Assembly: GCA_032622095.1 (NCBI GenBank)
Contig: CP136066.1
Span: forward strand, 44,715,835 to 44,779,834
Direction: 5' to 3'
Source: Siphonodentalium dalli
Taxonomy: Eukaryota > Mollusca > Scaphopoda > Gadilida > Siphonodentaliidae
DNA: 64,000 bases
Shown: positions 1 through 64,000 of the stretch, piece after piece
How positions within the stretch are numbered: position 1 is the first letter of the stretch
How the letters are laid out: every line of letters begins with the position of its first letter
Translations under genes and position numbers: made by a program
The notes under the pieces: model-generated
Database searches by the model: none
What the model was told of the DNA's origin: nothing
Seen by the model: the letters and a program-made list of their open reading frames with translations, nothing else

Positions 1-942
1 CTTTTATCATTTGGTCTCGTGAATGTTTAGAATTTAATAACAATTTCACTGGTCGATTTTGTTTTCAGTTTTGTGACCAATCCGCTGGTATGACAGTACT
101 TCAGTCGCCTCACATTTTGTCATATTTATTAAAGTGTTTGATATTTGAGTCAGATCTGCTTCTTCTGTTGTTCCCTCGGATATGTTTGCTACTATGATGT
201 CGTTATTCCTGTTTTCTACGATGTTTTTGTTTTTTCTAACACTTTTCAATGTCTCGTTTATGTTCATTTCTAACCTTTCTTGTAATTGCTTTATCTCAGT
301 GTTCTGTAGTTCAAACGATTGTGCTTGCTGTTTTGACATTCCTTGATTTGATTGTCCGTTTTTCTTTTCAAGGCGTCATGTTTTGTTTGAAACTCACCTC
401 TCTCGATAGCTTGTCTGTCTTCATGATTTGATAACCGTTTTTCTACTTTGAATATCCTGGTTTCCATTTTCAACATAATACTGCGTATTTCTGTTTTGTG
501 CGTTTCCATTCTGGTCTGTTGTTTCTTCTCAAATCGTTCAAAACGCAAATCAGATTGTTCAAGACTAAGGACTACTTTTTCTAATAATACTTCCATGCGC
601 TGCATTCGTTTTTCTGCTGCTTTCGTCGTGCTATGTGTGTCTTTACATCCATGTGTCTTTTGTTGTACTTTGTTATTTTCTCCTTGTGTTTCTGTCTCGT
701 GTGTTAAGTCCGTTGAGGCTAGATTATGTTTCTTTTCTTGCGTTTTTGTATTTTTGCAGCGTTTACATGGCCATAAAATGGCTTTTGATCGTTTGACGAG
801 ATATTCCCTGGTAGCTGACATGGAAAGCGTGCTTACAAAAATCACATATTATTTTGTAACTTAGTTTCTTGAAGGTTCCATCGCAGGAAAAACACTTATC
901 TGTGCACACGTTGGAGTTACTGTTTTGTTTTAACTCTTCCAT
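1..942 (-). pseudogene. Broken non-LTR retrotransposon ORF1 (PHD-like finger, coiled coil, RNA-binding-like C-terminus)
   Basis: Read on the minus strand from an ATG at 942-940. The first ~55 codons carry a zinc-finger pattern: CTDKCFSC, then CDFCKHAFH, and after a frameshift WPCKRC. This fits a PHD-type Cys4-His-Cys3 finger, but the Cys expected three residues after the His is Tyr (HVSY). A frame break lies near 775-845. A charged, Lys/Glu/Gln-rich helical stretch follows (coiled-coil-like, 291-770). A second frame break lies near 300-340. The last part contains YQRIGHKTENK, which resembles the RIGK..NK.RP segment near the end of CR1/L1-type ORF1 proteins, and the trace runs off the window edge. 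In LINEs such proteins bind the element RNA. Two frameshifts and stops make this copy inactive. ORF1 identity is inferred from domain order. Confidence 0.65.
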
Positions 943-2023
943 CGTCGTTGCTAAGGCTAAATTAACAAGAATGTTCCAGTAGGTATATTAAGAAAATTAG
1001 AATCGAATAACTTCCAAACATCCATGAATTTTCCATCAGAATTTCACACATAAGTTCCATGCTATATAACAGTCATTTTGTAGAAGTTTTTCGGGGTCAT
1101 TTCTGTCGTTTTTTGGTAGTTTTTCGCGTTATTTTACGGAGCTCATTTTAAATATTTGTTCATGAATGGCTGGCTATGGTGACGTCATGAGTGCCCTGAC
1201 CAAACAGTGTTTGCGGGATTTGATTATAAGCGGAGATGTGCACAATTATCACAGGATTCCATAATACAGGCAATCTGGTCATCACTGGAAACTTGCACAT
1301 TGGTTGCCTAGTTCAGGATGCGCATGGGTGATATTGACGCACTTGATCTGCACCATAATTCCAAGATATGGGATATAGGTAATCTGGTTACCACTGGATA
1401 AGTGCTCTATGGTCAGCCAATGGCAGCCATTCAGGTTCTGCATATGGCTATAATTTGGCCGACCACTGCTGGAATTTGTATTTGTGTGGCCCAGTCCCAG
1501 GATAAGAATATATTGTCATTGCTAGATATACGTGTAAGCCACCCATTTCACAACTGTTCGAGTATAGTGACTTCTCTTGAACTTGATGATCACAATACGG
1601 ATACATAGTATTGATATTCTAGATATCAATAGAGACAAGAGCACTGGCGTCCCAGTTTCGGGATACATACAATACACCGCCCCAGATGCCACGCAATTGC
1701 CTCCCAATCCAACGATACAGGTGAACTAGAGTAAGAGTCATATACCAGTGTTTGTTATCTTGTCACCACATAATGTGATACTTCGACTAATCAGTCCCTA
1801 TTAATCGTTATGACACTACATGGTCAATCCTAGATGCAGACGCTCTGAGGCCAAACACATGTATGATTTGCATGGATATGTGTTATGTGCGGTGGGTACT
1901 TTAGTTGACCAAGTAATGCTGGAATATGAGTGATTTGGTCACTGCTTTCGACTACCACGATGGACATCCACCAAGTTGCTAGATACCACTACTCTGGGCA
2001 CTACTGAGGTACCGGATAACATA
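943..2023. other. No gene seen; weak local repeat
   Basis: No convincing coding region. Two diverged copies of a ~112-bp unit begin near 1262 and 1374 (CAATCTGGTCATCACTGG and AATCTGGTTACCACTGG). The short ORFs here show no recognisable motif. Confidence 0.5.
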
Positions 2024-2027
2024 ATAT

Positions 2028-2476
2028 GTGACTCGCCATATCAAATCCAGTCGTAAGTCGGGATTTTTTTACCCTGTGCCAATGCATTCTCTTATATATG
2101 CGAGTCGACCATAGGTCGCCTCGCATATATAAGATAATGCATTGGCCTAACAATTTTTGTATCATTTTTTAAAAATAAATGTTTCTGACAAGTTTTAGGA
2201 CATAAAATAAAAAAACATCCATTACCCTGCAGGGAGCCCCACACATATATAGAAGCATATAGAAGAGTGTCGTCTGCTCATGTTTGCCTGGGGCTCTGTA
2301 TGGGTGAAATTATAAAATTGTTAAAGAATACAAGAAAAAATTATTAAAATTGTTAGGCCAATGCATTCTCTTATATATGCGAGGCGACTTATGGTCGACT
2401 CGCATATATAAGAGAATGCATTGGCACAGGGTAAAAAAAATCCCGACTTACGACTGGTTTTGATATGGCGGGTCAC
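2028..2476. mobile_element. Hairpin MITE, ATAT/TA type, copy A
   Basis: Non-autonomous element with inverted ends GTGACTCGCC...GGCGGGTCAC, flanked by ATAT on both sides (2024-2027, 2477-2480; a TA duplication is equally possible). Each end continues through AAATCCAGTCGTAAGTCGGG and ACCCTGTGCC into a ~70-bp palindrome (about 2086-2155 and 2360-2428). The core between them contains CCCTGCAGGGAGCCCC. There is no coding capacity. Related copies lie at 9418, 20596 and 58784, with a half copy at 60093. Confidence 0.9.
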
Positions 2477-2480
2477 ATAT

Positions 2481-3259
2481 TGGGAGACTATAGACTCCCA
2501 GTTCCCAGACATCGCTGTTCTGTTCTGGCAATCGGACCAACAACTTTCTGAATACCGGCACTATAATGATCCATGTTGAGATCGGGTAACCTGCCACTGA
2601 TGTGAATATCCAGTCACCGTACATCTTATGCAGCCCCTAGATACATATATATATACTAGTATGCTTGCCACCCCCTGAATAGAACACAATTATTTTCAGA
2701 AAAAAAAGCAAGAATAACTCTTGAACGAAAAGAAAGTATCATTATATTATTCGGTTGCCCATGGACACAGGAAAGTCGGTCATTCACTCAAGTTTATCAA
2801 CTACAACATGTATAATGTTGGAGGACGTCATATAAGCTTCCTAACAATGTATGCCACAAATGTAGTTCCATCTGTATGATATTGTATATATAACAATTTT
2901 TAAATCGTTTCGTGGGTATAAAATAATAAATATGAATCGAAGTTCCGTGTCCGGAAACGCTTCTACCAATTAATATTGATTTTATTCGAAAATTTTATTA
3001 TAAAATGAGATGATTAAGTGGGACACGTTATTGTTCTATTTTTAGAACAGACAATTTAGGCGATACCATATAGCGATAGAGATCATTAGGGTGTTCCCAT
3101 ACTATGCACCGAACATCAAATGTCTCATATTGATTGTTTGTACTGTTTCATTACATACTTATAAGCGATAATGAGTTTAGTTAACGTTTATTTGTGACAA
3201 AATAACAAAAATAAAAGTTCTGGTCTCTGCCATGTATACGAACGAGCCCGTTTATGCAA
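2481..3259. other. No gene seen
   Basis: AT-rich sequence without a recognisable gene, RNA or repeat, down to the reverse-transcriptase fragment that starts near 3260. Confidence 0.45.
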
Positions 3260-3640
3260 TATACCTTTTTTTGGAAAGCTTTCGACTGCGTTCCACATAA
3301 TAAATTATTAAATATAATCAAGTCACGTGGGATCTACCCCAACATTCTGTCCTTGATAAGAAATTTCGTCTGTGATAGACTACAAAGAGTTAAGGTGAAT
3401 TATATTCGTTCTCAGTTTGGACCGCCGTAACCAGTGGTGTGCCACAGGGAATCGTGTTTGGGGTCTACTCTTTTAATTATGTATATAGATGATGTTCGCG
3501 AATGGCTGAGAGGAATTTGTGAGATTTTTGCTGACGACACAAAACTTGTTGGCAACCCGCAAAATTTTGATATTCAGGACGACATCAACGCTCACTGTAA
3601 ATGGTCTTTGTTCAGACTGACAAAATTGAGATTTAATTAA
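3260..3640 (+). pseudogene. Reverse transcriptase fragment of a CR1/Jockey-like LINE
   Basis: Plus-strand reading gives FWKAFDCVPHNKLLN, then DRLQRVKVN, GVPQG, then YIDD, FADDTKLVG and ..DDINAHCKW. These are the ordered RT blocks of CR1/Jockey-type LINEs (KAFD, GVPQGS.LGP, YIDD, FADD catalytic box, KW). The catalytic FADD at about 3529-3540 is intact, but a stop and at least one frameshift separate GVPQG from YIDD, and no endonuclease or C-terminal region is present. It is a short dead fragment unrelated to its neighbours. Confidence 0.85.
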
Positions 3641-4463
3641 AAAAGACTGTTGGGAAGGACAGAGCAAACAAGTTGTCGTGTGTGAGGAAGTGAACAACAG
3701 AAATAGTATCAACATGATTTCATGCAATTATTATGGTGCATTGTACGAAACGTACGTGGTTTTCAGAGACATTTTAAAAACTGGGGCCCAGAAAAAGGAG
3801 ACACATAATAGAAAAGAAAACTACAGATGAACACAGATATTATTCATGGTAACCGCCAAAAGAAAGAGATGATTCATCGGTCTACCAGAATGCCGACGAT
3901 GATGGAGCAGCAGACCTCATGACATTGTTCAGAAAAAAGAACGAAGATATAAGGCGGACGAAAGTAGAAAAGTACATAGCAAATGGATTGACATATAAAG
4001 GTAAAGCATATATACGAAGTTGGGGTGTGGGGACATGCTGTTCTTACTTCAACTACAGAATGGTACAGCACATACCAAAATTATGGATGTTGCGTATAGT
4101 CTTTTACTATATGCTAAGCTATCAAATAGTAGTATTTTTGCTTAAGATGAAAACCGTTATCCTCTAGTGAGATATCAATATCTCACTCGCATACATCTGC
4201 GATATAATTAAAAGTGATTCGGTACTAGATGAGTTAACATCGCTTCGCCACACTGAACTAGAGTTACTTCCCTGAGTGTGCCGGTTGAAAATTTGTAATA
4301 TGTGATAATTTTGTTTGTTAAACATGCTACCATGTTAGCCCCTTTATCCCTCAACCAATCTCTCTGAAAAAATGGAACTATTTTATATCCACAAGCTCAT
4401 TACCGTTACTGTGTTTGGGTATATAAATTCTCTTTTACACTTCTTTCGAGTTGAGTTTAGCCA
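3641..4463. other. No gene seen
   Basis: AT-rich. The 82-codon ORF at 3919-4167 (+) has no recognisable motif and its neighbours do not support it. Confidence 0.4.
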
Positions 4464-4968
4464 TGAGCCAACTGAGGCCGATGGGGTCATCGTCACAAGG
4501 CTCCGGTCACATTCGTAGCCAGCTTTTTAAATCGATCACAAATGTAGCCAGCTTTCTTCATCGGCGATCACATTCGTAGTTAGCTTTCCTAATTCCATGC
4601 TTTATATGGCGCGAAATATGACATCATCACGTTCGTGACTAACATGTCGACATCATGCTCCAAAACTGACGTCGTTTATCAATTTATATTGGAATATAAT
4701 TGGAGCATTCCAACGACATTGATCGGAAACCTCAGGTTATTAGATGAACTAATATCAAAACAAAATTCAAGTTGTTGTTCATCCATCAACTCAGAAAATT
4801 GAGATTAACCTGATCGTGTTCATTAAGGGTCGCCTGAATATGAAAAGCTGGCTACATATGTGATCGCCATAGAAAAGCTGGCTACATTTGTGATCGATTT
4901 AAAAAGCTGGCTGCGAATGTGGTCGATGACTTGTGACAATGACCACATCAGTCCAACTGAGCGGAGCA
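4464..4968. mobile_element. Fold-back element with iterated subterminal motif
   Basis: The left arm (4464-4590) and right arm (4835-4968) are inverted copies of about 130 bp. Each arm holds three versions of a ~24-bp motif, GATCACAAATGTAGCCAGC, sharing AGCTTT and a GATC end. The middle (4591-4834) is unique and non-coding. Iterated arms resemble Foldback-type or subterminally repeated DNA transposons. No transposase is visible. Confidence 0.75.
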
Positions 4969-4988
4969 TATAATAAACAGAACGTCTA

Positions 4989-5108
4989 CACTTTTTGGTT
5001 GGATGTGGTAATTATCTTATTCGTGATGACAAAGTGGCAAAGCCACTCGTGGAAATTCATTTTTTGGTCATCACTCAAGAGATATTTCCCACATCCGAAC
5101 AAAAAGTG
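4989..5108. repeat. Short fold-back (hairpin) repeat
   Basis: CACTTTTTGGTTGGATGTGG at the left pairs with CCACATCCGAACAAAAAGTG at the right. The interior also pairs (GTGATGAC with GTCATCAC). It is a 120-bp imperfect palindrome, probably a tiny MITE. Target duplication is not clear. Confidence 0.7.
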
Positions 5109-5162
5109 AAGATATCCTATATTTATCCAGATCAAGAGGTGGTATACCATTGGCTATCAAGA

Positions 5163-6003
5163 TGAACAAGCAGTCGCAGACGGCGGTATCCCCCGCCGAA
5201 TTGTGCAGTTTGGGAAGTGCATTCTCAATAATGTTTGCGTTCTCAGTATGTGCTAAACAAGAGGTGGGATTTTGTCAAAAAGCCTGGCTTGCGAACTCAT
5301 TTAGGTACTGACATTTGTGGAAATTAGCCATGTGACGTCGTCCATTTGCACCAAAAATAATAAACAAAGTCCAATAACTCTGCTGAAAATATCCTGCCGG
5401 ACCTGGTGTGCGAACTCGTTTTATATGTAGATACTGGCCATGTGAACTCATATACCAAAAATCTTTGAAATCCGTTGACATTTGTGGAAATGGGCCCTTT
5501 GACGTCATCCATTTGCACACAAAAAAATCTTTGAAATCCGTTGACATTTGTGGAAATTAGCCCTGTGACGTCGTCCATTTGCTATTTGGTAAATTCAACA
5601 AAAATAATAAACAAAGTCCAATAACTCCGGTAAAAATATCCGGCCGGACCTGGCTTGCGAACTCATTCTAGGTAATGGTCAGGTGAACTCATATACCAAA
5701 TATCTTTGAAATCCGTTGAGATTTGTGGAAATGAGCCCTGTGACGTCGACTATTTGCTATTTGGTAAATTCGTCAAAAATAATAAACAAAGTCCAATAAC
5801 TCCGGTAAAAATATCCGGCCTGACCGAACTCATTCTATGTAACGTTCAGGTGAACTCATATACCAAAATTCTTTTTAATCCGTTGACATTTGTTCAAGTT
5901 ATGACCCTTACAAATTCGGTACTGAAGGACGGACGGACAGACGGATGGACGGACGGAACCCATTCCTATATCCACCGCAAATTTTCAATTTGGCGGGGGA
6001 TAA
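5163..6003. repeat. Diverged tandem repeat ending in a GGAC microsatellite
   Basis: Units share TTTGAAATCCGTTGACATTT, TGTGACGTCGTCCATTTGC, AACAAAGTCCAATAACTC and ATCCGGCCGGACCTGG, and repeat imperfectly about every 175-250 bp. The block starts after CGGCGGTATCCCCCGCCG (5177-5194) and ends with (GGAC)n-like DNA at 5931-5957 and GGCGGGGGATAATA (5993-6006), so the CCCCCGCC/GGCGGGGG ends are inverted, as in one mobile unit. ORFs across this block are repeat artefacts. Confidence 0.7.
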
Positions 6004-6839
6004 TAAACACTTACTAGCATATTATTTTAATGACAGTGAAGTAGCTGAAACAGACTCCGATTAAAGTACTAGTGACACTGATTGCGATGATGAGACCCAT
6101 GGCTTGGGTTTCTGGAGGTGTTGTCTTAAATAATTTGCGTTATTCATTCAATAATAAACAAGAGGTCTGATTCCATGAAATCAGATATACTTCCATGGCA
6201 TCGACATCCAATGGGTGTACTGTATGTACAGGTTTGTTCCACATCATGTGAACAAACTGGTGCTTCGTGGTCTGATGTAAGACTTCAATTGATATTTCGA
6301 CATAAGATATATTACATGGTTTTATATCATATGATTCGAACCAGCGTGGTAGAACTGGATGGTATACGACAGTCCAATGCATCATGTTCCCAACCAACTG
6401 AGTCATCGTTGACCCGCAGCAAAAAAGTTCAGTTCGATTCGGTAGGGATAAACTTTGGGATAATCACAACCCCTCCACAGGACGCCCGAATCCAGTTCAA
6501 TGTTCACGAAATTTGGCTTGTCTGATTGTATCGAAATCTAAAGCAAAATGGTAAGAGACCATAACTCTGGTATTTCCCATTTGTTTTGAAAATTCTTTTC
6601 AGTTTCGGGTTCAGTATATTTCAGTAGTTTTAATGGTTGAGGAAAGACCATACATTTTTTTATTTACAATTTGTAATAATATATGTATTTCAGTATATAT
6701 ATCATCGCCTCACGTCGTCGTTAGCGTCTCTGTGAAAGATAGTTAACTGTAATAGAGAGATAACTCGACAATTCTAACTGAGTATTTATCCGTCCGCACT
6801 AAAGTTGCGCGTGGATACTACTAACCACATACATTAGTC
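6004..6839. other. No gene seen
   Basis: No supported gene. The 116-codon (+) and 88-codon (-) ORFs at 6140-6525 overlap on opposite strands and show no known motif. Confidence 0.4.
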
Positions 6840-7096
6840 AAAAAGTTTTTATCTCAATGTTTAATTTTTGGAGTATTTTATCCCCTTTGATTTTCGGCGG
6901 AATTTGCCAAGTCTGAACCCACCCCGACGCGAGCTCTCTGTTGAGCTGGTTGCATTGATAGTAGATCTGTCAAACTTTGAGGGCGTACCTAAGTATACCG
7001 ACGTACGTGCTCCTGCATTAACATCGATCCTTCATTAGCCAGTTTGAATTTGGAGCTAAACATAGGATAGTGCTCTACTGACCTATACGTATTTAC

Positions 7097-7465
7097 GTTT
7101 TATTACACGCTTGTTCCTAGAAATATAGTGTTATTGCTGTTCCATATTTACAAATCCGTATGGAACGTACGTTCCATACGCATCTCGTTGACGTAAAATT
7201 ACGTACATGACGTTCGCCTCAACCATGAACCTGGAACTATTTAAATAAAAGAATCATCACACATAATCAACACGCCCTGCATGAGGATAAATAAACCTTT
7301 TATCCTTTATTTTTAATGCACGGATTCAATGATGCGAAGGGTGTAATAAACACAGAACGACACGATGTGTAACTGGGTTTGTTTATACGCCTCTCGTTCT
7401 ATCCTTCCGTGACAGCACTCGTGTCGTATCGACAAACCCATTTACACATCGTGTCGTTCTGTGTA
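7097..7465. mobile_element. Hairpin element inserted in the composite repeat
   Basis: It matches 37549-37957. The 3' half is an imperfect palindrome whose arms start CACAGAACGACACGATGTG and end with its complement. The paralogous block at 28.43 kb lacks this segment and joins TACGTT directly to ATATAGCG, giving an empty site and roughly defining the insertion. Confidence 0.75.
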
Positions 7466-7602
7466 TATATAGCGTTGCCACGAGTAAACCGTTCGCTCTA
7501 AATATTAGAAAATCGCAATATTAGATTCATTCGTCAAAAAACATTTATATCGATGTTTGGTTTGAGCCTAATGTTTTCCTTTACGTTTTTCTGTGGAATT
7601 TT

Positions 7603-8171
7603 CCCTCAACCCACCCCGACGCACACTCTCCGTCCAACCCACCCCGATGCGCACTCGCCGCCTCAACCCACCCCGACGCGCACTCTCCGTCTCAACCAAC
7701 CCCGACGCGCACTCTCCGTCTCAACCCACCCCGACGCGCACTCCCAGTCTCAACCCACCCCGACGCGCACTCTCCGTCTCAAGCCACCCCGATGCGCACT
7801 CCCAGTCTCAACCCACCCCGACGCGCACTCTCCGTCTCAACCCACCCGACGCGCACTCTCCGTCTCAACCCACCCCGACGAGCACTCCCAGTCTCAACCC
7901 ACTCCGACGCGCACTCTCCGTCTCAACCCACCCCGACGCGCACTCTCCGTCTCAACCCACCCGACGCGCATCTCCGCCTCAACCCACCCGACGCGCATCT
8001 CCGCCTCAACCCACCCCGACGCGCACTCTCCGTCTCAACCCACCCGACGCGCAATCTCCGTCTCAACCCACCCCGACGCGCACTCTCCGTCTCAACCCAC
8101 CCGACGCGCATCTCCGCCTCAACCCACCCGACGCGCATCTCCGCCTCAACCCACCCGACGCGCATCTCCGT
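7603..8171 (+). repeat. 29-bp minisatellite, about 20 copies
   Basis: The unit is CTCAACCCACCCCGACGCG plus CACTCTCCGT, with 27-28 bp variants (CCCGACGCGCATCTCCGC). It has no stop codon in several frames, so three overlapping plus-strand ORFs of 158-227 codons rich in Pro/Thr/Arg arise here. They are repeat artefacts, not genes. The unit corresponds to a single stretch in the inverted paralogue near 28.25 kb. Confidence 0.9.
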
Positions 8172-8826
8172 TGGGCAGGTTGCTTTCAGAGTAGAGCAGT
8201 CACACTTTTGGAGCGAACCTACAGTATACCGACAAAGCTGCTCCTGTATTACATCGCGCCTTCATTAGCCCGTTAGGATTCAGCGGCGGGGAAAATAGGT
8301 AGAATTTTTCTGTATTAAGCAGAAACGCCTGGTGAATTTTTATTTAAGCGGTACATTCCGGTCCGAATCACTCTTTCCATCCGGAATATGCTATAACAAT
8401 TGAAAACCGCTGTACTTTATACTTACTAGTGTATGGTGTTTGCCTATCTACGGGTGGTAACTCCGCAGGGAAAGCGCGGACACAAGTTATGATGCCCGTG
8501 GCCAGTAGGGCATATCGAGGTGTGCACACAGTCCAATTGTCGATGCTCTGCTCCTAATAATTTCCGAGATAGTACAATGAAATTTGTTTAGAGAAAGGAA
8601 GATAACCCCGTGGGCAAAACGCGGACAATAATCGTTATATGACGATGGGTTAGAACTCATTAGCCGCAATATACGTACAAACTTTGAGTTTGCTACTCCC
8701 CATACTATCATATATTAATGCGTTGCAAAAGTGTCGAGTATAATAATAACAGTGAAAAGTAATCGTAAAAGGGCGGCAACTCCGTAACGAAACATTGGGC
8801 CGAAATTCGTATACCTTTATTTTCAG

Positions 8827-8960
8827 TAGACCTCAGATGCCTACGATCGCTAGAGCTTTCGCGTCCCTACTGCCATCTGAATTTAGTTTATGAGTATCTC
8901 CAATTAAACGGAAAGCGGCCCCAAAGAAAAACAGTATACTTCCTTGGTTACACAATGGAA
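8827..8960. repeat. Dispersed repeat, copy 1
   Basis: It aligns with 11858-11998: shared CGCTAGAGCTTTCGCGT/TTGCTAGAAATTTCGCGT, CTACTGCCAT, AAACGGAAA and GGTTACAC(A/C)ATGGAAGTATAAT. Non-coding. Confidence 0.6.
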
Positions 8961-9129
8961 GTATAATTATAGGGAAAATCATGAGCTTAAAGAATCGCAG
9001 TTAAGAGACAGAAAATAGGAAGTAGGGTGATAATATGTTATCCTGAAATGACATTGTAGGTTAATCTAAAGTGTTTGGAAGAGACTCCACCCCTGCCTCG
9101 AATTCGGTGACGGGATTAGGAAATTGTCA

Positions 9130-10860
9130 ACCACCCTAAATGCGAACTTTGAATGCCCGCAATTTTACAATGGATATTAAAAATGTTTTCAGTTTTGTGA
9201 TCTGCTTCTCTCCTAAATTGTATGTTATAAATCTCGTTTGATTCGGAGACGAATAACATTTTGGTACCAGGACCACTCCTGCCCAGACCCACAATACTGA
9301 ACCGACATTGGCAAAATTTGGCACACCGTATGCCCCCATTCAGTCCGTATGCATTGGAGTATCAGATGACATCCAATGTTCGACAGCTTCGGATGAGTTG
9401 TGTTATCAAGCACAATTGTGACCCGCCATATCAAATCCAGTCGTAAGTCGGGATTTTTTTACCCTGTGCCAATGCATTCTCTTATATATGCGAGTCGACC
9501 ATAGGTCGCCTCGCATATATAAGAGAATGCATTGGCCTAACAATAGTTTATCATTTTTTTAAAATAAATATTTCTTACAATTTTTAGGACATAAAATAAA
9601 AAGCATCCATTACCCTGCAGGGAGCCCCACACATATATAGAAGCATATAGAAGAGTGTCGTCTGCTCATGTTTGTCTGGGGCTCTGTATGGGTGAAATTA
9701 TAAAATTGTTAAAGAATACAAGAAAAAATTATTAAAATTGTAAAAAATTGTTAGGCCAATGCATTCTCTTATATATGCGAGGCGACCTATGGTCGACTCG
9801 CATATATAAGAGAATGCATTGGCACAGGGTAAAAAAAATCCCGACTTACGACTGGATTTGATATGGCGGGTCATAATAATTGGCCCAAATTGCAAACATT
9901 GAGGGCCAGTAACTCTGGCAAATTTCAATGGATTCTTTCAGTTTCTTGTTCGGCTGATGTTGTCGATGTTATATTCCAAGTTTTGTCCGATTCTGAGACG
10001 GAAAAACAAATTGGTATCACGGACCGCCCCCTGACCCACAATACTGAACCGACACTGGCAAAATTTGGCACACCGCATGCTCTCTTCAGTCCGTTGTGAC
10101 ATAACTATATCGTCCCCCGTGCTAAGTATTGTATAGAACACAAACTCAATATAAGTGCTCGGTCCCTTACAGAAACCTCGCACATCTTAATTACAGCCCT
10201 GCCCAGACCCGCACACAATGAAGTCGATCCCCCAAATATGGTAATAGGGAATGACCATAACGGCAGAGCCAATGCCGACGTGTATTGCCAAATACCTCAT
10301 CTAATATTCATCCAAAAGAGTATATATAAGACACAGCTACATCCCCTCACATCATGCTTTCACTTGACTCATCTTGTCTTGAGGTTCCTATACCTAACCG
10401 GGTATCACTTATCTTTCGGGGCCATCACTTCGCGGCTTTGTTCACATTGATTCAGCGACTTCTTTTGTACGCATTGATTCAGCGACTTCTTTTGTATACA
10501 TTGATTGTGTATTATACATCCTACATTAAAGATTGGCATCATATCTATGTGTCGTCATTACATCACAATTGGTGTATCCAACGACAGGCAATGCTAGGCA
10601 GTTTCGGAGGAGTTGTGTTATCAAGCCTCATTGGCCGAAATTGCAAACTTTGAGAGCCCAAAATCTCCCGTCATTTTTCAACAGATTTACGATCTGTTTT
10701 CAGTTTCGTGATTGGTTTGTGCAGTAGATATTACATTCTAAGTTTAATTCGATTAGGACAAGAACACACCTCAACTCCCCATACCCACAATACCGAAGAA
10801 AAATAATGTCAAAATTTGGCGCACACAGTGCACTAATGGAGCTTTCCAGCGGTAATTATC
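9130..10860. repeat. Diverged tandem units interrupted by a MITE
   Basis: Recurring blocks in the same order: GCGAACTTTGA/GCAAACATTGAGGGCC/GCAAACTTTGAGAGCC (9140, 9893, 10640), TTTTCAGTTT, CCACAATACTGAACCGACA and GGCAAAATTTGGCACACCG (9290, 10040; degenerate at 10780), and TTGTGTTATCAAGC (9400, 10613). MITE B sits inside one unit. Small ORFs in this block follow the repeats and are not supported as genes. Confidence 0.65.
9418..9877. mobile_element. Hairpin MITE, ATAT/TA type, copy B
   Basis: Same structure as copy A: GTGACCCGCC end, two inverted ~70-bp palindromes (about 9466-9537 and 9757-9826), PstI-like core CCCTGCAGGG. The right end reads GGCGGGTCATAAT. It is flanked by AATT on both sides (9414-9417, 9878-9881). 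The undisrupted repeat unit at 10612-10632 shows the joined site TCAAGCCTCATTGGCC. Confidence 0.88.
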
Positions 10861-12007
10861 TGAAATAGTCTCCTCTGTGCCCATTGATTACATTTAATTT
10901 TCGATTGTTTTATATGAACTCCTTGCTCAAATTAGCATTTAAATTTAAATTTAATTGTTTTAATTCTACAACATTTTGATTTTAAATTAAAAAAATTTAA
11001 TTTAATTTAATTATTGTATGTTTTTAGATTGAACTGCTGACTCAATTTATCATTTAACAAAAACAAAACAAATAAAATTCAATTTAAATAAAAAATATAA
11101 AATTAAAAAAACAAATGCTGTTATAACATCCGCCAGGGACACACGAGTCAACACGACAAATTTGGTTGAAATCGGTCCAGGGCTCTGGGAGAAAAATCGC
11201 GAACAGACAGATCTCACTCTTTTATATACATAGCCACCCCGGAGAACATGAATTCTTTTCGCCTTTAATTGTGAAAAATATGACAAGCGTCATGCAAAAT
11301 GAAAATATGTTTTACAACCATGAATAAATTTCCAACATCATGGCGATAATAGACGGAAATTTCAGTACATTATGATTTGACACCAAAAATGTTTGAATAT
11401 AGCCAATTTAACACTGAATGTATGCATGGATATCAAAATTAGGGTGAAGAAAGATGGCATCAGAATTTGTGTGTAGCCAAAGACCGGCTCAGTCGCTGTT
11501 TAGTCGCAAATATCAGCTAATAATTATTTGATTGACAGCTGTGGAAATGTCCATAATTCCGGACGCTTAGAAGTATGTGATAATGTCCAATGTTTGACCA
11601 TTTTAAATGAGATACGACAACCCCAAAATAAAAAATTTGGTGGCTTACAACTCTGGTATTTATACTCAGAATTAAAAAATAAATCTTTCTTGCTGTATGG
11701 TCATCAATATTCAGGAAATACATACATCTAAATAGGCGAGTTTCGTCACGAAAAAAATATTCGAATTTTTTTGCCCCCCCCCCCCCCCCCTCTCCACAGT
11801 GTATAAAATATTACAAATATTATACCGACCCTGTCCAGGTTTGTATGAAAACAAAATTTTAGATGCTTACGTTTGCTAGAAATTTCGCGTTTCTACTGCC
11901 ATTAGATTATGAGAATTTCCAATAAAACGGAAAACAGCTCCAATAGAAAAACAATATACTCTTTTCATCGGTTACACCATGGAAGTATAATACAGTGAAA
12001 GTTCTCT
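10861..12007. other. No gene seen; poly-C tract and dispersed repeat copy 2
   Basis: Low-complexity TTAAATTTAA-rich DNA lies near 10930-11010. A pure (C)17 tract occupies 11774-11790. Positions 11858-11998 are the second copy of the dispersed repeat at 8827-8960. No coding region is supported. Confidence 0.55.
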
Positions 12008-12310
12008 AAACTCCGTTCATCTCGTCTACAATCAGTAATTTCTCGGCTTTGTTCAAGTGTTTATATGGTTTTTGCCTTAAAAATTTGCGCTATTCATTAA
12101 ATAATGAATTAAGTGTACTTTCTCTCGGCTTCCTTCAACTCGTCTATAGCCAGTACTTTCACAGCTGCATGTGTGCAAGTTTTTATATGTTTTTGCTGTT
12201 ATTGTCTTAAAATTTGCGTTATTTATTAAATAATAGTGTACTTTCTCTCAGCTTCCTTCATCTCGTCTGTAGCCAGTAATTTCACAACTGCATGTGTTCC
12301 AGTGTTTATA
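12008..12310. repeat. ~115-bp tandem repeat, about 2.6 copies
   Basis: Units share TTCATCTCGTCT, AGCCAGTA.TTTC, GTGTTTATATG and TTGCGTTATTCATTAAATAAT. The last unit is partial. Non-coding. Confidence 0.7.
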
Positions 12311-12867
12311 CATAAGTGAGATAAACTCTCTTTATTCATATTATATCTGGAATAGATTAACGACATCGGTCATTCATTCTGAAAACAGTCGTGATCGCGA
12401 GCCGCCATGCCAAATTCCATGCCAAATTTCATTCAGATACGATAACCGAATGCGGTATATTTGACAGACGGACACAGTCAATCTAATATACATAACAATT
12501 TTCTTCAAAAATAGACGTATGGTAACCACTCTTTATAGTTTATGCGGACACTCAGTGTTTGTACTAGTAGTAAAATAGCACCGGGTGACTCCGGCTTAAT
12601 TAGCGTCTGGTTATATATACACACACAGTCAACTAAAAGCACACCTTTAATATTTAGTAGAGGGTGCATTGGTCGCTCTGGGAATTTTACCTCATCGATC
12701 AATATATAGATCGCCGGCACCTTCTGCGACCACTGCAGATAATTACCATGTAATGGGAATATGTTGAATATTATGTCCCCATAATCTTTGTCGCAAACGA
12801 AATGGTTACATTCAATATACGATACATTAGGGGCTGGAATTCCTTTCGCAAAGTATTTGTTTAACGA

Positions 12868-12955
12868 AGAAAGTGTGAGAGAGATAGAGAGGGGGGAGGA
12901 GAGAGATAGAGAGGGAGAGAGAGAGGGAGAGAGACAGAGAGAGCGAGAGACATTG
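12868..12955 (+). repeat. GA-rich microsatellite
   Basis: Imperfect (GA)n/(GAGAGG)n tract. It produces an Arg/Glu-rich artefactual ORF. Confidence 0.9.
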
Positions 12956-12959
12956 AAGA

Positions 12960-13900
12960 AAGGGAGTCAAAATGGGGTATGGATTATTTTAGAGAACGTT
13001 AATGATTTCTGCCGATTTGACGGCCCATCCAAATAGCCCCTACAAAAACACAGACCCCAACCCATCACCCCGAGGGGTGAAAATGGGGTATGAACCATTT
13101 TTCGAGAATGGTAAGGATTTCGGCCGATTTGACGGCACGGGTGGGTGGCCCGCCCCAAATACCACAAGAAACACCACTACCCCCACCAATCATCCCCGGG
13201 GTACCATCCCTCGGGGGTGAAAATGGGGTATGGACCATTTTCGAGAACTGTAAGGATTTCGGCCGATTTAACAGCATGGGTGGGTGCCCCGTCCCAAATA
13301 CCCCAAAGAAACACCCCTCCCCAACCATCACCCCCGGGGGTACCACATCGAGGAGGGTATGGACCATTTTCGAGAATGGTAAGGATTTCGGCCGATTTGA
13401 TGGCAGGGGTGGGTGGCCCGCCCCAAATACCGCCTAGAACCACCCTACGCCCATCCATCACCCCGGGGGTACCACCCCGAGGGGGTGAAAATGGGGTATG
13501 GACCATTTTCGAGAACGGTAAGGATTTCGGCCGATTTGACGGTATGGGTGGGTTGCCCGCCCCAAATACCCACTAGAAACACCCGTACCCCCACCCATCA
13601 CCCCCGAGGGGTACCATCTCGAGGTTATGGACCATTTTCGAGAACGTTAAGGAATTGGGCCGATTTGACGGCATGGGTGGTGGCCCGCCCCCCAAATATC
13701 CATGGTCCAAACACCTCAACCCTCACCCGGGGGTACCACCCCGAGGCGGTGAAAATCGGGTTTGGACCATTTTAATCCTCGTTCCTTATTCGCAAATATG
13801 TCTCTTCGGCCCGTACCAAATACCCCCTAGAAACCAATACCCCCAGAACGCCGTCACCCCAAATACCCCATAGAAATACATACCCACCCCTACCTCTCAC
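12960..13900 (+). repeat. ~110-140 bp GC-rich tandem repeat, about 7 units
   Basis: Each unit contains GTGAAAATGGGGTATGGACC, ATTTTCGAGAA.GGTAAGG, ATTTCGGCCGATTTGACGG, GGTGGGTGGCCCGCCCCAAA and a CCACCCATCACCCC spacer. Landmarks fall near 12968, 13080, 13220, 13355, 13488, 13622 and 13752. Open frames of 100-143 codons on both strands result from the repeat and are not called as genes. Confidence 0.88.
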
Positions 13901-14286
13901 CCCGGGGTAGGAACCATCCATTCTTCAAATGCATACACAACTAAAAGACACGCGGTCTTTGTCTAGACCGGTCTTCAGTAATGTCAAATATCTCGGGCAA
14001 AAATCTGTAATTTTGCGTGTTGCATATTTTAAGATGTGCCGCAGTCCATGATCAAAATATGGGCACAATCGAAAATGAGTGTCATATTTTTTTAACGCCC
14101 CAAATTCTTGACAGCGTTACAGACATACACAACAAACACAGAGACAAATACTGGGCTTTTATATAGTACAATGTATCATATCGACATTTGATTACTCTGA
14201 GTTTTGATGCAAATTGATGGATGGGTTCCGAAACAGAAGAAATAGTAATTTAGGGGTATTAATATACAGTTATCGCCCGCGATTGA
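13901..14286. other. No gene seen
   Basis: Unique non-coding sequence between the tandem block and the hairpin. Confidence 0.4.
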
Positions 14287-14396
14287 GTGAGACACGGGGA
14301 TTTGTCGCCCGCTCGAGACCTGGAATGTCACCCGAGGACCGCCAGGCCCGAGGGTGACATTCCAGGTCGAGAGCGGCGACAAATCCCCGTGTCTCA
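14287..14396. repeat. GC-rich near-perfect palindrome
   Basis: GTGAGACACGGGGATTTGTC at the left pairs with GACAAATCCCCGTGTCTCAC at the right. The arms continue through ACCTGGAATGTCACCC/GGGTGACATTCCAGGT to a loop of about 15 bp. It is a strong hairpin, probably a MITE core. Confidence 0.85.
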
Positions 14397-15449
14397 CGAA
14401 AAGAAGGGTGATAACTGTTTTGTTATCTGACAAAGGAGTACACACGAACCTCCTTAATAGCAGGCATAAATGTGCGCATATATTCTTTAATCCAGTTCGA
14501 AAAGTAAATTTTCTGTTGGAACCATCGCTATTTAGAAAATAAAACATTCATAATCTGGATCAATTAACAGACCTGTCATTTGCGCAGCTATTCTCCGGTC
14601 AGTTTGCTGGTTGCATGGTGGAAATCGGTTCACGGAAAGAGGAGTAAAGCAATTTCGAAGTTGAGTAGCCATGCAGCGAAATGTTTGGTTTCGTTTCAAA
14701 TGACACCGACAGACGTGTTCTTTTCCAGATCGCTAAAATGTGAAACTAACACGTTGTAGTAGTGCAAGAAGAAATTGACATATGTCACAGATTGTAACGC
14801 AACATACGGGTATTCTCTGAATGTATTGAAGAAAAGAAATAGTCAATTGATAAACAGTAAAGAGTGGCTATTTGAACTAGTACATAAATGTATTTGTAAC
14901 GTATGCACATCATATGTGCGATTGCCTGCAGCACACACCAACTGCATAATAAGGTTTATTATATGACTCAATCATTATTTACGTTGGAAAGTATGTCATA
15001 AATCAATTTCATATGAACTACTAGTTCATATCACCTTCCGATAATTTGATTGGTTTGTTGACAAAAGTGTGTTCTGACTGGCTGAATGGCAGCCTGAGCC
15101 GAACCGCATCTCTAACTAAATGCAGGTCAAATTCGTGCGCGTCAATCAACGCGATGCAGAAATTCTCGCAATTATAATCTTGAAATATATAGTTTTGGAC
15201 ATTGTTATACGATAAATAGAATATGTAATTCGTATTTATCTAATAAACATACGATATAATGTCACAAACTGAGAACAGAATAGCGCACTATATCTTCGCG
15301 TGCATATTATTTCTGCTAGTTCACCAGGTGTAATTGGGCTTCCGGTGCAATGAAGTGACGTCACATTAAACTTTTGCTGCCGATGTCATATAGCTATTTA
15401 GTGATTTGTGTGCGTTTTGGACATCATAATTAATTTATAGGTGTCATAT
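14397..15449. other. No gene seen
   Basis: AT-rich. The segment GATAAATAGAATATGTAAT at 15211 recurs as the arm of the fold-back just downstream. Confidence 0.4.
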
Positions 15450-15586
15450 GATAAATAGAATATGTAATAGTGTTTCTCTCATATGATATTTATGAAACTC
15501 GTCACGAATTTTCAAACTGAAAGTTCTTAGACTCGTTTCATAAATATCATATGAGAGAAACACTCATTTGATATCCTCTATTTATC
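15450..15586. repeat. Fold-back repeat
   Basis: Outer arms GATAAATAG.../...CTATTTATC. Inner arms GTGTTTCTCTCATATGATAT and its complement pair over ~29 bp around a 40-bp loop. Confidence 0.8.
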
Positions 15587-16093
15587 TATTTGTCCCACGG
15601 TCTTTATTATTGATATAAAAATGTCCAATAGGAACATTACACATTATAACGGATTTGTGTCCGCGATAACACCATTTATACATAGCGTGCTTTAATTGCA
15701 ACTAAAAAAACACACAATTATGCAAATTAGCAAACACCACAGTTCGCGGTTGTTATGATACAGTGGGGTTTATAAAAACAGTGTTTTCGAAAAATTGTTA
15801 GAGAGCTGCGAGAGTGTCTCTGCACTGAGTTCTTCGTAGTTGTATGTTTACTGGTAATAGCTGAGCGGTCAATAAATGAGACAATGTTACCCTCGAGGGT
15901 AATAAGGTGATTTACGGCCCGCCATGTGACGCACTCTCATCCAATCAGAAGAGAGGAAAATGGGATGAAATGTGATGAAGGATAACAAATCGATTATGCA
16001 TCATTAAGAGTTTAAATATTTGCCCGACTATATGGCCAGCTTTGTCCAAACACGGTGGTTACCAATGTGCGCTTCTTTCTCAGTATGCCTGAT

Positions 16094-16226
16094 CAAGCCT
16101 TGAAATAGAGTGTATGTCATTTGCAGAATGAGGTCCCCAGAGGGTGAATTTAGTGATGCTACCCCGCATAGCGGGCTAGCATCACCAAATTCACCATCTG
16201 GGGACCTCATTCTGCTTACACCTCAG
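16094..16226 (+). mobile_element. hAT-like MITE fragment (family of 50410-50645)
   Basis: It begins CAAGCCTTGAAATAG like the complete copy at 50410. It contains the palindrome GCAGAATGAGGTCCCCAGAG...CTGGGGACCTCATTCTGC around GCTAGCATCACC, then CTTACACCTCAG. The right terminus is missing. Confidence 0.8.
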
Positions 16227-16551
16227 AATAAGTCGCCAGTGTAGCTGTCATTCTTGGGAAGGTCAATGTACGCAAATGGTCATTTAGTGTTTCACAGCAA
16301 TGGTGAAGTGCTGGAAGACATGCATATACACTGATATGGAAGAATGGCTATAATGACTGAAGTAAAAGTTTAATTTTCAAAAGCTTTTCACAATGATTTT
16401 GTTTGAATAGACATAATCATTGATGCTTATTCTTTTTTTTTCTTTTTTTTATAATTTATTCATCTTTTTTGTTACAATTCGTTTTAATTTTTATTTTAAT
16501 TTCATGGGAAAAAATCTGGATAAATAAATATGTTTGTAAATGTATGTGAAG

Positions 16552-17166
16552 TCAATCATTAGAGAGGATTTTGTATTGGGCTTGGACACTGTCCCACTTC
16601 TTTCCAAAAGTTATTTTTGTATTTTTGATATACATACATTTGTTTTCAATTTGGTATTGGCACATAAAGACACTAAAATCACTGTCCATATTAAGTTCTA
16701 CCTCTTTGCATCTGGTGACGTAAATATATCTTTTCATGAGTAATATAGCATTATTAATTGCATGAAAGCTTTCTTTTATATCTAAACTAAACATGATGTC
16801 CTAATTCCACAGAGCCTTTTCTAACTTACAATATTGCATTAAAATTTCAGACAGTTTTTTCCATAAAAATTCTACTTTAATGCAAGAAGCAATAGCATGT
16901 TCGATTGTTTCCCTTGCAGTTTTACAGAATGTGCACATGCTAGAGTCCTTTATTTTACATTTCTCTAGAAAAGTGTTGGTTACCAAAATACCATGATTAA
17001 TTTGGAATTGAAAGGCTTGCAATTTTGTGTCTTTGTTAATTAGGAATGGCCTCATATATATTTTCTGCCATTTGAAATGTTCTGGCTCTAAGTTCAGTCT
17101 ATGTGTCCACCCAATTTGTGCACACGGTTTATTCTGAACAAGGATTTTGATGAGTTCCCAATACAA
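16552..17166 (-). pseudogene. LINE ORF2 C-terminal region with CCHC finger
   Basis: Two adjacent pieces of ORF2. The first (17166-16801) contains FKWQKIYMRPFLINKDTKLQ, then INHGILVTNTFLEKC and CTFCKTARETIEHAIASC. The last is a C-x2-C-x8-H-x4-C finger as found at the C-terminus of many LINE polymerases. The second (16794-16552) contains FHAINNAILLMKRYIYVTRC and a final KKW, typical of the last ~80 residues of L1/Tx1 ORF2. A frame break lies between them. Confidence 0.85.
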
Positions 17167-17211
17167 AAACTTGTTGAGATACTTCTCAAGAACTATTTTT
17201 TGAAGAATATT

Positions 17212-17628
17212 TTATTGGATAATATTTGAGAGTTTCATTTTAGATTCTTTCATTTCCCTACGCCATTGACTCGGGATTGCCATTATAAGCCCATGAAGGG
17301 TGAGATAATTGATCTTTAATCCATGTGTAGTGTATATTTCTTCAGTAGTCATGAAAGATCCATCAACATTCAGTACTAGTATATCATTAACATATAAGAC
17401 TTGTCTGTCTATCCAATCTTTAAACTGGACAGGTTTATTCTGAATTTTTATATGAAGATTATGGAAAATTGGTTGGCTCCAGCAATTGCCATTTACAGGT
17501 TCTTTGACTAATAATGCATAAGCTGATATGACATCTTTCCAGAACGGATTAAAGGATTTTGAGGTATTTAGAAGACTATGTTTACCGAGGTTAGTATTGA
17601 TGTCCCCTCCCAAATTTATTTGCGGCAT
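17212..17628 (-). pseudogene. LINE ORF2 connector region
   Basis: A 138-codon open stretch with SFNPFWKDVISAYA, FKDWIDRQVLYVNDIL and GLIMAIPSQW, a layout seen between the RT and the finger in Tx1-type ORF2. It has no catalytic role of its own and is cut from its neighbours by frameshifts. Confidence 0.7.
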
Positions 17629-18049
17629 CTATAAAACATTCAGAAAAATCAAAAGCGTCCAGAAATTTTTGAGCCATGTCAATTTCAGAGATTTAGAAAA
17701 TATTTTCAGGTCTGGTAAGTTGAACCCCTCTGATTCAATATACGGTTACCTTTCCGATGTGTGACAGTGTCCACAAAGCCCAATGTTTTAATATATTTTC
17801 CATACTTTCCTTCTTTCTTATCCAGTTTTCATTTACCAGATAGGGACCCATCGTATCGAATATGAAACCAAGAGATTTAAATTTTCCTTTTATATTCCAT
17901 TTCAAATCAATAGAGGTGTTAATTGTTTGTTGAGAACCCTTATTAGCTCCGAACCATACGGCTTCATATTTTAAAAAAATTGGCTTTTAGGCCTGATATT
18001 GATTCAAACTCTTTTATAACACAAATAGCTTATTCGAGTGATTCCTTGC

Positions 18050-18780
18050 TTTCATCTAAAACAGAGTGGAGTCATCCACATAAGGACTTATTTTATATTC
18101 TCTGTCATTCAGGTTGATTCCTACTATTGTGTCGTTTGATTTTATTGCCCCTGAGAAAATTTCAATGCAGAGGATAAAAAGGTAAGGAGATAATGGGTCC
18201 CCCCTGTCTCACTCTTTCAATTACAAATGATTTTGAGAGTTGACCATTATTAATGACAAGACCATTTGCTTCGTTATACAAAGTTGTCACCCATCTACAA
18301 AATGATTGTCCAAAGCCGACCATTTTAAATATTTTTTGGATGAAATTCCAGTCTATAGAGTCAAAAGATTTTTCATAATCGAGTAGGAGCATCAAACCTG
18401 GTATTTCTTCATTCTTACATTCAATGAATAAGTCATACATCAGACGAGTACATTAACCAATAAAACGGCCTTTTTAAAATCCTGTCTGTGTTTCACTAAT
18501 TAGAGCGTTCAGTTGAGTTTTCATTCTGCTTGCAATTGCAGAGGCTGCTAATTTATAATCTACATTCAATAGTGTGATTGGTCTCAGATTCTTTATGTAT
18601 GCCTTGTCTTTTCCAGGTTTTGGTATACATGTTATCAATCCCTGTCGTTGTGTTACTGACATTTTTCCAATTGCATAATAATTTATTGATTTGAACAAGA
18701 AAGGTGATATGTCATTCCAAAACAATTTGTTAAACTATGCAGTGTATCCATCAATTCCGGGAGATTTGTTATTTTTCATG
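18050..18780 (-). pseudogene. LINE ORF2 reverse transcriptase domain
   Basis: Ordered blocks: KSPGIDG, then MSVTQRQGLITCIPKPGKD, LRPITLLNVDYKL, QTGF.KGRFIG, LLLDYEKSFDSIDW, then RQGGP. A separated YVDDSTLF lies near 18075. RNA-templated DNA synthesis at target-primed nicks is the family role. Here the catalytic box reads YVDD rather than YADD, the RQGCP box has Gly in place of Cys, and stops sit after QTGF and after YTA, so the copy is inactive. Confidence 0.88.
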
Positions 18781-19531
18781 GACTTTAAAGCCGAAAGAAG
18801 TTCTTGATTTTCTATGAGTCCTTCGCACGACCGTGTGTCTTCTTGTGTTTTAGTTTCAATAAATGGATTATTGTTATCTAAATTTTTTTTTTAGAAGTGC
18901 TTCATTCGCTGTTACCTTGTGAGCTTTATAGAGAGAGATTCATAAAATAGTTTTTTGTTCCTCAAGAATTTCTACTATGTCTGTGATTGTGGAATTGTCA
19001 TCGCGTATGACTTTCGGAATTAATTTTTCTGTATAGTTTCGTTTTTCTAGGTGTGCAAAATATTTTGTATTTTTCCCCCATCGGCCAGCCATTTTGCCTT
19101 TGCCCTGGCTATTAATCCCATAACCTCACAATGTCTTAATACATTTAGTTCTTTTTCTAGTTTATCTATCAAAATATTATACCGTATGTCCTTTGTCTCA
19201 TCATATGGTTGTTGGTTTTGTTTGATTTTTTCTTTTCTTCGAGAGCTTCTTTACTTTTCAACCTATCTTTTTTCTTTTTAGCGCAATATGGAATAGTAAA
19301 TACCTCTTATTTTTAGTTTGATCATTTCCCATAACATTTGATGGTCAGTATTCGCTGGAAGCTTTTGTTCACTTCTGATTTGTATTACTGTTTTATCTAT
19401 TGTGTCCTTAACCAATGATACATCGTTTGGATCTCCAAGAAGGGAGTTATTAAATTTCCAGGTACCCTGTCCTCTTTTCTGACATGAATGATGAATGGCA
19501 GTTTCATGTGAGATTTGTATTTAAGTCCTAT

Positions 19532-20044
19532 ATATTTACACACTAAGTGTTGTCATCACTAAATCCAGCATTCTGATTGGTCGGCGCCCACGTGGCTAGT
19601 TGCAGTTATTTCTCGGTGAATGCGTAACGCCTCATAACACCAAGCTAATAACACCATCGATACGTCATTAGGTTTGGAAAGACGAACGCGTAATGCTTTG
19701 GGCGCATTTTGACTCGCGCAGGATTGACTTAATACATCATCGGGTTTCAACATGAAGAGAAATTGTTCCTATTAACTTTTGCCAAGGGTGCTATTGGGTA
19801 TTTTGGGCTGATCTTGTCACGATACACTTTTCGATTTAAATATATTTACAAAAGCGGCTTTTTCGCTAAATGTATATAAATATAAGGATTAACTGTCATG
19901 TGGACTATTTTTATGGAGATGTAACGGTGAGGTAAGTGGACATAACTTGTATGTAAAACCCTTCGGGTTTTACACAAGTTATGTCCACTTACCTCACCGT
20001 TACATCTCCATAAAAACAGTCCACATGACAGTTAATCCTTATAT
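19532..20044 (+). mobile_element. Non-autonomous element with terminal perfect hairpin (copy 1)
   Basis: It starts near TTTACACACTAAGTG and continues with CACTAAATCCAGCATTCTG and GCGCCCACGTGGCTAGTTGC. It ends in a ~160-bp hairpin whose arms are AAGGATTAACTGTCATGTGG and complement, with GTAAAACCCTTCGGGTTTTAC at the tip. It is inserted in the LINE endonuclease-RT linker next to TATA on each side. An inverted relative lies at 54285-55226. Confidence 0.8.
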
Positions 20045-20049
20045 TAGCT

Positions 20050-21165
20050 GCCTATACAAATGGTTCCAGTTCTTTTGATATAAGAAAGTAATCAAGTCTA
20101 CTACATTTCTGTTTGGCTCCATACCAGGTGTATCTCTTAACTGTTTGGTTGTTCTGTCTCCAGATATCTATTAAGCCAAGTTCTGACATAATATTTTGTT
20201 TTTTTAATTTTCACGACTTTTGAGATTATTTTCTCTGAAATAACGATATGTGTCTAGTTCATAATCTTGTACAACATTCCAGTCACCAACCCAGATACTT
20301 GACAGATTGGCAATTTCCACAACTTTTTTTCAAAAAATTGAGGATAATCTTTACTGGGACCATAAACAGTCACAAGTGATAGACTTTCATTCTGAAATGT
20401 TATGTCAATTATAATATAGTTGCCATTAGGATCTGGAATGGTGTTATCTATTTTATATTCGAAGGAGCCATTGGAACCAATTAATATGCCTCTACTACAT
20501 CTGTTGAAGGAAGCAAATTTCATTTGAGTGCCCCATTCAGATCGCCCAATTTTTTCACTTTGCTTTGAAGAGTGAGCATCTATTAAAATACATATGTAAC
20601 CCGCCATATCAAATCCAGTCGTAAGTCGGGATTATTTTTACCCTGTGCTAATGCATTCTCTTATATATGCGAGTCGACCATAGGTCGCCTCGCATATATA
20701 AGAGAATGCATTGGCCTAACAAATTTTTATCATTTTTTTAAAATAAATGTTTCTGACAATTTTTAGGACATAAAATAAAAAACATCCATTACCCTGCAGG
20801 GAGCCCCACACATATATAGAAGCATATAGAAGAGTGTCGTCTGCTCACGTTTGTCTGGGGATCTGTATGGGTGAAATTATAAAATTGTTAAAGAATACAA
20901 GAAAAAATTATTAGAATTGTAAAAAATTGTTAGGCCAATGCATTCTCTTATATATGCGAGGCGACCTATGGTCGACTCGCATATATAAGAGAATGCATTG
21001 GCACAGGGTAAAAAAATCCTGACTTACGACTGGTTTTGATATGGCGGGTCACATATGTCATAATCTTTTCGGAGTCTATTGAAAAAGTCTTCACGTTTGA
21101 TTACATCTGAAGCCAAACATCTGCCACATATTGTGGAATTGAGTTATAGAAAAGCCGAACACAAG
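20050..21165 (-). pseudogene. LINE ORF2 endonuclease domain (split by a MITE)
   Basis: The first part (21165-21053) reads LASDVIKREDFFNRLRKDYD. It continues after the MITE with ICILIDAHSSKQSEKIGRSE, SRGILIGSNGSFEYKI, IIIDITFQNESLSLVTVYGP and, near 20100, YTWYGAKQKCSRLDYFLIS. This is the APE-type endonuclease of Tx1/L1 LINEs, which nicks target DNA. In intact relatives the DI..LQE.H motif carries a catalytic Glu; here it reads ILIDAH, so the site is damaged. Deleting the MITE and one ATAT copy rejoins the two parts in frame. Confidence 0.85.
20596..21052. mobile_element. Hairpin MITE, ATAT/TA type, copy C
   Basis: Ends GTAACCCGCC...GGCGGGTCAC flanked by ATAT (20592-20595, 21053-21056). Two inverted palindromes (about 20646-20716 and 20933-21003). 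It sits inside the LINE endonuclease codons for Tyr-Asp-Ile. Confidence 0.9.
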
Positions 21166-21175
21166 CTTCTGTTGG

Positions 21176-21310
21176 GTCTAACTAAAAGCCGACCGCACCC
21201 GTCCGCACCTCCACCAAGGGTCAGAGCCCGATGGGGCTTGCCCTATCGTGCAGAATATACCTGTATATACCAAAGTTCCAATCCCCAAGTCGATAGCTCG
21301 TTAACCCCCT
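21176..21310 (+). repeat. Fragment of the dispersed repeat at 44048-44790
   Basis: CTAACTAAAAGCCGACCGC, GGGTCAGAGCCCGATGG, TATCGTGCAGAATA and CCAAAGTTCCAATCCCCAAG match the complement of 44640-44785. Non-coding. Confidence 0.75.
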
Positions 21311-21983
21311 AACTTACGACAGGTTCCGTCAGGTACGGAAAAATCCAAAATGGCACCGACCGCACCTCACCTGGCATGCACTATTAAAAATGCCATCGCA
21401 AATTATGTGAGAAACATTTAGCAGCTTGGGGACCAACTGCTTCTATCGTACTAATTTAGAAAATAAGCGATAACCGTAAACACGATAGTTCGTATAATAT
21501 ACGGTATTCATTGTTTATTTTCTGTTCACATTGTCACCGTAATTATTATGGCAGAAACCGTAAATAATAATGGGTTTTCGTATATAATATACAGTGGTCA
21601 CCGTTTATTTCTTTTTATGGAGTCATCGTAATTTTAATAACGGGTCCAATAGCTGCGTCGGTTTCTGTGGTTTTTCATGGTGGTTTTTTTTAACAGTGCA
21701 GTTTTGTGTGCGTGAAATGTGATGTTGGATTGCATCCTAAATTTGGTTTTGCCACATTTCATAGGCTGGATGTCAGTTCTCGATATAACTCAGCTATTCA
21801 TATCATCGAGTTCTGAGCTATCAGCTAAAGGATTTGGCAAGCTTATGGACTCATGTACCTATTTATGACAACGTATATCTTGCACCATGTTTGGTTCTCA
21901 CAAACTTACATGAAGCAGTGCATAACTGACATACAGAACCTCAACGGAATGGTAATGTGACGAACGTTTTCGCGTCGGTTTAT

Positions 21984-22342
21984 CCCTTTACCCAACAGAA
22001 CGGCCCTGTGCCAATGCATTCTCTTATATAAGAGAATGCATTGGCTTAACACATTAAAAATTATAAAATTGTTAAAGAATGTAAGAAAAAATGGTAAAAA
22101 GTGTTAAAAAAAGATTTTTTTTAGGCCAATGCATTCTCTTATATATGCGAGGCGACCTATGGTCGACTCGCATATATAAGAGAATGCATTGGCACAGGGC
22201 ATAACTGTAACTATCACAATGTGGTCAAGGAGCCGGTTCCAATGATATCCATATTTGTATGGTTCTATTGAGACAGACCGAAGATATTTTAGGCTGTTGA
22301 AGCTTTATTTGGCCGTTTTTGGCCGGTTTGTTGGGTAAAGGG
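21984..22342. mobile_element. Hairpin MITE, TTAA type, copy with TTAT flanks
   Basis: Ends CCCTTTACCCAACA...TGTTGGGTAAAGGG, as in piggyBac-related elements. The flanks are TTAT on both sides (21980-21983, 22343-22346) instead of TTAA. The left palindrome has lost its centre; the right one (22127-22197) is complete. The right subterminal region contains CACAATGTGGTCAAGGAGCC. Confidence 0.9.
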
Positions 22343-22346
22343 TTAT

Positions 22347-22971
22347 GCAGCGTTGTAACTAGAGCTTTCAAATTGTAACTTGCGGTGTAGCACATCGGTG
22401 CGGTAGAGTTCAGCGCATTCTCATAACTGTTTTATTCTGTATTTATCACGCAATAACACACATGCCAGTGGGTATCAATTCATAGTTCTTGATGAGACCA
22501 AATGTGATTTCATGCTGCATGCTCTAATTAAATAGTTGAAACGAACATAACTCTACCATGAGCATACATAACGTCCCTTATAAAGGATGGTCCTTTGACT
22601 GGGTGAAACTTTGGGAAAAGACCCTCTACGTTACCATCCACTGTTGATTTTTCCCGTTACTATCCTGAAACTATCTAATATCATAAAAATAATTAAGAAG
22701 ACAAACTTATGCATATATGGGTTAAACAAATTTTTTTTCTCTACAATTTCATTTAAGAGCAAACTTATCGCAAACCTTTGCATCCAATCTAAGCTGTACT
22801 GTATGTTTCACATTTCAAATGTAAAAGAAACGCAAAACGGTCAACAATTTCGACCCGAAGGCCGCATTCACACATTGGTAAATGTATCCGTTATTTATTT
22901 TTGCAGGAATTTCGTGATATAATGCCATATTATGGTGCCCGAATATGAACGGCAACATGCCTATAAATAGA
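22347..22971. other. No gene seen
   Basis: AT-rich. The 103-codon ORF at 22611-22922 is Lys/Phe/Ile-rich with no known motif. Confidence 0.35.
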
Positions 22972-23117
22972 GGATCTCACATGAGTTTCTATTTTATACG
23001 GAATTTATCAACCTCGTTCACTAAATTCGATTTGAGCCGAGGTTTACCGATGCTCAAATAGAATTTAGAGGACGAGGTAAATAAATTACGTCTAAAATAG
23101 GACGAGTGTGAGATACC
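22972..23117. repeat. Imperfect fold-back repeat
   Basis: GGATCTCAC...CTATTTTAT at the left and CTAAAATAG...GTGTGAGATACC at the right pair. The inner arms CCTCGTTCACTAAATTC and its diverged complement pair around CGATGCTC. Confidence 0.7.
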
Positions 23118-23549
23118 TTTTATCACATGATCAAATAAACCCGAAGCAACACGAAATATTAATCGAAAACAACAATCATAAACTACAGCGATCGCAAGTT
23201 ATTTGAAGAACGCCGTGACGTCATCGCACGCGCTGATATTAAACGTGTCTATTAACGATAATTATGAAACTGATTTTATGGCCAAATTATGTAATAAAAT
23301 TCATTACGACATGATAATTTAAAACAAAATGTACATGTATGGGTTCTACTGACATTTGCTTTCAAAAGTCCTGTATGATTCATTCTTGTGATATGATTGA
23401 ATTATATGTACAGGTAAATTCCTGCAGAGTGGAATTACAGTTATTATTTCTCGCATACACCGGGTGGGGGGTCGGTCAAAAGTAAAAACATATCACGCTG
23501 AAAATGGCCTTAGTTACCCTTGGACTACACAAAAAACCAAAAAGAACTC

Positions 23550-23606
23550 GTGGTATTGTGGTTTTAACCAATCGCCAAAAGGCTCTTGGTTAAAACCACA
23601 ATTCCA
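23550..23606. repeat. Short hairpin
   Basis: GTGGTATTGTGGTTTTAACC and GGTTAAAACCACAATTCCAC pair around a short loop. Confidence 0.7.
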
Positions 23607-23694
23607 CTCGTGGTGAAAATTTTGTATTTTCGGCTACTATGGGTGTATTCTATATTTATATATCGAACTACAGCACTGCTGAAATTAAGTGACA

Positions 23695-23890
23695 TGTTTT
23701 AACGAGGTGCAATATCACGGCATACCGCCGATTCGCGGTTGCACTACCACGCGCGTACCACCGCGACGTTAACGGTACCATCGCACTACCAGCGGTAACG
23801 AATGTTGGTAGCGCGGTGGCACGCGCTAATGCACCGCACAAACGCGGTGACATTACTGCTACGCGGTAGCATTTTTGTAACGAGGTTAAT
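23695..23890. repeat. GCGGTA-rich degenerate repeat block 1
   Basis: Dense, irregular GCGGT, ACCGC and GGTAC motifs (for example CCAGCGGTAACG, GCGCGGTGGCAC). The GC-rich composition is unlike its neighbours. Similar blocks lie at 25985-26129 and 26382-26440. The 82-codon minus ORF across it is not supported. Confidence 0.6.
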
Positions 23891-24889
23891 GACGGGATTC
23901 GATGGCTGACCGTCAATCTTCCAAAATAGGACGGCCGTTCTCACGATCTCCGTCCATGATTGTGTACCGTGAAGTGTATTATTAAAATATTGAAATAGAT
24001 GAAAGCCGAGTATCGGAAAATATGCCCATTATAACGGGCTTCCAGATTAAGTAAAGGTAAGTATAAGTTACTTTGAGAGTCATTTTTCAATTATTGTGAA
24101 TATTAAAATTTACAATAACATTTCTAGTCTCGTTTTATTGCCAAAAATTCCCATAAATGACACTATTTGTAATCATGAGTGTTGGTTATCGGGAAGGGAA
24201 CAAATGATTTCGGCCATTTTAGACAGCTCAATAAATCCCGTATCTACAGTTTATATCAATGTTCAGATGTACGTGATCCCTAAATTGAATGATAACGACA
24301 CTATTTAAATAGTCCCCAGAATAAATATCGTTATTAACTTTATAGACATTCATTAACTACAAATCACAAACACCATTTGTTCGTATAACGGGAATTATTG
24401 TCTTAGCAATAAAAGACACAAAGTGGAACTCCCGTACATCCAGGAAAAAAACACATTCTGCGCAAAAGCACGTGTCACTGATTACGTCATACTGCAGCTG
24501 GCAGACTTTGTTAATATAGGGCACGGGGCACTTAAATTAAGATGTCGTCATGTCTTTATAACTGGCCTCAATGGGTGAAATAAATATTTGTGTTTTGTTG
24601 ATGGTGCTATTAGTAAAACTACACACGTGACGCGCGAATGGCTGTTTTGTGTTTTGGACACTTGTATTTCCATTACTTCAATGCGTCCGTTTGGCTTACA
24701 TAATGCTCGCAGAAGGTAGTTCAGATATTTATCGATCTATTTTGGTATTGCGAATAATATATGCGCGAACCGCCACGTGGCTTTAAACAGACAAGTCTCA
24801 TTCGATCTTTAAAATGTTGTGCACGTAATAGCTATTTATAAATATTTGTCGCACAAAAGTGAGACAAACGCTCTTTATTGCTACCGTAT

Positions 24890-25141
24890 CGGGAATAAAC
24901 TAACAAGGACTAAAACACACCGAATTCGATCACTTGAAATAATTATGTTACAATGTTAACCTCTGTATATAACCAAACAAACATATTTAGAGGTCAACTT
25001 TCCAACACCATGCATGTTTTCTTCCGAATAAAGATTAGATAGGAATACCGGTATGTGATATAATTTATACTGCAACCCACCGAGAACTACAAGTGCATGC
25101 CCTCGCCAAAAGTTGCAATTTCACATCAAACGATGCCGCCC
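24890..25141 (+). repeat. 252-bp identical duplication, copy 1
   Basis: It is base-for-base identical to 26130-26381, in direct orientation, 1240 bp away. It has no TG...CA ends, so it does not look like a pair of LTRs. Copy 1 runs into the ORF at 25093. Confidence 0.95.
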
Positions 25142-25485
25142 GACACGCACTCGTGAGCTCAATGAATGTTCACGTAACAAAATCAAAGACTGATTTGACA
25201 ACGTTGTGTCTTTCAATGTTTGGTGTTTTGCGTGTGTCTTTTGTCGTGCACATTGGTGATGAAAACAAGTTTACTTTGCTGCATGACATGTGCCACGCTT
25301 TCTTAGTTATACATTTTATTCCCACCGACAAGAAATCTCCAGGTGCAAATGTTTGTAAATTGCTTTACTATTTCACGCATACGTACGATCATACGTCGCG
25401 CTTGGCGACAATATACTATTTACGCGCCGATTATGTTTGGCATATGAACAAAACTATAGATTTGAACGAATATGAATATTTCTGA
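25093..25485 (+). CDS. Unidentified ORF, 130 codons open (107 from the first ATG)
   Basis: Open from 25093; the first ATG is at 25162. The predicted protein has a Cys/His-containing middle (LLHDMCHAFLVIHFIP) and an aromatic-rich end (YYLRADYVWHMN). I do not recognise a family. The first 49 bases are duplicated in the 252-bp repeat at 26130, where the frame is not continued. It could be an exon, since no upstream exon or promoter was identified, or a chance ORF. Lack of any obvious mobile-element motif is its only support as a host gene. Confidence 0.25.
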   Translation: MHALAKSCNFTSNDAARHALVSSMNVHVTKSKTDLTTLCLSMFGVLRVSFVVHIGDENKFTLLHDMCHAFLVIHFIPTDKKSPGANVCKLLYYFTHTYDHTSRLATIYYLRADYVWHMNKTIDLNEYEYF

Positions 25486-25984
25486 AATGATCGCCGCCCT
25501 GGCCTCTAAGACTAAAATCGGACTCAGTGTTACTAATGCACCGTCCCCGCTGGTTTCGACCAAATTCAGATAAATGGAGGATTTACTTTTCCCATTTTAT
25601 AAGAAATTTAGATTTCGGAAACAAAACACAAAATTCCGCAAGAGTGGAAACCGATATAGGAATCGGGTGCGTAAATCATTTGACGATATGTAAGATAGAT
25701 GCTAACAACAAAACTATTACTCCACGGTGTTTTGCGTAATCCAGTCGCCGTAAGCAACTATAGCTGAGTTCAAAAACCGCCGACGTGATTAAACGTGATG
25801 TACGTGTATACATTTGTAATATGTTACATGTAAACCCGACATGTTCATATATGTAATCCGATTGCATTATTATTCATTTATATTCATTACGTATACATAA
25901 TTACGTGCAGCTTACAGGTATTCATTCAATACAAAAGTTATTCATAATCATTTACCTACCGTGTGACGCCTTGTTTCAGTCGTG

Positions 25985-26440
25985 TTCTCGCCGCGGTGGA
26001 GGGCCGTTAGCGGTAATTCGAACGCGGTTAGGAAAAAAATAACGCGGTGTATGGCGGTAACGAACACCAATAACGCGGTGACCTGCGGTAACCAACGGTA
26101 AAAATACCGTACCAGTACCGCGGGTCAACCGGGAATAAACTAACAAGGACTAAAACACACCGAATTCGATCACTTGAAATAATTATGTTACAATGTTAAC
26201 CTCTGTATATAACCAAACAAACATATTTAGAGGTCAACTTTCCAACACCATGCATGTTTTCTTCCGAATAAAGATTAGATAGGAATACCGGTATGTGATA
26301 TAATTTATACTGCAACCCACCGAGAACTACAAGTGCATGCCCTCGCCAAAAGTTGCAATTTCACATCAAACGATGCCGCCCTCCGTCGCGGTACAGAATG
26401 ATAACCGCGGTAGTTTGGTGGTATCACCACGGTAAGTACC
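25985..26440. repeat. GCGGTA-rich block split by the second 252-bp copy
   Basis: Positions 25985-26129 and 26382-26440 form one block of GCGGTA/ACCGCG motifs (GGCGGTAACGAACACC, CCGCGGTAGTTTGG). The identical 252-bp segment 26130-26381 interrupts it. The abrupt composition change at both joins shows that this copy is the inserted one. Confidence 0.75.
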
Positions 26441-27179
26441 GGCCCATAACATCGTTAAACAGGTAGCTTACTGAGAGCATAGCTGTATATGCAAAACAAG
26501 CAAGGCATATTTACCAGTGTGAGTGTGTCCACAATTAGCCTCCAAATATATGTCAAGAATCAATCTTGCAACATCCCGTGCGCGTGTTGCATTCCATAGC
26601 TCTGATAATGGGTGATAATATATATGTTGTAATGTATCTCCCAAAAAACTGATAGCCATATACATGTGGATAATTGCATGACTTATTGACAGTTGTGCGA
26701 ACGTGCCCAAACCAACACATTGTGGTGGCAGGGACGTGTCGACAGGGGGAGTCTCTCCCAACTTTGGACAAGATATTCAACAGTTTGAAAGTTCATGCCT
26801 GGCATTAGTTGGAAATTTTACGCTACATAAGGGTTGAAATTGTTCTCATTGTGTGATATTCGAACCAGAAATGGTGATATTTGAAGTATTTAAACCAACA
26901 ATAGCATGTTTCTACTTTTTGTCTGGTCCGAAATGGCTATCAGTTAGAAATAAATATTCCAACTTTAGGGGGTGTCAGAGGTTGGAAATCTCCAACAGTT
27001 TGAAAGCTTGCGGTACCATGCAGTTACAACTGGAACGTTTGAACCCAAAGGGGAGGGCGGTGCAAATGGATTGGTCTGGATCACGGAATATTTCAAGGCG
27101 TAGACCCCCTCCCCAAACGGAGACCATCTAGCCACGTCCCTCGGTGATGGATTGATCTGAACTTTCCTTCTCGTTTCAG
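26441..27179. other. Probable intron side of the glycosyltransferase exon
   Basis: No coding region was recognised. A pyrimidine-rich run (CTTTCCTTCTCGTTTCAG, 27162-27179) ends in AG and fits a splice acceptor. Upstream exons of the gene are not identifiable in the window. Confidence 0.5.
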
Positions 27180-27484
27180 GTTCTTCAGATACAACGGAAG
27201 ACGATTATTCTCTGAAGCCTTTTGTCGCTAGATATAAACTATGGGGGCCTGGTTGTGGGGGTAAATATGTTCGCAGTGTATGCGTCAATGGCATCACTGA
27301 TTTGCCCAAAATATACACGTCGAAAAAGCTGTTTGTGAATAAACTCTATTACGACTTCCAGCACTATTCATTCGATTGTCTGGAAGAATGGAATTTCAAT
27401 CGGAGTAGAGATTATTACAGTGGGACTTTGTTCTTCGATGATTCTTACTACAGAAACTTGGATTTCGTAAAAAATAAACTTTAG
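27180..27484 (+). CDS. 3' terminal exon, beta-1,6-N-acetylglucosaminyltransferase-like (GT14, core-2/I-branching)
   Basis: The exon starts after the acceptor AG at 27178-27179; its first two bases complete a split codon, and it reads 100 codons to TAG at 27482-27484. The peptide contains RYKLWGPGCGGKYVRSVCV, GITDLPKIYTSKKLFVNK, and YYDFQHYSFDCLEEW. This is the layout of the C-terminal end of GT14 enzymes, where (V)C..G..DL...(..)LFANKF...D..A..CLEE is conserved and its Cys residues form disulphides. Family members are Golgi type II membrane enzymes that transfer GlcNAc in beta-1,6 linkage to O-glycans or poly-LacNAc. The tail after CLEEW is about 30 residues longer than I expect for vertebrate members. 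No catalytic or N-terminal exon is visible here, so this may be an intact gene with distant exons or an orphan exon. A later AG (27188) is an alternative acceptor. Confidence 0.78.
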
Positions 27485-27547
27485 ATAAAAATGCATTATA
27501 TGGTGATGTGCGGAGTTTTTATTTTCTTTTTGCTTGCTTGTTTGTGT

Positions 27548-27552
<5 letters not shown>

Positions 27553-27590
<38 letters not shown>
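27553..27590. repeat. (TA)n microsatellite
   Basis: About 18 TA units, 60 bp beyond the glycosyltransferase stop codon. Confidence 0.95.
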
Positions 27591-27593
<3 letters not shown>

Positions 27594-27837
27594 TGTGTAT
27601 CTAACTGCTCAAAATCGATAATTGACCAGGCCCAACGTTCCCCCCCGGAGTTATCGCCTTTTACGATTATTATACTTCCATGGTGTGTCCAATGATGTAT
27701 ATTGTATTTTTCTATTGAGGCAGTGTTCCGTTTAATTTGAAATATCGCCCTTTTACGATTATTTTTCATTAATATTATACTGGACACCTTTTCAACGTCT
27801 TAATATCTAAAAGTATGAGGAGAAGCAAACTAAAAAT

Positions 27838-28600
27838 TGGTATTTATGTTGGGGCCAACGAGTTCTAACTAATTGTCCGCGTTTTCCCAGAGAAGTTATA
27901 TCCCTTTATCTACAAAAAATGTCATTTTAGTGTCCGCGCTTTCTCTGCGGAGTTACCGACCATAGATAGGCATACACCATACACTAGAATGAATGAACGT
28001 AGGGGTTTTTCCCCAGCAGTTTAAAATTTTTATCGCATATTCCGAATGGGCAGAGTGATATGGACTGGATTGTACCGCTTGAAGGTTTTTTTCCCCAGTC
28101 GTTACCGACGAGAGGCTGGGGACAAAAATTCCCATATTTTTCCTGCCAATGAAAAAGCAAGGTAATGCAGTAACATGTACGTCCGTATACTGTAGGTAGG
28201 CCCCTAATGTTTGACCACTCTACTCTAAAAGCAATCTGACAAACGGAGAGTGCGCGCCGGGATGGGATGAGACTTTTGGAAAATTCCACCGAAAATCGCA
28301 AAAGGGAACAATTCGGCAAAATTCAAACACATCGAGATAAAACATTTTGACGACCGATTTTCTATTTTTTTTAGAGCGAACGGTTTACTCGTGACAGCGC
28401 TATATAACGTAAATACGTATATGTAAGTAGTGTACCACTAACCTATTTTTTGCCCAAAATCCAACGGGCTAATGAAGGAGCGAGTTTAATGCACGAGCAC
28501 GTAATCTGTATACTGTAGGAACGCCTCCAAAATTTGACTGCTCTGCTATAAATGCAACCTGCCAAATGGAGAACTCGCGTTGGTGTGGGCATATTTCATT
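27838..28600 (-). repeat. Composite dispersed repeat, inverted copy
   Basis: Reverse-complement counterpart of 6840-8640: TAACTCCGCAGAGAAAGCG near 27940, CTACAGTATACGGAC near 28190, one CGGCGCGCACTCTCCG unit near 28245, GAGTAAACCGTTCGCTC near 28385, and CTTCATTAGCCCGTTGG near 28475. It lacks the hairpin insertion and the minisatellite expansion. Confidence 0.7.
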
Positions 28601-29049
28601 GCTCCAACACTAAATACAAATAAAGTCACAATGCTGAACCAGTTCCAAACAGCAGAAACAGATCTTAAAGATATCATCTAAAAAGTAACATTTCCACTTC
28701 CGGTTGCCATTTTGGCGGCCATCTTGGACGGGGTGTTCTTAGTTTCACAAAAATGTATACGTGTATACATATGACAAGATTTTCTCACTACAATTGTATC
28801 AAACTGACTTAACACTTTGACACACACAATTAACATAAAATAAGCATTATACACAAATGTAATGACAATGCGCCGGCGATAGTACACATGTGTCTTACTA
28901 AGCGATATGAGACCGGGTTTAGGGGCTAATTGTGTGATAAGTATCTGTATCACACGTTGTTCAGAATTTAAATAATCTGGCGGGGCAACAATTGTATTTA
29001 ACATTTGCTTGCTAATTTGAAGGCAGTTATTTTAGGGAAGATGAAGCCT

Positions 29050-30425
29050 TTAAGTCTTTTGGCAATATGTTCGATGCACAAGTTTCTTCGCGAAGAAAGA
29101 CTTTTCGAAGTGTTTAGTTTTGATGAACTGATATGGTTGGAAACTTGTTACATCTCGAAAGTCATATCTTGCTGCCGATTCGATCGGGTCAGTGGGTAGA
29201 ATATTTAGGAGATATTTCGGGGTCTCGTTATTGAGTGGGTAGAACATTTAGGAGATATTTCGGGGTCTCGTTATTGAATGGGTAGAACATTTAGGAGATA
29301 TTTCGGGGTTTCGTTATTGAGTGGGTAGAACATTTAGGAGATATTTCGGGGTCTCGTTGTTGAGTGGGTAGAACATTTAGGAGATATTTCGGGGTTTCGT
29401 TATTGAGTGGGTAGAACATTTAGGAGATATTTCGGGGTCTCGTTATTGAGTGGGTAGAACATTTAGGAGATATTTCGGGGTTTCGTTATTGAGTGGGTAG
29501 AACATTTAGGAGATATTTTGGGGTTTCGTTATTGAGTGGGTAGAACATTTAGGAGATATTTCGGGGTCTCGTTATTGAGTGGGTAGAACATTTAGGAGAT
29601 ATTTCGGGGTTTCGATATTGAGTGGGTAGAACATTTAGGAGATATTTCGGGGTCTCGTTATTGAGTGGGTAGAATATTTAGTAGATATTTCGGGGGTCTC
29701 GCTATTGAGTGGGTAGAACATTTAGGAGATATTTCGGGGTTTCGTTATTGAGTGGGTAGAACATTTAGGAGATATTTCGCGGTCTCGTTATTGAGTATTT
29801 TATACATGATCTTCATTCGGTTGGATTTTCTTCTGGTAGCTAACGATTGCCATCCCAGTTCTACGTTTTTGAATAGACCGAACGCGTGAGAGTAGTGGTT
29901 ATACAACCAGCGTCATTAATTCGATATAATCTGGAAATAATAATCGCTGGTGCGGAGTCCCAGACGACATCAGCGTAGTCAATACATTTCCTGTTCAGAG
30001 TGTATTTCAAATTCCTAACGTATTCAAGGCGACCATACATTTTCTTTGCTTTGATAGCTCAGTAGTATGGTTGTCCTGGTTTAGTTCAGACTGTATTAAC
30101 AAACCTCAAAGTTTGTGTGAACTTACTTGCTTGAATGGTTCCCCATTCAACAAAATATGTATCTATGGGCCATATTGGCTGTGCGCCGGAGTAAGAAAAT
30201 TCCATTGACTTTGATTTACTACAATTAAATTTGACAAGCCACTGATTTGACCAGGCAGTAATTGCTTTCAGAACAGTCTTCAAACTATCCATTAGGTTGT
30301 GGATACTTTCATCACTAGATGTGAGGTGAGGCAAGTGTCATCCGCGTACATTCCAGTGAATGATTATATAGTTTAGCGAGATCATTGATATAAACTAGAA
30401 AAAGTAAGTGGCCTAGGTTAATGCA
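29050..30425 (-). pseudogene. CR1/BovB-like LINE polymerase remnant split by a minisatellite
   Basis: Minus strand, in order: NLGHLLFLVYINDL (~30410-30370), catalytic YADDT (30348-30334, in a shifted frame), WSNQWLVKFNCSKSKSMEFS (~30260-30190), then ...LKYTLNRKCIDYADVVWD (~29990-29930), and finally NNETPKYLLNILP with a SF...-type tail (29247-29050). These are the RT palm and thumb and the C-terminal region of Jockey/CR1-type LINEs. Frame changes on both sides of YADDT and a 43-bp repeat array inserted at NNETPKYLLN show that it is inactive. Confidence 0.85.
29192..29795. repeat. 43-bp minisatellite, 14 copies
   Basis: Unit GTGGGTAGAACATTTAGGAG plus ATATTTCGGGGTCTCGTTATTGA, starts spaced 43 bp apart (29192, 29235, ... 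29752, one 44-bp unit). Units with GGGTCTCG and GGGTTTCG mostly alternate, suggesting amplification of dimers. On the minus strand one unit encodes NNETPKYLLN of the surrounding LINE. Confidence 0.95.
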
Positions 30426-31140
30426 TGATACGAAGTATCTAATGATGTGGTTGAAATACGCCAAATTGGTGCCGTTTGTGTCAGTGTGGGGGACGGGCAT
30501 TATGGACTTTATAAGAATGTATAGTAGGCGATTTCCACCAAAACGCAAGTATAGTCATCTCCATGATAAGTGGAATCTATAGAAACCAAAATGGCCTAAA
30601 AGTTATGCCGTTTAGATCTGAGATGGGGGTTTGGGAGGGGTATACGTACATGTATCAAATTATTTTTATTACCGATTCCCACCAAAGTTATTTGTATATA
30701 GGTATCTATGTGATATAGATAACTTTAACGATGCAGTTCAAAGTGGTGCCGTTCGGGTCAGGTCTGGAACTTGGTGTTGGGACAGAAAAATTTACAAAAC
30801 AGTTAATCGCCGATTTCCCTCAAACTTCTGTATACGTACATACGTGATGTAGTTTAAATTTTCCAAACTGGCACCGTCCGGGTCAGGGATGGGGTTTTGT
30901 GAGGGGCACAACATAAATATAAACTTTTCGCTCGCCGATTTTCACCAAATGTATAATATACTTATCTCCATTATGTAGGGCATCTAATGATGTGATTGAA
31001 AGTTGTCAACACGCAACCGTAGTAATCAAGGAAGGAGTTTCGGGAGGAGCACCGTGGTTAATAAAACATTTTATCGCAGATTTACTCCAAACTTATCTGT
31101 AGGCTCCCCGTGATATCTAATGGTAAAGTTAACTTTTTGT
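30405..31140 (+). repeat. Diverged ~140-bp tandem repeat
   Basis: Five to six units share a (C/T)GCCGATTTCCACCAAA-like block (30530, 30675, 30810, 30940, 31078), ATCTCC.TGAT, GATG.AGTT.AAA and TGCCGTTCGGGTCAGG with a G-rich run. A further unit seems to lie at 31680-31800. ORFs here are artefacts. Confidence 0.65.
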
Positions 31141-32103
31141 GAAATCCCAACAGTCGCTATGACCGATTCCTTCAATTCCAATATGTCACTACCATAATAT
31201 CACACATTACTAGTTACACGCCAGTAAATTCTGATATATCACCTGAACCTGAATATATATGAACTATATCTGGTAAATAGACACTTCTTAATGGGGAAGG
31301 CCGTGCTCGTTGTGATATATTATATACAAATTATATACACTTGAATGATGAACGCAATAGCTGGCCATATCGTCATTTTTCAGCCTGTCGGCTTTATAAT
31401 TGGAGATTGAGTTCGCACAATAACCCATACGTATGTTGACACAAATAGTAGGAAAATTCGACAATTTCCTACTGCTAGACGAAAAGCAACACTATGTGAC
31501 AATGGTTCCCGCCAATCTCAGTCTATTTAAGACAGAATGCTACGAGTACTGTATGCCTATGTAGACACAAGTTACACAGCCGATTAAAAAAACCCGCTTT
31601 TATTGTTTTTGCTTCAGTCGCTGCGATGTATTTGTTAATATTTTGTGACTATCTATATATATACGGAGCTCCAAACTGGTCTAACTGTGGTAACTTTACG
31701 AGGAAGGTAATGGTGCAGTTTAAATATTCCAAAAGTGGCACTGTCGGGAGTCAAGGAGGGAAAGAAAAAAGGCACCATAATCTATTTTGTTTCACCGATA
31801 TTGCAGGTAGAGTAAATAAATAGGGCTTTGAAAAAACCCTTGAGATTTGGTGCGTGTGTTCATCGACTCAAATCAATAGTTTTTATTTACCCCCGAGCTC
31901 GAAGAATAGTGAATTAGGCTGAATTAGGTGCGTTATACTTTACAAAAATGTTCTTACCTCAATATACTCAAAAGCGGATATATATGGTAATATAATAGTA
32001 ACTGCTTGCTTTGTCATTTTCATGAGATCAAACTAAACTTGAATACATATCGGTCGATTAAATAATAATTCAATATGTATGGATGAATTTATAACAGCAT
32101 AGA
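31141..32103. other. No gene seen
   Basis: AT-rich. Positions 31680-31800 (CAGTTTAAATATTCCAAAAG, GTCGGGAGTCAAGGAGG) look like one more unit of the preceding repeat. Confidence 0.4.
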
Positions 32104-33835
32104 CCACATTGTGATAGTTACAGTTATGCCCTGAGCCAATGCATTATCTTATATATGCGAGTCGACCATAGGTCGCCTCGCAAATATAAGAGAATGCATT
32201 GGCCTAAAAAAAAATCTTTTTTTAACACTTTTTACCATTTTTTCTTACATTCTTTAACAATTTTATAATTTTTAATGTGTTAAGCCACATTATCATTGGA
32301 ACCGGCTCCTTGACCACATTGTGATAGTTACAGTTATGCCCTGTGCCAATGCATTCTCTTATATATGCGAGTCGACCATAGGTCGCCTCGCATATATAAG
32401 AGAATGCATTGGCCTAAAAAAAAATCTTTTTTTAACACTTTTTACCATTTTTTCTTACATTCTTTAACAATTTTATAATTTGTAATGTGTTAAGCCACAT
32501 TATCATTGGAACCGGCTCCTTGACCACATTGTGATAGTTACAGTTATGCCCTGTGCCAATGCATTCTCTTATATATGCGAGTCGACCATAGGTCGCCTCG
32601 CATATATAAGAGAATGCATTGGCCTAAAAAAAAATCTTTTTTTAACACTTTTTACCATTTTTTCTTACATTCTTTAACAATTTTATAATTTTTAATGTGT
32701 TAAGCCACATTATCATTGGAACCGGCTCCTTGACCACATTGTGATAGTTACAGTTATGCCCTGTGCCAATGCATTCTCTTATATATGCGAGTCGACCATA
32801 GGTCGCCTCGCATATATAAGAGAATGCATTGGCCTAAAAAAAAATCTTTTTTTAACACTTTTTACCATTTTTTCTTACATTCTTTAACAATTTTATAATT
32901 TTTAATGTGTTAAGCCACATTATCATTGGAACCGGCTCCTTGACCACATTGTGATAGTTACAGTTATGCCCTGTGCCAATGCATTCTCTTATATATGCGA
33001 GTCGACCGTAGGTCGCCTCGCATATATAAGAGAATGCATTGGCCTAAAAACAAATCTTTTTTAACACTTTTTACCATTTTTTCTTACATTCTTTAACAAT
33101 TTTATAATTTTTAATGTGTTAAGCCACATTATCATTGGAACCGGCTCCTTGACCACATTGTGATAGTTACAGTTATGCCCTGTGCCAATGCATTCTCTTA
33201 TATATGCGAGTCGACCATAGGTCGCCTCGCATATATAAGAGAATGCATTGGCCTAAAAAAAAATCTTTTTTTAACACTTTTTACCATTTTTTCTTACATT
33301 CTTTAACAATTTTATAATTTTTAATGTGTTAAGCCACATTATCATTGGAACCGGCTCCTTGACCACATTGTGATAGTTACAGTTATGCCCTGTGCCAATG
33401 CATTCTCTTATATATGCGAGTCGACCATAGGTCGCCTCGCATATATAAGAGAATGCATTGGCCTAAAAACAAATCTTTTTTAACACTTTTTACCATTTTT
33501 TCTTACATTCTTTAACAATTTTATAATTTTTAATGTGTTAAGCCACATTATCATTGGAACCGGCTCCTTGACCACATTGTGATAGTTACAGTTATGCCCT
33601 GTGCCAATGCATTCTCTTATATATGCGAGTCGACCGTAGGTCGCCTCGCATATATAAGAGAATGCATTGGCCTAAAAAAAAATCTTTTTTTAACACTTTT
33701 TACCATTTTTTCTTACATTCTTTAACAATTTTATAATTTTTAATGTGTTAAGCCAATGCATTCTCTTATATATGCGAGGCGACCTATGGTCGACTCGCAT
33801 ATATAAGAGAATGCATTGGCACAGGGCCGTTCTGT
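32104..33835 (-). repeat. Eight-unit ~210-bp tandem array of MITE hairpins
   Basis: Units start at 32131, 32341, 32551, 32761, 32971, 33180, 33390 and 33599 (period 210, twice 209). Each unit has CTGTGCCAATGCATTCTC, the ~70-bp palindrome, a CCTAAAAAAAAATC run, AACACTTTTTACCATTTT and CATTATCATTGGAACCGGCT. A ninth, oppositely oriented palindrome closes the array, followed by GGCACAGGGCCGTTCTGTT, the truncated left end of a TTAA-type MITE. The array is therefore an internally amplified MITE in minus orientation, and neither TTAA terminus survives. Units are nearly identical. GACCGTAGG is seen only in units 5 and 8, and a CAAATC variant in units 5 and 7. Confidence 0.95.
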
Positions 33836-36800
33836 TACTCTAGAATATGGTATTTGTTTCATCACCATTCTCACAATTTCAGGTCAAAGAAATCTGAAGA
33901 AGTTCTCTTAACTTTATTGTTATACATGTATTTCGTAATATAAAATATCCCTGTGCTATTCATTTTTATCGTATCGTATTGAGTTTATCCAATGGAGACG
34001 CAGTTGTACACGTGTATTCTGTGTACATTTTTTGTCAACTTATTGTCATTCCTGGAATATGTCAAAACTTACGTATACATGTACAAGCACTACTATCAGT
34101 GTCAGTACTTGTAATGTACATATACCAATGCTCTATTTGGGGATAGACCATTATATGTCGCGTAGTGGGTTTAGTTTACAGACCAGGTGCAGTTGTACAC
34201 TGCGACACTGCCTAACTCATATGCGGCCTCTCGTTGCAAAGGGGGCCTCTTGGAACATTTATATGTGAATAAACCTTTAGTGCAATTTGGCTTTTTGGAT
34301 GGAAACTAAAAATAATTAATACCATTCAATGGGAACAATTTGATTGACATCTAAAGCAGAAAAATAGCTTGGACCAATTCATTAGGTCACATAACCATTA
34401 CCTCAATAATGTACATCGCATGTATATGATTGATGGAGTGTGTTAGTGTGGGTGTTCGTTACTATTTGTCGATTGGTTCCATTGTCAGGAAGTTTAATAG
34501 TTTGAGGGTTCAATAGTCCAACGGTTCGATGGTACCCGGGTTTGAAAATTTCGATTGCGTGGGCCATACATTAATGTAGTCAGTTGTATATGCTACTAGT
34601 ATTACTCTCATATGAAATAACTTACTCGAGATATTTAAGCATGTATTGTCAATACACATGTATACAATGCATGTGTTATCCAATTGATAGTTAAACATAC
34701 ATTTACTGATGCTTCGGGAATATTTTGTGTGAATGGGTGTCCACTATGTTACCTGACTGTGTCGCTATAAACTGGGCATGAGGATTACCAATTGGGAGAC
34801 GGTAGACCCTAAAATAACTAACCCGTCGGACTATTAAACAATCAGGTTATCAAACTCTCGGACTAATGCACTGCACTCAAATTATTTGCACCCGGATCTC
34901 ACATATTTAAAGATAAATACTTGTTAAATGAATCAGCTAAATGAAATAAATAGAAAACAGTTCTATATAAGACCCCGGGAAATGTGAATACCACCCTGTT
35001 AACGTATACACAACTCTTTTTTGTTTATTAAGATATAATTGAGTTTTAAACTGCATTCACATGGATAGCTTACAGAGCCTCATACTTATCCGATTTTCAG
35101 TAGTAAATGCTAGTTGTCTCATACTGAACATGTGAGTCAGTGAATGTGAAAGGGTTAACATCTTCTTTCTGGGGGAAATGTGCTGGTCAGGATCTGAGGA
35201 TATGGTTTGGGTCAAAAAATAATTCCATATGTGAAAGCATGATCGGTAATTTTATGCTCTCACATTGTACAATCTTTGGAGTACAAAATTGCCTATGTTG
35301 TTGGTGTAACCGCGATTTGTCAGATACGACCACATGTCATACTATTGCCTTTTTAAAACATAAAAGCAAAAGCAAGACCTCTCTCAATATAGGAATATCA
35401 TAAGGGCTACGTGTAAGCCAATATTCTGAAGACCAAAATCATTTTTCAGCTATAAATAATTATATATATAAGCCTAAAAATAATCTGGGACTAATTATTA
35501 TATGTCAAAATGTTCTATGTGATAATCAGTAATGTGTGTTAGTTGTATCGTTATAATTTTTCAGCCCTTCGTGAAGTTTCGCTCATTATTTTGTCAATTT
35601 TTGGCCATATTGCAAGATATTTCAACTATGATACGTTTGGGATGTCCTTGTGCCCTGAAATGCACAAAGCAGGCAAAAGTTGAGCGCTCGTTATTCAATA
35701 TCTTCGATATGATTTGTCCACTTCCATTGATCATTACAATTGCCAGTCCTAAATGCTCATGTGCAGTCACCTATATTATGTCTTCTCCTGATATATGGGT
35801 TTGAGGTGCTTACTTATACTATCGATACGCGTCAATTGATGATTTTCCCAGACACATAGGTTCGTATTTATAACCAATATATTGATTAGTAAAATGTTTG
35901 CTGAACGAAACTCATGTTTATACCCGAAATTAGAGATTCGCTCGGCTAATATTTTGTGTTTTTCATCAAGAACTGATATATGAATTATCTCTGGACAACT
36001 GTCAATTCCACTGGGTAATATCACTTATACATAGAATACTTTCAACTAATTAGACTAGCCCTGGTAGGTATGGAATACTCCATAGGGCCATGTGGACTGT
36101 AGATTCCTAATACCTGTTTTGTTTGCTGTGCATGAAGCCGAAGTCTTGTTACCAGTTAAAGGGAAATTACTTGTTACCAGTTAAAGGGAAATTACTCTAA
36201 TGTTATATGCGAATTGATATACAGCAATGCATATTTGCGTCAGTTGGAGAGTATGGTTTAATTGATATATAAAGGTACATATCTCTGACTAGTTTACGAT
36301 ACTGTTCAATTGGTTTATGTATATGTACATATATTCACTCAATTATACCAATGTCTATGGTGATTTGAGAATAAATTAATCTAAATATGATCTGATAGAT
36401 CGGTATATGATCCGCTTTAAGGATGTGAAAAACTGAAAATTGATGTTGGACACCCATACGAAGACCTTCTAACGTTATAAGTTTCAGTTAACTTTCATAG
36501 TACTCGAAAATTCTTTGTGATTGGGAGATGTTAGTAGTTACAAAGAACACATACTATTTGTGATTTATGTTTGTAATCGTAGGTTCATATAATTAGCGGA
36601 ATGATAATACAAACAATTGTAGAATCTTACAAAGAAAACACTTCATAGTATTGACCCCTGGTTACTGCAGATCACCGCAACATACAAAATGCTAAATGCA
36701 ATTCAATCCTTTAATCTCATTGACGGTAAGACGCACGTTTTACCAAAATGTTCTGTTTTTTTCAAAATGGATTTTCTCAACATCGGTCAGGAATTTCTAT

Positions 36801-37379
36801 GTGAAATTTGGTACAAGCGATTGTTATGACACCATTGGATAATACTCTACTTTTATGGCATGAAAAATTTTGACACTTCACTGTTGTATGGTACCAAGAA
36901 CTTCTGTAAAATAGATTGTTTTGAAAAGTGCAGTTCAAATATCCATGCTATCATATATCTGAAGATCACGAAAGGAGACTTAATTATTCTTGATGAATTA
37001 CATTTCATGATTATTTTAAAATAGAAAGGCAACTACCCATATATTATTGTTATATTTGAGAATGTTCATGTCATGCCTGTTGATCAACGAACAATTGGGC
37101 AGAGCTGAGTTATGTGTCATGGGTTCATAATGAAGTTAAAGCTGGCCACCATAATGACAATATCTCTAGTCATAAACTAGGTTTCGTTATAATAACCATG
37201 TTGTCTGTATCGTACATAGAGTACACGATATGATTTTGCACTAATCCATGGCTCAAATTCATTCATTTGTTCCATATATTCAGTTGAGTAGAAAAGGAGA
37301 TTGTCCCATGAATAGCCGGCTTCAGTGTACACTTTTGCTGCATGCTACGCCCCGAACGAACACAAGCCGTAACAGTTGA
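33836..37379. other. 3.5 kb without a recognised gene
   Basis: AT-rich DNA. ORFs of 60-90 codons (34032, 35140, 35532, 35776) show no known motif, no splice-site context that I could defend and no neighbours in common. A 25-bp direct duplication (CTTGTTACCAGTTAAAGGG...) lies at 36145-36194. Confidence 0.5.
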
Positions 37380-37548
37380 TATTATGTACATTATACCAGA
37401 CAATTCGAAATACCACCAACACCGTGAACGACATGGTGACATCCCACAGTGGTAACCATAACAATGAACCTGACTTCAACCAAGTAGCAGTAGATGCCTT
37501 CATTGCAGATCTGATGGAACGTTAGAAAAAAGTCCAACCATCTTCTTC

Positions 37549-37957
37549 CAACTGTTTATTACCTAGAAGTACAGTGTTATTGCCGTTCCATATTCACAAA
37601 TCCGTATGCAACGTACGTTCCATACGCATCTCCTTGACGTAAAATGACGTACATGACGTTCGCCTCAACCACGAAACTGGAACTATTTAAATAAAAGAAT
37701 CATCACACATGACAAACACGTCCTGTATGAGCCTAAATAAACCTTCTAATCCTGTATTTTTAATGCACGGATTCTAGGACGCGAAGCGTGTAATAAACAC
37801 AGAACGACACGATGTGTAAATGGGTTTGTCGATACGGCACTCGTGCTGTCGCGGAAGGATAGAACTCGAGGCGCAAGCGCCTCTCGTTCTATCCTGACGC
37901 GACAGCACTCGTGCCGTATTGACGAATCCATTTACACATCGTGTCGTTCTGTGTATA
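37549..37957. mobile_element. Hairpin element inside the MULE pseudogene
   Basis: Second copy of 7097-7465. Its 3' half (37799-37955) is a palindrome with arms CACAGAACGACACGATGTGT, GGGTTTGTCGATACGGCAC and CGGAAGGATAGAACTCGAGG around AAGCGCC. The 5' half shares GTGTTATTGCCGTTCCATAT and GACGTAAAATGACGTACATG. Confidence 0.8.
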
Positions 37958-38317
37958 TACTATACATGCATTCGTCGCGGGAAAGATGTGTCCTTTGGTG
38001 TTCGGGTTCCTTCCGAACAAAACCCAACGAACATACCAACGATTTTTCAACCTGGTGAAGGCAGCAGAAATAGACATCAACATTAATCCAAGAGCAATTT
38101 TTACAGATTATGAAACAGCCGCCCAAAATACCCTGACAGCTACATTCCCGACCGCCACAATGAAAGGTTACCTTTTCCATTTCGGCCAAGCAGTTTTGAA
38201 ACATGTAAAGAAATGCCACCTACAACAGCTGTATGAAGAAACTGAAGGAAATTATCAAAAGACCCTCATATGACGCTGTTCTAGAAGATAATGTCACACG
38301 GTTCACGGACTATATAA

Positions 38318-38693
38318 CCCTTGAACCAACAGAACGACCCTGTGCCAATGCATTCTCTTATATATGCGAGTCGACCATAGGTCGCCTCGCATATATAAGA
38401 GAATGAATAGGCTTAACACATTAAAAATTATAAAATTGTTAAAGAATGTAAGAAAAAATGCTAAAAAGTGTTAAGGCCAATGCATTCTCTTATATATGCG
38501 AGGCGACCTATGGTCGACTCGCATATATAAGAGAATGCATTGGCACAGGGTATAACTGTAACCATCACAATGTGGTCAATGAGCCGATTCCAATGATACC
38601 CATATTTGTATGGTTCTATTGAGACAGACCGAAGATATTTTAGGCTGTTGAAGCTTTATTTGGCCGGTTTTGGCCGGTGTGTTGGGTAAAGGG
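38318..38693. mobile_element. Hairpin MITE, TTAA type, in MULE coding sequence
   Basis: Ends CCCTTGAACCAACAG (diverged) and TGTTGGGTAAAGGG, flanked by ATAA (left, one change) and TTAA (right, 38694-38697). It contains two inverted palindromes (about 38343-38410 and 38476-38545). Removing it with one TTAA gives an open TAT-TTA-ACA-GAG-TTT-TGG reading across the MULE transposase. Confidence 0.92.
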
Positions 38694-39126
38694 TTAACAG
38701 AGTTTTGGGTAGAAGGGAGTCATGGCCGCCAAATGTGGAACCACCACGGCACCATTGGTCCACGAACAACAAATCACGTCGAAGGTTGGCACCGAAAAAT
38801 TCAGATGGTGCTATCCTGCTCCCACCCGAATATATTCAGGATGATCGATTTCCTAAAGAAAGAGCAAGCCTTCCAGGAATCAACCATCATCCAGCTGAGA
38901 GCAGGTGGGAAGCTTGGGCCACGGAAGATGAAGTATCGGAAGGTTGATAATTCAATCGGACATTTCAAGAGAGTTTTCGGCCCAGGGGAAATCGACGTTC
39001 TGGAGTATATGGATTCAGTTTCTAATAGCATCCATAATTAATGTATATATATGTTATATTATGTTGATGGTATTTGTTATATATACTGACTATTTAATAA
39101 ATTTGTTGAAATATAGCATATGTGTA

Positions 39127-40767
39127 CAGGGGGGGGGGGGGTCTGGAAAAAAATTGCACATATAGGGCCCAAAAAGTTTTTTCCGACCTCGAGGGACCCA
39201 CCACCCCATTTTTGCAAAAAAAATATTTTTTTCCTCCAAAATTTTGGGGACCCACCCCCCGGTTCTCATGTTTTTATCAAAATTTCAGAGGTTTTTTTAG
39301 CCGTTCTTCAATAAGTGTGTTAACTGCCTTACTAATTGGTAAACACAGATCAGAAAAACGAAAAATATACTGTATTTCCATGTGTTTCCTGGTGTTTTCA
39401 GTATCTAACAACAATATTAATTAAGCATTGTGTAGGTACACTATATGTCACAAATTGCCCTAGACTCCATTATCCTTAATATATCGAGTGTGTTGTGTCT
39501 GACAGAGAACACTGGCCAGTGTAAATAGTGGTAAACAGGTCAGGGGTTCCATAATTATATGTGCATGATCAAAGAACTCTTTAGTCTTATCCAATGGGAT
39601 GGGGTGGGAGGGGAATTGTTTTTTGTTTATGTATACAGATAGATATATGGTTATTATACTGTCCGATATTAGTCGGCGGGTATATAGTTGACGTCTCAAG
39701 CCGCCTGTCCGTACAAACATTTTGAATTTTAACTCAAGAGTCAGTTGTCATATTTGATGCCCTATGGCATGGTGACGGACCAGAAATGGGGGACGAATAT
39801 GCATAATATCGCGGGTTGTGACCACCAATGTCTACCAGAGTTATGGGCCCTGTTCGCCTTTATGAAATTCAGTCCATACAAAGTTTTCGCAATATAAGTT
39901 AAGTGTCGGTTGTCAAATTTTGATGTGGTTTGGTATGGTGATAGACCAGAATGAAGAATTGAATGTCATTTCTCAATGCATCTGAATGCATCACATTATT
40001 TCAGTTCATCTGTTTGTAAGTGATAACAGTATACAATTAGTATTTTAGTTTTTCGTCTTGTTGAGCAGTAAAGCTCTCAGATGAAGTTCGGAAATTCAAT
40101 GAGAATAGCGTCACCTTCATTTTGGATTGTCTGAGCAGTAAACAGTAATGTCATTCATCATAACCAATTCAGTTTTATTTGGGTAATTGTTGCAAATTAA
40201 CATTACTTGCAATCATTCAAGATGAGAAATAACCAGAAGGAATGAATTTGATTACATGCCAGAACAAGACAGTATTTCAGACATTAGAAATTTATGAGAT
40301 ACCCTTTTCAATTTCATGTTATGCAACAATCAGGTTAATGATATCTACTAGTAGTCATCATTGAGTATTCACCATGTAGTATCCAATTTGTAATAGAGTT
40401 TTTTTGTTTTATTACTTTTATTCAGATAATACAACTGGGTAATATATTAATTTTGTTACTAAATATTTCTTCCGTTGATCATAAGTTTCCTGAACGTTAA
40501 TGTGGTCCACTGTGAAGTGGTCCGGGATACTGTGAAATCCAGAATGTTGCTAAATCTGAGGCTAAAGAGTCACTTTAGCTGCCTATATAGCCCTATAACA
40601 ACAAGCATGGTACTAACATGCTTACAAACAACATTACATGGTCAGTACTTGTAAATTGTTTGAAAAAAACCCATTTTGGAAAAAATTTACAAGCACCATT
40701 TTTTCCGCCTCTGGACCACCCACCCACCCCGGCCCTATATACGGAATTTTTTTGCAGACCCCCCCTG
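39127..40767. mobile_element. hAT-type non-autonomous transposon with perfect 8-bp target duplication
   Basis: Terminal inverted repeats CAGGGGGG...GTCTGGAAAAAAATT...ATAGGGCC on the left and GGCCCTATATACGG...AATTTTTTTGCAGACCCC...CCTG on the right. TATGTGTA is present at 39119-39126 and 40768-40775. The 8-bp duplication and CAGGG ends are diagnostic of hAT elements. The 1.64-kb interior has no open transposase, so it depends on an autonomous relative. A shorter copy lies at 61326-62347. Confidence 0.93.
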
Positions 40768-40789
40768 TATGTGTACGTGGATTTTATTT

Positions 40790-40947
40790 CATGTGAGTTA
40801 ACTGAAAACAAAAACATTCGGACATCACCGCCCAATCACCCGCGAAATTCGACATCACAACCAATTCCCAGTGACAATTGTGATAAAAACTATAGTCGGC
40901 AACTCTATGATGTTGAGGATTATGACACCTACCGCAGCACCTATTAG
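40790..40947 (+). CDS. Possible exon or small ORF next to the hAT element
   Basis: The frame reads LTENKNIRTSPPNHP, then SQPIPSDNCDKNYSRQLYDV and EDYDTYRSTY, ending in TAG at 40945-40947. Hydrophilic composition and codon choice look coding. An AG (CATGTGAG, 40796) could be an acceptor. I do not recognise the family, and no start codon was found outside the hAT element. Confidence 0.3.
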
Positions 40948-41251
40948 AAACAATAGATGCCGGATGAACAGGACGACCCCGTAAGGGTTTCCTGAAATGA
41001 ATGGTATTGACCGACCAATTTTTTTCAACTTTCTTGAGGAATTAAAAAGTGACTTGCCAAACTTTTGCCAAATGAAAATATTTTTTGCCAAATGTGAATT
41101 ATTTTTGCCATTGGCAAATTTGGCAAGTGGCAGCGCGAACCCTGCATGTGTTATAACCCACACGATCCCCCGCTCCATTCAGCGGAGCAGACGATAATCT
41201 CCAGTACATGCTTCTATTTGATTTGAACAATATTTTGTTTGCCCCAATTAA

Positions 41252-41473
41252 TATTACAATTATGATGAACAACATCATTTTGATGATGAAAACATGAGTA
41301 CAATAGACAGGGGAAGAGGATCTAGCAGCAAGCATATATCCGCTTTAGTTGAGCTATCTCCTCAGGCAAGTAGAAAGATTGTAGAAATAAAGAAAGCGCT
41401 AATAGCAAGTGACCGAGTTCTAGAAACAACAGGTTTAAGATATGATGGTATATTATGTAATTATACAGAATAA
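41252..41473 (+). CDS. Unidentified small ORF (74 codons open, 59 from ATG at 41294)
   Basis: The translation begins with an acidic YDEQHHFDDEN and continues MSTIDRGRGSSSKHISALVE and SPQASRKIVEIKKALIASDR before TAA. It looks amphipathic-helical and coding-like. It may be a 3' exon continuing from the 40790-40947 segment, but no splice pair could be fixed. Family unknown. Confidence 0.3.
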   Translation, partial: YYNYDEQHHFDDENMSTIDRGRGSSSKHISALVELSPQASRKIVEIKKALIASDRVLETTGLRYDGILCNYTE

Positions 41474-42008
41474 TTTACAATATGTGTGGAGAGTATAAGC
41501 TTATGAAGGTAATACGGAGGGGTATATTAACGAGGAATGCGAGACAGAAAGGTAGAAGGATAGAGAGAAAGAGTGTGTATGTGAAAGAAAAGTTGGTACC
41601 ACTGTTCTGAATTTTTTAAACTAACTTATGGAACGAACTATTTTTAAATGAGTTGTTTTGAAACGAAACATAAGAACTCCATGGAATATCGGTGCTATGC
41701 CGTTTAATTGTTAGTATATTGTTTGAAACGACCGCGTTTTTAATAAAGTATTCCGTAGCTCTGAATATTTCATCATTTATTTCAGATGATAGCAGTGTTA
41801 TTTGTAAGTGGTTTTAATGATGATTACTGCATTTGAGTCTTAATCGGGCACGCAATATTTGAGTTTGGCGATTCAAACAATAATCAAAATGTTGGACTTT
41901 CAAAGAATGTCCACGTTTTTCTATGCCTAACCGTGAATCGAATAACTCTAACGCCTTTGCGCTTTAAGTTTCGGGTGGTAAATCATTCCATAGACGAGTC
42001 CCAGCTGG
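41474..42008. other. No gene seen
   Basis: AT-rich sequence upstream of the GC-rich block. Confidence 0.4.
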
Positions 42009-42014
42009 AAGGAC

Positions 42015-42060
42015 GGTATAAAAATTGTGTCAAATCGGATTCATCATTCCCCAGCCAGCG
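42015..42060 (+). promoter_or_regulatory. Candidate core promoter (TATA box)
   Basis: TATAAAA at 42017-42023 lies between GC-rich GAAGGACGG and a sequence that opens into the 42.2-kb ORF. A start about 30 bp further on is inferred from spacing only. Confidence 0.3.
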
Positions 42061-42208
42061 GTTGAGCGGGTAGGACGTATTATTTATAGTGCGTCTTATC
42101 GCTGTTCCCGTTGACTGGTCTGAGTAGCTTGTGAGTTGTGTGGCTTTCCCTTCGGGGACAGCAGCCCGGGCGACTTGGGTGACATGTTTACTAACTTGGC
42201 AGGGGATT

Positions 42209-42819
42209 ATGGAATTAATCCCCTCGGCTTTGTTAGCGGCCTTGGGTAGACTACACGTTGTGGATACCCTAAGCTGGACTGTACAACAGGCGAAGGGAGG
42301 CTTCGTGACTCTATCCTTGGAGTACAGGACTGGAGCTGCTGGACTGTCGACTGTGATAACACCACCACAGCAGGAGCCGACTGATGTCACCCCGGCGGTT
42401 CCTGTGATGGAACAGTCTATCATCGAGATGGGACCGGATTCTCCACCACAGAGGGAAGACTCTTTCACCGTACCGGAGACACCGATATATGAGCCGGAGT
42501 CTCCACCCAGGGAGAGCGAATCACCTGACAGAGAAGATCGGCTCTACCAACTGAGATGCCGGCTATTCGCTGCGCAGAAAAACAGCATAAGTATATGTTC
42601 ACCAAGGCTGACCGCGAATTGGTGTGTAATGACACCATATACACCGCAGCAGACGCTGGTGACCCGGCTGACCTGGAATACGGGATAGTGGACCAGGACA
42701 TCCAGTACCGGAAAAGTTCCAAGATCAGCAGCACGAGTTACACATCTCCTTCGGATGCCTCTTCGTCTGCACCACCACCGGCGAAGATGCCCAAGAAGAA
42801 AAAGAACAAGAAAAGATAA
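42209..42819 (+). CDS. Proline/acidic protein with lysine-rich tail, frameshifted (copy 1 of a pair)
   Basis: The first frame starts at ATG 42209: MELIPSALLAALGRLHVVDT, ... ITPPQQEPTDVTPAVPVMEQ, ETPIYEPESPPRESESPDRE, open to 42690. A second, better-looking frame takes over around an AAAAA run (42578-42582): KYMFTKADRELVCNDTIYTA, GDPADLEYGIVDQDIQYRKS and a basic end PKKKKNKKR with TAA at 42817-42819. A one-base change in the A-run would join them into about 200 residues: hydrophobic N-terminus, disordered acidic Pro/Ser middle, basic tail. AATAAA follows at 42857. The family is unknown. It could be a host gene, a captured or mobile-element gene, or a pseudogene. Confidence 0.4.
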
Positions 42820-42876
42820 AGACCTAATTTTTTTTATTTATTTTTGGTTTCTTATAATAAAGGCATGTAACATGAG

Positions 42877-43535
42877 ATGTCAAGGAGTAAACCTTTCGGC
42901 CTATTCGACCATTCCGAGGTAGCCCCACCCCAAACACTCCGTACGTATGGAGCTGCTGGACACCACCAGGGACCCCAGACCGTCAGCAGGGATGTCACCA
43001 CCACCGGAGCAGGGACGAGGAGGAAGAAGACCCATTCACGTCGACGCAGGGACGCAGCTCGGGGGCTGAGTGGAGAAAGAAGAAGGCAACTGTTGATCGG
43101 CCGGCTGCCTCTTCCCACTCGGCTGCGAAGACTGTTGGTCGCCTGCGCACCACCGATGATGCGACCGGTAGTCCAGCTCGGGAGAGGTCTGAGAGACGCC
43201 CAGACCACCCCCCCCCCCGCTGGAATGCTGACTGATGCCATCCATCCAGCTGCTGCTGATGCCGTGATGGAGACTGAGTCTTCATTCAACCCGATGACTC
43301 CGGAATACTTCAGCCCGGAGTCATCCATCGCCACCACGACCAGCAGCACCAACAACACCGGCAAATATTCGGAGGCCGAGATTGCAGAATTAATCAGAGG
43401 TACACAGTGACCATAGCAGCATGCCAAGAAGATAAGGCCAGATACGATGCGGTAGAGCGATGTCACCACCCCCATCAACAACAACAAAAGAAGAAGAAGC
43501 ACCACCTCAACGAAATAAAAAGAAAGCAAAGTAAA
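42877..43535 (+). CDS. Related proline-rich coding trace, frameshifted (copy 2 of the pair)
   Basis: The ORF 42877-43410 reads MSRSKPFGLFDHSEVAPP, an Arg-rich middle, then TPPPAGMLTDAIHPAAADAV, METESSFNPMTPEYFSPESS. A different frame across the middle is less Arg-rich and more acidic: SRDEEEDPFTSTQGRSS, AKTVGRLRTTDDATG. The frames meet at a (C)11 run (43208-43218). Downstream, MSPPPSTTTKEEEAPPQRNK ends KKAK TAA (43533-43535), resembling the basic tail of copy 1. The VME...P.TPEY..PES pattern also recalls copy 1 (VMEQ...ETPIYEPESPP). AATAAA lies at 43613. Function unknown; which frame is real cannot be settled here. Confidence 0.35.
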
Positions 43536-44047
43536 AAAAAAGAAAAAGAAGTTAGATCATGTTGATCCATGCTCACCATTTCATGTTAATGTGCATCTCA
43601 TAACATGTTTTAAATAAAATTCAAAAGTGGGTTGTAGGGAAGGGGTTTCGCCCCTTCCATATCTTCCCGGGTTTAATCCCAAACCCCATATAATAATAAA
43701 ATGTGTCAAATCGACATCTCGATCATATCATAATGCGACCACCATCAGTTCTACCAGTTATGGTTATATATCCATGTTCTGTTTGCGACGGTGAAGCCGA
43801 AGGTAGGAGAATAAATTCATTTATATTTTAAATTTTGATATATAACGCGGAAAGCAGCGAATGCAGTTCAGATAATTACTGTTTGTTTCTCCGTTATTTA
43901 TAATTATGGTGCTTGGTATTATCTGATTATTCTCATAGTAAAGCATGTCACCAAAAATCTTTTTGTACGATTGATTTTGAGCGAGTCGAATATTGGTACT
44001 AACGGAATTGCAAGTTCGAGCTATCATAGCCTATTTTCTCAGTTTTT
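43536..44047. other. No gene seen
   Basis: 3' flank of the GC-rich pair and AT-rich spacer. The small ORFs are not supported. Confidence 0.4.
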
Positions 44048-44790
44048 GCGTACATTCTTAGCGAATTCGGCAGCAGCATATGGGTTAATTTATTCACTTC
44101 CGCTGCAGCTAGCGGCTTGTCCGATCGCCGATGGATGCATAGGGGTATTCGCTGCATGATATAATGTCCAATTCCGTGGTCAGGCAGCCAGGGTCGATGC
44201 AGTCGGTGCCTTTTTGGATTTTGCGTACCTGACGGAATCGGCCGCAAGATATGGGTTAACAGTGCCTTGTCCGCTCGAGCTATCGACTTGGAGTTGAAAC
44301 TTTGGTACATTCAGGTCTATTCTGCACGATAGGACATGCCCATCTCGGTCGGCCCCCTGGGGCGGTGCGGTCGGCGGGTGTTATTTTTGTCGTTTTTGCG
44401 TACATTCATAGCGAATTCGACAGCAGCGTATGGGTTAATTTATTCACTTCGGCTGCAGCTAGCGATTTGTCCGATCGCCCATAGATGCATATGGGTATTC
44501 GCTGCATGATATAATGTCCATTTCCGTGGTCAGGCAGCCAGGGGAGGTGCGGTCGGTGCCTTTTTGGATTTTGCGTACCTGACGGAATCGGCCGTAAGTA
44601 TATAGGGGTTAACAGTGCCGTGTCCGCTCGAGCTATCGACTTGGGGATTGGAACTTTGGTATATACATGTCTATTCTGCACGATAGTGCAAACTCCATCA
44701 CACTCTGACCCCTGGTTGAGGTGCGGTCGGTGCGGTCGGGTGCGGACCGGTGCGGTCGGGTGAGGTCGGCTTTTAGTAGGACCGGTTTGG
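44048..44790 (-). repeat. ~350-bp dispersed repeat in two tandem copies
   Basis: GCGTACATTC begins each copy (44048, 44398). Both contain ATATGGGTTAATTTATTCACTT-like, GCTGCAGCTAGCG, GATATAATGTCCA, CGTGGTCAGGCAGCCAGG and GCTCGAGCTATCGACTTGG. The second ends in a GGTGCGGTCGG-rich tract (44718-44768). A fragment in reverse orientation lies at 21176-21310. ORFs of 60-142 codons across it are artefacts. Confidence 0.85.
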
Positions 44791-44848
44791 CAACACAAAT
44801 CAGCATCTTGTCTGGTTGGGTCACATAATCGCATTTTGAATCCGCCCT

Positions 44849-47810
44849 AGACCACACGGCACAATCGTTTCGACGATTCTACGACCAATTCCACGATTCT
44901 CCGGCTTGACAACCACGGTGCTACGGCAGTTTAACGATTCTGCGACCTTATTATACGTGATATTTTATGACAAAGTTAGATAAAGGGGCTTTTTACTGAA
45001 TTGGGACGATAAAACTGGGCTTCTTCTTGTATTCGTCGTGTAGAGTAGACTTTGCAGGTACACCAGGTTGACTCGCGGAATACATACGAAGATGAGATCT
45101 ATGCATAAAATGAGTCACAATCGGCTCGGTCAAATCTGGATAATCAGATAAAACCGCGAACTGATCGCAAAAAATCATTTCTTGGGCTACAAAGGGACCT
45201 TAACAGTGCGAAAATTAACATCCAACGTAAGCTTTGATAAGCATAAATGTATTATTTGTCAAATTCGTACCTCTGTTGACGCAATATTCGATTAAACTAA
45301 ACACAGAAATGCAGTAAAAATGTCAACTATTTGGCAACGCCCGCTTCGACCATGACAACGACGATTGTGCGACTCGTTGAACGGTAATTTTCATTTGTAT
45401 ACGACTTATCTGTCACTGATCGGACAGCTTAGTTCTGCGTTTAAGCCCATTATGCTGCATCAATAATGTTTGGAACTGTGCCTTCGTTATACAATGCACA
45501 TGTCCTGGATTCAATTCAGTACTGTGTATTTACTGGTCCCCACATGTGAACTTATGAAGATATAGAGACCAAGTCACATAAGATATTTGTCGCTAAACGA
45601 GCATTCTTAGATTAGAACATGACAAAATTCCCAACTTACATGTACCTGAACATTTTCCTTCTTAGTGCACCCAGCGGTTTTGTAATTTCTGTAAAGTTGA
45701 CTTGTTCATACGAAAATGTCACCACTTAGCCTACCATAACATGAGTTAGTTTAGTCATATTCTGATTAGCAGGTAGGCCCTACATAAAAAGATGTCCTCG
45801 AAAAAATTATTGATCGTTTAGTTACTTTTATAAAGGTGTTTGTATGAAAGTATTAGTTAAAATTCTTCGAAAGAGGGGGCGGTGTGGTTATCAGAAACTG
45901 AAAAATAATGAGCAACACTTTAAAAAAAATCAAAATCAAAGGGATAGATAACAGAAAAATTGCGGTTTTAGTCTACATGTCAAATTTCTGGAGGTGCATT
46001 CCATATATGGATTTATGAATATTCATGAAATACATGCCCGCGTTTACGGAAAATATATAGTGGTAATTAAGGACGGATAATAATGAGTTAGATATAACAT
46101 TTTATAAAACGAGTTTATACCTTTTTTTAAAATATCAAAATCCTTAAAAGAAGCTGAAAATGCATGAAGAATGGATATATTTACGGCGTCGGCCGAGACG
46201 CTTCACAAACGTATACGACAGTATAGCACACTCTGGCTGGCGACGAAAAAATATAGTCCCACAATTTGCCTCTGTTTTTGTATCTATTTTCGTCAATGCA
46301 AAGAAGTTGGACAAAAATTTGCAATATCTAGTGTTGGTGTCATGCGAGGCTTTTCGAAAATAGTATTAATCCGCGCGGTGATTGCTGGTGTGATGCCAAG
46401 TATCCCGGGAAGCACGCACCTATTCGCCATTTAGTGGATATAAGGAAATATGCAATGGCTCTTTTAATGATACAATATATACAATTTTGCCAAAATGAAC
46501 AGACACATTTAAAATGGAACATTATTTTGTCTCGAAGGTGTCTTTACTTCCTCTTATGTTGTGGTAAGGAAATCAATATTATTTTTTTTAATCGCAGTTT
46601 TTCTTTAGCTCGTTTTCCTTGTTAAAATGTGGTTATGTGATCAAGTGGATTTCAAATTCGTCCCAATTATATGCAATTTATTAACCTCGTCCATTAAAGT
46701 CGGTTCAAGCCTCGCTAAGATCACCTCGAATAAACTCATTAGAGATTATATATCCTCCCTCCCCCTCTCTCTCTTCCTCCCTCTCTCACACTCTCTCTCC
46801 CTCTCACCCTCTCTCTCCCTCTATATATACATATATGTATATATTATCATCTCCGATACCTGGATGTCAAAATATGGAATTATACTCATTTTAAATGTGG
46901 AGTTAATTTCTAAGGCGACCCTTCCCCAACATCGATACCACAACGCAACTGAGAATAAGACATGTTGGCGATAAGAAAATACCGAGGCATTGTGAGTCGG
47001 CCGCTAGTTAGGCGTACAGACAGACAGAAGGAAAGTTGTATAGGCGGAAAGGCAATTTAAATCATGTAATGTGTGGTACAGAGATATGGAAATTAAACCT
47101 GTACAGTATAGCAATATGCGATTCGACATTACTTTATTTTCCTCAGCTGGCTCCAAATAAAACGTCTTAATCTCGTAGCCTTGATGTGACTCATATGCGT
47201 ATTCATGTCTATTATAAATAGCGAGCATGACATTCACTAGAAAGCGACTTCTCGTGAGCACAAGTTAATGAAATTTCAATTGCTGGTCGCACAATCGTCG
47301 TTGTCATAGTTGACTACTCGGCGTTGTCAATTGGGTGCGATGATACCCCCGCAAATATGGACACAGACCATCAATCACAGAACTGAGGTGAACATTAGTT
47401 CCGAAAAATCACACAAAGACGTATGGCTATGTTATTATTTGGTTTCCACTCAATTTTATAGGACGTTATATATATATTCTCAGCTCTAAAGACGAATTTC
47501 ACACAGTGATGTGTGTAAAACCAAAACAACCGGTCTATTTATGTCAAAGATTATGTATTGTTGTGCTAACTGTCTAGTGCTGAACTCTTTACAGATTATC
47601 GAATCGAAGATCGCCGTACCTAATAGAAATATAATATATGGTACATTCCTGTCCGTATTTCTGGAATTATTCATTTCTCAATGTTTTTTTCGTGTTTATC
47701 GCATCAGCCTGGTCGCAGAATCGTTAAACCGCCGTAGCACCGTGGTTGTCAAGCCGCAGAATCGTGGAATTGGTCGTAGAATCGTCGAAACGATTGTGCA
47801 TCAATGGTCT
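44849..47810. mobile_element. ~3-kb element with ~100-bp terminal inverted repeats
   Basis: The left repeat 44849-44947 and right repeat 47711-47810 are inverted copies: AGACCA, then GCACAATCGTTTCGACGATT, CTACGACCAATTCCACGATT, GGCTTGACAACCACGGTGCT and TTAACGATTCTGCGACC. A second inverted pair (ACAACGACGATTGTGCGAC near 45355, complement near 47286) lies inside. The interior is AT-rich with no recognised transposase. Superfamily unknown; target duplication not evident. Confidence 0.75.
46755..46832 (+). repeat. CT-rich microsatellite followed by (TA)n-like DNA
   Basis: Imperfect (CT)n and (CCCT)n from 46755, then TATATATACATATATG. Confidence 0.9.
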
Positions 47811-47994
47811 GTTCCACGTGGTGACAGCATCTAGCATGCATGTGGTGATTACCAATTAATGTGTAATAAAGACAAGCTTCCAACTGATGGACAAAGAAAG
47901 AAGCCAAGTGCGATTAGCCTTGTTTATTCTAGGTACATGTATAACAGTTACTGTCATTAAGACAACACATATTATAAATCAATTAGTTCGGATT

Positions 47995-49790
47995 ATTCGA
48001 ATTCGAATTGTTTATTAGCAAAGTCAACATCTAAGTTGCAATATGCCATACAACTTATTTACACAACATTATACAAACAATACACAACATACATATATAT
48101 CAATAAATGAGTTCATCATATTATATGATATTGATAATAAATACAAATAATGCTAATACATTTGGGAATATGTTTTCTGAAATGGTTTCATATAATATTT
48201 ACATTATATATAATATAATGTAATACTTGCTTCATGGTAACTTTATAAATGCTAATTTTAAGAAAATGCTCACTCTTTTCAATATACTTATGTTAAGCAG
48301 TGACAGCAGTCTGTAGAATTTATTTCTGTTAGGGTTTTCCCAGTAATACTTCGGTATATAGGTTTCTCGCAGATCGTTGAGTTCAGTACACAAAATAACA
48401 AAATGGTATTCATCACATACATTTTCGCCACATAACGGGCATTTCGTGTCTTTACATGTACTTTTATTCCATCTGCATTGCTCTACCGGTAGTCTGTGAT
48501 TGGCTGTTCTAAATTTCAATAAATACGTAGCTAGATGAGATGGCATATATACTAAGTATCGGCTCAATCTGACAGAATCCTTTATGTTTCGATAAAATAT
48601 GGCACGGCTTGAAATAGACATATCTAGATTGCCGAAGAGGCAACATGTGTGTTGCTCTATTAATTTCGCTTTCATGTGTTTCATGTCTGTCTTGCTTAGT
48701 GGTGACTGATTCTGCCACGCACTTTCCATATTTACTTCTCGCAGAGTTTCTTTGATAAACGAAATCCATTTAATCTTGTTTTGTAGTATGGCATCACCAT
48801 CATTGAGATACCTGAGTAGAAGGAATACATTTTTAGCTAATTCTGATCCTTCGTGCGATACTAGTTTTGACCAATATGATATTGCTCGGCACTTAATTTC
48901 GATCATTACGGGGTATCTCCCCAATTCTGCATATACCATGTAGTTTGGTGTGCTAGACTTCATTGTTGTGATAATTTTGCAGAATTTAAGATGTATGGTC
49001 TCCAAAATTTGAGTTTTCTCGAAACACCAAACTTCACCACCATACAGCATAATCGGCATAATCATAGAGTCAAACAATTTAAACATAATATCTAGAGGCA
49101 GCTGCAGCTTTCTTGTTCTATTCAAAAGGCCATACATTACTCTCGTTGCTGTATTCTGGGTCTGCTTAATCGATTGACAGAATCTACCATTGTAAAATAA
49201 TTTAATACCGAGGTATTTAAATTCTTTTAGAATTTGTATTTCTTGGCCCCTATAAGTGAATATTGGTAAGTTCTTTGACCATTTGTTTGTAAAAATTACC
49301 ATTTTCGTTTTCATTGTATTAACTTGCAGATTCCATGCCTCGGCATAATCAGCGAATGCTGAAAGTGCACGATGCATATTGTCCTCCGAGTCTGAGAGGA
49401 TCACGGTATCGTCTGCATATAATAAACACAATATATTTATAAAACAGCCAATATGTTCAAAGTATTTCTCATCAAAATAGTTCAAGTTTGAGATTGCACA
49501 GTCGCTCAGAAAATTTTGTATATCGTTCACAAACAAAGAAAATAAAAGAGGTGACATTGGTTCACCTTGAAATAAACCAATCTGGCTGATAAAGAAGTCT
49601 GATTGCGAATTATTATTTTTCACACATAATTTTATATTGTCGTACATGCTTCGTATTACCTGTAGTATCTTACCGTTTATATCTGCTTGCATAAGTTTCA
49701 ACCATAGAGCATCTCTCCATACAGTATCAAATGCTTTGCCGGAAATCAATAAAAGTACAATAAATCTTCCGTCCGCTCTGTAGGTATACG
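47995..49790 (-). mobile_element. 5'-truncated LINE (3' half)
   Basis: RT-to-3'-end portion on the minus strand: coding 49780-48232, 3' UTR 48231-47995 with AATAAA (complement at 48013-48018) and a short TTCGAA-repeat tail. Just upstream of the long ORF another frame reads SGRKIYCTFIDF, completing the RT motif FIDF.KAFDTVWR with a one-base shift near 49745. Truncation near 49790 is typical of incomplete target-primed insertion. Confidence 0.85.
48232..49749 (-). CDS. LINE reverse transcriptase, C-terminal 505 codons
   Basis: The longest open frame in the window. Residues 5-11 KAFDTVW (RT block with catalytic Asp), 58-70 GLFQGEPMSPLLF, 111-114 YADD catalytic box, then KTKMVIF, FKYLGIKL and the thumb region LLNRTRKLQLPLDIMF. 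Residues 437-454 form a C-x2-C-x8-H-x4-C finger (CPLCGENVCDEYHFVILC). The order matches polymerases of non-LTR elements (I/Jockey-related superclade; exact clade unsure). The first blocks and the endonuclease are missing, so it is not autonomous. It has no stops over 1.5 kb, which suggests a young insertion. Confidence 0.9.
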   Translation of the reverse strand: MISGKAFDTVWRDALWLKLMQADINGKILQVIRSMYDNIKLCVKNNNSQSDFFISQIGLFQGEPMSPLLFSLFVNDIQNFLSDCAISNLNYFDEKYFEHIGCFINILCLLYADDTVILSDSEDNMHRALSAFADYAEAWNLQVNTMKTKMVIFTNKWSKNLPIFTYRGQEIQILKEFKYLGIKLFYNGRFCQSIKQTQNTATRVMYGLLNRTRKLQLPLDIMFKLFDSMIMPIMLYGGEVWCFEKTQILETIHLKFCKIITTMKSSTPNYMVYAELGRYPVMIEIKCRAISYWSKLVSHEGSELAKNVFLLLRYLNDGDAILQNKIKWISFIKETLREVNMESAWQNQSPLSKTDMKHMKAKLIEQHTCCLFGNLDMSISSRAIFYRNIKDSVRLSRYLVYMPSHLATYLLKFRTANHRLPVEQCRWNKSTCKDTKCPLCGENVCDEYHFVILCTELNDLRETYIPKYYWENPNRNKFYRLLSLLNISILKRVSIFLKLAFIKLP

Positions 49791-50401
49791 TTCACACGCC
49801 ATTGCTAATGCAGCCAGGATGTAAGTGACACTCTCGAAATTTGGCAGACTCAATAGCAAGGTGATTAGCCCGATATGGGTCTTGTTTAACAAGGTTTTAT
49901 TGAACCGGGACTGAGACTCCATTTACACATCATTACCTTATTATGTAATCCGATAATCAGATGCAGATCACAACATGCGAAGACATCTCATAAGAGCTGC
50001 CTACTCCAATTTTCAATTAATCAGATATAAGATCACAATAACTACATGTATTCAATTGGAATAACATATATTTTAAATCAAAATGTCACAATCTGGCATG
50101 AACAAAACATAATTAACACCAATATAATTATATTTCACCAAACGATAAGGAAATGCACGGATTCTTTGTATGAAATGTAATAATCTTGCTAATTACAACA
50201 AATGCTGTTTAATTTGAACAAAGATCGACCGATTTTACTGTTGCTACGCTATTAAACAAACGACGATGTCTTACCGGAAATAACACAGGCTCTCAGTGAA
50301 TAGATGCCGTTATCTGATTGGATAATGACAAGATCTACGGAAGGGTCAATTGTGGGTCTGTTATTAGATTCGAGTGGACAAAAATATGTCGTTTGAAACG
50401 G
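49791..50401. other. No gene seen
   Basis: AT-rich spacer between the LINE and the next MITE. Confidence 0.4.
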
Positions 50402-50409
50402 GCCTCACC

Positions 50410-50645
50410 CAAGCCTTGAAAGGGTGTGCCTGTCATTTGCAGAATGAGATCCCCAGAGGGTGAATTTAGTGGGCTAGCATCACCAAATTCACCCTCTGTA
50501 GACCTCATTCCGCTTACACCTCAGCAGAATGAGGTTCCCGGAGGATGAATTGTGTGATGCTAGCCCGCTATTCGGGGTAGCATCACTAAATTCACCCTCT
50601 GGGAACCCCATTCTGCAAATGACAGACACACTATTTCAAGGCTTG
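50410..50645. mobile_element. hAT-like MITE, complete, with 8-bp target duplication
   Basis: Ends CAAGCCTTGAAA.../...TTTCAAGGCTTG. GCCTCACC is present at 50402-50409 and 50646-50653. Inside, palindromic CAGAATGAG(A/G)TCCCC, GGGTGAATTTAGTG and GCTAGCATCAC segments, with a CTTACACCTCAG junction, suggest two fused half-palindromes. Relatives lie at 16094 and 56687. Confidence 0.9.
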
Positions 50646-50653
50646 GCCTCACC

Positions 50654-51474
50654 AGGTTATGTTGGCATCTAACCGTGACTTCTTGGCCACGTGTATTTTC
50701 AAGAAGATATCTTCGACTCGCATCAACCAGGCCGACAGTTAAAAGCGGCATTATATTTGGGAAAATTCTGTTCCACAGAAGATTACTCAGCTGGCCGAAT
50801 TTTACGTCATATTTGTCATGGTCTCTATATACCCTTGGCTAAATAAATCTTGTCACTGACTCGAGGCCATATTTTATCAATCCAGCTCCGCTTCGTGGTT
50901 TTAGTGCTACAGGTCAAAGTTCTGAAGTAGCATACCAAATATGGATCTTTTGAAATTCACGAATACCACACATGGAATGCTACTCCAGAACTTTGACCTG
51001 TAACACAAAAAACCTCGGAATGGAGCTGGATGGATCCAATATGACCGCGACTCAATCATAATGCTTATTCGCACATTATTCTTATATGAATCAGGGAACT
51101 AAATGTGTTCCAGAGTCGGAGAGCGAGTGCACCGTGAAGATACACAGGTGATCGTAACTGAAGAATGGTCATCACCTGATACATGTGACACACTATGACA
51201 GGATGAAATCTTGCTTATTTAATTTGTACATCATATCTAAATAATTTAAACTGGTGAATTAAAATTCCAGGTAAACATTTTTACTTCGAGATATAATTTA
51301 AATAGTAAACACATGCATTTTCAGGATCATCTGGTGTCAATCTAGCTGAGTAAATATTACTGGAGTGTGGTCCACAGGCTTCAATACTGTGAATTTGGCT
51401 GAAACGTTAACACTTTCATCTGTGAGAAACCGTTCAGATCAGTGATTCCTATATAGCGCTAATATCCGAATGTC
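50654..51474. other. No gene seen; short inverted repeat
   Basis: CAGGTCAAAGTTCTG (50909-50923) and CAGAACTTTGACCTG (50988-51002) form a loop of about 65 bp, with CTCCGCTTCGTGGTTTT and its diverged complement outside. No gene was recognised. Confidence 0.5.
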
Positions 51475-51485
51475 GTTCATTTTGA

Positions 51486-51795
51486 TTGATTGATTGATTG
51501 GGGTTTATTGTCGCTTTAGCAACTAAGGCCATATCACGACATTGCCAGTTTTAGTGGTGGAGGAAATCCGCACACTTGCGACTAATCTAACAGTGATTTC
51601 AATGGCTGATAAACTCGTCAACCATGTGCGGCAAACCACCGGCCATCGGCGAGTAACTGGTAACTCCACCAGATAACGATTTCGAGTTACAAAGTCCACG
51701 ATGGAAACATGTGGATTTGAACCCTTATCGCCATCGCTGGAGGGCGAAACGGCTTGGAGTTGTACCCCTAACCGATTGAGCCGCCGATGCCCCCC
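51486..51795 (-). mobile_element. tRNA-headed SINE, copy 1
   Basis: On the minus strand the 5' head has a pol III A-box-like GGCTCAATCGGTTAGGGG (complement of 51766-51783) and B box GGTTCAAATCC (51723-51713). The body ends in CTAAAGCGACAATAAACCCC and an (AATC)n tail. The 11-bp GTTCATTTTGA flanks both sides (51475-51485, 51796-51806), proving retroposition. The GCGAC..TAAACCCC tail resembles SINE tails I recall from molluscs. Confidence 0.92.
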
Positions 51796-52111
51796 GTTCA
51801 TTTTGAAGAATATTCTGACAGACATTCAAATTCCACAAACGTGCCAAGTGGGAGACATACAACGTGAGACAAAATGGTGTGTTCGGTATAAATTTTAATT
51901 CACTATTTATTATGACTCTGTAGTTTGTGGTTGGTAAGAACATCATATGTGTAGCTTCCTTCATTCGACACATTTACATAATCTACATCCATTTTCGTTG
52001 ACCGCGTAGCCCTTCTCACAAGGGAGGTAACATCCATGAATATCGTCACAGTCTGCGGGGAGAAAATATGGTTAAATACACATATCGATCTCAAACTTCT
52101 TTAAACCTTCC

Positions 52112-52268
52112 ATTATTTATGCGAGTTTCCCATAGGGAACCTCGCATACACAAGAGAATACATTGACCTAACAATATTTACCTTGATCTGGCAAGCCAGT
52201 CCAATATCTTATATATGCGAGGCTTCCTATGGGGACTCGTATATATAAGAGAATGCACTGGCACAGGA
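52112..52268. repeat. Degenerate pair of MITE hairpins
   Basis: Two diverged ~65-bp palindromes (TTATGCGAGTTTCCCATAGG...CCTCGCATACACAAG and CTTATATATGCGAGGCTTCC...CTCGTATATATAAGAG) end in GCACTGGCACAGGA. It is an older relative of the shared hairpin module without clear outer ends. Confidence 0.75.
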
Positions 52269-52534
52269 CGTTTAATGCTGCACCAGCGCAGCTCCCACTA
52301 TGAAAGGGTTAAACAATTAAACGGCAGACGCACTTTTTGAATAAATCCATGTAAAAATTTGCTTAAGATTTTCAGCAAAGAATTTCTCTTGAATTATTTG
52401 GTGACAAAACTTGAATTTCTCGTATCCCCATCTGCATTGTATATATATAACCTGAACAGTTATTAAGAGAAGACACAAACAATTGATTTTGATATATTTG
52501 AAAAGTTGTAAATATTATTTTGTTCATCCTTTAA

Positions 52535-52926
52535 CCCTTTACCCAACAGAAGGGCCCTGTGCCAATGCATTCTCTTATATATGCGAGTCGACCATAGGTC
52601 GCCTCGCATATATAAGAGAATGCATTGGCTTAACACATTAAAAATTATAAAATTGTTAAAGAATGTAAGAAAAAATGGTAAAAAGTGTTAAAAAAAGATT
52701 TTTTTTAGGCCAATGCATTCTCTTATATATGCGAGGCGACCTATGGTCGACTCGCATATATAAGAGAATGCATTGGCACAGGGCATAACTGTAACTATCA
52801 CAATGTGGTCAAGGAGCCGGTTCCAATGATATCCATATTTGTATGGTTCTATTGAGACAGACCGAAGATATTTTAGGCTGTTGAAGCTTTATTTGGCCGG
52901 TTTTGGCCGGTTTGTTGGGTAAAGGA
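52535..52926. mobile_element. Hairpin MITE, TTAA type, complete
   Basis: TTAA (52531-52534), CCCTTTACCCAACAG... to ...TTGTTGGGTAAAGGA, TTAA (52927-52930). Two inverted palindromes (about 52560-52629 and 52709-52778), then GCATAACTGTAACTATCACA and TGTATGGTTCTATTGAGACA. The clearest intact member of this family. Confidence 0.95.
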
Positions 52927-53181
52927 TTAAGTACCAAGAACTTAGTTAATAATTTTCAAGCAACAATCTAATCACCAAATAACTCATCACCTTTGCTCTA
53001 TGGGATGATGCTTCATAATGTAGAGTTAAATTATTAATTACATGATAAGAAATCATATCCCCATATAGTACAATGAAGAATAGAGCAGCGAAAAATTTGT
53101 CAGCCCAATGAAATTAAATGTTGGTATACAGGCTAGTTGCATTTCTGAGACCACAGAAAAGTATAGGCCCATGCATATGGT

Positions 53182-53489
53182 TGATTGATTGATTGGGGTT
53201 TTATGTCGCTTTAGCCACTAAGGCCATATCACGACATTGCCAGTTTTAATGGTGGAGGAAATCCGCACACTTACGGCTAATCTAACAGTGATTTCAATGG
53301 CTGATAAACTCGTCGACCATGTGCGGCAAACCACCGACCATCGGCGAGTAACTGGCAACTCCACCAGATAACGATTTCGAGTTACAAAGTCCACGATGGA
53401 AACATGTGGATTTGAACCCTTATCGCCAGCGCTGGAAGGCGAAACGGCTTGGAGTTGTACCCCTAACCGATTGAGCCACCGAGGCCCCT
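53182..53489 (-). mobile_element. tRNA-headed SINE, copy 2
   Basis: Same structure as copy 1, with B box complement at 53408-53418 and the tail at the low-coordinate end. The 14-bp CCCATGCATATGGT flanks both sides (53168-53181, 53490-53503). The copies differ at only a few per cent of positions by eye. Confidence 0.93.
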
Positions 53490-53757
53490 CCCATGCATAT
53501 GGTGAATGTAACACATTATGTTAAGTAACACATTTCGGGGGACCGTTGGTCACAGTAATATGTAAACAAAACTTGTTATATTTTAACCTAACAAAATTTC
53601 GGACGCTATTAGGTGGTTTTATAACTTTTGTTTTGAAAGATGAAGTGATTGTCATGTTTCAGCCGCTACTTCCACCGTCATCTCCGCTCGTATTCACCAA
53701 CTATGTTACAAATAAGTCCAGGTAGTTTATACAGGGCGACCGAGGCTCCCAGCTAAA

Positions 53758-55251
53758 CCCTGTGCCAATGCATGCTCTTATGTATGCGAGTCGACCACAG
53801 GTCGCCTCCCATATATATAAGAGAATGCAGTGGGAAAAAAAAAATTATATTATTTTTTATAATCGTTAAAGAATGTAAGAAAAAATGAAGAAAAAAAATG
53901 ATAATGATTATTTTAAAGAATGTAAGAAATAATGAAGAAAAAAAATGATAACAAATTGTAATAGAATGTTAGAAATAATGATAAAGAATGATAAAACATT
54001 GTTAAAGAATGTAAGAAAAAATTCTAAAAATTGTTAAAGAATGTAAGAATTTTTTTTATATAAATGATAAAATTGTTAAAGAATATGGAAAAAAATGATA
54101 AAGATTCTTATAGAATGTAAGAAAAAATGATAAAAATTGTTGAAGAATGTAAGAAAGAAATTATAAAAATTGGTAACAATTGTTAAAGAATGTAAGACAA
54201 ATTGATAATGAATGATAAAACAACTGTTAGGCCAGTGCATTCTCTTATATATGCGAGGCAACCTATGGTCGACTCGCATATATATAAGAATTAACTGTCA
54301 TGTTGAGTGTTTTTATGGAGATAACTTGTGTAAAACCCTTAAACCCGAAGGGTTTTACATACAAGTTATCACCACTTACCTCACGGTTACATCTCCATAA
54401 AAATACTCCACATGACAGTTAATCCTTATATTTATATACATTTAGCGAAAAGGCGGATTTTGTAAATGTATTTAAATCGAAAAGTGTATATTGAGAAAAC
54501 CAGCCCAAAATATCCCATAGCACACCAGCTGAGAAGTTATTTTGGTACCATTTGTCACGTGAATTTCCCATTTGTACGTGATGTGTTTTTGTAAGCCGGT
54601 CAAATGCTCTCACCACAGGAGCCTGGAATTTGGTAAAAAAAACCCTCTTTTTTGGCGGAACCAGCACCCGGGACCGCAGGTACAATTGGCAACAATGTTC
54701 GAACAATAACAGTATACAATGAGATGTGCTACATTATTCTGGAACATAAAAGCTGATACATTTCACGCGGATTTACTGTTCAATTTTTGGATTCGAAAAC
54801 GAAAATAATTTATCACTGACAAGCGGAAGGTTTTTATGGAGATGTAATCGTGAGGTAAGTTGTCATAACTTGTGTAAAACCCGAACCTTTCGTGCTTTGT
54901 TTTAGAAATTAATACTACGTGACACCAAAGGTGGTTTTAATCAATTTTCTTTTCTATTGGCAAAACTTAAAACGAACAATTTCAAAACGAGGCTCTTTAT
55001 ATTGACACCAGTGCTGATGATTTATTAAGTCAATCCTGTGCGAGTGTAAATGCGCCCAGAACATTACGCGTTCTTCTTCTCCAAAATCTCAGTATGGCGC
55101 GTCGATGTAATTATCGTTGCAGTTATCACTTTCTTCCGCGTTCACCGGGTTATAACTGCAACTAGTCACGTGGGCGCCGACCAATCTGAATGCTGGATTT
55201 AGTGATAATCACACTCAGTATGTAAATATAAGAGAATGCATTGGCACAGGG
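53758..55251. mobile_element. Diverged hairpin MITE with a nested element
   Basis: The left end ACCCTGTGCCAATGCATGC forms a palindrome (to ~53832). The right palindrome starts GGCCAGTGCATTCTCTTATA (54231) but is interrupted at CGCATATATA and resumes as TATAAGAGAATGCATTGGC and ACAGGGT at 55226-55251. The core (53840-54225) is an A-rich tandem of about a dozen GTTAAAGAATGTAAGAAAAA-like units. Confidence 0.85.
54285..55226 (-). mobile_element. Terminal-hairpin element nested in the MITE (copy 2)
   Basis: Inverted relative of 19532-20044. It starts with the hairpin TTAACTGTCATG...CATGACAGTTAA (54291-54422), continues with CATTTAGCGAAAAGGCGG, and ends with GTGGGCGCCGACCAATCTGA and GCTGGATTTAGTGATAATCA. 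It is longer than copy 1. A second partial arm (TTTTTATGGAGATGTAATCG) lies at 54832, suggesting internal duplication. TATA flanks both sides. Confidence 0.8.
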
Positions 55252-55891
55252 TCTTTAATGTTGGCTAACGCTTTCGCATCGTTTGATCGTTTCGACATCG
55301 CGCGGTATAGGCTTATCCAATCAAAGGGATATTGACGGCTAGCATCAATTGGCCACAACCGTTGATAGCTTTCGCATATAGGATTATACCTCTACACACT
55401 TGGTTCATTTGAATTATGGGCAGCGTTTGTGTGTACTAAAGTCGACATTCTTGAACATAAAGAGACGAGAAGACGATATTCAACAACAACCCCAGTTCTA
55501 TTTTCAACACTTATTGGCAATATCATGCGACTTCCCCGTCGTCGCCCAATGTTTTGAGTTTTTCAAAGAAATATAACTCTAACATACCCGTTATTTCTTA
55601 AAAAATCACCTTTACGAAATAACGGGCACACCAAAAGAATCACACCACAGAGAGACACATTCCGAGAACACTGTAGGAAATAAACTTGGCAGGGTGGGTG
55701 GGCTTGGGGGAAGTGGGCGGCACGTTCTAACAAACTTCAGCCCAAAATTTTCTCAACGGGAAAGACGTATGAGATTGCCCACTTATTTCGCAGGAAGATT
55801 CAATCTTGAGTCCCTTCCTCCATTTGCGGATTGTATGTGGTGAGTGTTCGCGATTTATTCATGAGGCGGGGTTTTGTCGATATATGGCAAA
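55252..55891. other. No gene seen
   Basis: No supported gene. The ORF 55806-56051 runs into the adjacent palindrome and is an artefact. Confidence 0.45.
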
Positions 55892-55893
55892 TA

Positions 55894-56106
55894 CAGTAAT
55901 GCCCAAGGTAATTGACCACTTAACCACAGCAGAATTATTGGTAATTTTTCAGGATTTAGTCGAAAATATTGCTTGTTGCCATTCATCGGAAAGCTCTCGG
56001 CGAGAGCTTTCCGACGAATCGCAACAAGCCATATTTCCGACTAAATCCTGAACAATTACCCATAATTCTGCTGTGGTTAAGTGGTCAATTACTTTGGACA
56101 TTACTG
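55894..56106. mobile_element. 213-bp near-perfect palindromic MITE with TA flanks
   Basis: CAGTAATGCCCAAGGTAATT...AATTACTTTGGACATTACTG, with TA on both sides (55892-55893, 56107-56108). The arms pair almost completely to GAGAGCTTTCCGA around a tiny loop (CTCTCGGCGAGAG). TA flanks suit Tc1/mariner-type mobilisation. Confidence 0.88.
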
Positions 56107-56124
56107 TATGATATATTGGGTTAA

Positions 56125-56588
56125 AGATGCATGATCCGAATTAACGCTCCTAAATGACTATTTCTTTCGCTTCGCGGGTAAAAAATATTTGCTTCGGGTC
56201 GAGGAACCCACCCATCAAATCTCAGAACGATCAGATATCGATTTTTTTAGTTTGTTATTTCTCGATATGTGCAATTATTTGTGGCCCAGAAACACGTCGT
56301 CAAACGGACGGTCTCGGTCAAAATTGCGGATGAAGATGGATAACTCTAAAAACAAGCGGTAATACGGCCAAATTTCGTCAATACTCAAGTGATAATACGG
56401 CCATATTACGTTGAACAAAAAGTTGATAAATAAAGTGTTTTGGGAAATTTGATATCATAGTTGAAAGTGGTTATCATTATTTTGTTGCAATTAATCGATT
56501 CTGATAACTAAAAGCGTATTTTGAATAAATGTTGTTGTTGTTGTTGTATCTTGATGATATGGGGACCCTCCGATCGGATTGAGTACCT
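56125..56588. mobile_element. TTAA MITE with AGGTACTC-type ends, copy 1
   Basis: TTAA (56121-56124), diverged left end AGATGCATGATCCGA, right end ATCGGATTGAGTACCT, TTAA (56589-56592). It shares GGTCTCGGTCAAAATTGCGG, GATGGATAACTCTAAAAACA and a (GTT)n run with the copy at 57486. Confidence 0.85.
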
Positions 56589-56686
56589 TTAATCATATCG
56601 ATAATGTGTGTCGTAAAAGCTATATTGAAGGTACCGTGTGCGTTCAGCCGCTACCAAATAAACTACCCGGTTTATAAAATAAAACC

Positions 56687-57058
56687 ATTTGCAGAATGAG
56701 GTCCCCAGAGGGTGAATTTAGTGACGCTATCCCGCATAGCGGGCTAGCATCACTAAATTCACCCTCTGGGGACCTTATTCTGCTCAGGTCTCATATTCTG
56801 GGAAGTATCTATGGTATCAAATTAACATTGTTTTTAGTTACGTTTTCCCATCTGGGAAGTTTCTATATCCCCAAATTTGCAGAAGATAAAATCCATAACC
56901 GAGGCGCCCAATGGGTGAACATCACCAACTTCAACCGGGGAACTTCGATATGATCCTAGGTCTGCCATAGCAGTTGAGGGCCTAAGCAGAATGAGGTCCC
57001 CATTGTACCCTCTGGGGACCTCATTCTGCAAATGACAGACACGCTATTTGCAGGCTTG
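56687..57058. mobile_element. hAT-like MITE, rearranged copy
   Basis: CATTTGCAGAATGAGGTCCC and palindromic partners at 56688-56784; a second partial palindrome CAGAATGAGGTCCCC/GGGGACCTCATTCTG at 56986-57028; then AAATGACAGACACGCTATTT and GGCTTG at the right end. The left outer end CAAGCC is missing, and about 200 bp of unrelated DNA separates the halves. Confidence 0.75.
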
Positions 57059-57485
57059 AGTTTAACTGTTATTGAGATTATAGGGTGAATACGATCCATG
57101 TTTTCATACAATAATAATACAGATATATATTGTATGTATGTTTTTTTATATTTTATTATTATATAACATTTTAACAATGCTATATAAATACAAACAAAAA
57201 TAATAGAACAAGATATTGTATATTATATTCCTGAGATACAGTTTACTGTACAGAACACTCGTTAGATATGTACACGAAGCGGAGTAACTCTATATACACC
57301 CAATCCTTTGTTTGGTTAAACTTGTAAAATTCTACTTTCCTTTCGCAGATTGACGATCATTCTGGACTCGTTGGCCTTTGACCTCTAATTGTGGGTCTAA
57401 GGCAAAGCTAGACGGCACGGCGAGAATGACGAGGTTTGTCGAATGATTGACGACATGTCGGTATTAATTTCTTCTCATGTTTTAA

Positions 57486-57878
57486 AGGTACTCAATCCGA
57501 TTAAACACCTCTAAATTACTATTTCTTTCGCTTCGGGGGTAACAAATATTTGATTCGAGTCGAGGAACCCACACATCAAAGCTCAGAGTGATAAGATATC
57601 GAGAAACACGCCGTCAAACGAATGGTCTCGGTCAAAATTGCGGATGAAGATGGATAACTCTAAAAACAAGTGGTAATACTGATAATACGGCCATATTTCA
57701 TTGAAAAAAATGTTGATAAATAACACGTTTTGGGAAATTTGATACCGCAGTTGACAGTCACTGGTTAGCATTATTTTGTTGCAATTAATCGATTCTGATC
57801 ACTAAAGCGTATTTTGAATAAATGTTGTTGTTGTTGTATTTTGATGATATGGGGACCCACTGATCGGATTGAGTACCT
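57486..57878. mobile_element. TTAA MITE with AGGTACTC-type ends, copy 2
   Basis: TTAA (57482-57485), AGGTACTCAATCCGAT...ATCGGATTGAGTACCT, TTAA (57879-57882). Perfect 16-bp inverted ends and a TTAA duplication point to a piggyBac-type transposase. Non-coding. Confidence 0.93.
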
Positions 57879-57882
57879 TTAA

Positions 57883-58231
57883 TCTTTTCCGAACAGTATT
57901 CGGTAAAAGATGTATATTGTATGTACGTTAAACATGGGTATATTTGCGCTTTGTTGATCATGAAAAATACCAATCGGAGTGCTTGACATCACGTTAATAC
58001 ATACCCATGGTATATGTAGTGCAGGCACGACCGAATGGTCCTTGCAAACACTTGTGGCCTTCTGGACAGTCACCACCTTTACACTTGTCCATATATACCC
58101 CAATCCATCTCAGTGATTTGGACTGCACGCCTGCACGAAAATAGGATAGGCAATTTGCATCAGTGACAAATCGAAGACAAGTAATAAATAAGAAATACAC
58201 AATACGCCCGGGTAGTCATTTTATTATTCTA
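57883..58231. other. No gene seen; Cys-rich ORF trace
   Basis: The minus frame 58200-57994 reads ...DKCKGGDCPEGHKCLQGPFG, a Cys/Gly-rich short stretch that could be an exon of a secreted Cys-rich protein. No splice signals were fixed. Confidence 0.25.
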
Positions 58232-58700
58232 ACACTTCCTATAAACCGAAGACCTGTCTCAAACACTCCCTATAAACCGAAGACCTGTCCCAAACTCTCC
58301 CCATAAACCGAAGACCTGTCCCAAACTCTCCCTATAAACCGAAGACTTGTCCCAAACTCTCCATATAAACCGAAGATCTGTCCCAAACACTCCCTATAAA
58401 CCGAAGACTTGTCCCAAACACTCCCTATAAACCGAAGACCTGCCCCAAACACTCCATATAAACTCCCTATAAACCGAAGACCTGTCCCAAACTCTCCCTA
58501 TAAACCGAAGACCTGTCCCAAACTCTCCCTATAAACAGAAGACCTGTCCCAAACTCTCCATATAAACCGAAGACCTGTCCCAAACACTCCATATAAACCG
58601 AAGACATGTCCCAAACTCTCCCTATAAACCGAAGACCTGTCTCAAACACTCCCTATAAACCGAAGATCTGTCCCAAACACTCCCTATAAACCGATACCCT
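58232..58700. repeat. 31-bp minisatellite, about 15 copies
   Basis: Unit CTCCCTATAAACCGAAGACC plus TGTCCCAAACA, period 31 (58266, 58297, ...). One unit is truncated near 58450. Because 31 is not a multiple of 3, the minus strand gives a 31-residue periodic ORF (GLRFIG.VWD.SSVY) that is an artefact. Confidence 0.92.
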
Positions 58701-58783
58701 GCCCCCAATCTCTCAATAGCACCCAGATTGGAGATTGTCACCGAACATCATCGTGAATGACGATCCGGGTTGATCGAATATAT

Positions 58784-59172
58784 GACCCGCCATATCAAAT
58801 CCAGTCCATAGGTCGCCTCGCATATATATAAGAGAATGCATTGGCCTAACAATTTTTTATCTTGTTTTTTAAATAAATGTTTCTTACAATTTTAGGACAT
58901 AAAATAAAAAAACATCCATTACCCTGCAGGGAGCCCCACACAAATATAGAAGCAGATAGAAGCGTGTCGTCTGCTCATGTTTGTCTGGAGCTCTGTATGG
59001 GTGAAATTATAAAATTGTTAAAGAATACAAGAACAAATTATTAAAATTGTTAGGCCAATGCATTCTCTTATATATGCGAGGCGACCTATGGTCGACTCGC
59101 ATATATAAGAGAATGCATTGGCACAGGGTAAAAACATCCCGACTTCCGACTGGATTTGATATGGCGGGTCAC
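58784..59172. mobile_element. Hairpin MITE, ATAT/TA type, copy D with a deleted left arm
   Basis: The left end GACCCGCCATATC... joins CCAGTC directly to CATAGGTCGCC, losing the outer half of the left palindrome. The right end is complete (palindrome 59054-59123, GGCGGGTCAC). ATAT lies at 58780-58783 and 59173-59176. Confidence 0.88.
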
Positions 59173-59176
59173 ATAT

Positions 59177-60092
59177 AACAGCTTCTTCATAATTATTATA
59201 ACTACAACGAACATGAATATAAAGACGATGACGACGACGGTGATGATAATACAATACTTATGACGAAATCGGCGATAATGGTTGAGTTGTTGAATAATCC
59301 TACTTCAGCCACCATAGGTTCGTCAGATCTCGCCATCTGTATCTCATATTGGTGACGCCCTCTATTAGGCCTCTAATAATGTAGGTAATTTTGGTTCTAC
59401 ATCATCACCAAGAACCAGACAGACAGTGGTTCTTCATTTTTGTTCCCCGTGGCACTCTTTTACAGTGGTGTAGAATCAAATATTGGATTTTTTCATTTCC
59501 GCCATGGTGTCCACAACTGTGTTTCATTGCTGCTTGCAACAATATTGGCTACACATACGATATCACACATGGTCAACTGGTCCTGCTAATATGCTATGAT
59601 GCTGATGGTCTTGCTGATTTGCTATGATGCGGCTAGGGCAAACTGATGCCGTTATAAAAAAGTACCGTTATTTTTTCTCAAGTTGTCATTTTCTCTGTGT
59701 TCGGCTAATCCGAGCGATTTGAGAAAGAAAAAAAACAGGTGTGTGTATGAAACAATCAACAATATCTATATTTAGCAGGACCACTTGACCATGGGGTGGG
59801 TATACTATACTCACACTGTGCTGTGAAAAACACCGCGAGAACGAGAATTATAGCGACCTTCATATTCAAAGAAAGAAATGAACTATGTGACATGTTGTTT
59901 TATCGACATGGTAGAGATAAGCACGGTATGTATGTATATGTGTCTTCCTTAGCTTATATGACACAAGTCAAGTTGTCCTTCTATAGTGTGCTATGATTAT
60001 GTGAGTCCTGCTGAATTGATATGAATATGATATTAGGGTAAACTCTCTTAACCCTTTGAGTGCCAGATCGGATTTTTGTATCAACCCATATA
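59177..60092. other. No gene seen
   Basis: The 78-codon ORF at 59391-59627 and 66-codon ORF at 59796-59996 have no recognised motif. Confidence 0.35.
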
Positions 60093-60276
60093 CCCTGTGC
60101 CAATGCATTTTCTTATATATGCGAGTCGACCATAGGTCTCCTCGCATATATAAGAGAATGCATTGGTCTAACAATTTTTTATCATTTTTTTTAAATAAAT
60201 GTTTCTTACAATTTTTAGGACATAAAATAAAAAACATCCATTACCCTGCAGGGAGCCCCACACATATATAGAAGCA
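60093..60276. repeat. Half copy of the ATAT/TA hairpin MITE
   Basis: CCCTGTGCCAATGCATTTTC, one palindrome (60098-60168), TAGGACATAAAATAAAAAAC and CCCTGCAGGGAGCCCCACAC, stopping at AAGCATATATAGAC. The second half and both outer ends are absent. Confidence 0.9.
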
Positions 60277-61074
60277 TATATAGACTGGTACCCTGTCCCA
60301 ACTCTGCTACTCGCCCGTAGGGACAGGTATAGGCTAAACAGAAAGTGGAATTTTGAATTGTGTTTCCGGTTTGTGAGATATTGTTTTAAAATAGAAAAGC
60401 AAATTTCAACATCGGTACGTTTTTCTTAATTTAATAATACAAGACGCAGGTATATAACTTTGACAACTACTCAATCAAATTGAATAGAGTGTTTTTCACA
60501 GGAATCGACTAGCCCCGATCAACGGCAATAAGTTAAATAGTGCGAAATCATGTTTTTGTAGCTTGGATATTTGGAAACTCTGATGTCAACAAACACCCCC
60601 GGTAACCGGTTACATCAATTTTGTGTCGAAGTTTGCTGTCCCATGTCGCATTTTATTAACTAAATTCGTCGGGGATATATTAACGCTCATGTTGATACCA
60701 AAATTAACACAAGGGGTCAATGTGATTTGCTTGGGCGGACCTTTTACCATAAATTGCCAAACTTTACTATACCGTCCCATGCTCTGACAAGTTGTTCAGT
60801 CTGTACTACATTCATTTAAGGGGTTTATTTACATTAGTATAAACATATTTTATTCCAATCAAAATAATAACATATATAAACATTACAGGAGTATAGAATA
60901 ATATAAATTCGATTGATTGGAAAGGGGATTAAACAACAAGCCCAAGGGCTTTTATTAAGTTTGCTCCCCTTTTGTTTCGCGCCCGCTCTTCATTAAGTGT
61001 AGAGAGGGGGTCGGACGGGAAGGAATGAAAATATCATAATTATAGTAATGATGATGTCGTTAGACGCAGGGAGA
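60277..61074. other. No gene seen; local duplication
   Basis: GGTTACATCAATTTTGTG...GAAGTTTGCTG (60608-60646) recurs in diverged form at 61284-61316, just before the hAT copy. No coding region was recognised. Confidence 0.45.
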
Positions 61075-61145
61075 GAGATTGTGAACGAGAAAGAGATAGA
61101 GAGGACGAGAGAGAGAAAGAGATAGAGATAGAGAGAGATAAAAGG
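61075..61145 (+). repeat. GA-rich microsatellite
   Basis: Imperfect (GA)n with GAGATA units. Confidence 0.92.
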
Positions 61146-61325
61146 GATGAGATACTGTATTTACATTACTGATACTAACAGGTATCTCCTTCACACAGAT
61201 ATGTCAATATAAGTTGATGACGATAGTTTTATTTGTTCCAAATAAGTTTCGTGAGGTACTAATAATCACACCCCCCCCTCGTGCACGGTTACATCAACAT
61301 TGAAGAAGTTTGCTGCCTCATATCT

Positions 61326-62347
61326 GATTTTTTTCCGACCTCGAGGGACCCACCACCCCATTTTTGCAAAAAAAATATTTTTTTCCTCCAAAATTTTGGG
61401 GACCCACACCCCGTTTCTCATGTTTTTATCAAAATTTCAGAGGTTTTTGCAATATAAGTTAAGTGTCGGTTGTCAAATTTTGATGTGGTATGGTATGGTG
61501 ATAGACCAGAATGAAGAATTGAATGTCATTTCTCAATGCATCTGAATGCATCACATTATTTCAGTTAATCTACATGTATTTGTAAGTGATAACAGTTAGT
61601 ATACAATTAGTATTTTAGTTTCGTCTTGTTGAGCAGTAAAGCTCCCAGATGAAGTTCGGAAATTCAATGAGAATAGCGTCACCTTCATTTGGGATTGTCT
61701 GAGCAGTAAACAGTAATGTCATTCATCATAACCAATTCAGTTTTATTTGGATAATTGTTGCAAATTAACATTACTTGCAATCATTCAAGATGAGAAATAA
61801 CCAGAAGGAGTGAATTTGATTACATGCCAGAACAAGACAGTATTTCAGACATTAGAAATTTATGAGATACCCTTTTCAATTTCATGTTATGCAACAATCA
61901 GGTTAATGATATCTACTAGTAGTCACCATTGAGTATTCACCATGTAGTATCCAATTTGTGATAGAGTTTTTTTGATTTATTACTATTATTCAGATAATAC
62001 AACTGGGTAATATATAATTTTGTTACTAAATATTTCTTCCGTTGATCATAAGTTTCCTGAACGTTAATACGGTGGTCCACTGTGAAGTGGTCCGGCACCG
62101 TCCGGGATACTGTGAAATCCAGAATGTTGCTAAATCTGAGGCTAAAGAGTCACTTTAGCTGCCTATATAGCCCTATACCAACAAGCATGGTACTAACATG
62201 CTTACAAACAACATTACATGGTCAGTACTTGTAAATTGTTTGAAAAAACCTATTTTGGAAAAAATTTACAAGCACCATTTTTTCCGCCTCTGGACCACCC
62301 ACCCACCCCGGCCCTATATACGGAATTTTTTTGCAGACCCCCCCCTG
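61326..62347. mobile_element. hAT-type element, deleted copy
   Basis: It matches 39127-40767 closely: TTTTTTCCGACCTCGAGGGA to TTTCAGAGGTTTTT (61327-61447 = 39179-39298), then a ~590-bp deletion, then GCAATATAAGTTAAGTGTCG to the right terminus CCCCCCCTG (61450-62347 = 39890-40767). The left terminus is lost. The right flank is TATGAGGC. Confidence 0.88.
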
Positions 62348-64000
62348 TATGAGGCAGATATATTTTGTTTGCGTGAGGTGTTTTGTGTCAAACGGGAAAA
62401 TTTTATTACTGTAAAAACACGTTACACGGGCCTTAGTGGGGATGACATTAAGCTACATTTATGGCATGTTGCATATGAGACATGAGGTGAAAACTTCCTT
62501 CCCGACACCCTTTGGAAAGAAGCTTCGAGAAATGTAAAATTTAAATAAATAAACTTGTCGTGATGTAACTAAGATATTTAAGCCTAGATCATTGTGTGCA
62601 TGGAACAAGAGCGAGCAAATGTCTCAAATATTAACGTGACTATCAATGGCTTGAAAATGACTGTCATCAGTGCATCCAACTAATCAGTGAATTATTTGCA
62701 TGTGTATAAATTCAGATTATCTGTTACTAGTACTCTCACAACAAGTACAGTATTCAAGTCCAGCATAGTGACTGCCAAAAGCATTTAGTATAATTGAAGT
62801 TGATCCACTAGACCAACAAAAGTGGTATGGAATAATGCTAGATAATGGGCTGGTTGACCGACTAATCATGAAATAGTTAGAAATTATGGAATTGTGTGTA
62901 TAATGCATAATGACGTAGGTTTGCAGATATCAGCAATTTATAGAATAATATTTCCAATTAAAGCCTGCTAAATGTCCTCTTTATGCATTTATTTTCAAAA
63001 TATGTCAACTCTAGTTGAATTGGAGCTTAACAAATAATATTTCATCATTATCATGGATATGTCATGTCTACAAAATTGTCAACAATGACCCGAAAGTGAA
63101 GATTGAGGTCACTGTCCTGAGTTGTTGTCAGCTTAAAATGTTTTTCAGCCAAAATAGCCAATACACATGTTTGGATCATGTAATAGCTTGCAGGGGAAAC
63201 TGATATCTCAATGGATATGCAGGAGATATGCTGGGAAATTTATAATTTGTAAATTGGATGCATAAACCTTTCAGTGAAAAACAATAATAGCAGTTCTTTT
63301 TGTTTGAAGTGTTCCATTTTATAAGTTATACCTTATAGAGTAAGTTATACCAGTGTTTTTTGTGCACCTTTCAGATTTTGGTGGGTTAGTACTGTACTGT
63401 ACTTAAAATTTGGCATATACATTAAGTATGATTCTGCGAGATATAACGCAAATTTTTTAGGGGGAAATTGGATCTTCCGTCCAAGATGGCCGTCAAAATG
63501 GCAGCCGTAAGTTGAAAATTTGACGTTTTTCACTAATATCTTCTAGATCAGTTTCTTCTGTATGGAACTGGTTTAGATTTGTAACTTTATTTTTGTGTCA
63601 TTCATATGAACTAATCATTGGGGCAATGAAAGATGCCATTCATGAGGTCCTAGCCCTTCCAATCCATCAAAAGTTATATTTTACAGAACTAGGTATGAAA
63701 TTTCATAAAAAATCACCGTTAGGATTCTAGTCATATTTTAATAAGAAATGGACATAATTGTGCAAACTAAGTGAGGCACACCATGGCTTATGAACATTTC
63801 AACTCAATGGAACCAAAATTGTCGCTTGGTCTGAAAATTGCTGCCAAAATGGCGGCCAAAACCTGGGAAAAGGTAAATATTGGCCCAGCATACCATGTGT
63901 ATCGCTTACAAGTTGTGGCCGATGAATAAAATCGTCTATGCTGTCTTATATATAAATTAACTTCTAACATTTCTGATGCACATTGGTTAAGTGTTACTAA
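62348..64000. other. No supported gene; recurrent CCAAGATGGC motif
   Basis: The frame running off the hAT end (62348-62485) reads REVFCVKRENFITVKTRYTG and GDDIKLHLWHVAYET, coding-like but unplaced. CCAAGATGGCCGTCAAAATGG (63482, shown less one base at either side) and CCAAAATGGCGGCCAAAACC (63844) recur, with a relative at 28697-28725 in the other orientation, suggesting a dispersed repeat. Confidence 0.4.

Follow-up and report, generated by a model that had tools for sequence, protein, structure and literature searches.

We find that a single non-coding cassette, made up of an edge reading CCCTGTG, a 69-bp hairpin, and an A/T-rich core with TTAA sites, forms the interior of MITEs with at least four types of ends in Siphonodentalium dalli. 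The ends were probably swapped around this cassette, and MITE families would have obtained their interior by end exchange. One such exchange is represented here by its parts, its product, and an apparent intermediate, and the copies are numerous enough for hairpin breakage and arm co-evolution to be measured directly. The analysis covers a 64,000-nucleotide stretch of contig CP136066.1 (the window), twenty spread 10-kb loci and smaller targeted pieces, and genome-wide counts.

Results

Structure and Abundance of the Palindromic Cassette

The palindrome is 69 bp long, with 33-bp arms, a single fixed T·C mismatch, and an ATA loop. Two intact copies (67 nt each) fold into a hairpin that contains this mismatch and loop, with z scores of -14.2 and -15.9. 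The preliminary description had reported that the palindrome is repeated in the window; this is borne out on a larger scale, with 29 palindrome-like stretches at 26 edits or fewer in an edit-distance scan. The arm CCAATGCATTCTCTTATATA has 52 matches in the window at up to three mismatches (0.01 expected from shuffles), and GCGAGKCGACC has 50 at up to one mismatch (0.34 expected). The weakest scan entries, 22010 (23 edits) and 55180 (24 edits), rest on context because their edit counts are close to the best score in one 16-kb randomized sequence (27-28 edits). Across 2.23 Gb of genome, there are 314,110 exact 20-mer arms (0 for the control) and 139,583 exact edge-plus-arm matches (0 for the reversed control).

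The palindrome belongs to a larger cassette that has a sharp outer boundary, CCCTGTGCC, and that usually contains a second, inverted palindrome. The exact arm is absent from the viral and prokaryotic contig collections searched, in which near records may be missing, and five 20-21-mers have no occurrence in the open-access literature searched. A known RNA family was rejected for the palindrome, as Rfam gave zero matches in the window at the gathering threshold.

Four Types of Ends Surround the Cassette

Outside the cassette, the sampled loci contain at least four types of ends (A to D), all of which meet the same cassette outer edge. The two families described at the outset, A and B, do differ in their ends and targets, and their elements had been placed correctly to within 2 bp, but the most diverged cassette carrier sampled lies outside that pair, in a third family (C). 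The features of the window are as follows.

2028..2476, + strand: family A element with an ATAT duplication, ~51-bp TIRs, and inverted palindromes at 2078-2146 and 2357-2425
9418..9874, + strand: family A element, both palindromes identical to the consensus (9468-9536 and 9755-9823)
20596..21052, + strand: family A element with an ATAT duplication and palindromes at 20647-20715 and 20934-21002
58782..59172, + strand: family A element whose right palindrome (59054-59122) is intact and whose left palindrome has a deletion running from the TIR almost to the apex
21984..22342, + strand: family B element flanked by TTAT at each end, with an intact right palindrome (22125-22193) and a collapsed left one (22010-22045)
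38318..38693, + strand: family B element with palindromes at 38344-38412 and 38476-38544
52535..52926, + strand: family B element, TTAA on both sides, palindromes at 52561-52629 and 52709-52777
32102..33755, - strand: tandem array (7.9 units, 210 bp per unit) in which every unit comprises one palindrome, the B right flank, and core
33752..33820, - strand: left-end palindrome of the array's source B element, the terminus being cut off in the TIR
52100..52308 (approximate), no strand assigned: diverged family C element with palindromes at 52100-52167 and 52195-52262 and a right end reading GAAAGGG before TTAA
53758..54299, + strand: old copy whose palindromes (53764-53833 and 54231-54299) are separated by a long A/T minisatellite core
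55226..55251, no strand assigned: half palindrome arm with ACAGGG at its edge and a right flank resembling that of C
60052..60280 (right end approximate), + strand: truncated family D copy with a TTAA-CCCTTTGAGTGCCA end, the cassette edge, a palindrome at 60099-60166, and an A-type core

Family A has the ends GTGACCCGCC and a 4-bp A/T target duplication (ATAT, AAAT, or ATTT), which is exact in seven of the nine elements having both ends found. Of the ATAT and TA flanks first assigned to A, ATAT stands, whereas TA gives way to this 4-bp duplication, which also differs from the TTAA duplication of piggyBac-type MITEs. One A copy (9418) folds nearly end to end.

Families B, C, and D have a TTAA target and ends that start with CCCTTT, in agreement with both the target duplication and the TIR motif of piggyBac-type MITEs (12-19 bp, beginning CCYT; PMC2872659). 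Of the 16 family B rows, 13 have TTAA on each side (12 of 15 independent ones, because L002 and L007 have flanks in common), as do six of ten rows each for C and D-type elements. The remaining rows have one side changed or shifted, except for the B copy at 21984, whose two TTAT flanks depart from the TTAA originally given for it. The pairing of inverted palindromes likewise holds in general but not throughout: the left one is partly lost at 58782 and at 21984, where the loop and inner arms are missing. The flanks of B and C are not symmetric. A and B had been thought to share little besides palindromes and an A/T core, but they also have the edge, the inner flank, and the A/T core unit AAATTATAAAATTGTTAAAGAATRYAAGAAAAAAT in common.

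The array at 32102-33755 is derived from an inverted B element, and its eight palindromes are not independent, since they lie within one 210-bp tandem array. Family C, the most diverged of the carriers sampled, is probably the oldest of the four end types. Two loci (L018 and L032) are intermediates, combining C-like ends with new-type palindromes. A TTAA foldback element interrupts the right side of the old copy at 53758-54299.

TTAA targets are also used by Kolobok elements. We found at least 128 matches to the piggyBac transposase domain, many of them inside long open frames; this number is a lower bound because scoring covered 116 of 649 candidates. Among 20 sampled piggyBac transposase genes, none has an end of type B, C, or D in the 1.0-1.4 kb that follow the stop codon, and none has an exact same-strand arm beside it (coding strand, downstream flanks). 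Two piggyBac genes (L060 and L064) are accompanied by matches that resemble the A end only weakly, differing from it at 3-4 of 15 bases. Among the long A-end pairs listed, some of which span ~1.4 kb, the 3.4-kb one (L073) was examined and rejected as an autonomous A candidate, being an A element plus a ~3-kb insert with a longest stop-to-stop frame of 126 aa. The reading of the palindrome as the transposase-binding site of a single family is weakened, because the palindrome adjoins ends of two target-duplication classes.

Probable End Exchange around the Cassette

Elements with A-type or D-type ends but no cassette are also present (L020, L035, and L069), which marks the cassette as an exchangeable interior. 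The element at 5236-5662 of L020 has A ends and an ATAT duplication, and it resembles A significantly only across the terminal 45-63 bp. The same locus contains a B right end (7861) with no cassette within 480 bp, the only such B end among the loci sampled, in which a joined B empty site was not seen. The cassette-free relatives of D are D0 (L035, 56-341) and D00 (L069), which have differing interiors, and D itself is a three-part element made up of the D00 left end, half a cassette, and the D0 right end. In L070, a D0 element with its terminus intact at TTAA is joined there to the A/T-rich core of the cassette, and this nested three-part locus is likely an intermediate of the D end exchange. 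End capture, one of the alternatives raised in the preliminary description, is the better of them, and D provides a nearly direct view of it. Counting against end exchange, the step producing the two identical cassette-flanking TIRs of A was not seen in the sampled loci.

It is conceivable, but rather unlikely, that a single TTAA MITE gave rise by divergence to the B, C, and D ends and that a true end exchange occurred only in A. All three have TTAA and CCCTTT, and by eye CAGA(A/T)CGG lies near the terminus in B and in the window's D copy, though not in other D copies. However, the B and C flanks beyond CCCTTT fail to align by eye, and D is composed of two cassette-free elements whose interiors differ. 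We also think it unlikely that the cassette is itself a transposon, with the ends (A)CCCTGTG...CACAGGG(T), which inserted into ancestral A, B, and D00 elements and later owed its amplification to those elements. This reading would account for an outer boundary that is identical in all contexts, for D00 having CAACCCATAT followed by TTCC where D has CAACCCATAT followed by ACCCTGTGCC, and for the TA on both sides of the edge in A, although the symmetry of A alone suffices to explain the TA pair. B fits no target duplication (GG or GA compared to CA or TA), and a clear free cassette was not seen: of 119 cassette outer ends (inner sides were excluded by eye), 116 lie in known end contexts and 3 are unassigned.

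Possible Hairpin Breakage and Conservation of the Palindrome

Large deletions in the palindrome have an endpoint at the hairpin apex in eight of ten cases in a hand count (p = 0.0013 if endpoints are uniform over positions 20-50, a test chosen after the data were seen). The ten deletions were counted among 72 partial matches: two each in L002 and L014, one each in L031, L041, and L042, and those at 58806, 22010, and 55226 in the window. Five of them (L002, L031, L041, and L042) come from loci picked by an exact arm. Excluded from the count were two deletions in L007 that duplicate those of L002, insertions in the loop or an arm (L026 and L072), matches cut by a locus edge, and matches shortened by substitutions alone, mostly C-type. 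That large deletions stop at the tip suggests that the hairpin forms in vivo.

The near-invariance of the arms had been taken to indicate selection or frequent conversion. Frequent gene conversion that keeps the palindromes alike would fit their near-identity across families, but we consider it very unlikely. The T-C mismatch would be lost under arm-to-arm conversion, yet 126,828 of 127,404 otherwise exact apices (99.5%) retain it; the paired G form makes up 227 of these apices, and A and C together make up 349. The G form is somewhat more frequent than A or C singly would suggest, and slight arm-to-arm conversion is possible. The persistence of the mismatch argues against more than a minor contribution of such arm-to-arm conversion.

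Selection on the palindrome as a functional hairpin (a binding site or an RNA or DNA hairpin) that makes its carriers more successful appears somewhat improbable, judging from the sequences alone. In A, the palindromes have 3 edits in 828 bp compared to 11 in 416 bp of TIRs and 14 in 729 bp of GC-rich core; in B, they have 4 in 759 bp compared to 19 in 807 bp of right flank. These tallies come from loci not chosen by arm match, with palindromes assigned by hand and those with large deletions omitted. The proposed invariance of the arms relative to other parts thus holds for these comparisons, but not for the B core (2 in 304 bp), which is no more diverged than the B palindromes, or for D, where palindrome and left end did not differ clearly in a hand tally. 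Selection would also fit the very high copy number and the rarity of one hybrid apex type, with 53 of 137,000 apices counted compared to 126,828 of the new type and 10,119 of the old type. However, low divergence is explained by recent expansion from few sources, and many of the C copies are decayed. The covariation mainly reflects a single old-to-new switch, with 14 of 18 double-change cells in two adjacent apical pairs. Repeated covariation along the stem was rejected, as the 5 pairs with double changes are not above the shuffled mean of 4.8.

Discussion

We propose an end-exchange model in which an old TTAA MITE, family C, was probably the first to have the cassette as its interior, and younger MITE families would have taken the cassette on by exchanging ends. 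Each family would depend for its movement in trans on a transposase recognizing its ends, presumably a piggyBac-like one for B, C, and D. Hairpins may extrude and break at their tips, and the freed ends would let the cassette and termini rejoin, while tandem arrays could expand by slippage or unequal exchange. The hairpin may be retained because its carriers amplify better, a step with less support than the others. Doubtful at present is the broader proposal that the hairpin cassette is a portable amplification module, independent of any single transposase, which would move between transposon classes by tip breakage and end exchange and confer high copy number on the ends it acquires.

Helitrons and Helentrons by definition have neither target duplications nor TIRs; the elements described here have both, which sets them apart from that group. 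Cg_HINE of Crassostrea gigas, a non-TIR element of the Helentron superfamily whose abstract describes no palindromic cassette, is similar in that flanks and tandem-repeat cores are variously combined (PMC7492417). Tetris, a foldback element of Drosophila virilis, is likewise non-autonomous, modular, and based on inverted repeats, with ~220-bp internal repeats in tandem arrays, but it has 8-10 bp duplications and long TIRs of up to 1,735 bp, which it has in common with the related element DAIBAM (PMC4079207).

The closest precedent, compared by its published description, is CMITE of Acropora corals, a set of TTAA MITE families with different piggyBac-like TIRs, most starting with CCCTTT (PMC2872659). 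CMITE families have one conserved internal region in common, and an interior common to families with different TIRs is found here too. CMITEs also form tandem arrays, and CMITE-IN is a new element born via TTAA insertion. The origin of MITE interiors and the wide spread of some were left open for the coral elements in 2010 (PMC2872659). CMITEs measure ~100 bp with an internal region of 75 bp and an estimated ~1,600 copies, whereas here paired 69-bp hairpins surround an A/T core and the arms number in the hundreds of thousands; the string 'palindrom' occurs 0 times in the CMITE text (PMC2872659). The interior described here, in contrast to that of CMITE, also enters a family whose target duplication consists of 4 bp of A/T. 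The crossing of duplication classes, the copy number, and the visible intermediate are new relative to CMITE.

Palindrome and cassette architecture

The palindrome, GCCAATGCATTCTCTTATATATGCGAG T CGACC ATA GGTCG C CTCGCATATATAAGAGAATGCATTGGC, has 32 paired positions, one T·C mismatch and a 3-base loop, and both intact copies that we folded adopt the structure as drawn. It occurs in the window (C6:44715835-44779834 of a 2.23-Gb genome in 9 contigs) well above chance expectation. Genome-wide, its 20-base arm has 157,048 forward and 157,062 reverse matches, against 0 for the reversed control; if each arm is paired, the genome holds about 157,000 palindromes.

The module is embedded in a larger cassette that is carried by families with different ends.

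Families carrying the cassette
Family A: end GTGACCCGCC; TIRs of about 51 bp; target duplication of 4 bp, A and T only
Family B: end CCCTTTACCCAACA; TTAA
Family C: end CCCTTTCATGACTGGAGCT; TTAA; 200-270 bp in 9 of 10 rows; strongly diverged
Family D: end CCCTTTGAGTGCCA; TTAA

An outer edge, CCCTGTGCC, is common to the contexts; next comes the palindrome, followed by an inner flank (CTAACAAT or TTAACA) and, beyond it, an A/T core. Edge plus arm occurs exactly 139,583 times in the genome, and the exact A end 21,425 times. Cassettes usually contain two inverted palindromes in A, B and C, and one in D. A fuzzy edge pattern, which also catches inner sides, gave 207 rows, split by eye into 116 outer ends in known contexts, 3 unassigned outer ends and 88 inner sides; the 116 fall into six contexts (A, B left, B right, C left, C right and D00-type, with D-like ends). 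A palindrome arm lies inside 8 of 9 A, 16 of 16 B, 9 of 10 D-type and 10 of 10 C end pairs, fractions that are not frequencies because many loci were selected by arm match, and whose rows include duplicates (L002/L007, and two from L034, all loci sampled elsewhere in the genome). Against a window average of 6.75 per kb, TTAA occurs 4 times per 63-79 bp in the cores of the three window B elements and 2-3 times per 210-218 bp in the cores of three A elements.

At L014 1077-1190, an A-type core and edge lead to an end (ATTTTTTTTACCCTGTG after other sequence) unlike those of all families in hand, which is either a truncation or a fifth end type.

Probable exchange of ends

The cassette is exchangeable. 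An element at L020 5236-5662 has A ends and an ATAT duplication without the cassette, and its significant similarity to A is confined to the terminal 45-63 bp. Likewise, D0 (L035 56-341) and D00 (a 180-bp element in L069) have D-like ends and TTAA but no cassette. Element D, as in L048, has three parts: positions 3-43 align to the D00 end, 44-181 to an A cassette half, and 198-389 and 403-448 to D0. L070 also contains these three parts; its D0 terminus remains whole and meets the A/T core at a TTAA, and its far D0 end is at the border of the retrieved piece. In the simplest reading, D0 would have inserted at a core TTAA in a carrier with D00 ends, after which the outer D00 end would have worked as a pair with the far end of D0, and the inner D0 end would have been shortened by about 12 bp.

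Among the carriers, family C is the most diverged, and its apical stem has CTCCC/GGGAG (old type) in place of CGACC/GGTCG (new type). Elements at L018 and L032 join C-like ends to the A/T core and to palindromes of the new type, and L018:8550 combines one old-type with one new-type arm. From these mixes and the divergence of C, a small sample, we infer that the cassette's change of type probably took place inside elements with C ends, ahead of its transfer to A, B and D ends.

Conservation and the hairpin apex

The preliminary description took the near-invariance of the arms relative to the cores as a sign of selection or frequent conversion. Among loci not selected by arm match (the window and L009-L028), A palindromes have 3 edits/828 bp (12 copies), compared with 11/416 in the TIR (11 copies; p 0.0007) and 14/729 in the GC-rich core (8 copies; p 0.005), and B palindromes 4/759 (11 copies), compared with 19/807 in the right flank (7 copies; p 0.003) and 2/304 in the core (5 copies; p 1.0), the p-values being optimistic because B comprises two subfamilies with distinct flanks and the tallies omit palindromes that have large deletions. 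Near-invariance relative to the TIRs, flanks and A core is thus borne out; relative to the B core it is not. An earlier count of three full window copies per family points in the same direction for A; in B, the left palindrome varies more than the core.

Where the remaining 20 bases match exactly, position 28 reads T in 126,828 cases and G in 227, with A or C in another 349; among sampled 69-base copies, the T·C mismatch is retained in 80 of 83. Correction between arms is thus a minor force at most. Of the three apex combinations counted, new/new occurs 126,828 times, old/old 10,119 and new/old 53, a scarcity of intermediates that fits either selection on the paired stem or a one-step switch. 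For 21 sequences picked by hand, none of 500 shuffles reaches the observed covariation score or the observed number of double-change cells. However, the covariation is essentially one switch, because 14 of 18 such cells fall in two adjacent pairs at the apex and the 5 pairs that show double changes are no excess over shuffles (mean 4.8).

By hand count, 8 of 10 large palindrome deletions have an endpoint at most 4 bases from the centre (p 0.0013 for uniform endpoints over positions 20-50; 3e-6 over all 69), in a test devised post hoc with half of the deletions from loci found by exact arm. The exceptions are a collapse at 22010 and a half copy at 55226. Cut cruciforms yield hairpin-capped ends according to passages of a review (PMC7999016), an account that fits these apex-centred endpoints.

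Arrays, transposases and neighbouring features

A 210-bp array (32102-33755) is inverted, repeated B without either end, and varies at 3 palindrome sites among 8 units and 6 spacer columns among 7. Family C forms an array of 97-bp units at L034. At G000 C1:742000-926300, arm matches spaced about 14.6 kb and then 11.2 kb apart suggest large tandem duplications with palindromes inside.

Matches to piggyBac domains number at least 128 genome-wide, and many lie within long open frames. Downstream of 20 piggyBac transposase genes, the first 1.0-1.4 kb contain no B, C or D ends, and no arm matches exactly on the coding strand; two flanks, at L060 and L064, show weak resemblance to the A end, with 3-4 of 15 bases changed.

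Other features of the window
54291-54422: TTAA-flanked foldback element (TTAA, CTGTCATG...CATGACAG, TTAA)
48232-49749, minus strand: reverse transcriptase reading frame (RVT_1, E 4.6e-22)

Together with the style of the repeats, the reverse transcriptase frame suggests that the host is an invertebrate animal. The foldback element is inserted beside or into a palindrome arm. A B element at L002 directly adjoins a near-perfect foldback element (2307-2467) that is bounded by TTAA sites, one TTAA being common to both. Minisatellites with 31-bp (58231-58694), 43-bp (29191-29796) and 29-bp units (7605-8171) have, as far as seen, no relation to the palindrome. Two duplicate pairs, 40051-40350/61619-61918 and 24890-25141/26130-26381, are 99-100% identical.

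Relation to known systems

We found no published report of the cassette or palindrome sequences in open-access papers. The nearest published case is the coral CMITEs, which their description (PMC2872659) presents as TTAA MITE families with differing piggyBac-like TIRs and a conserved internal region, some copies forming tandem arrays and one new element having arisen by nesting. Given this precedent, the cassette system is a large, palindromic, class-crossing version of a known phenomenon.
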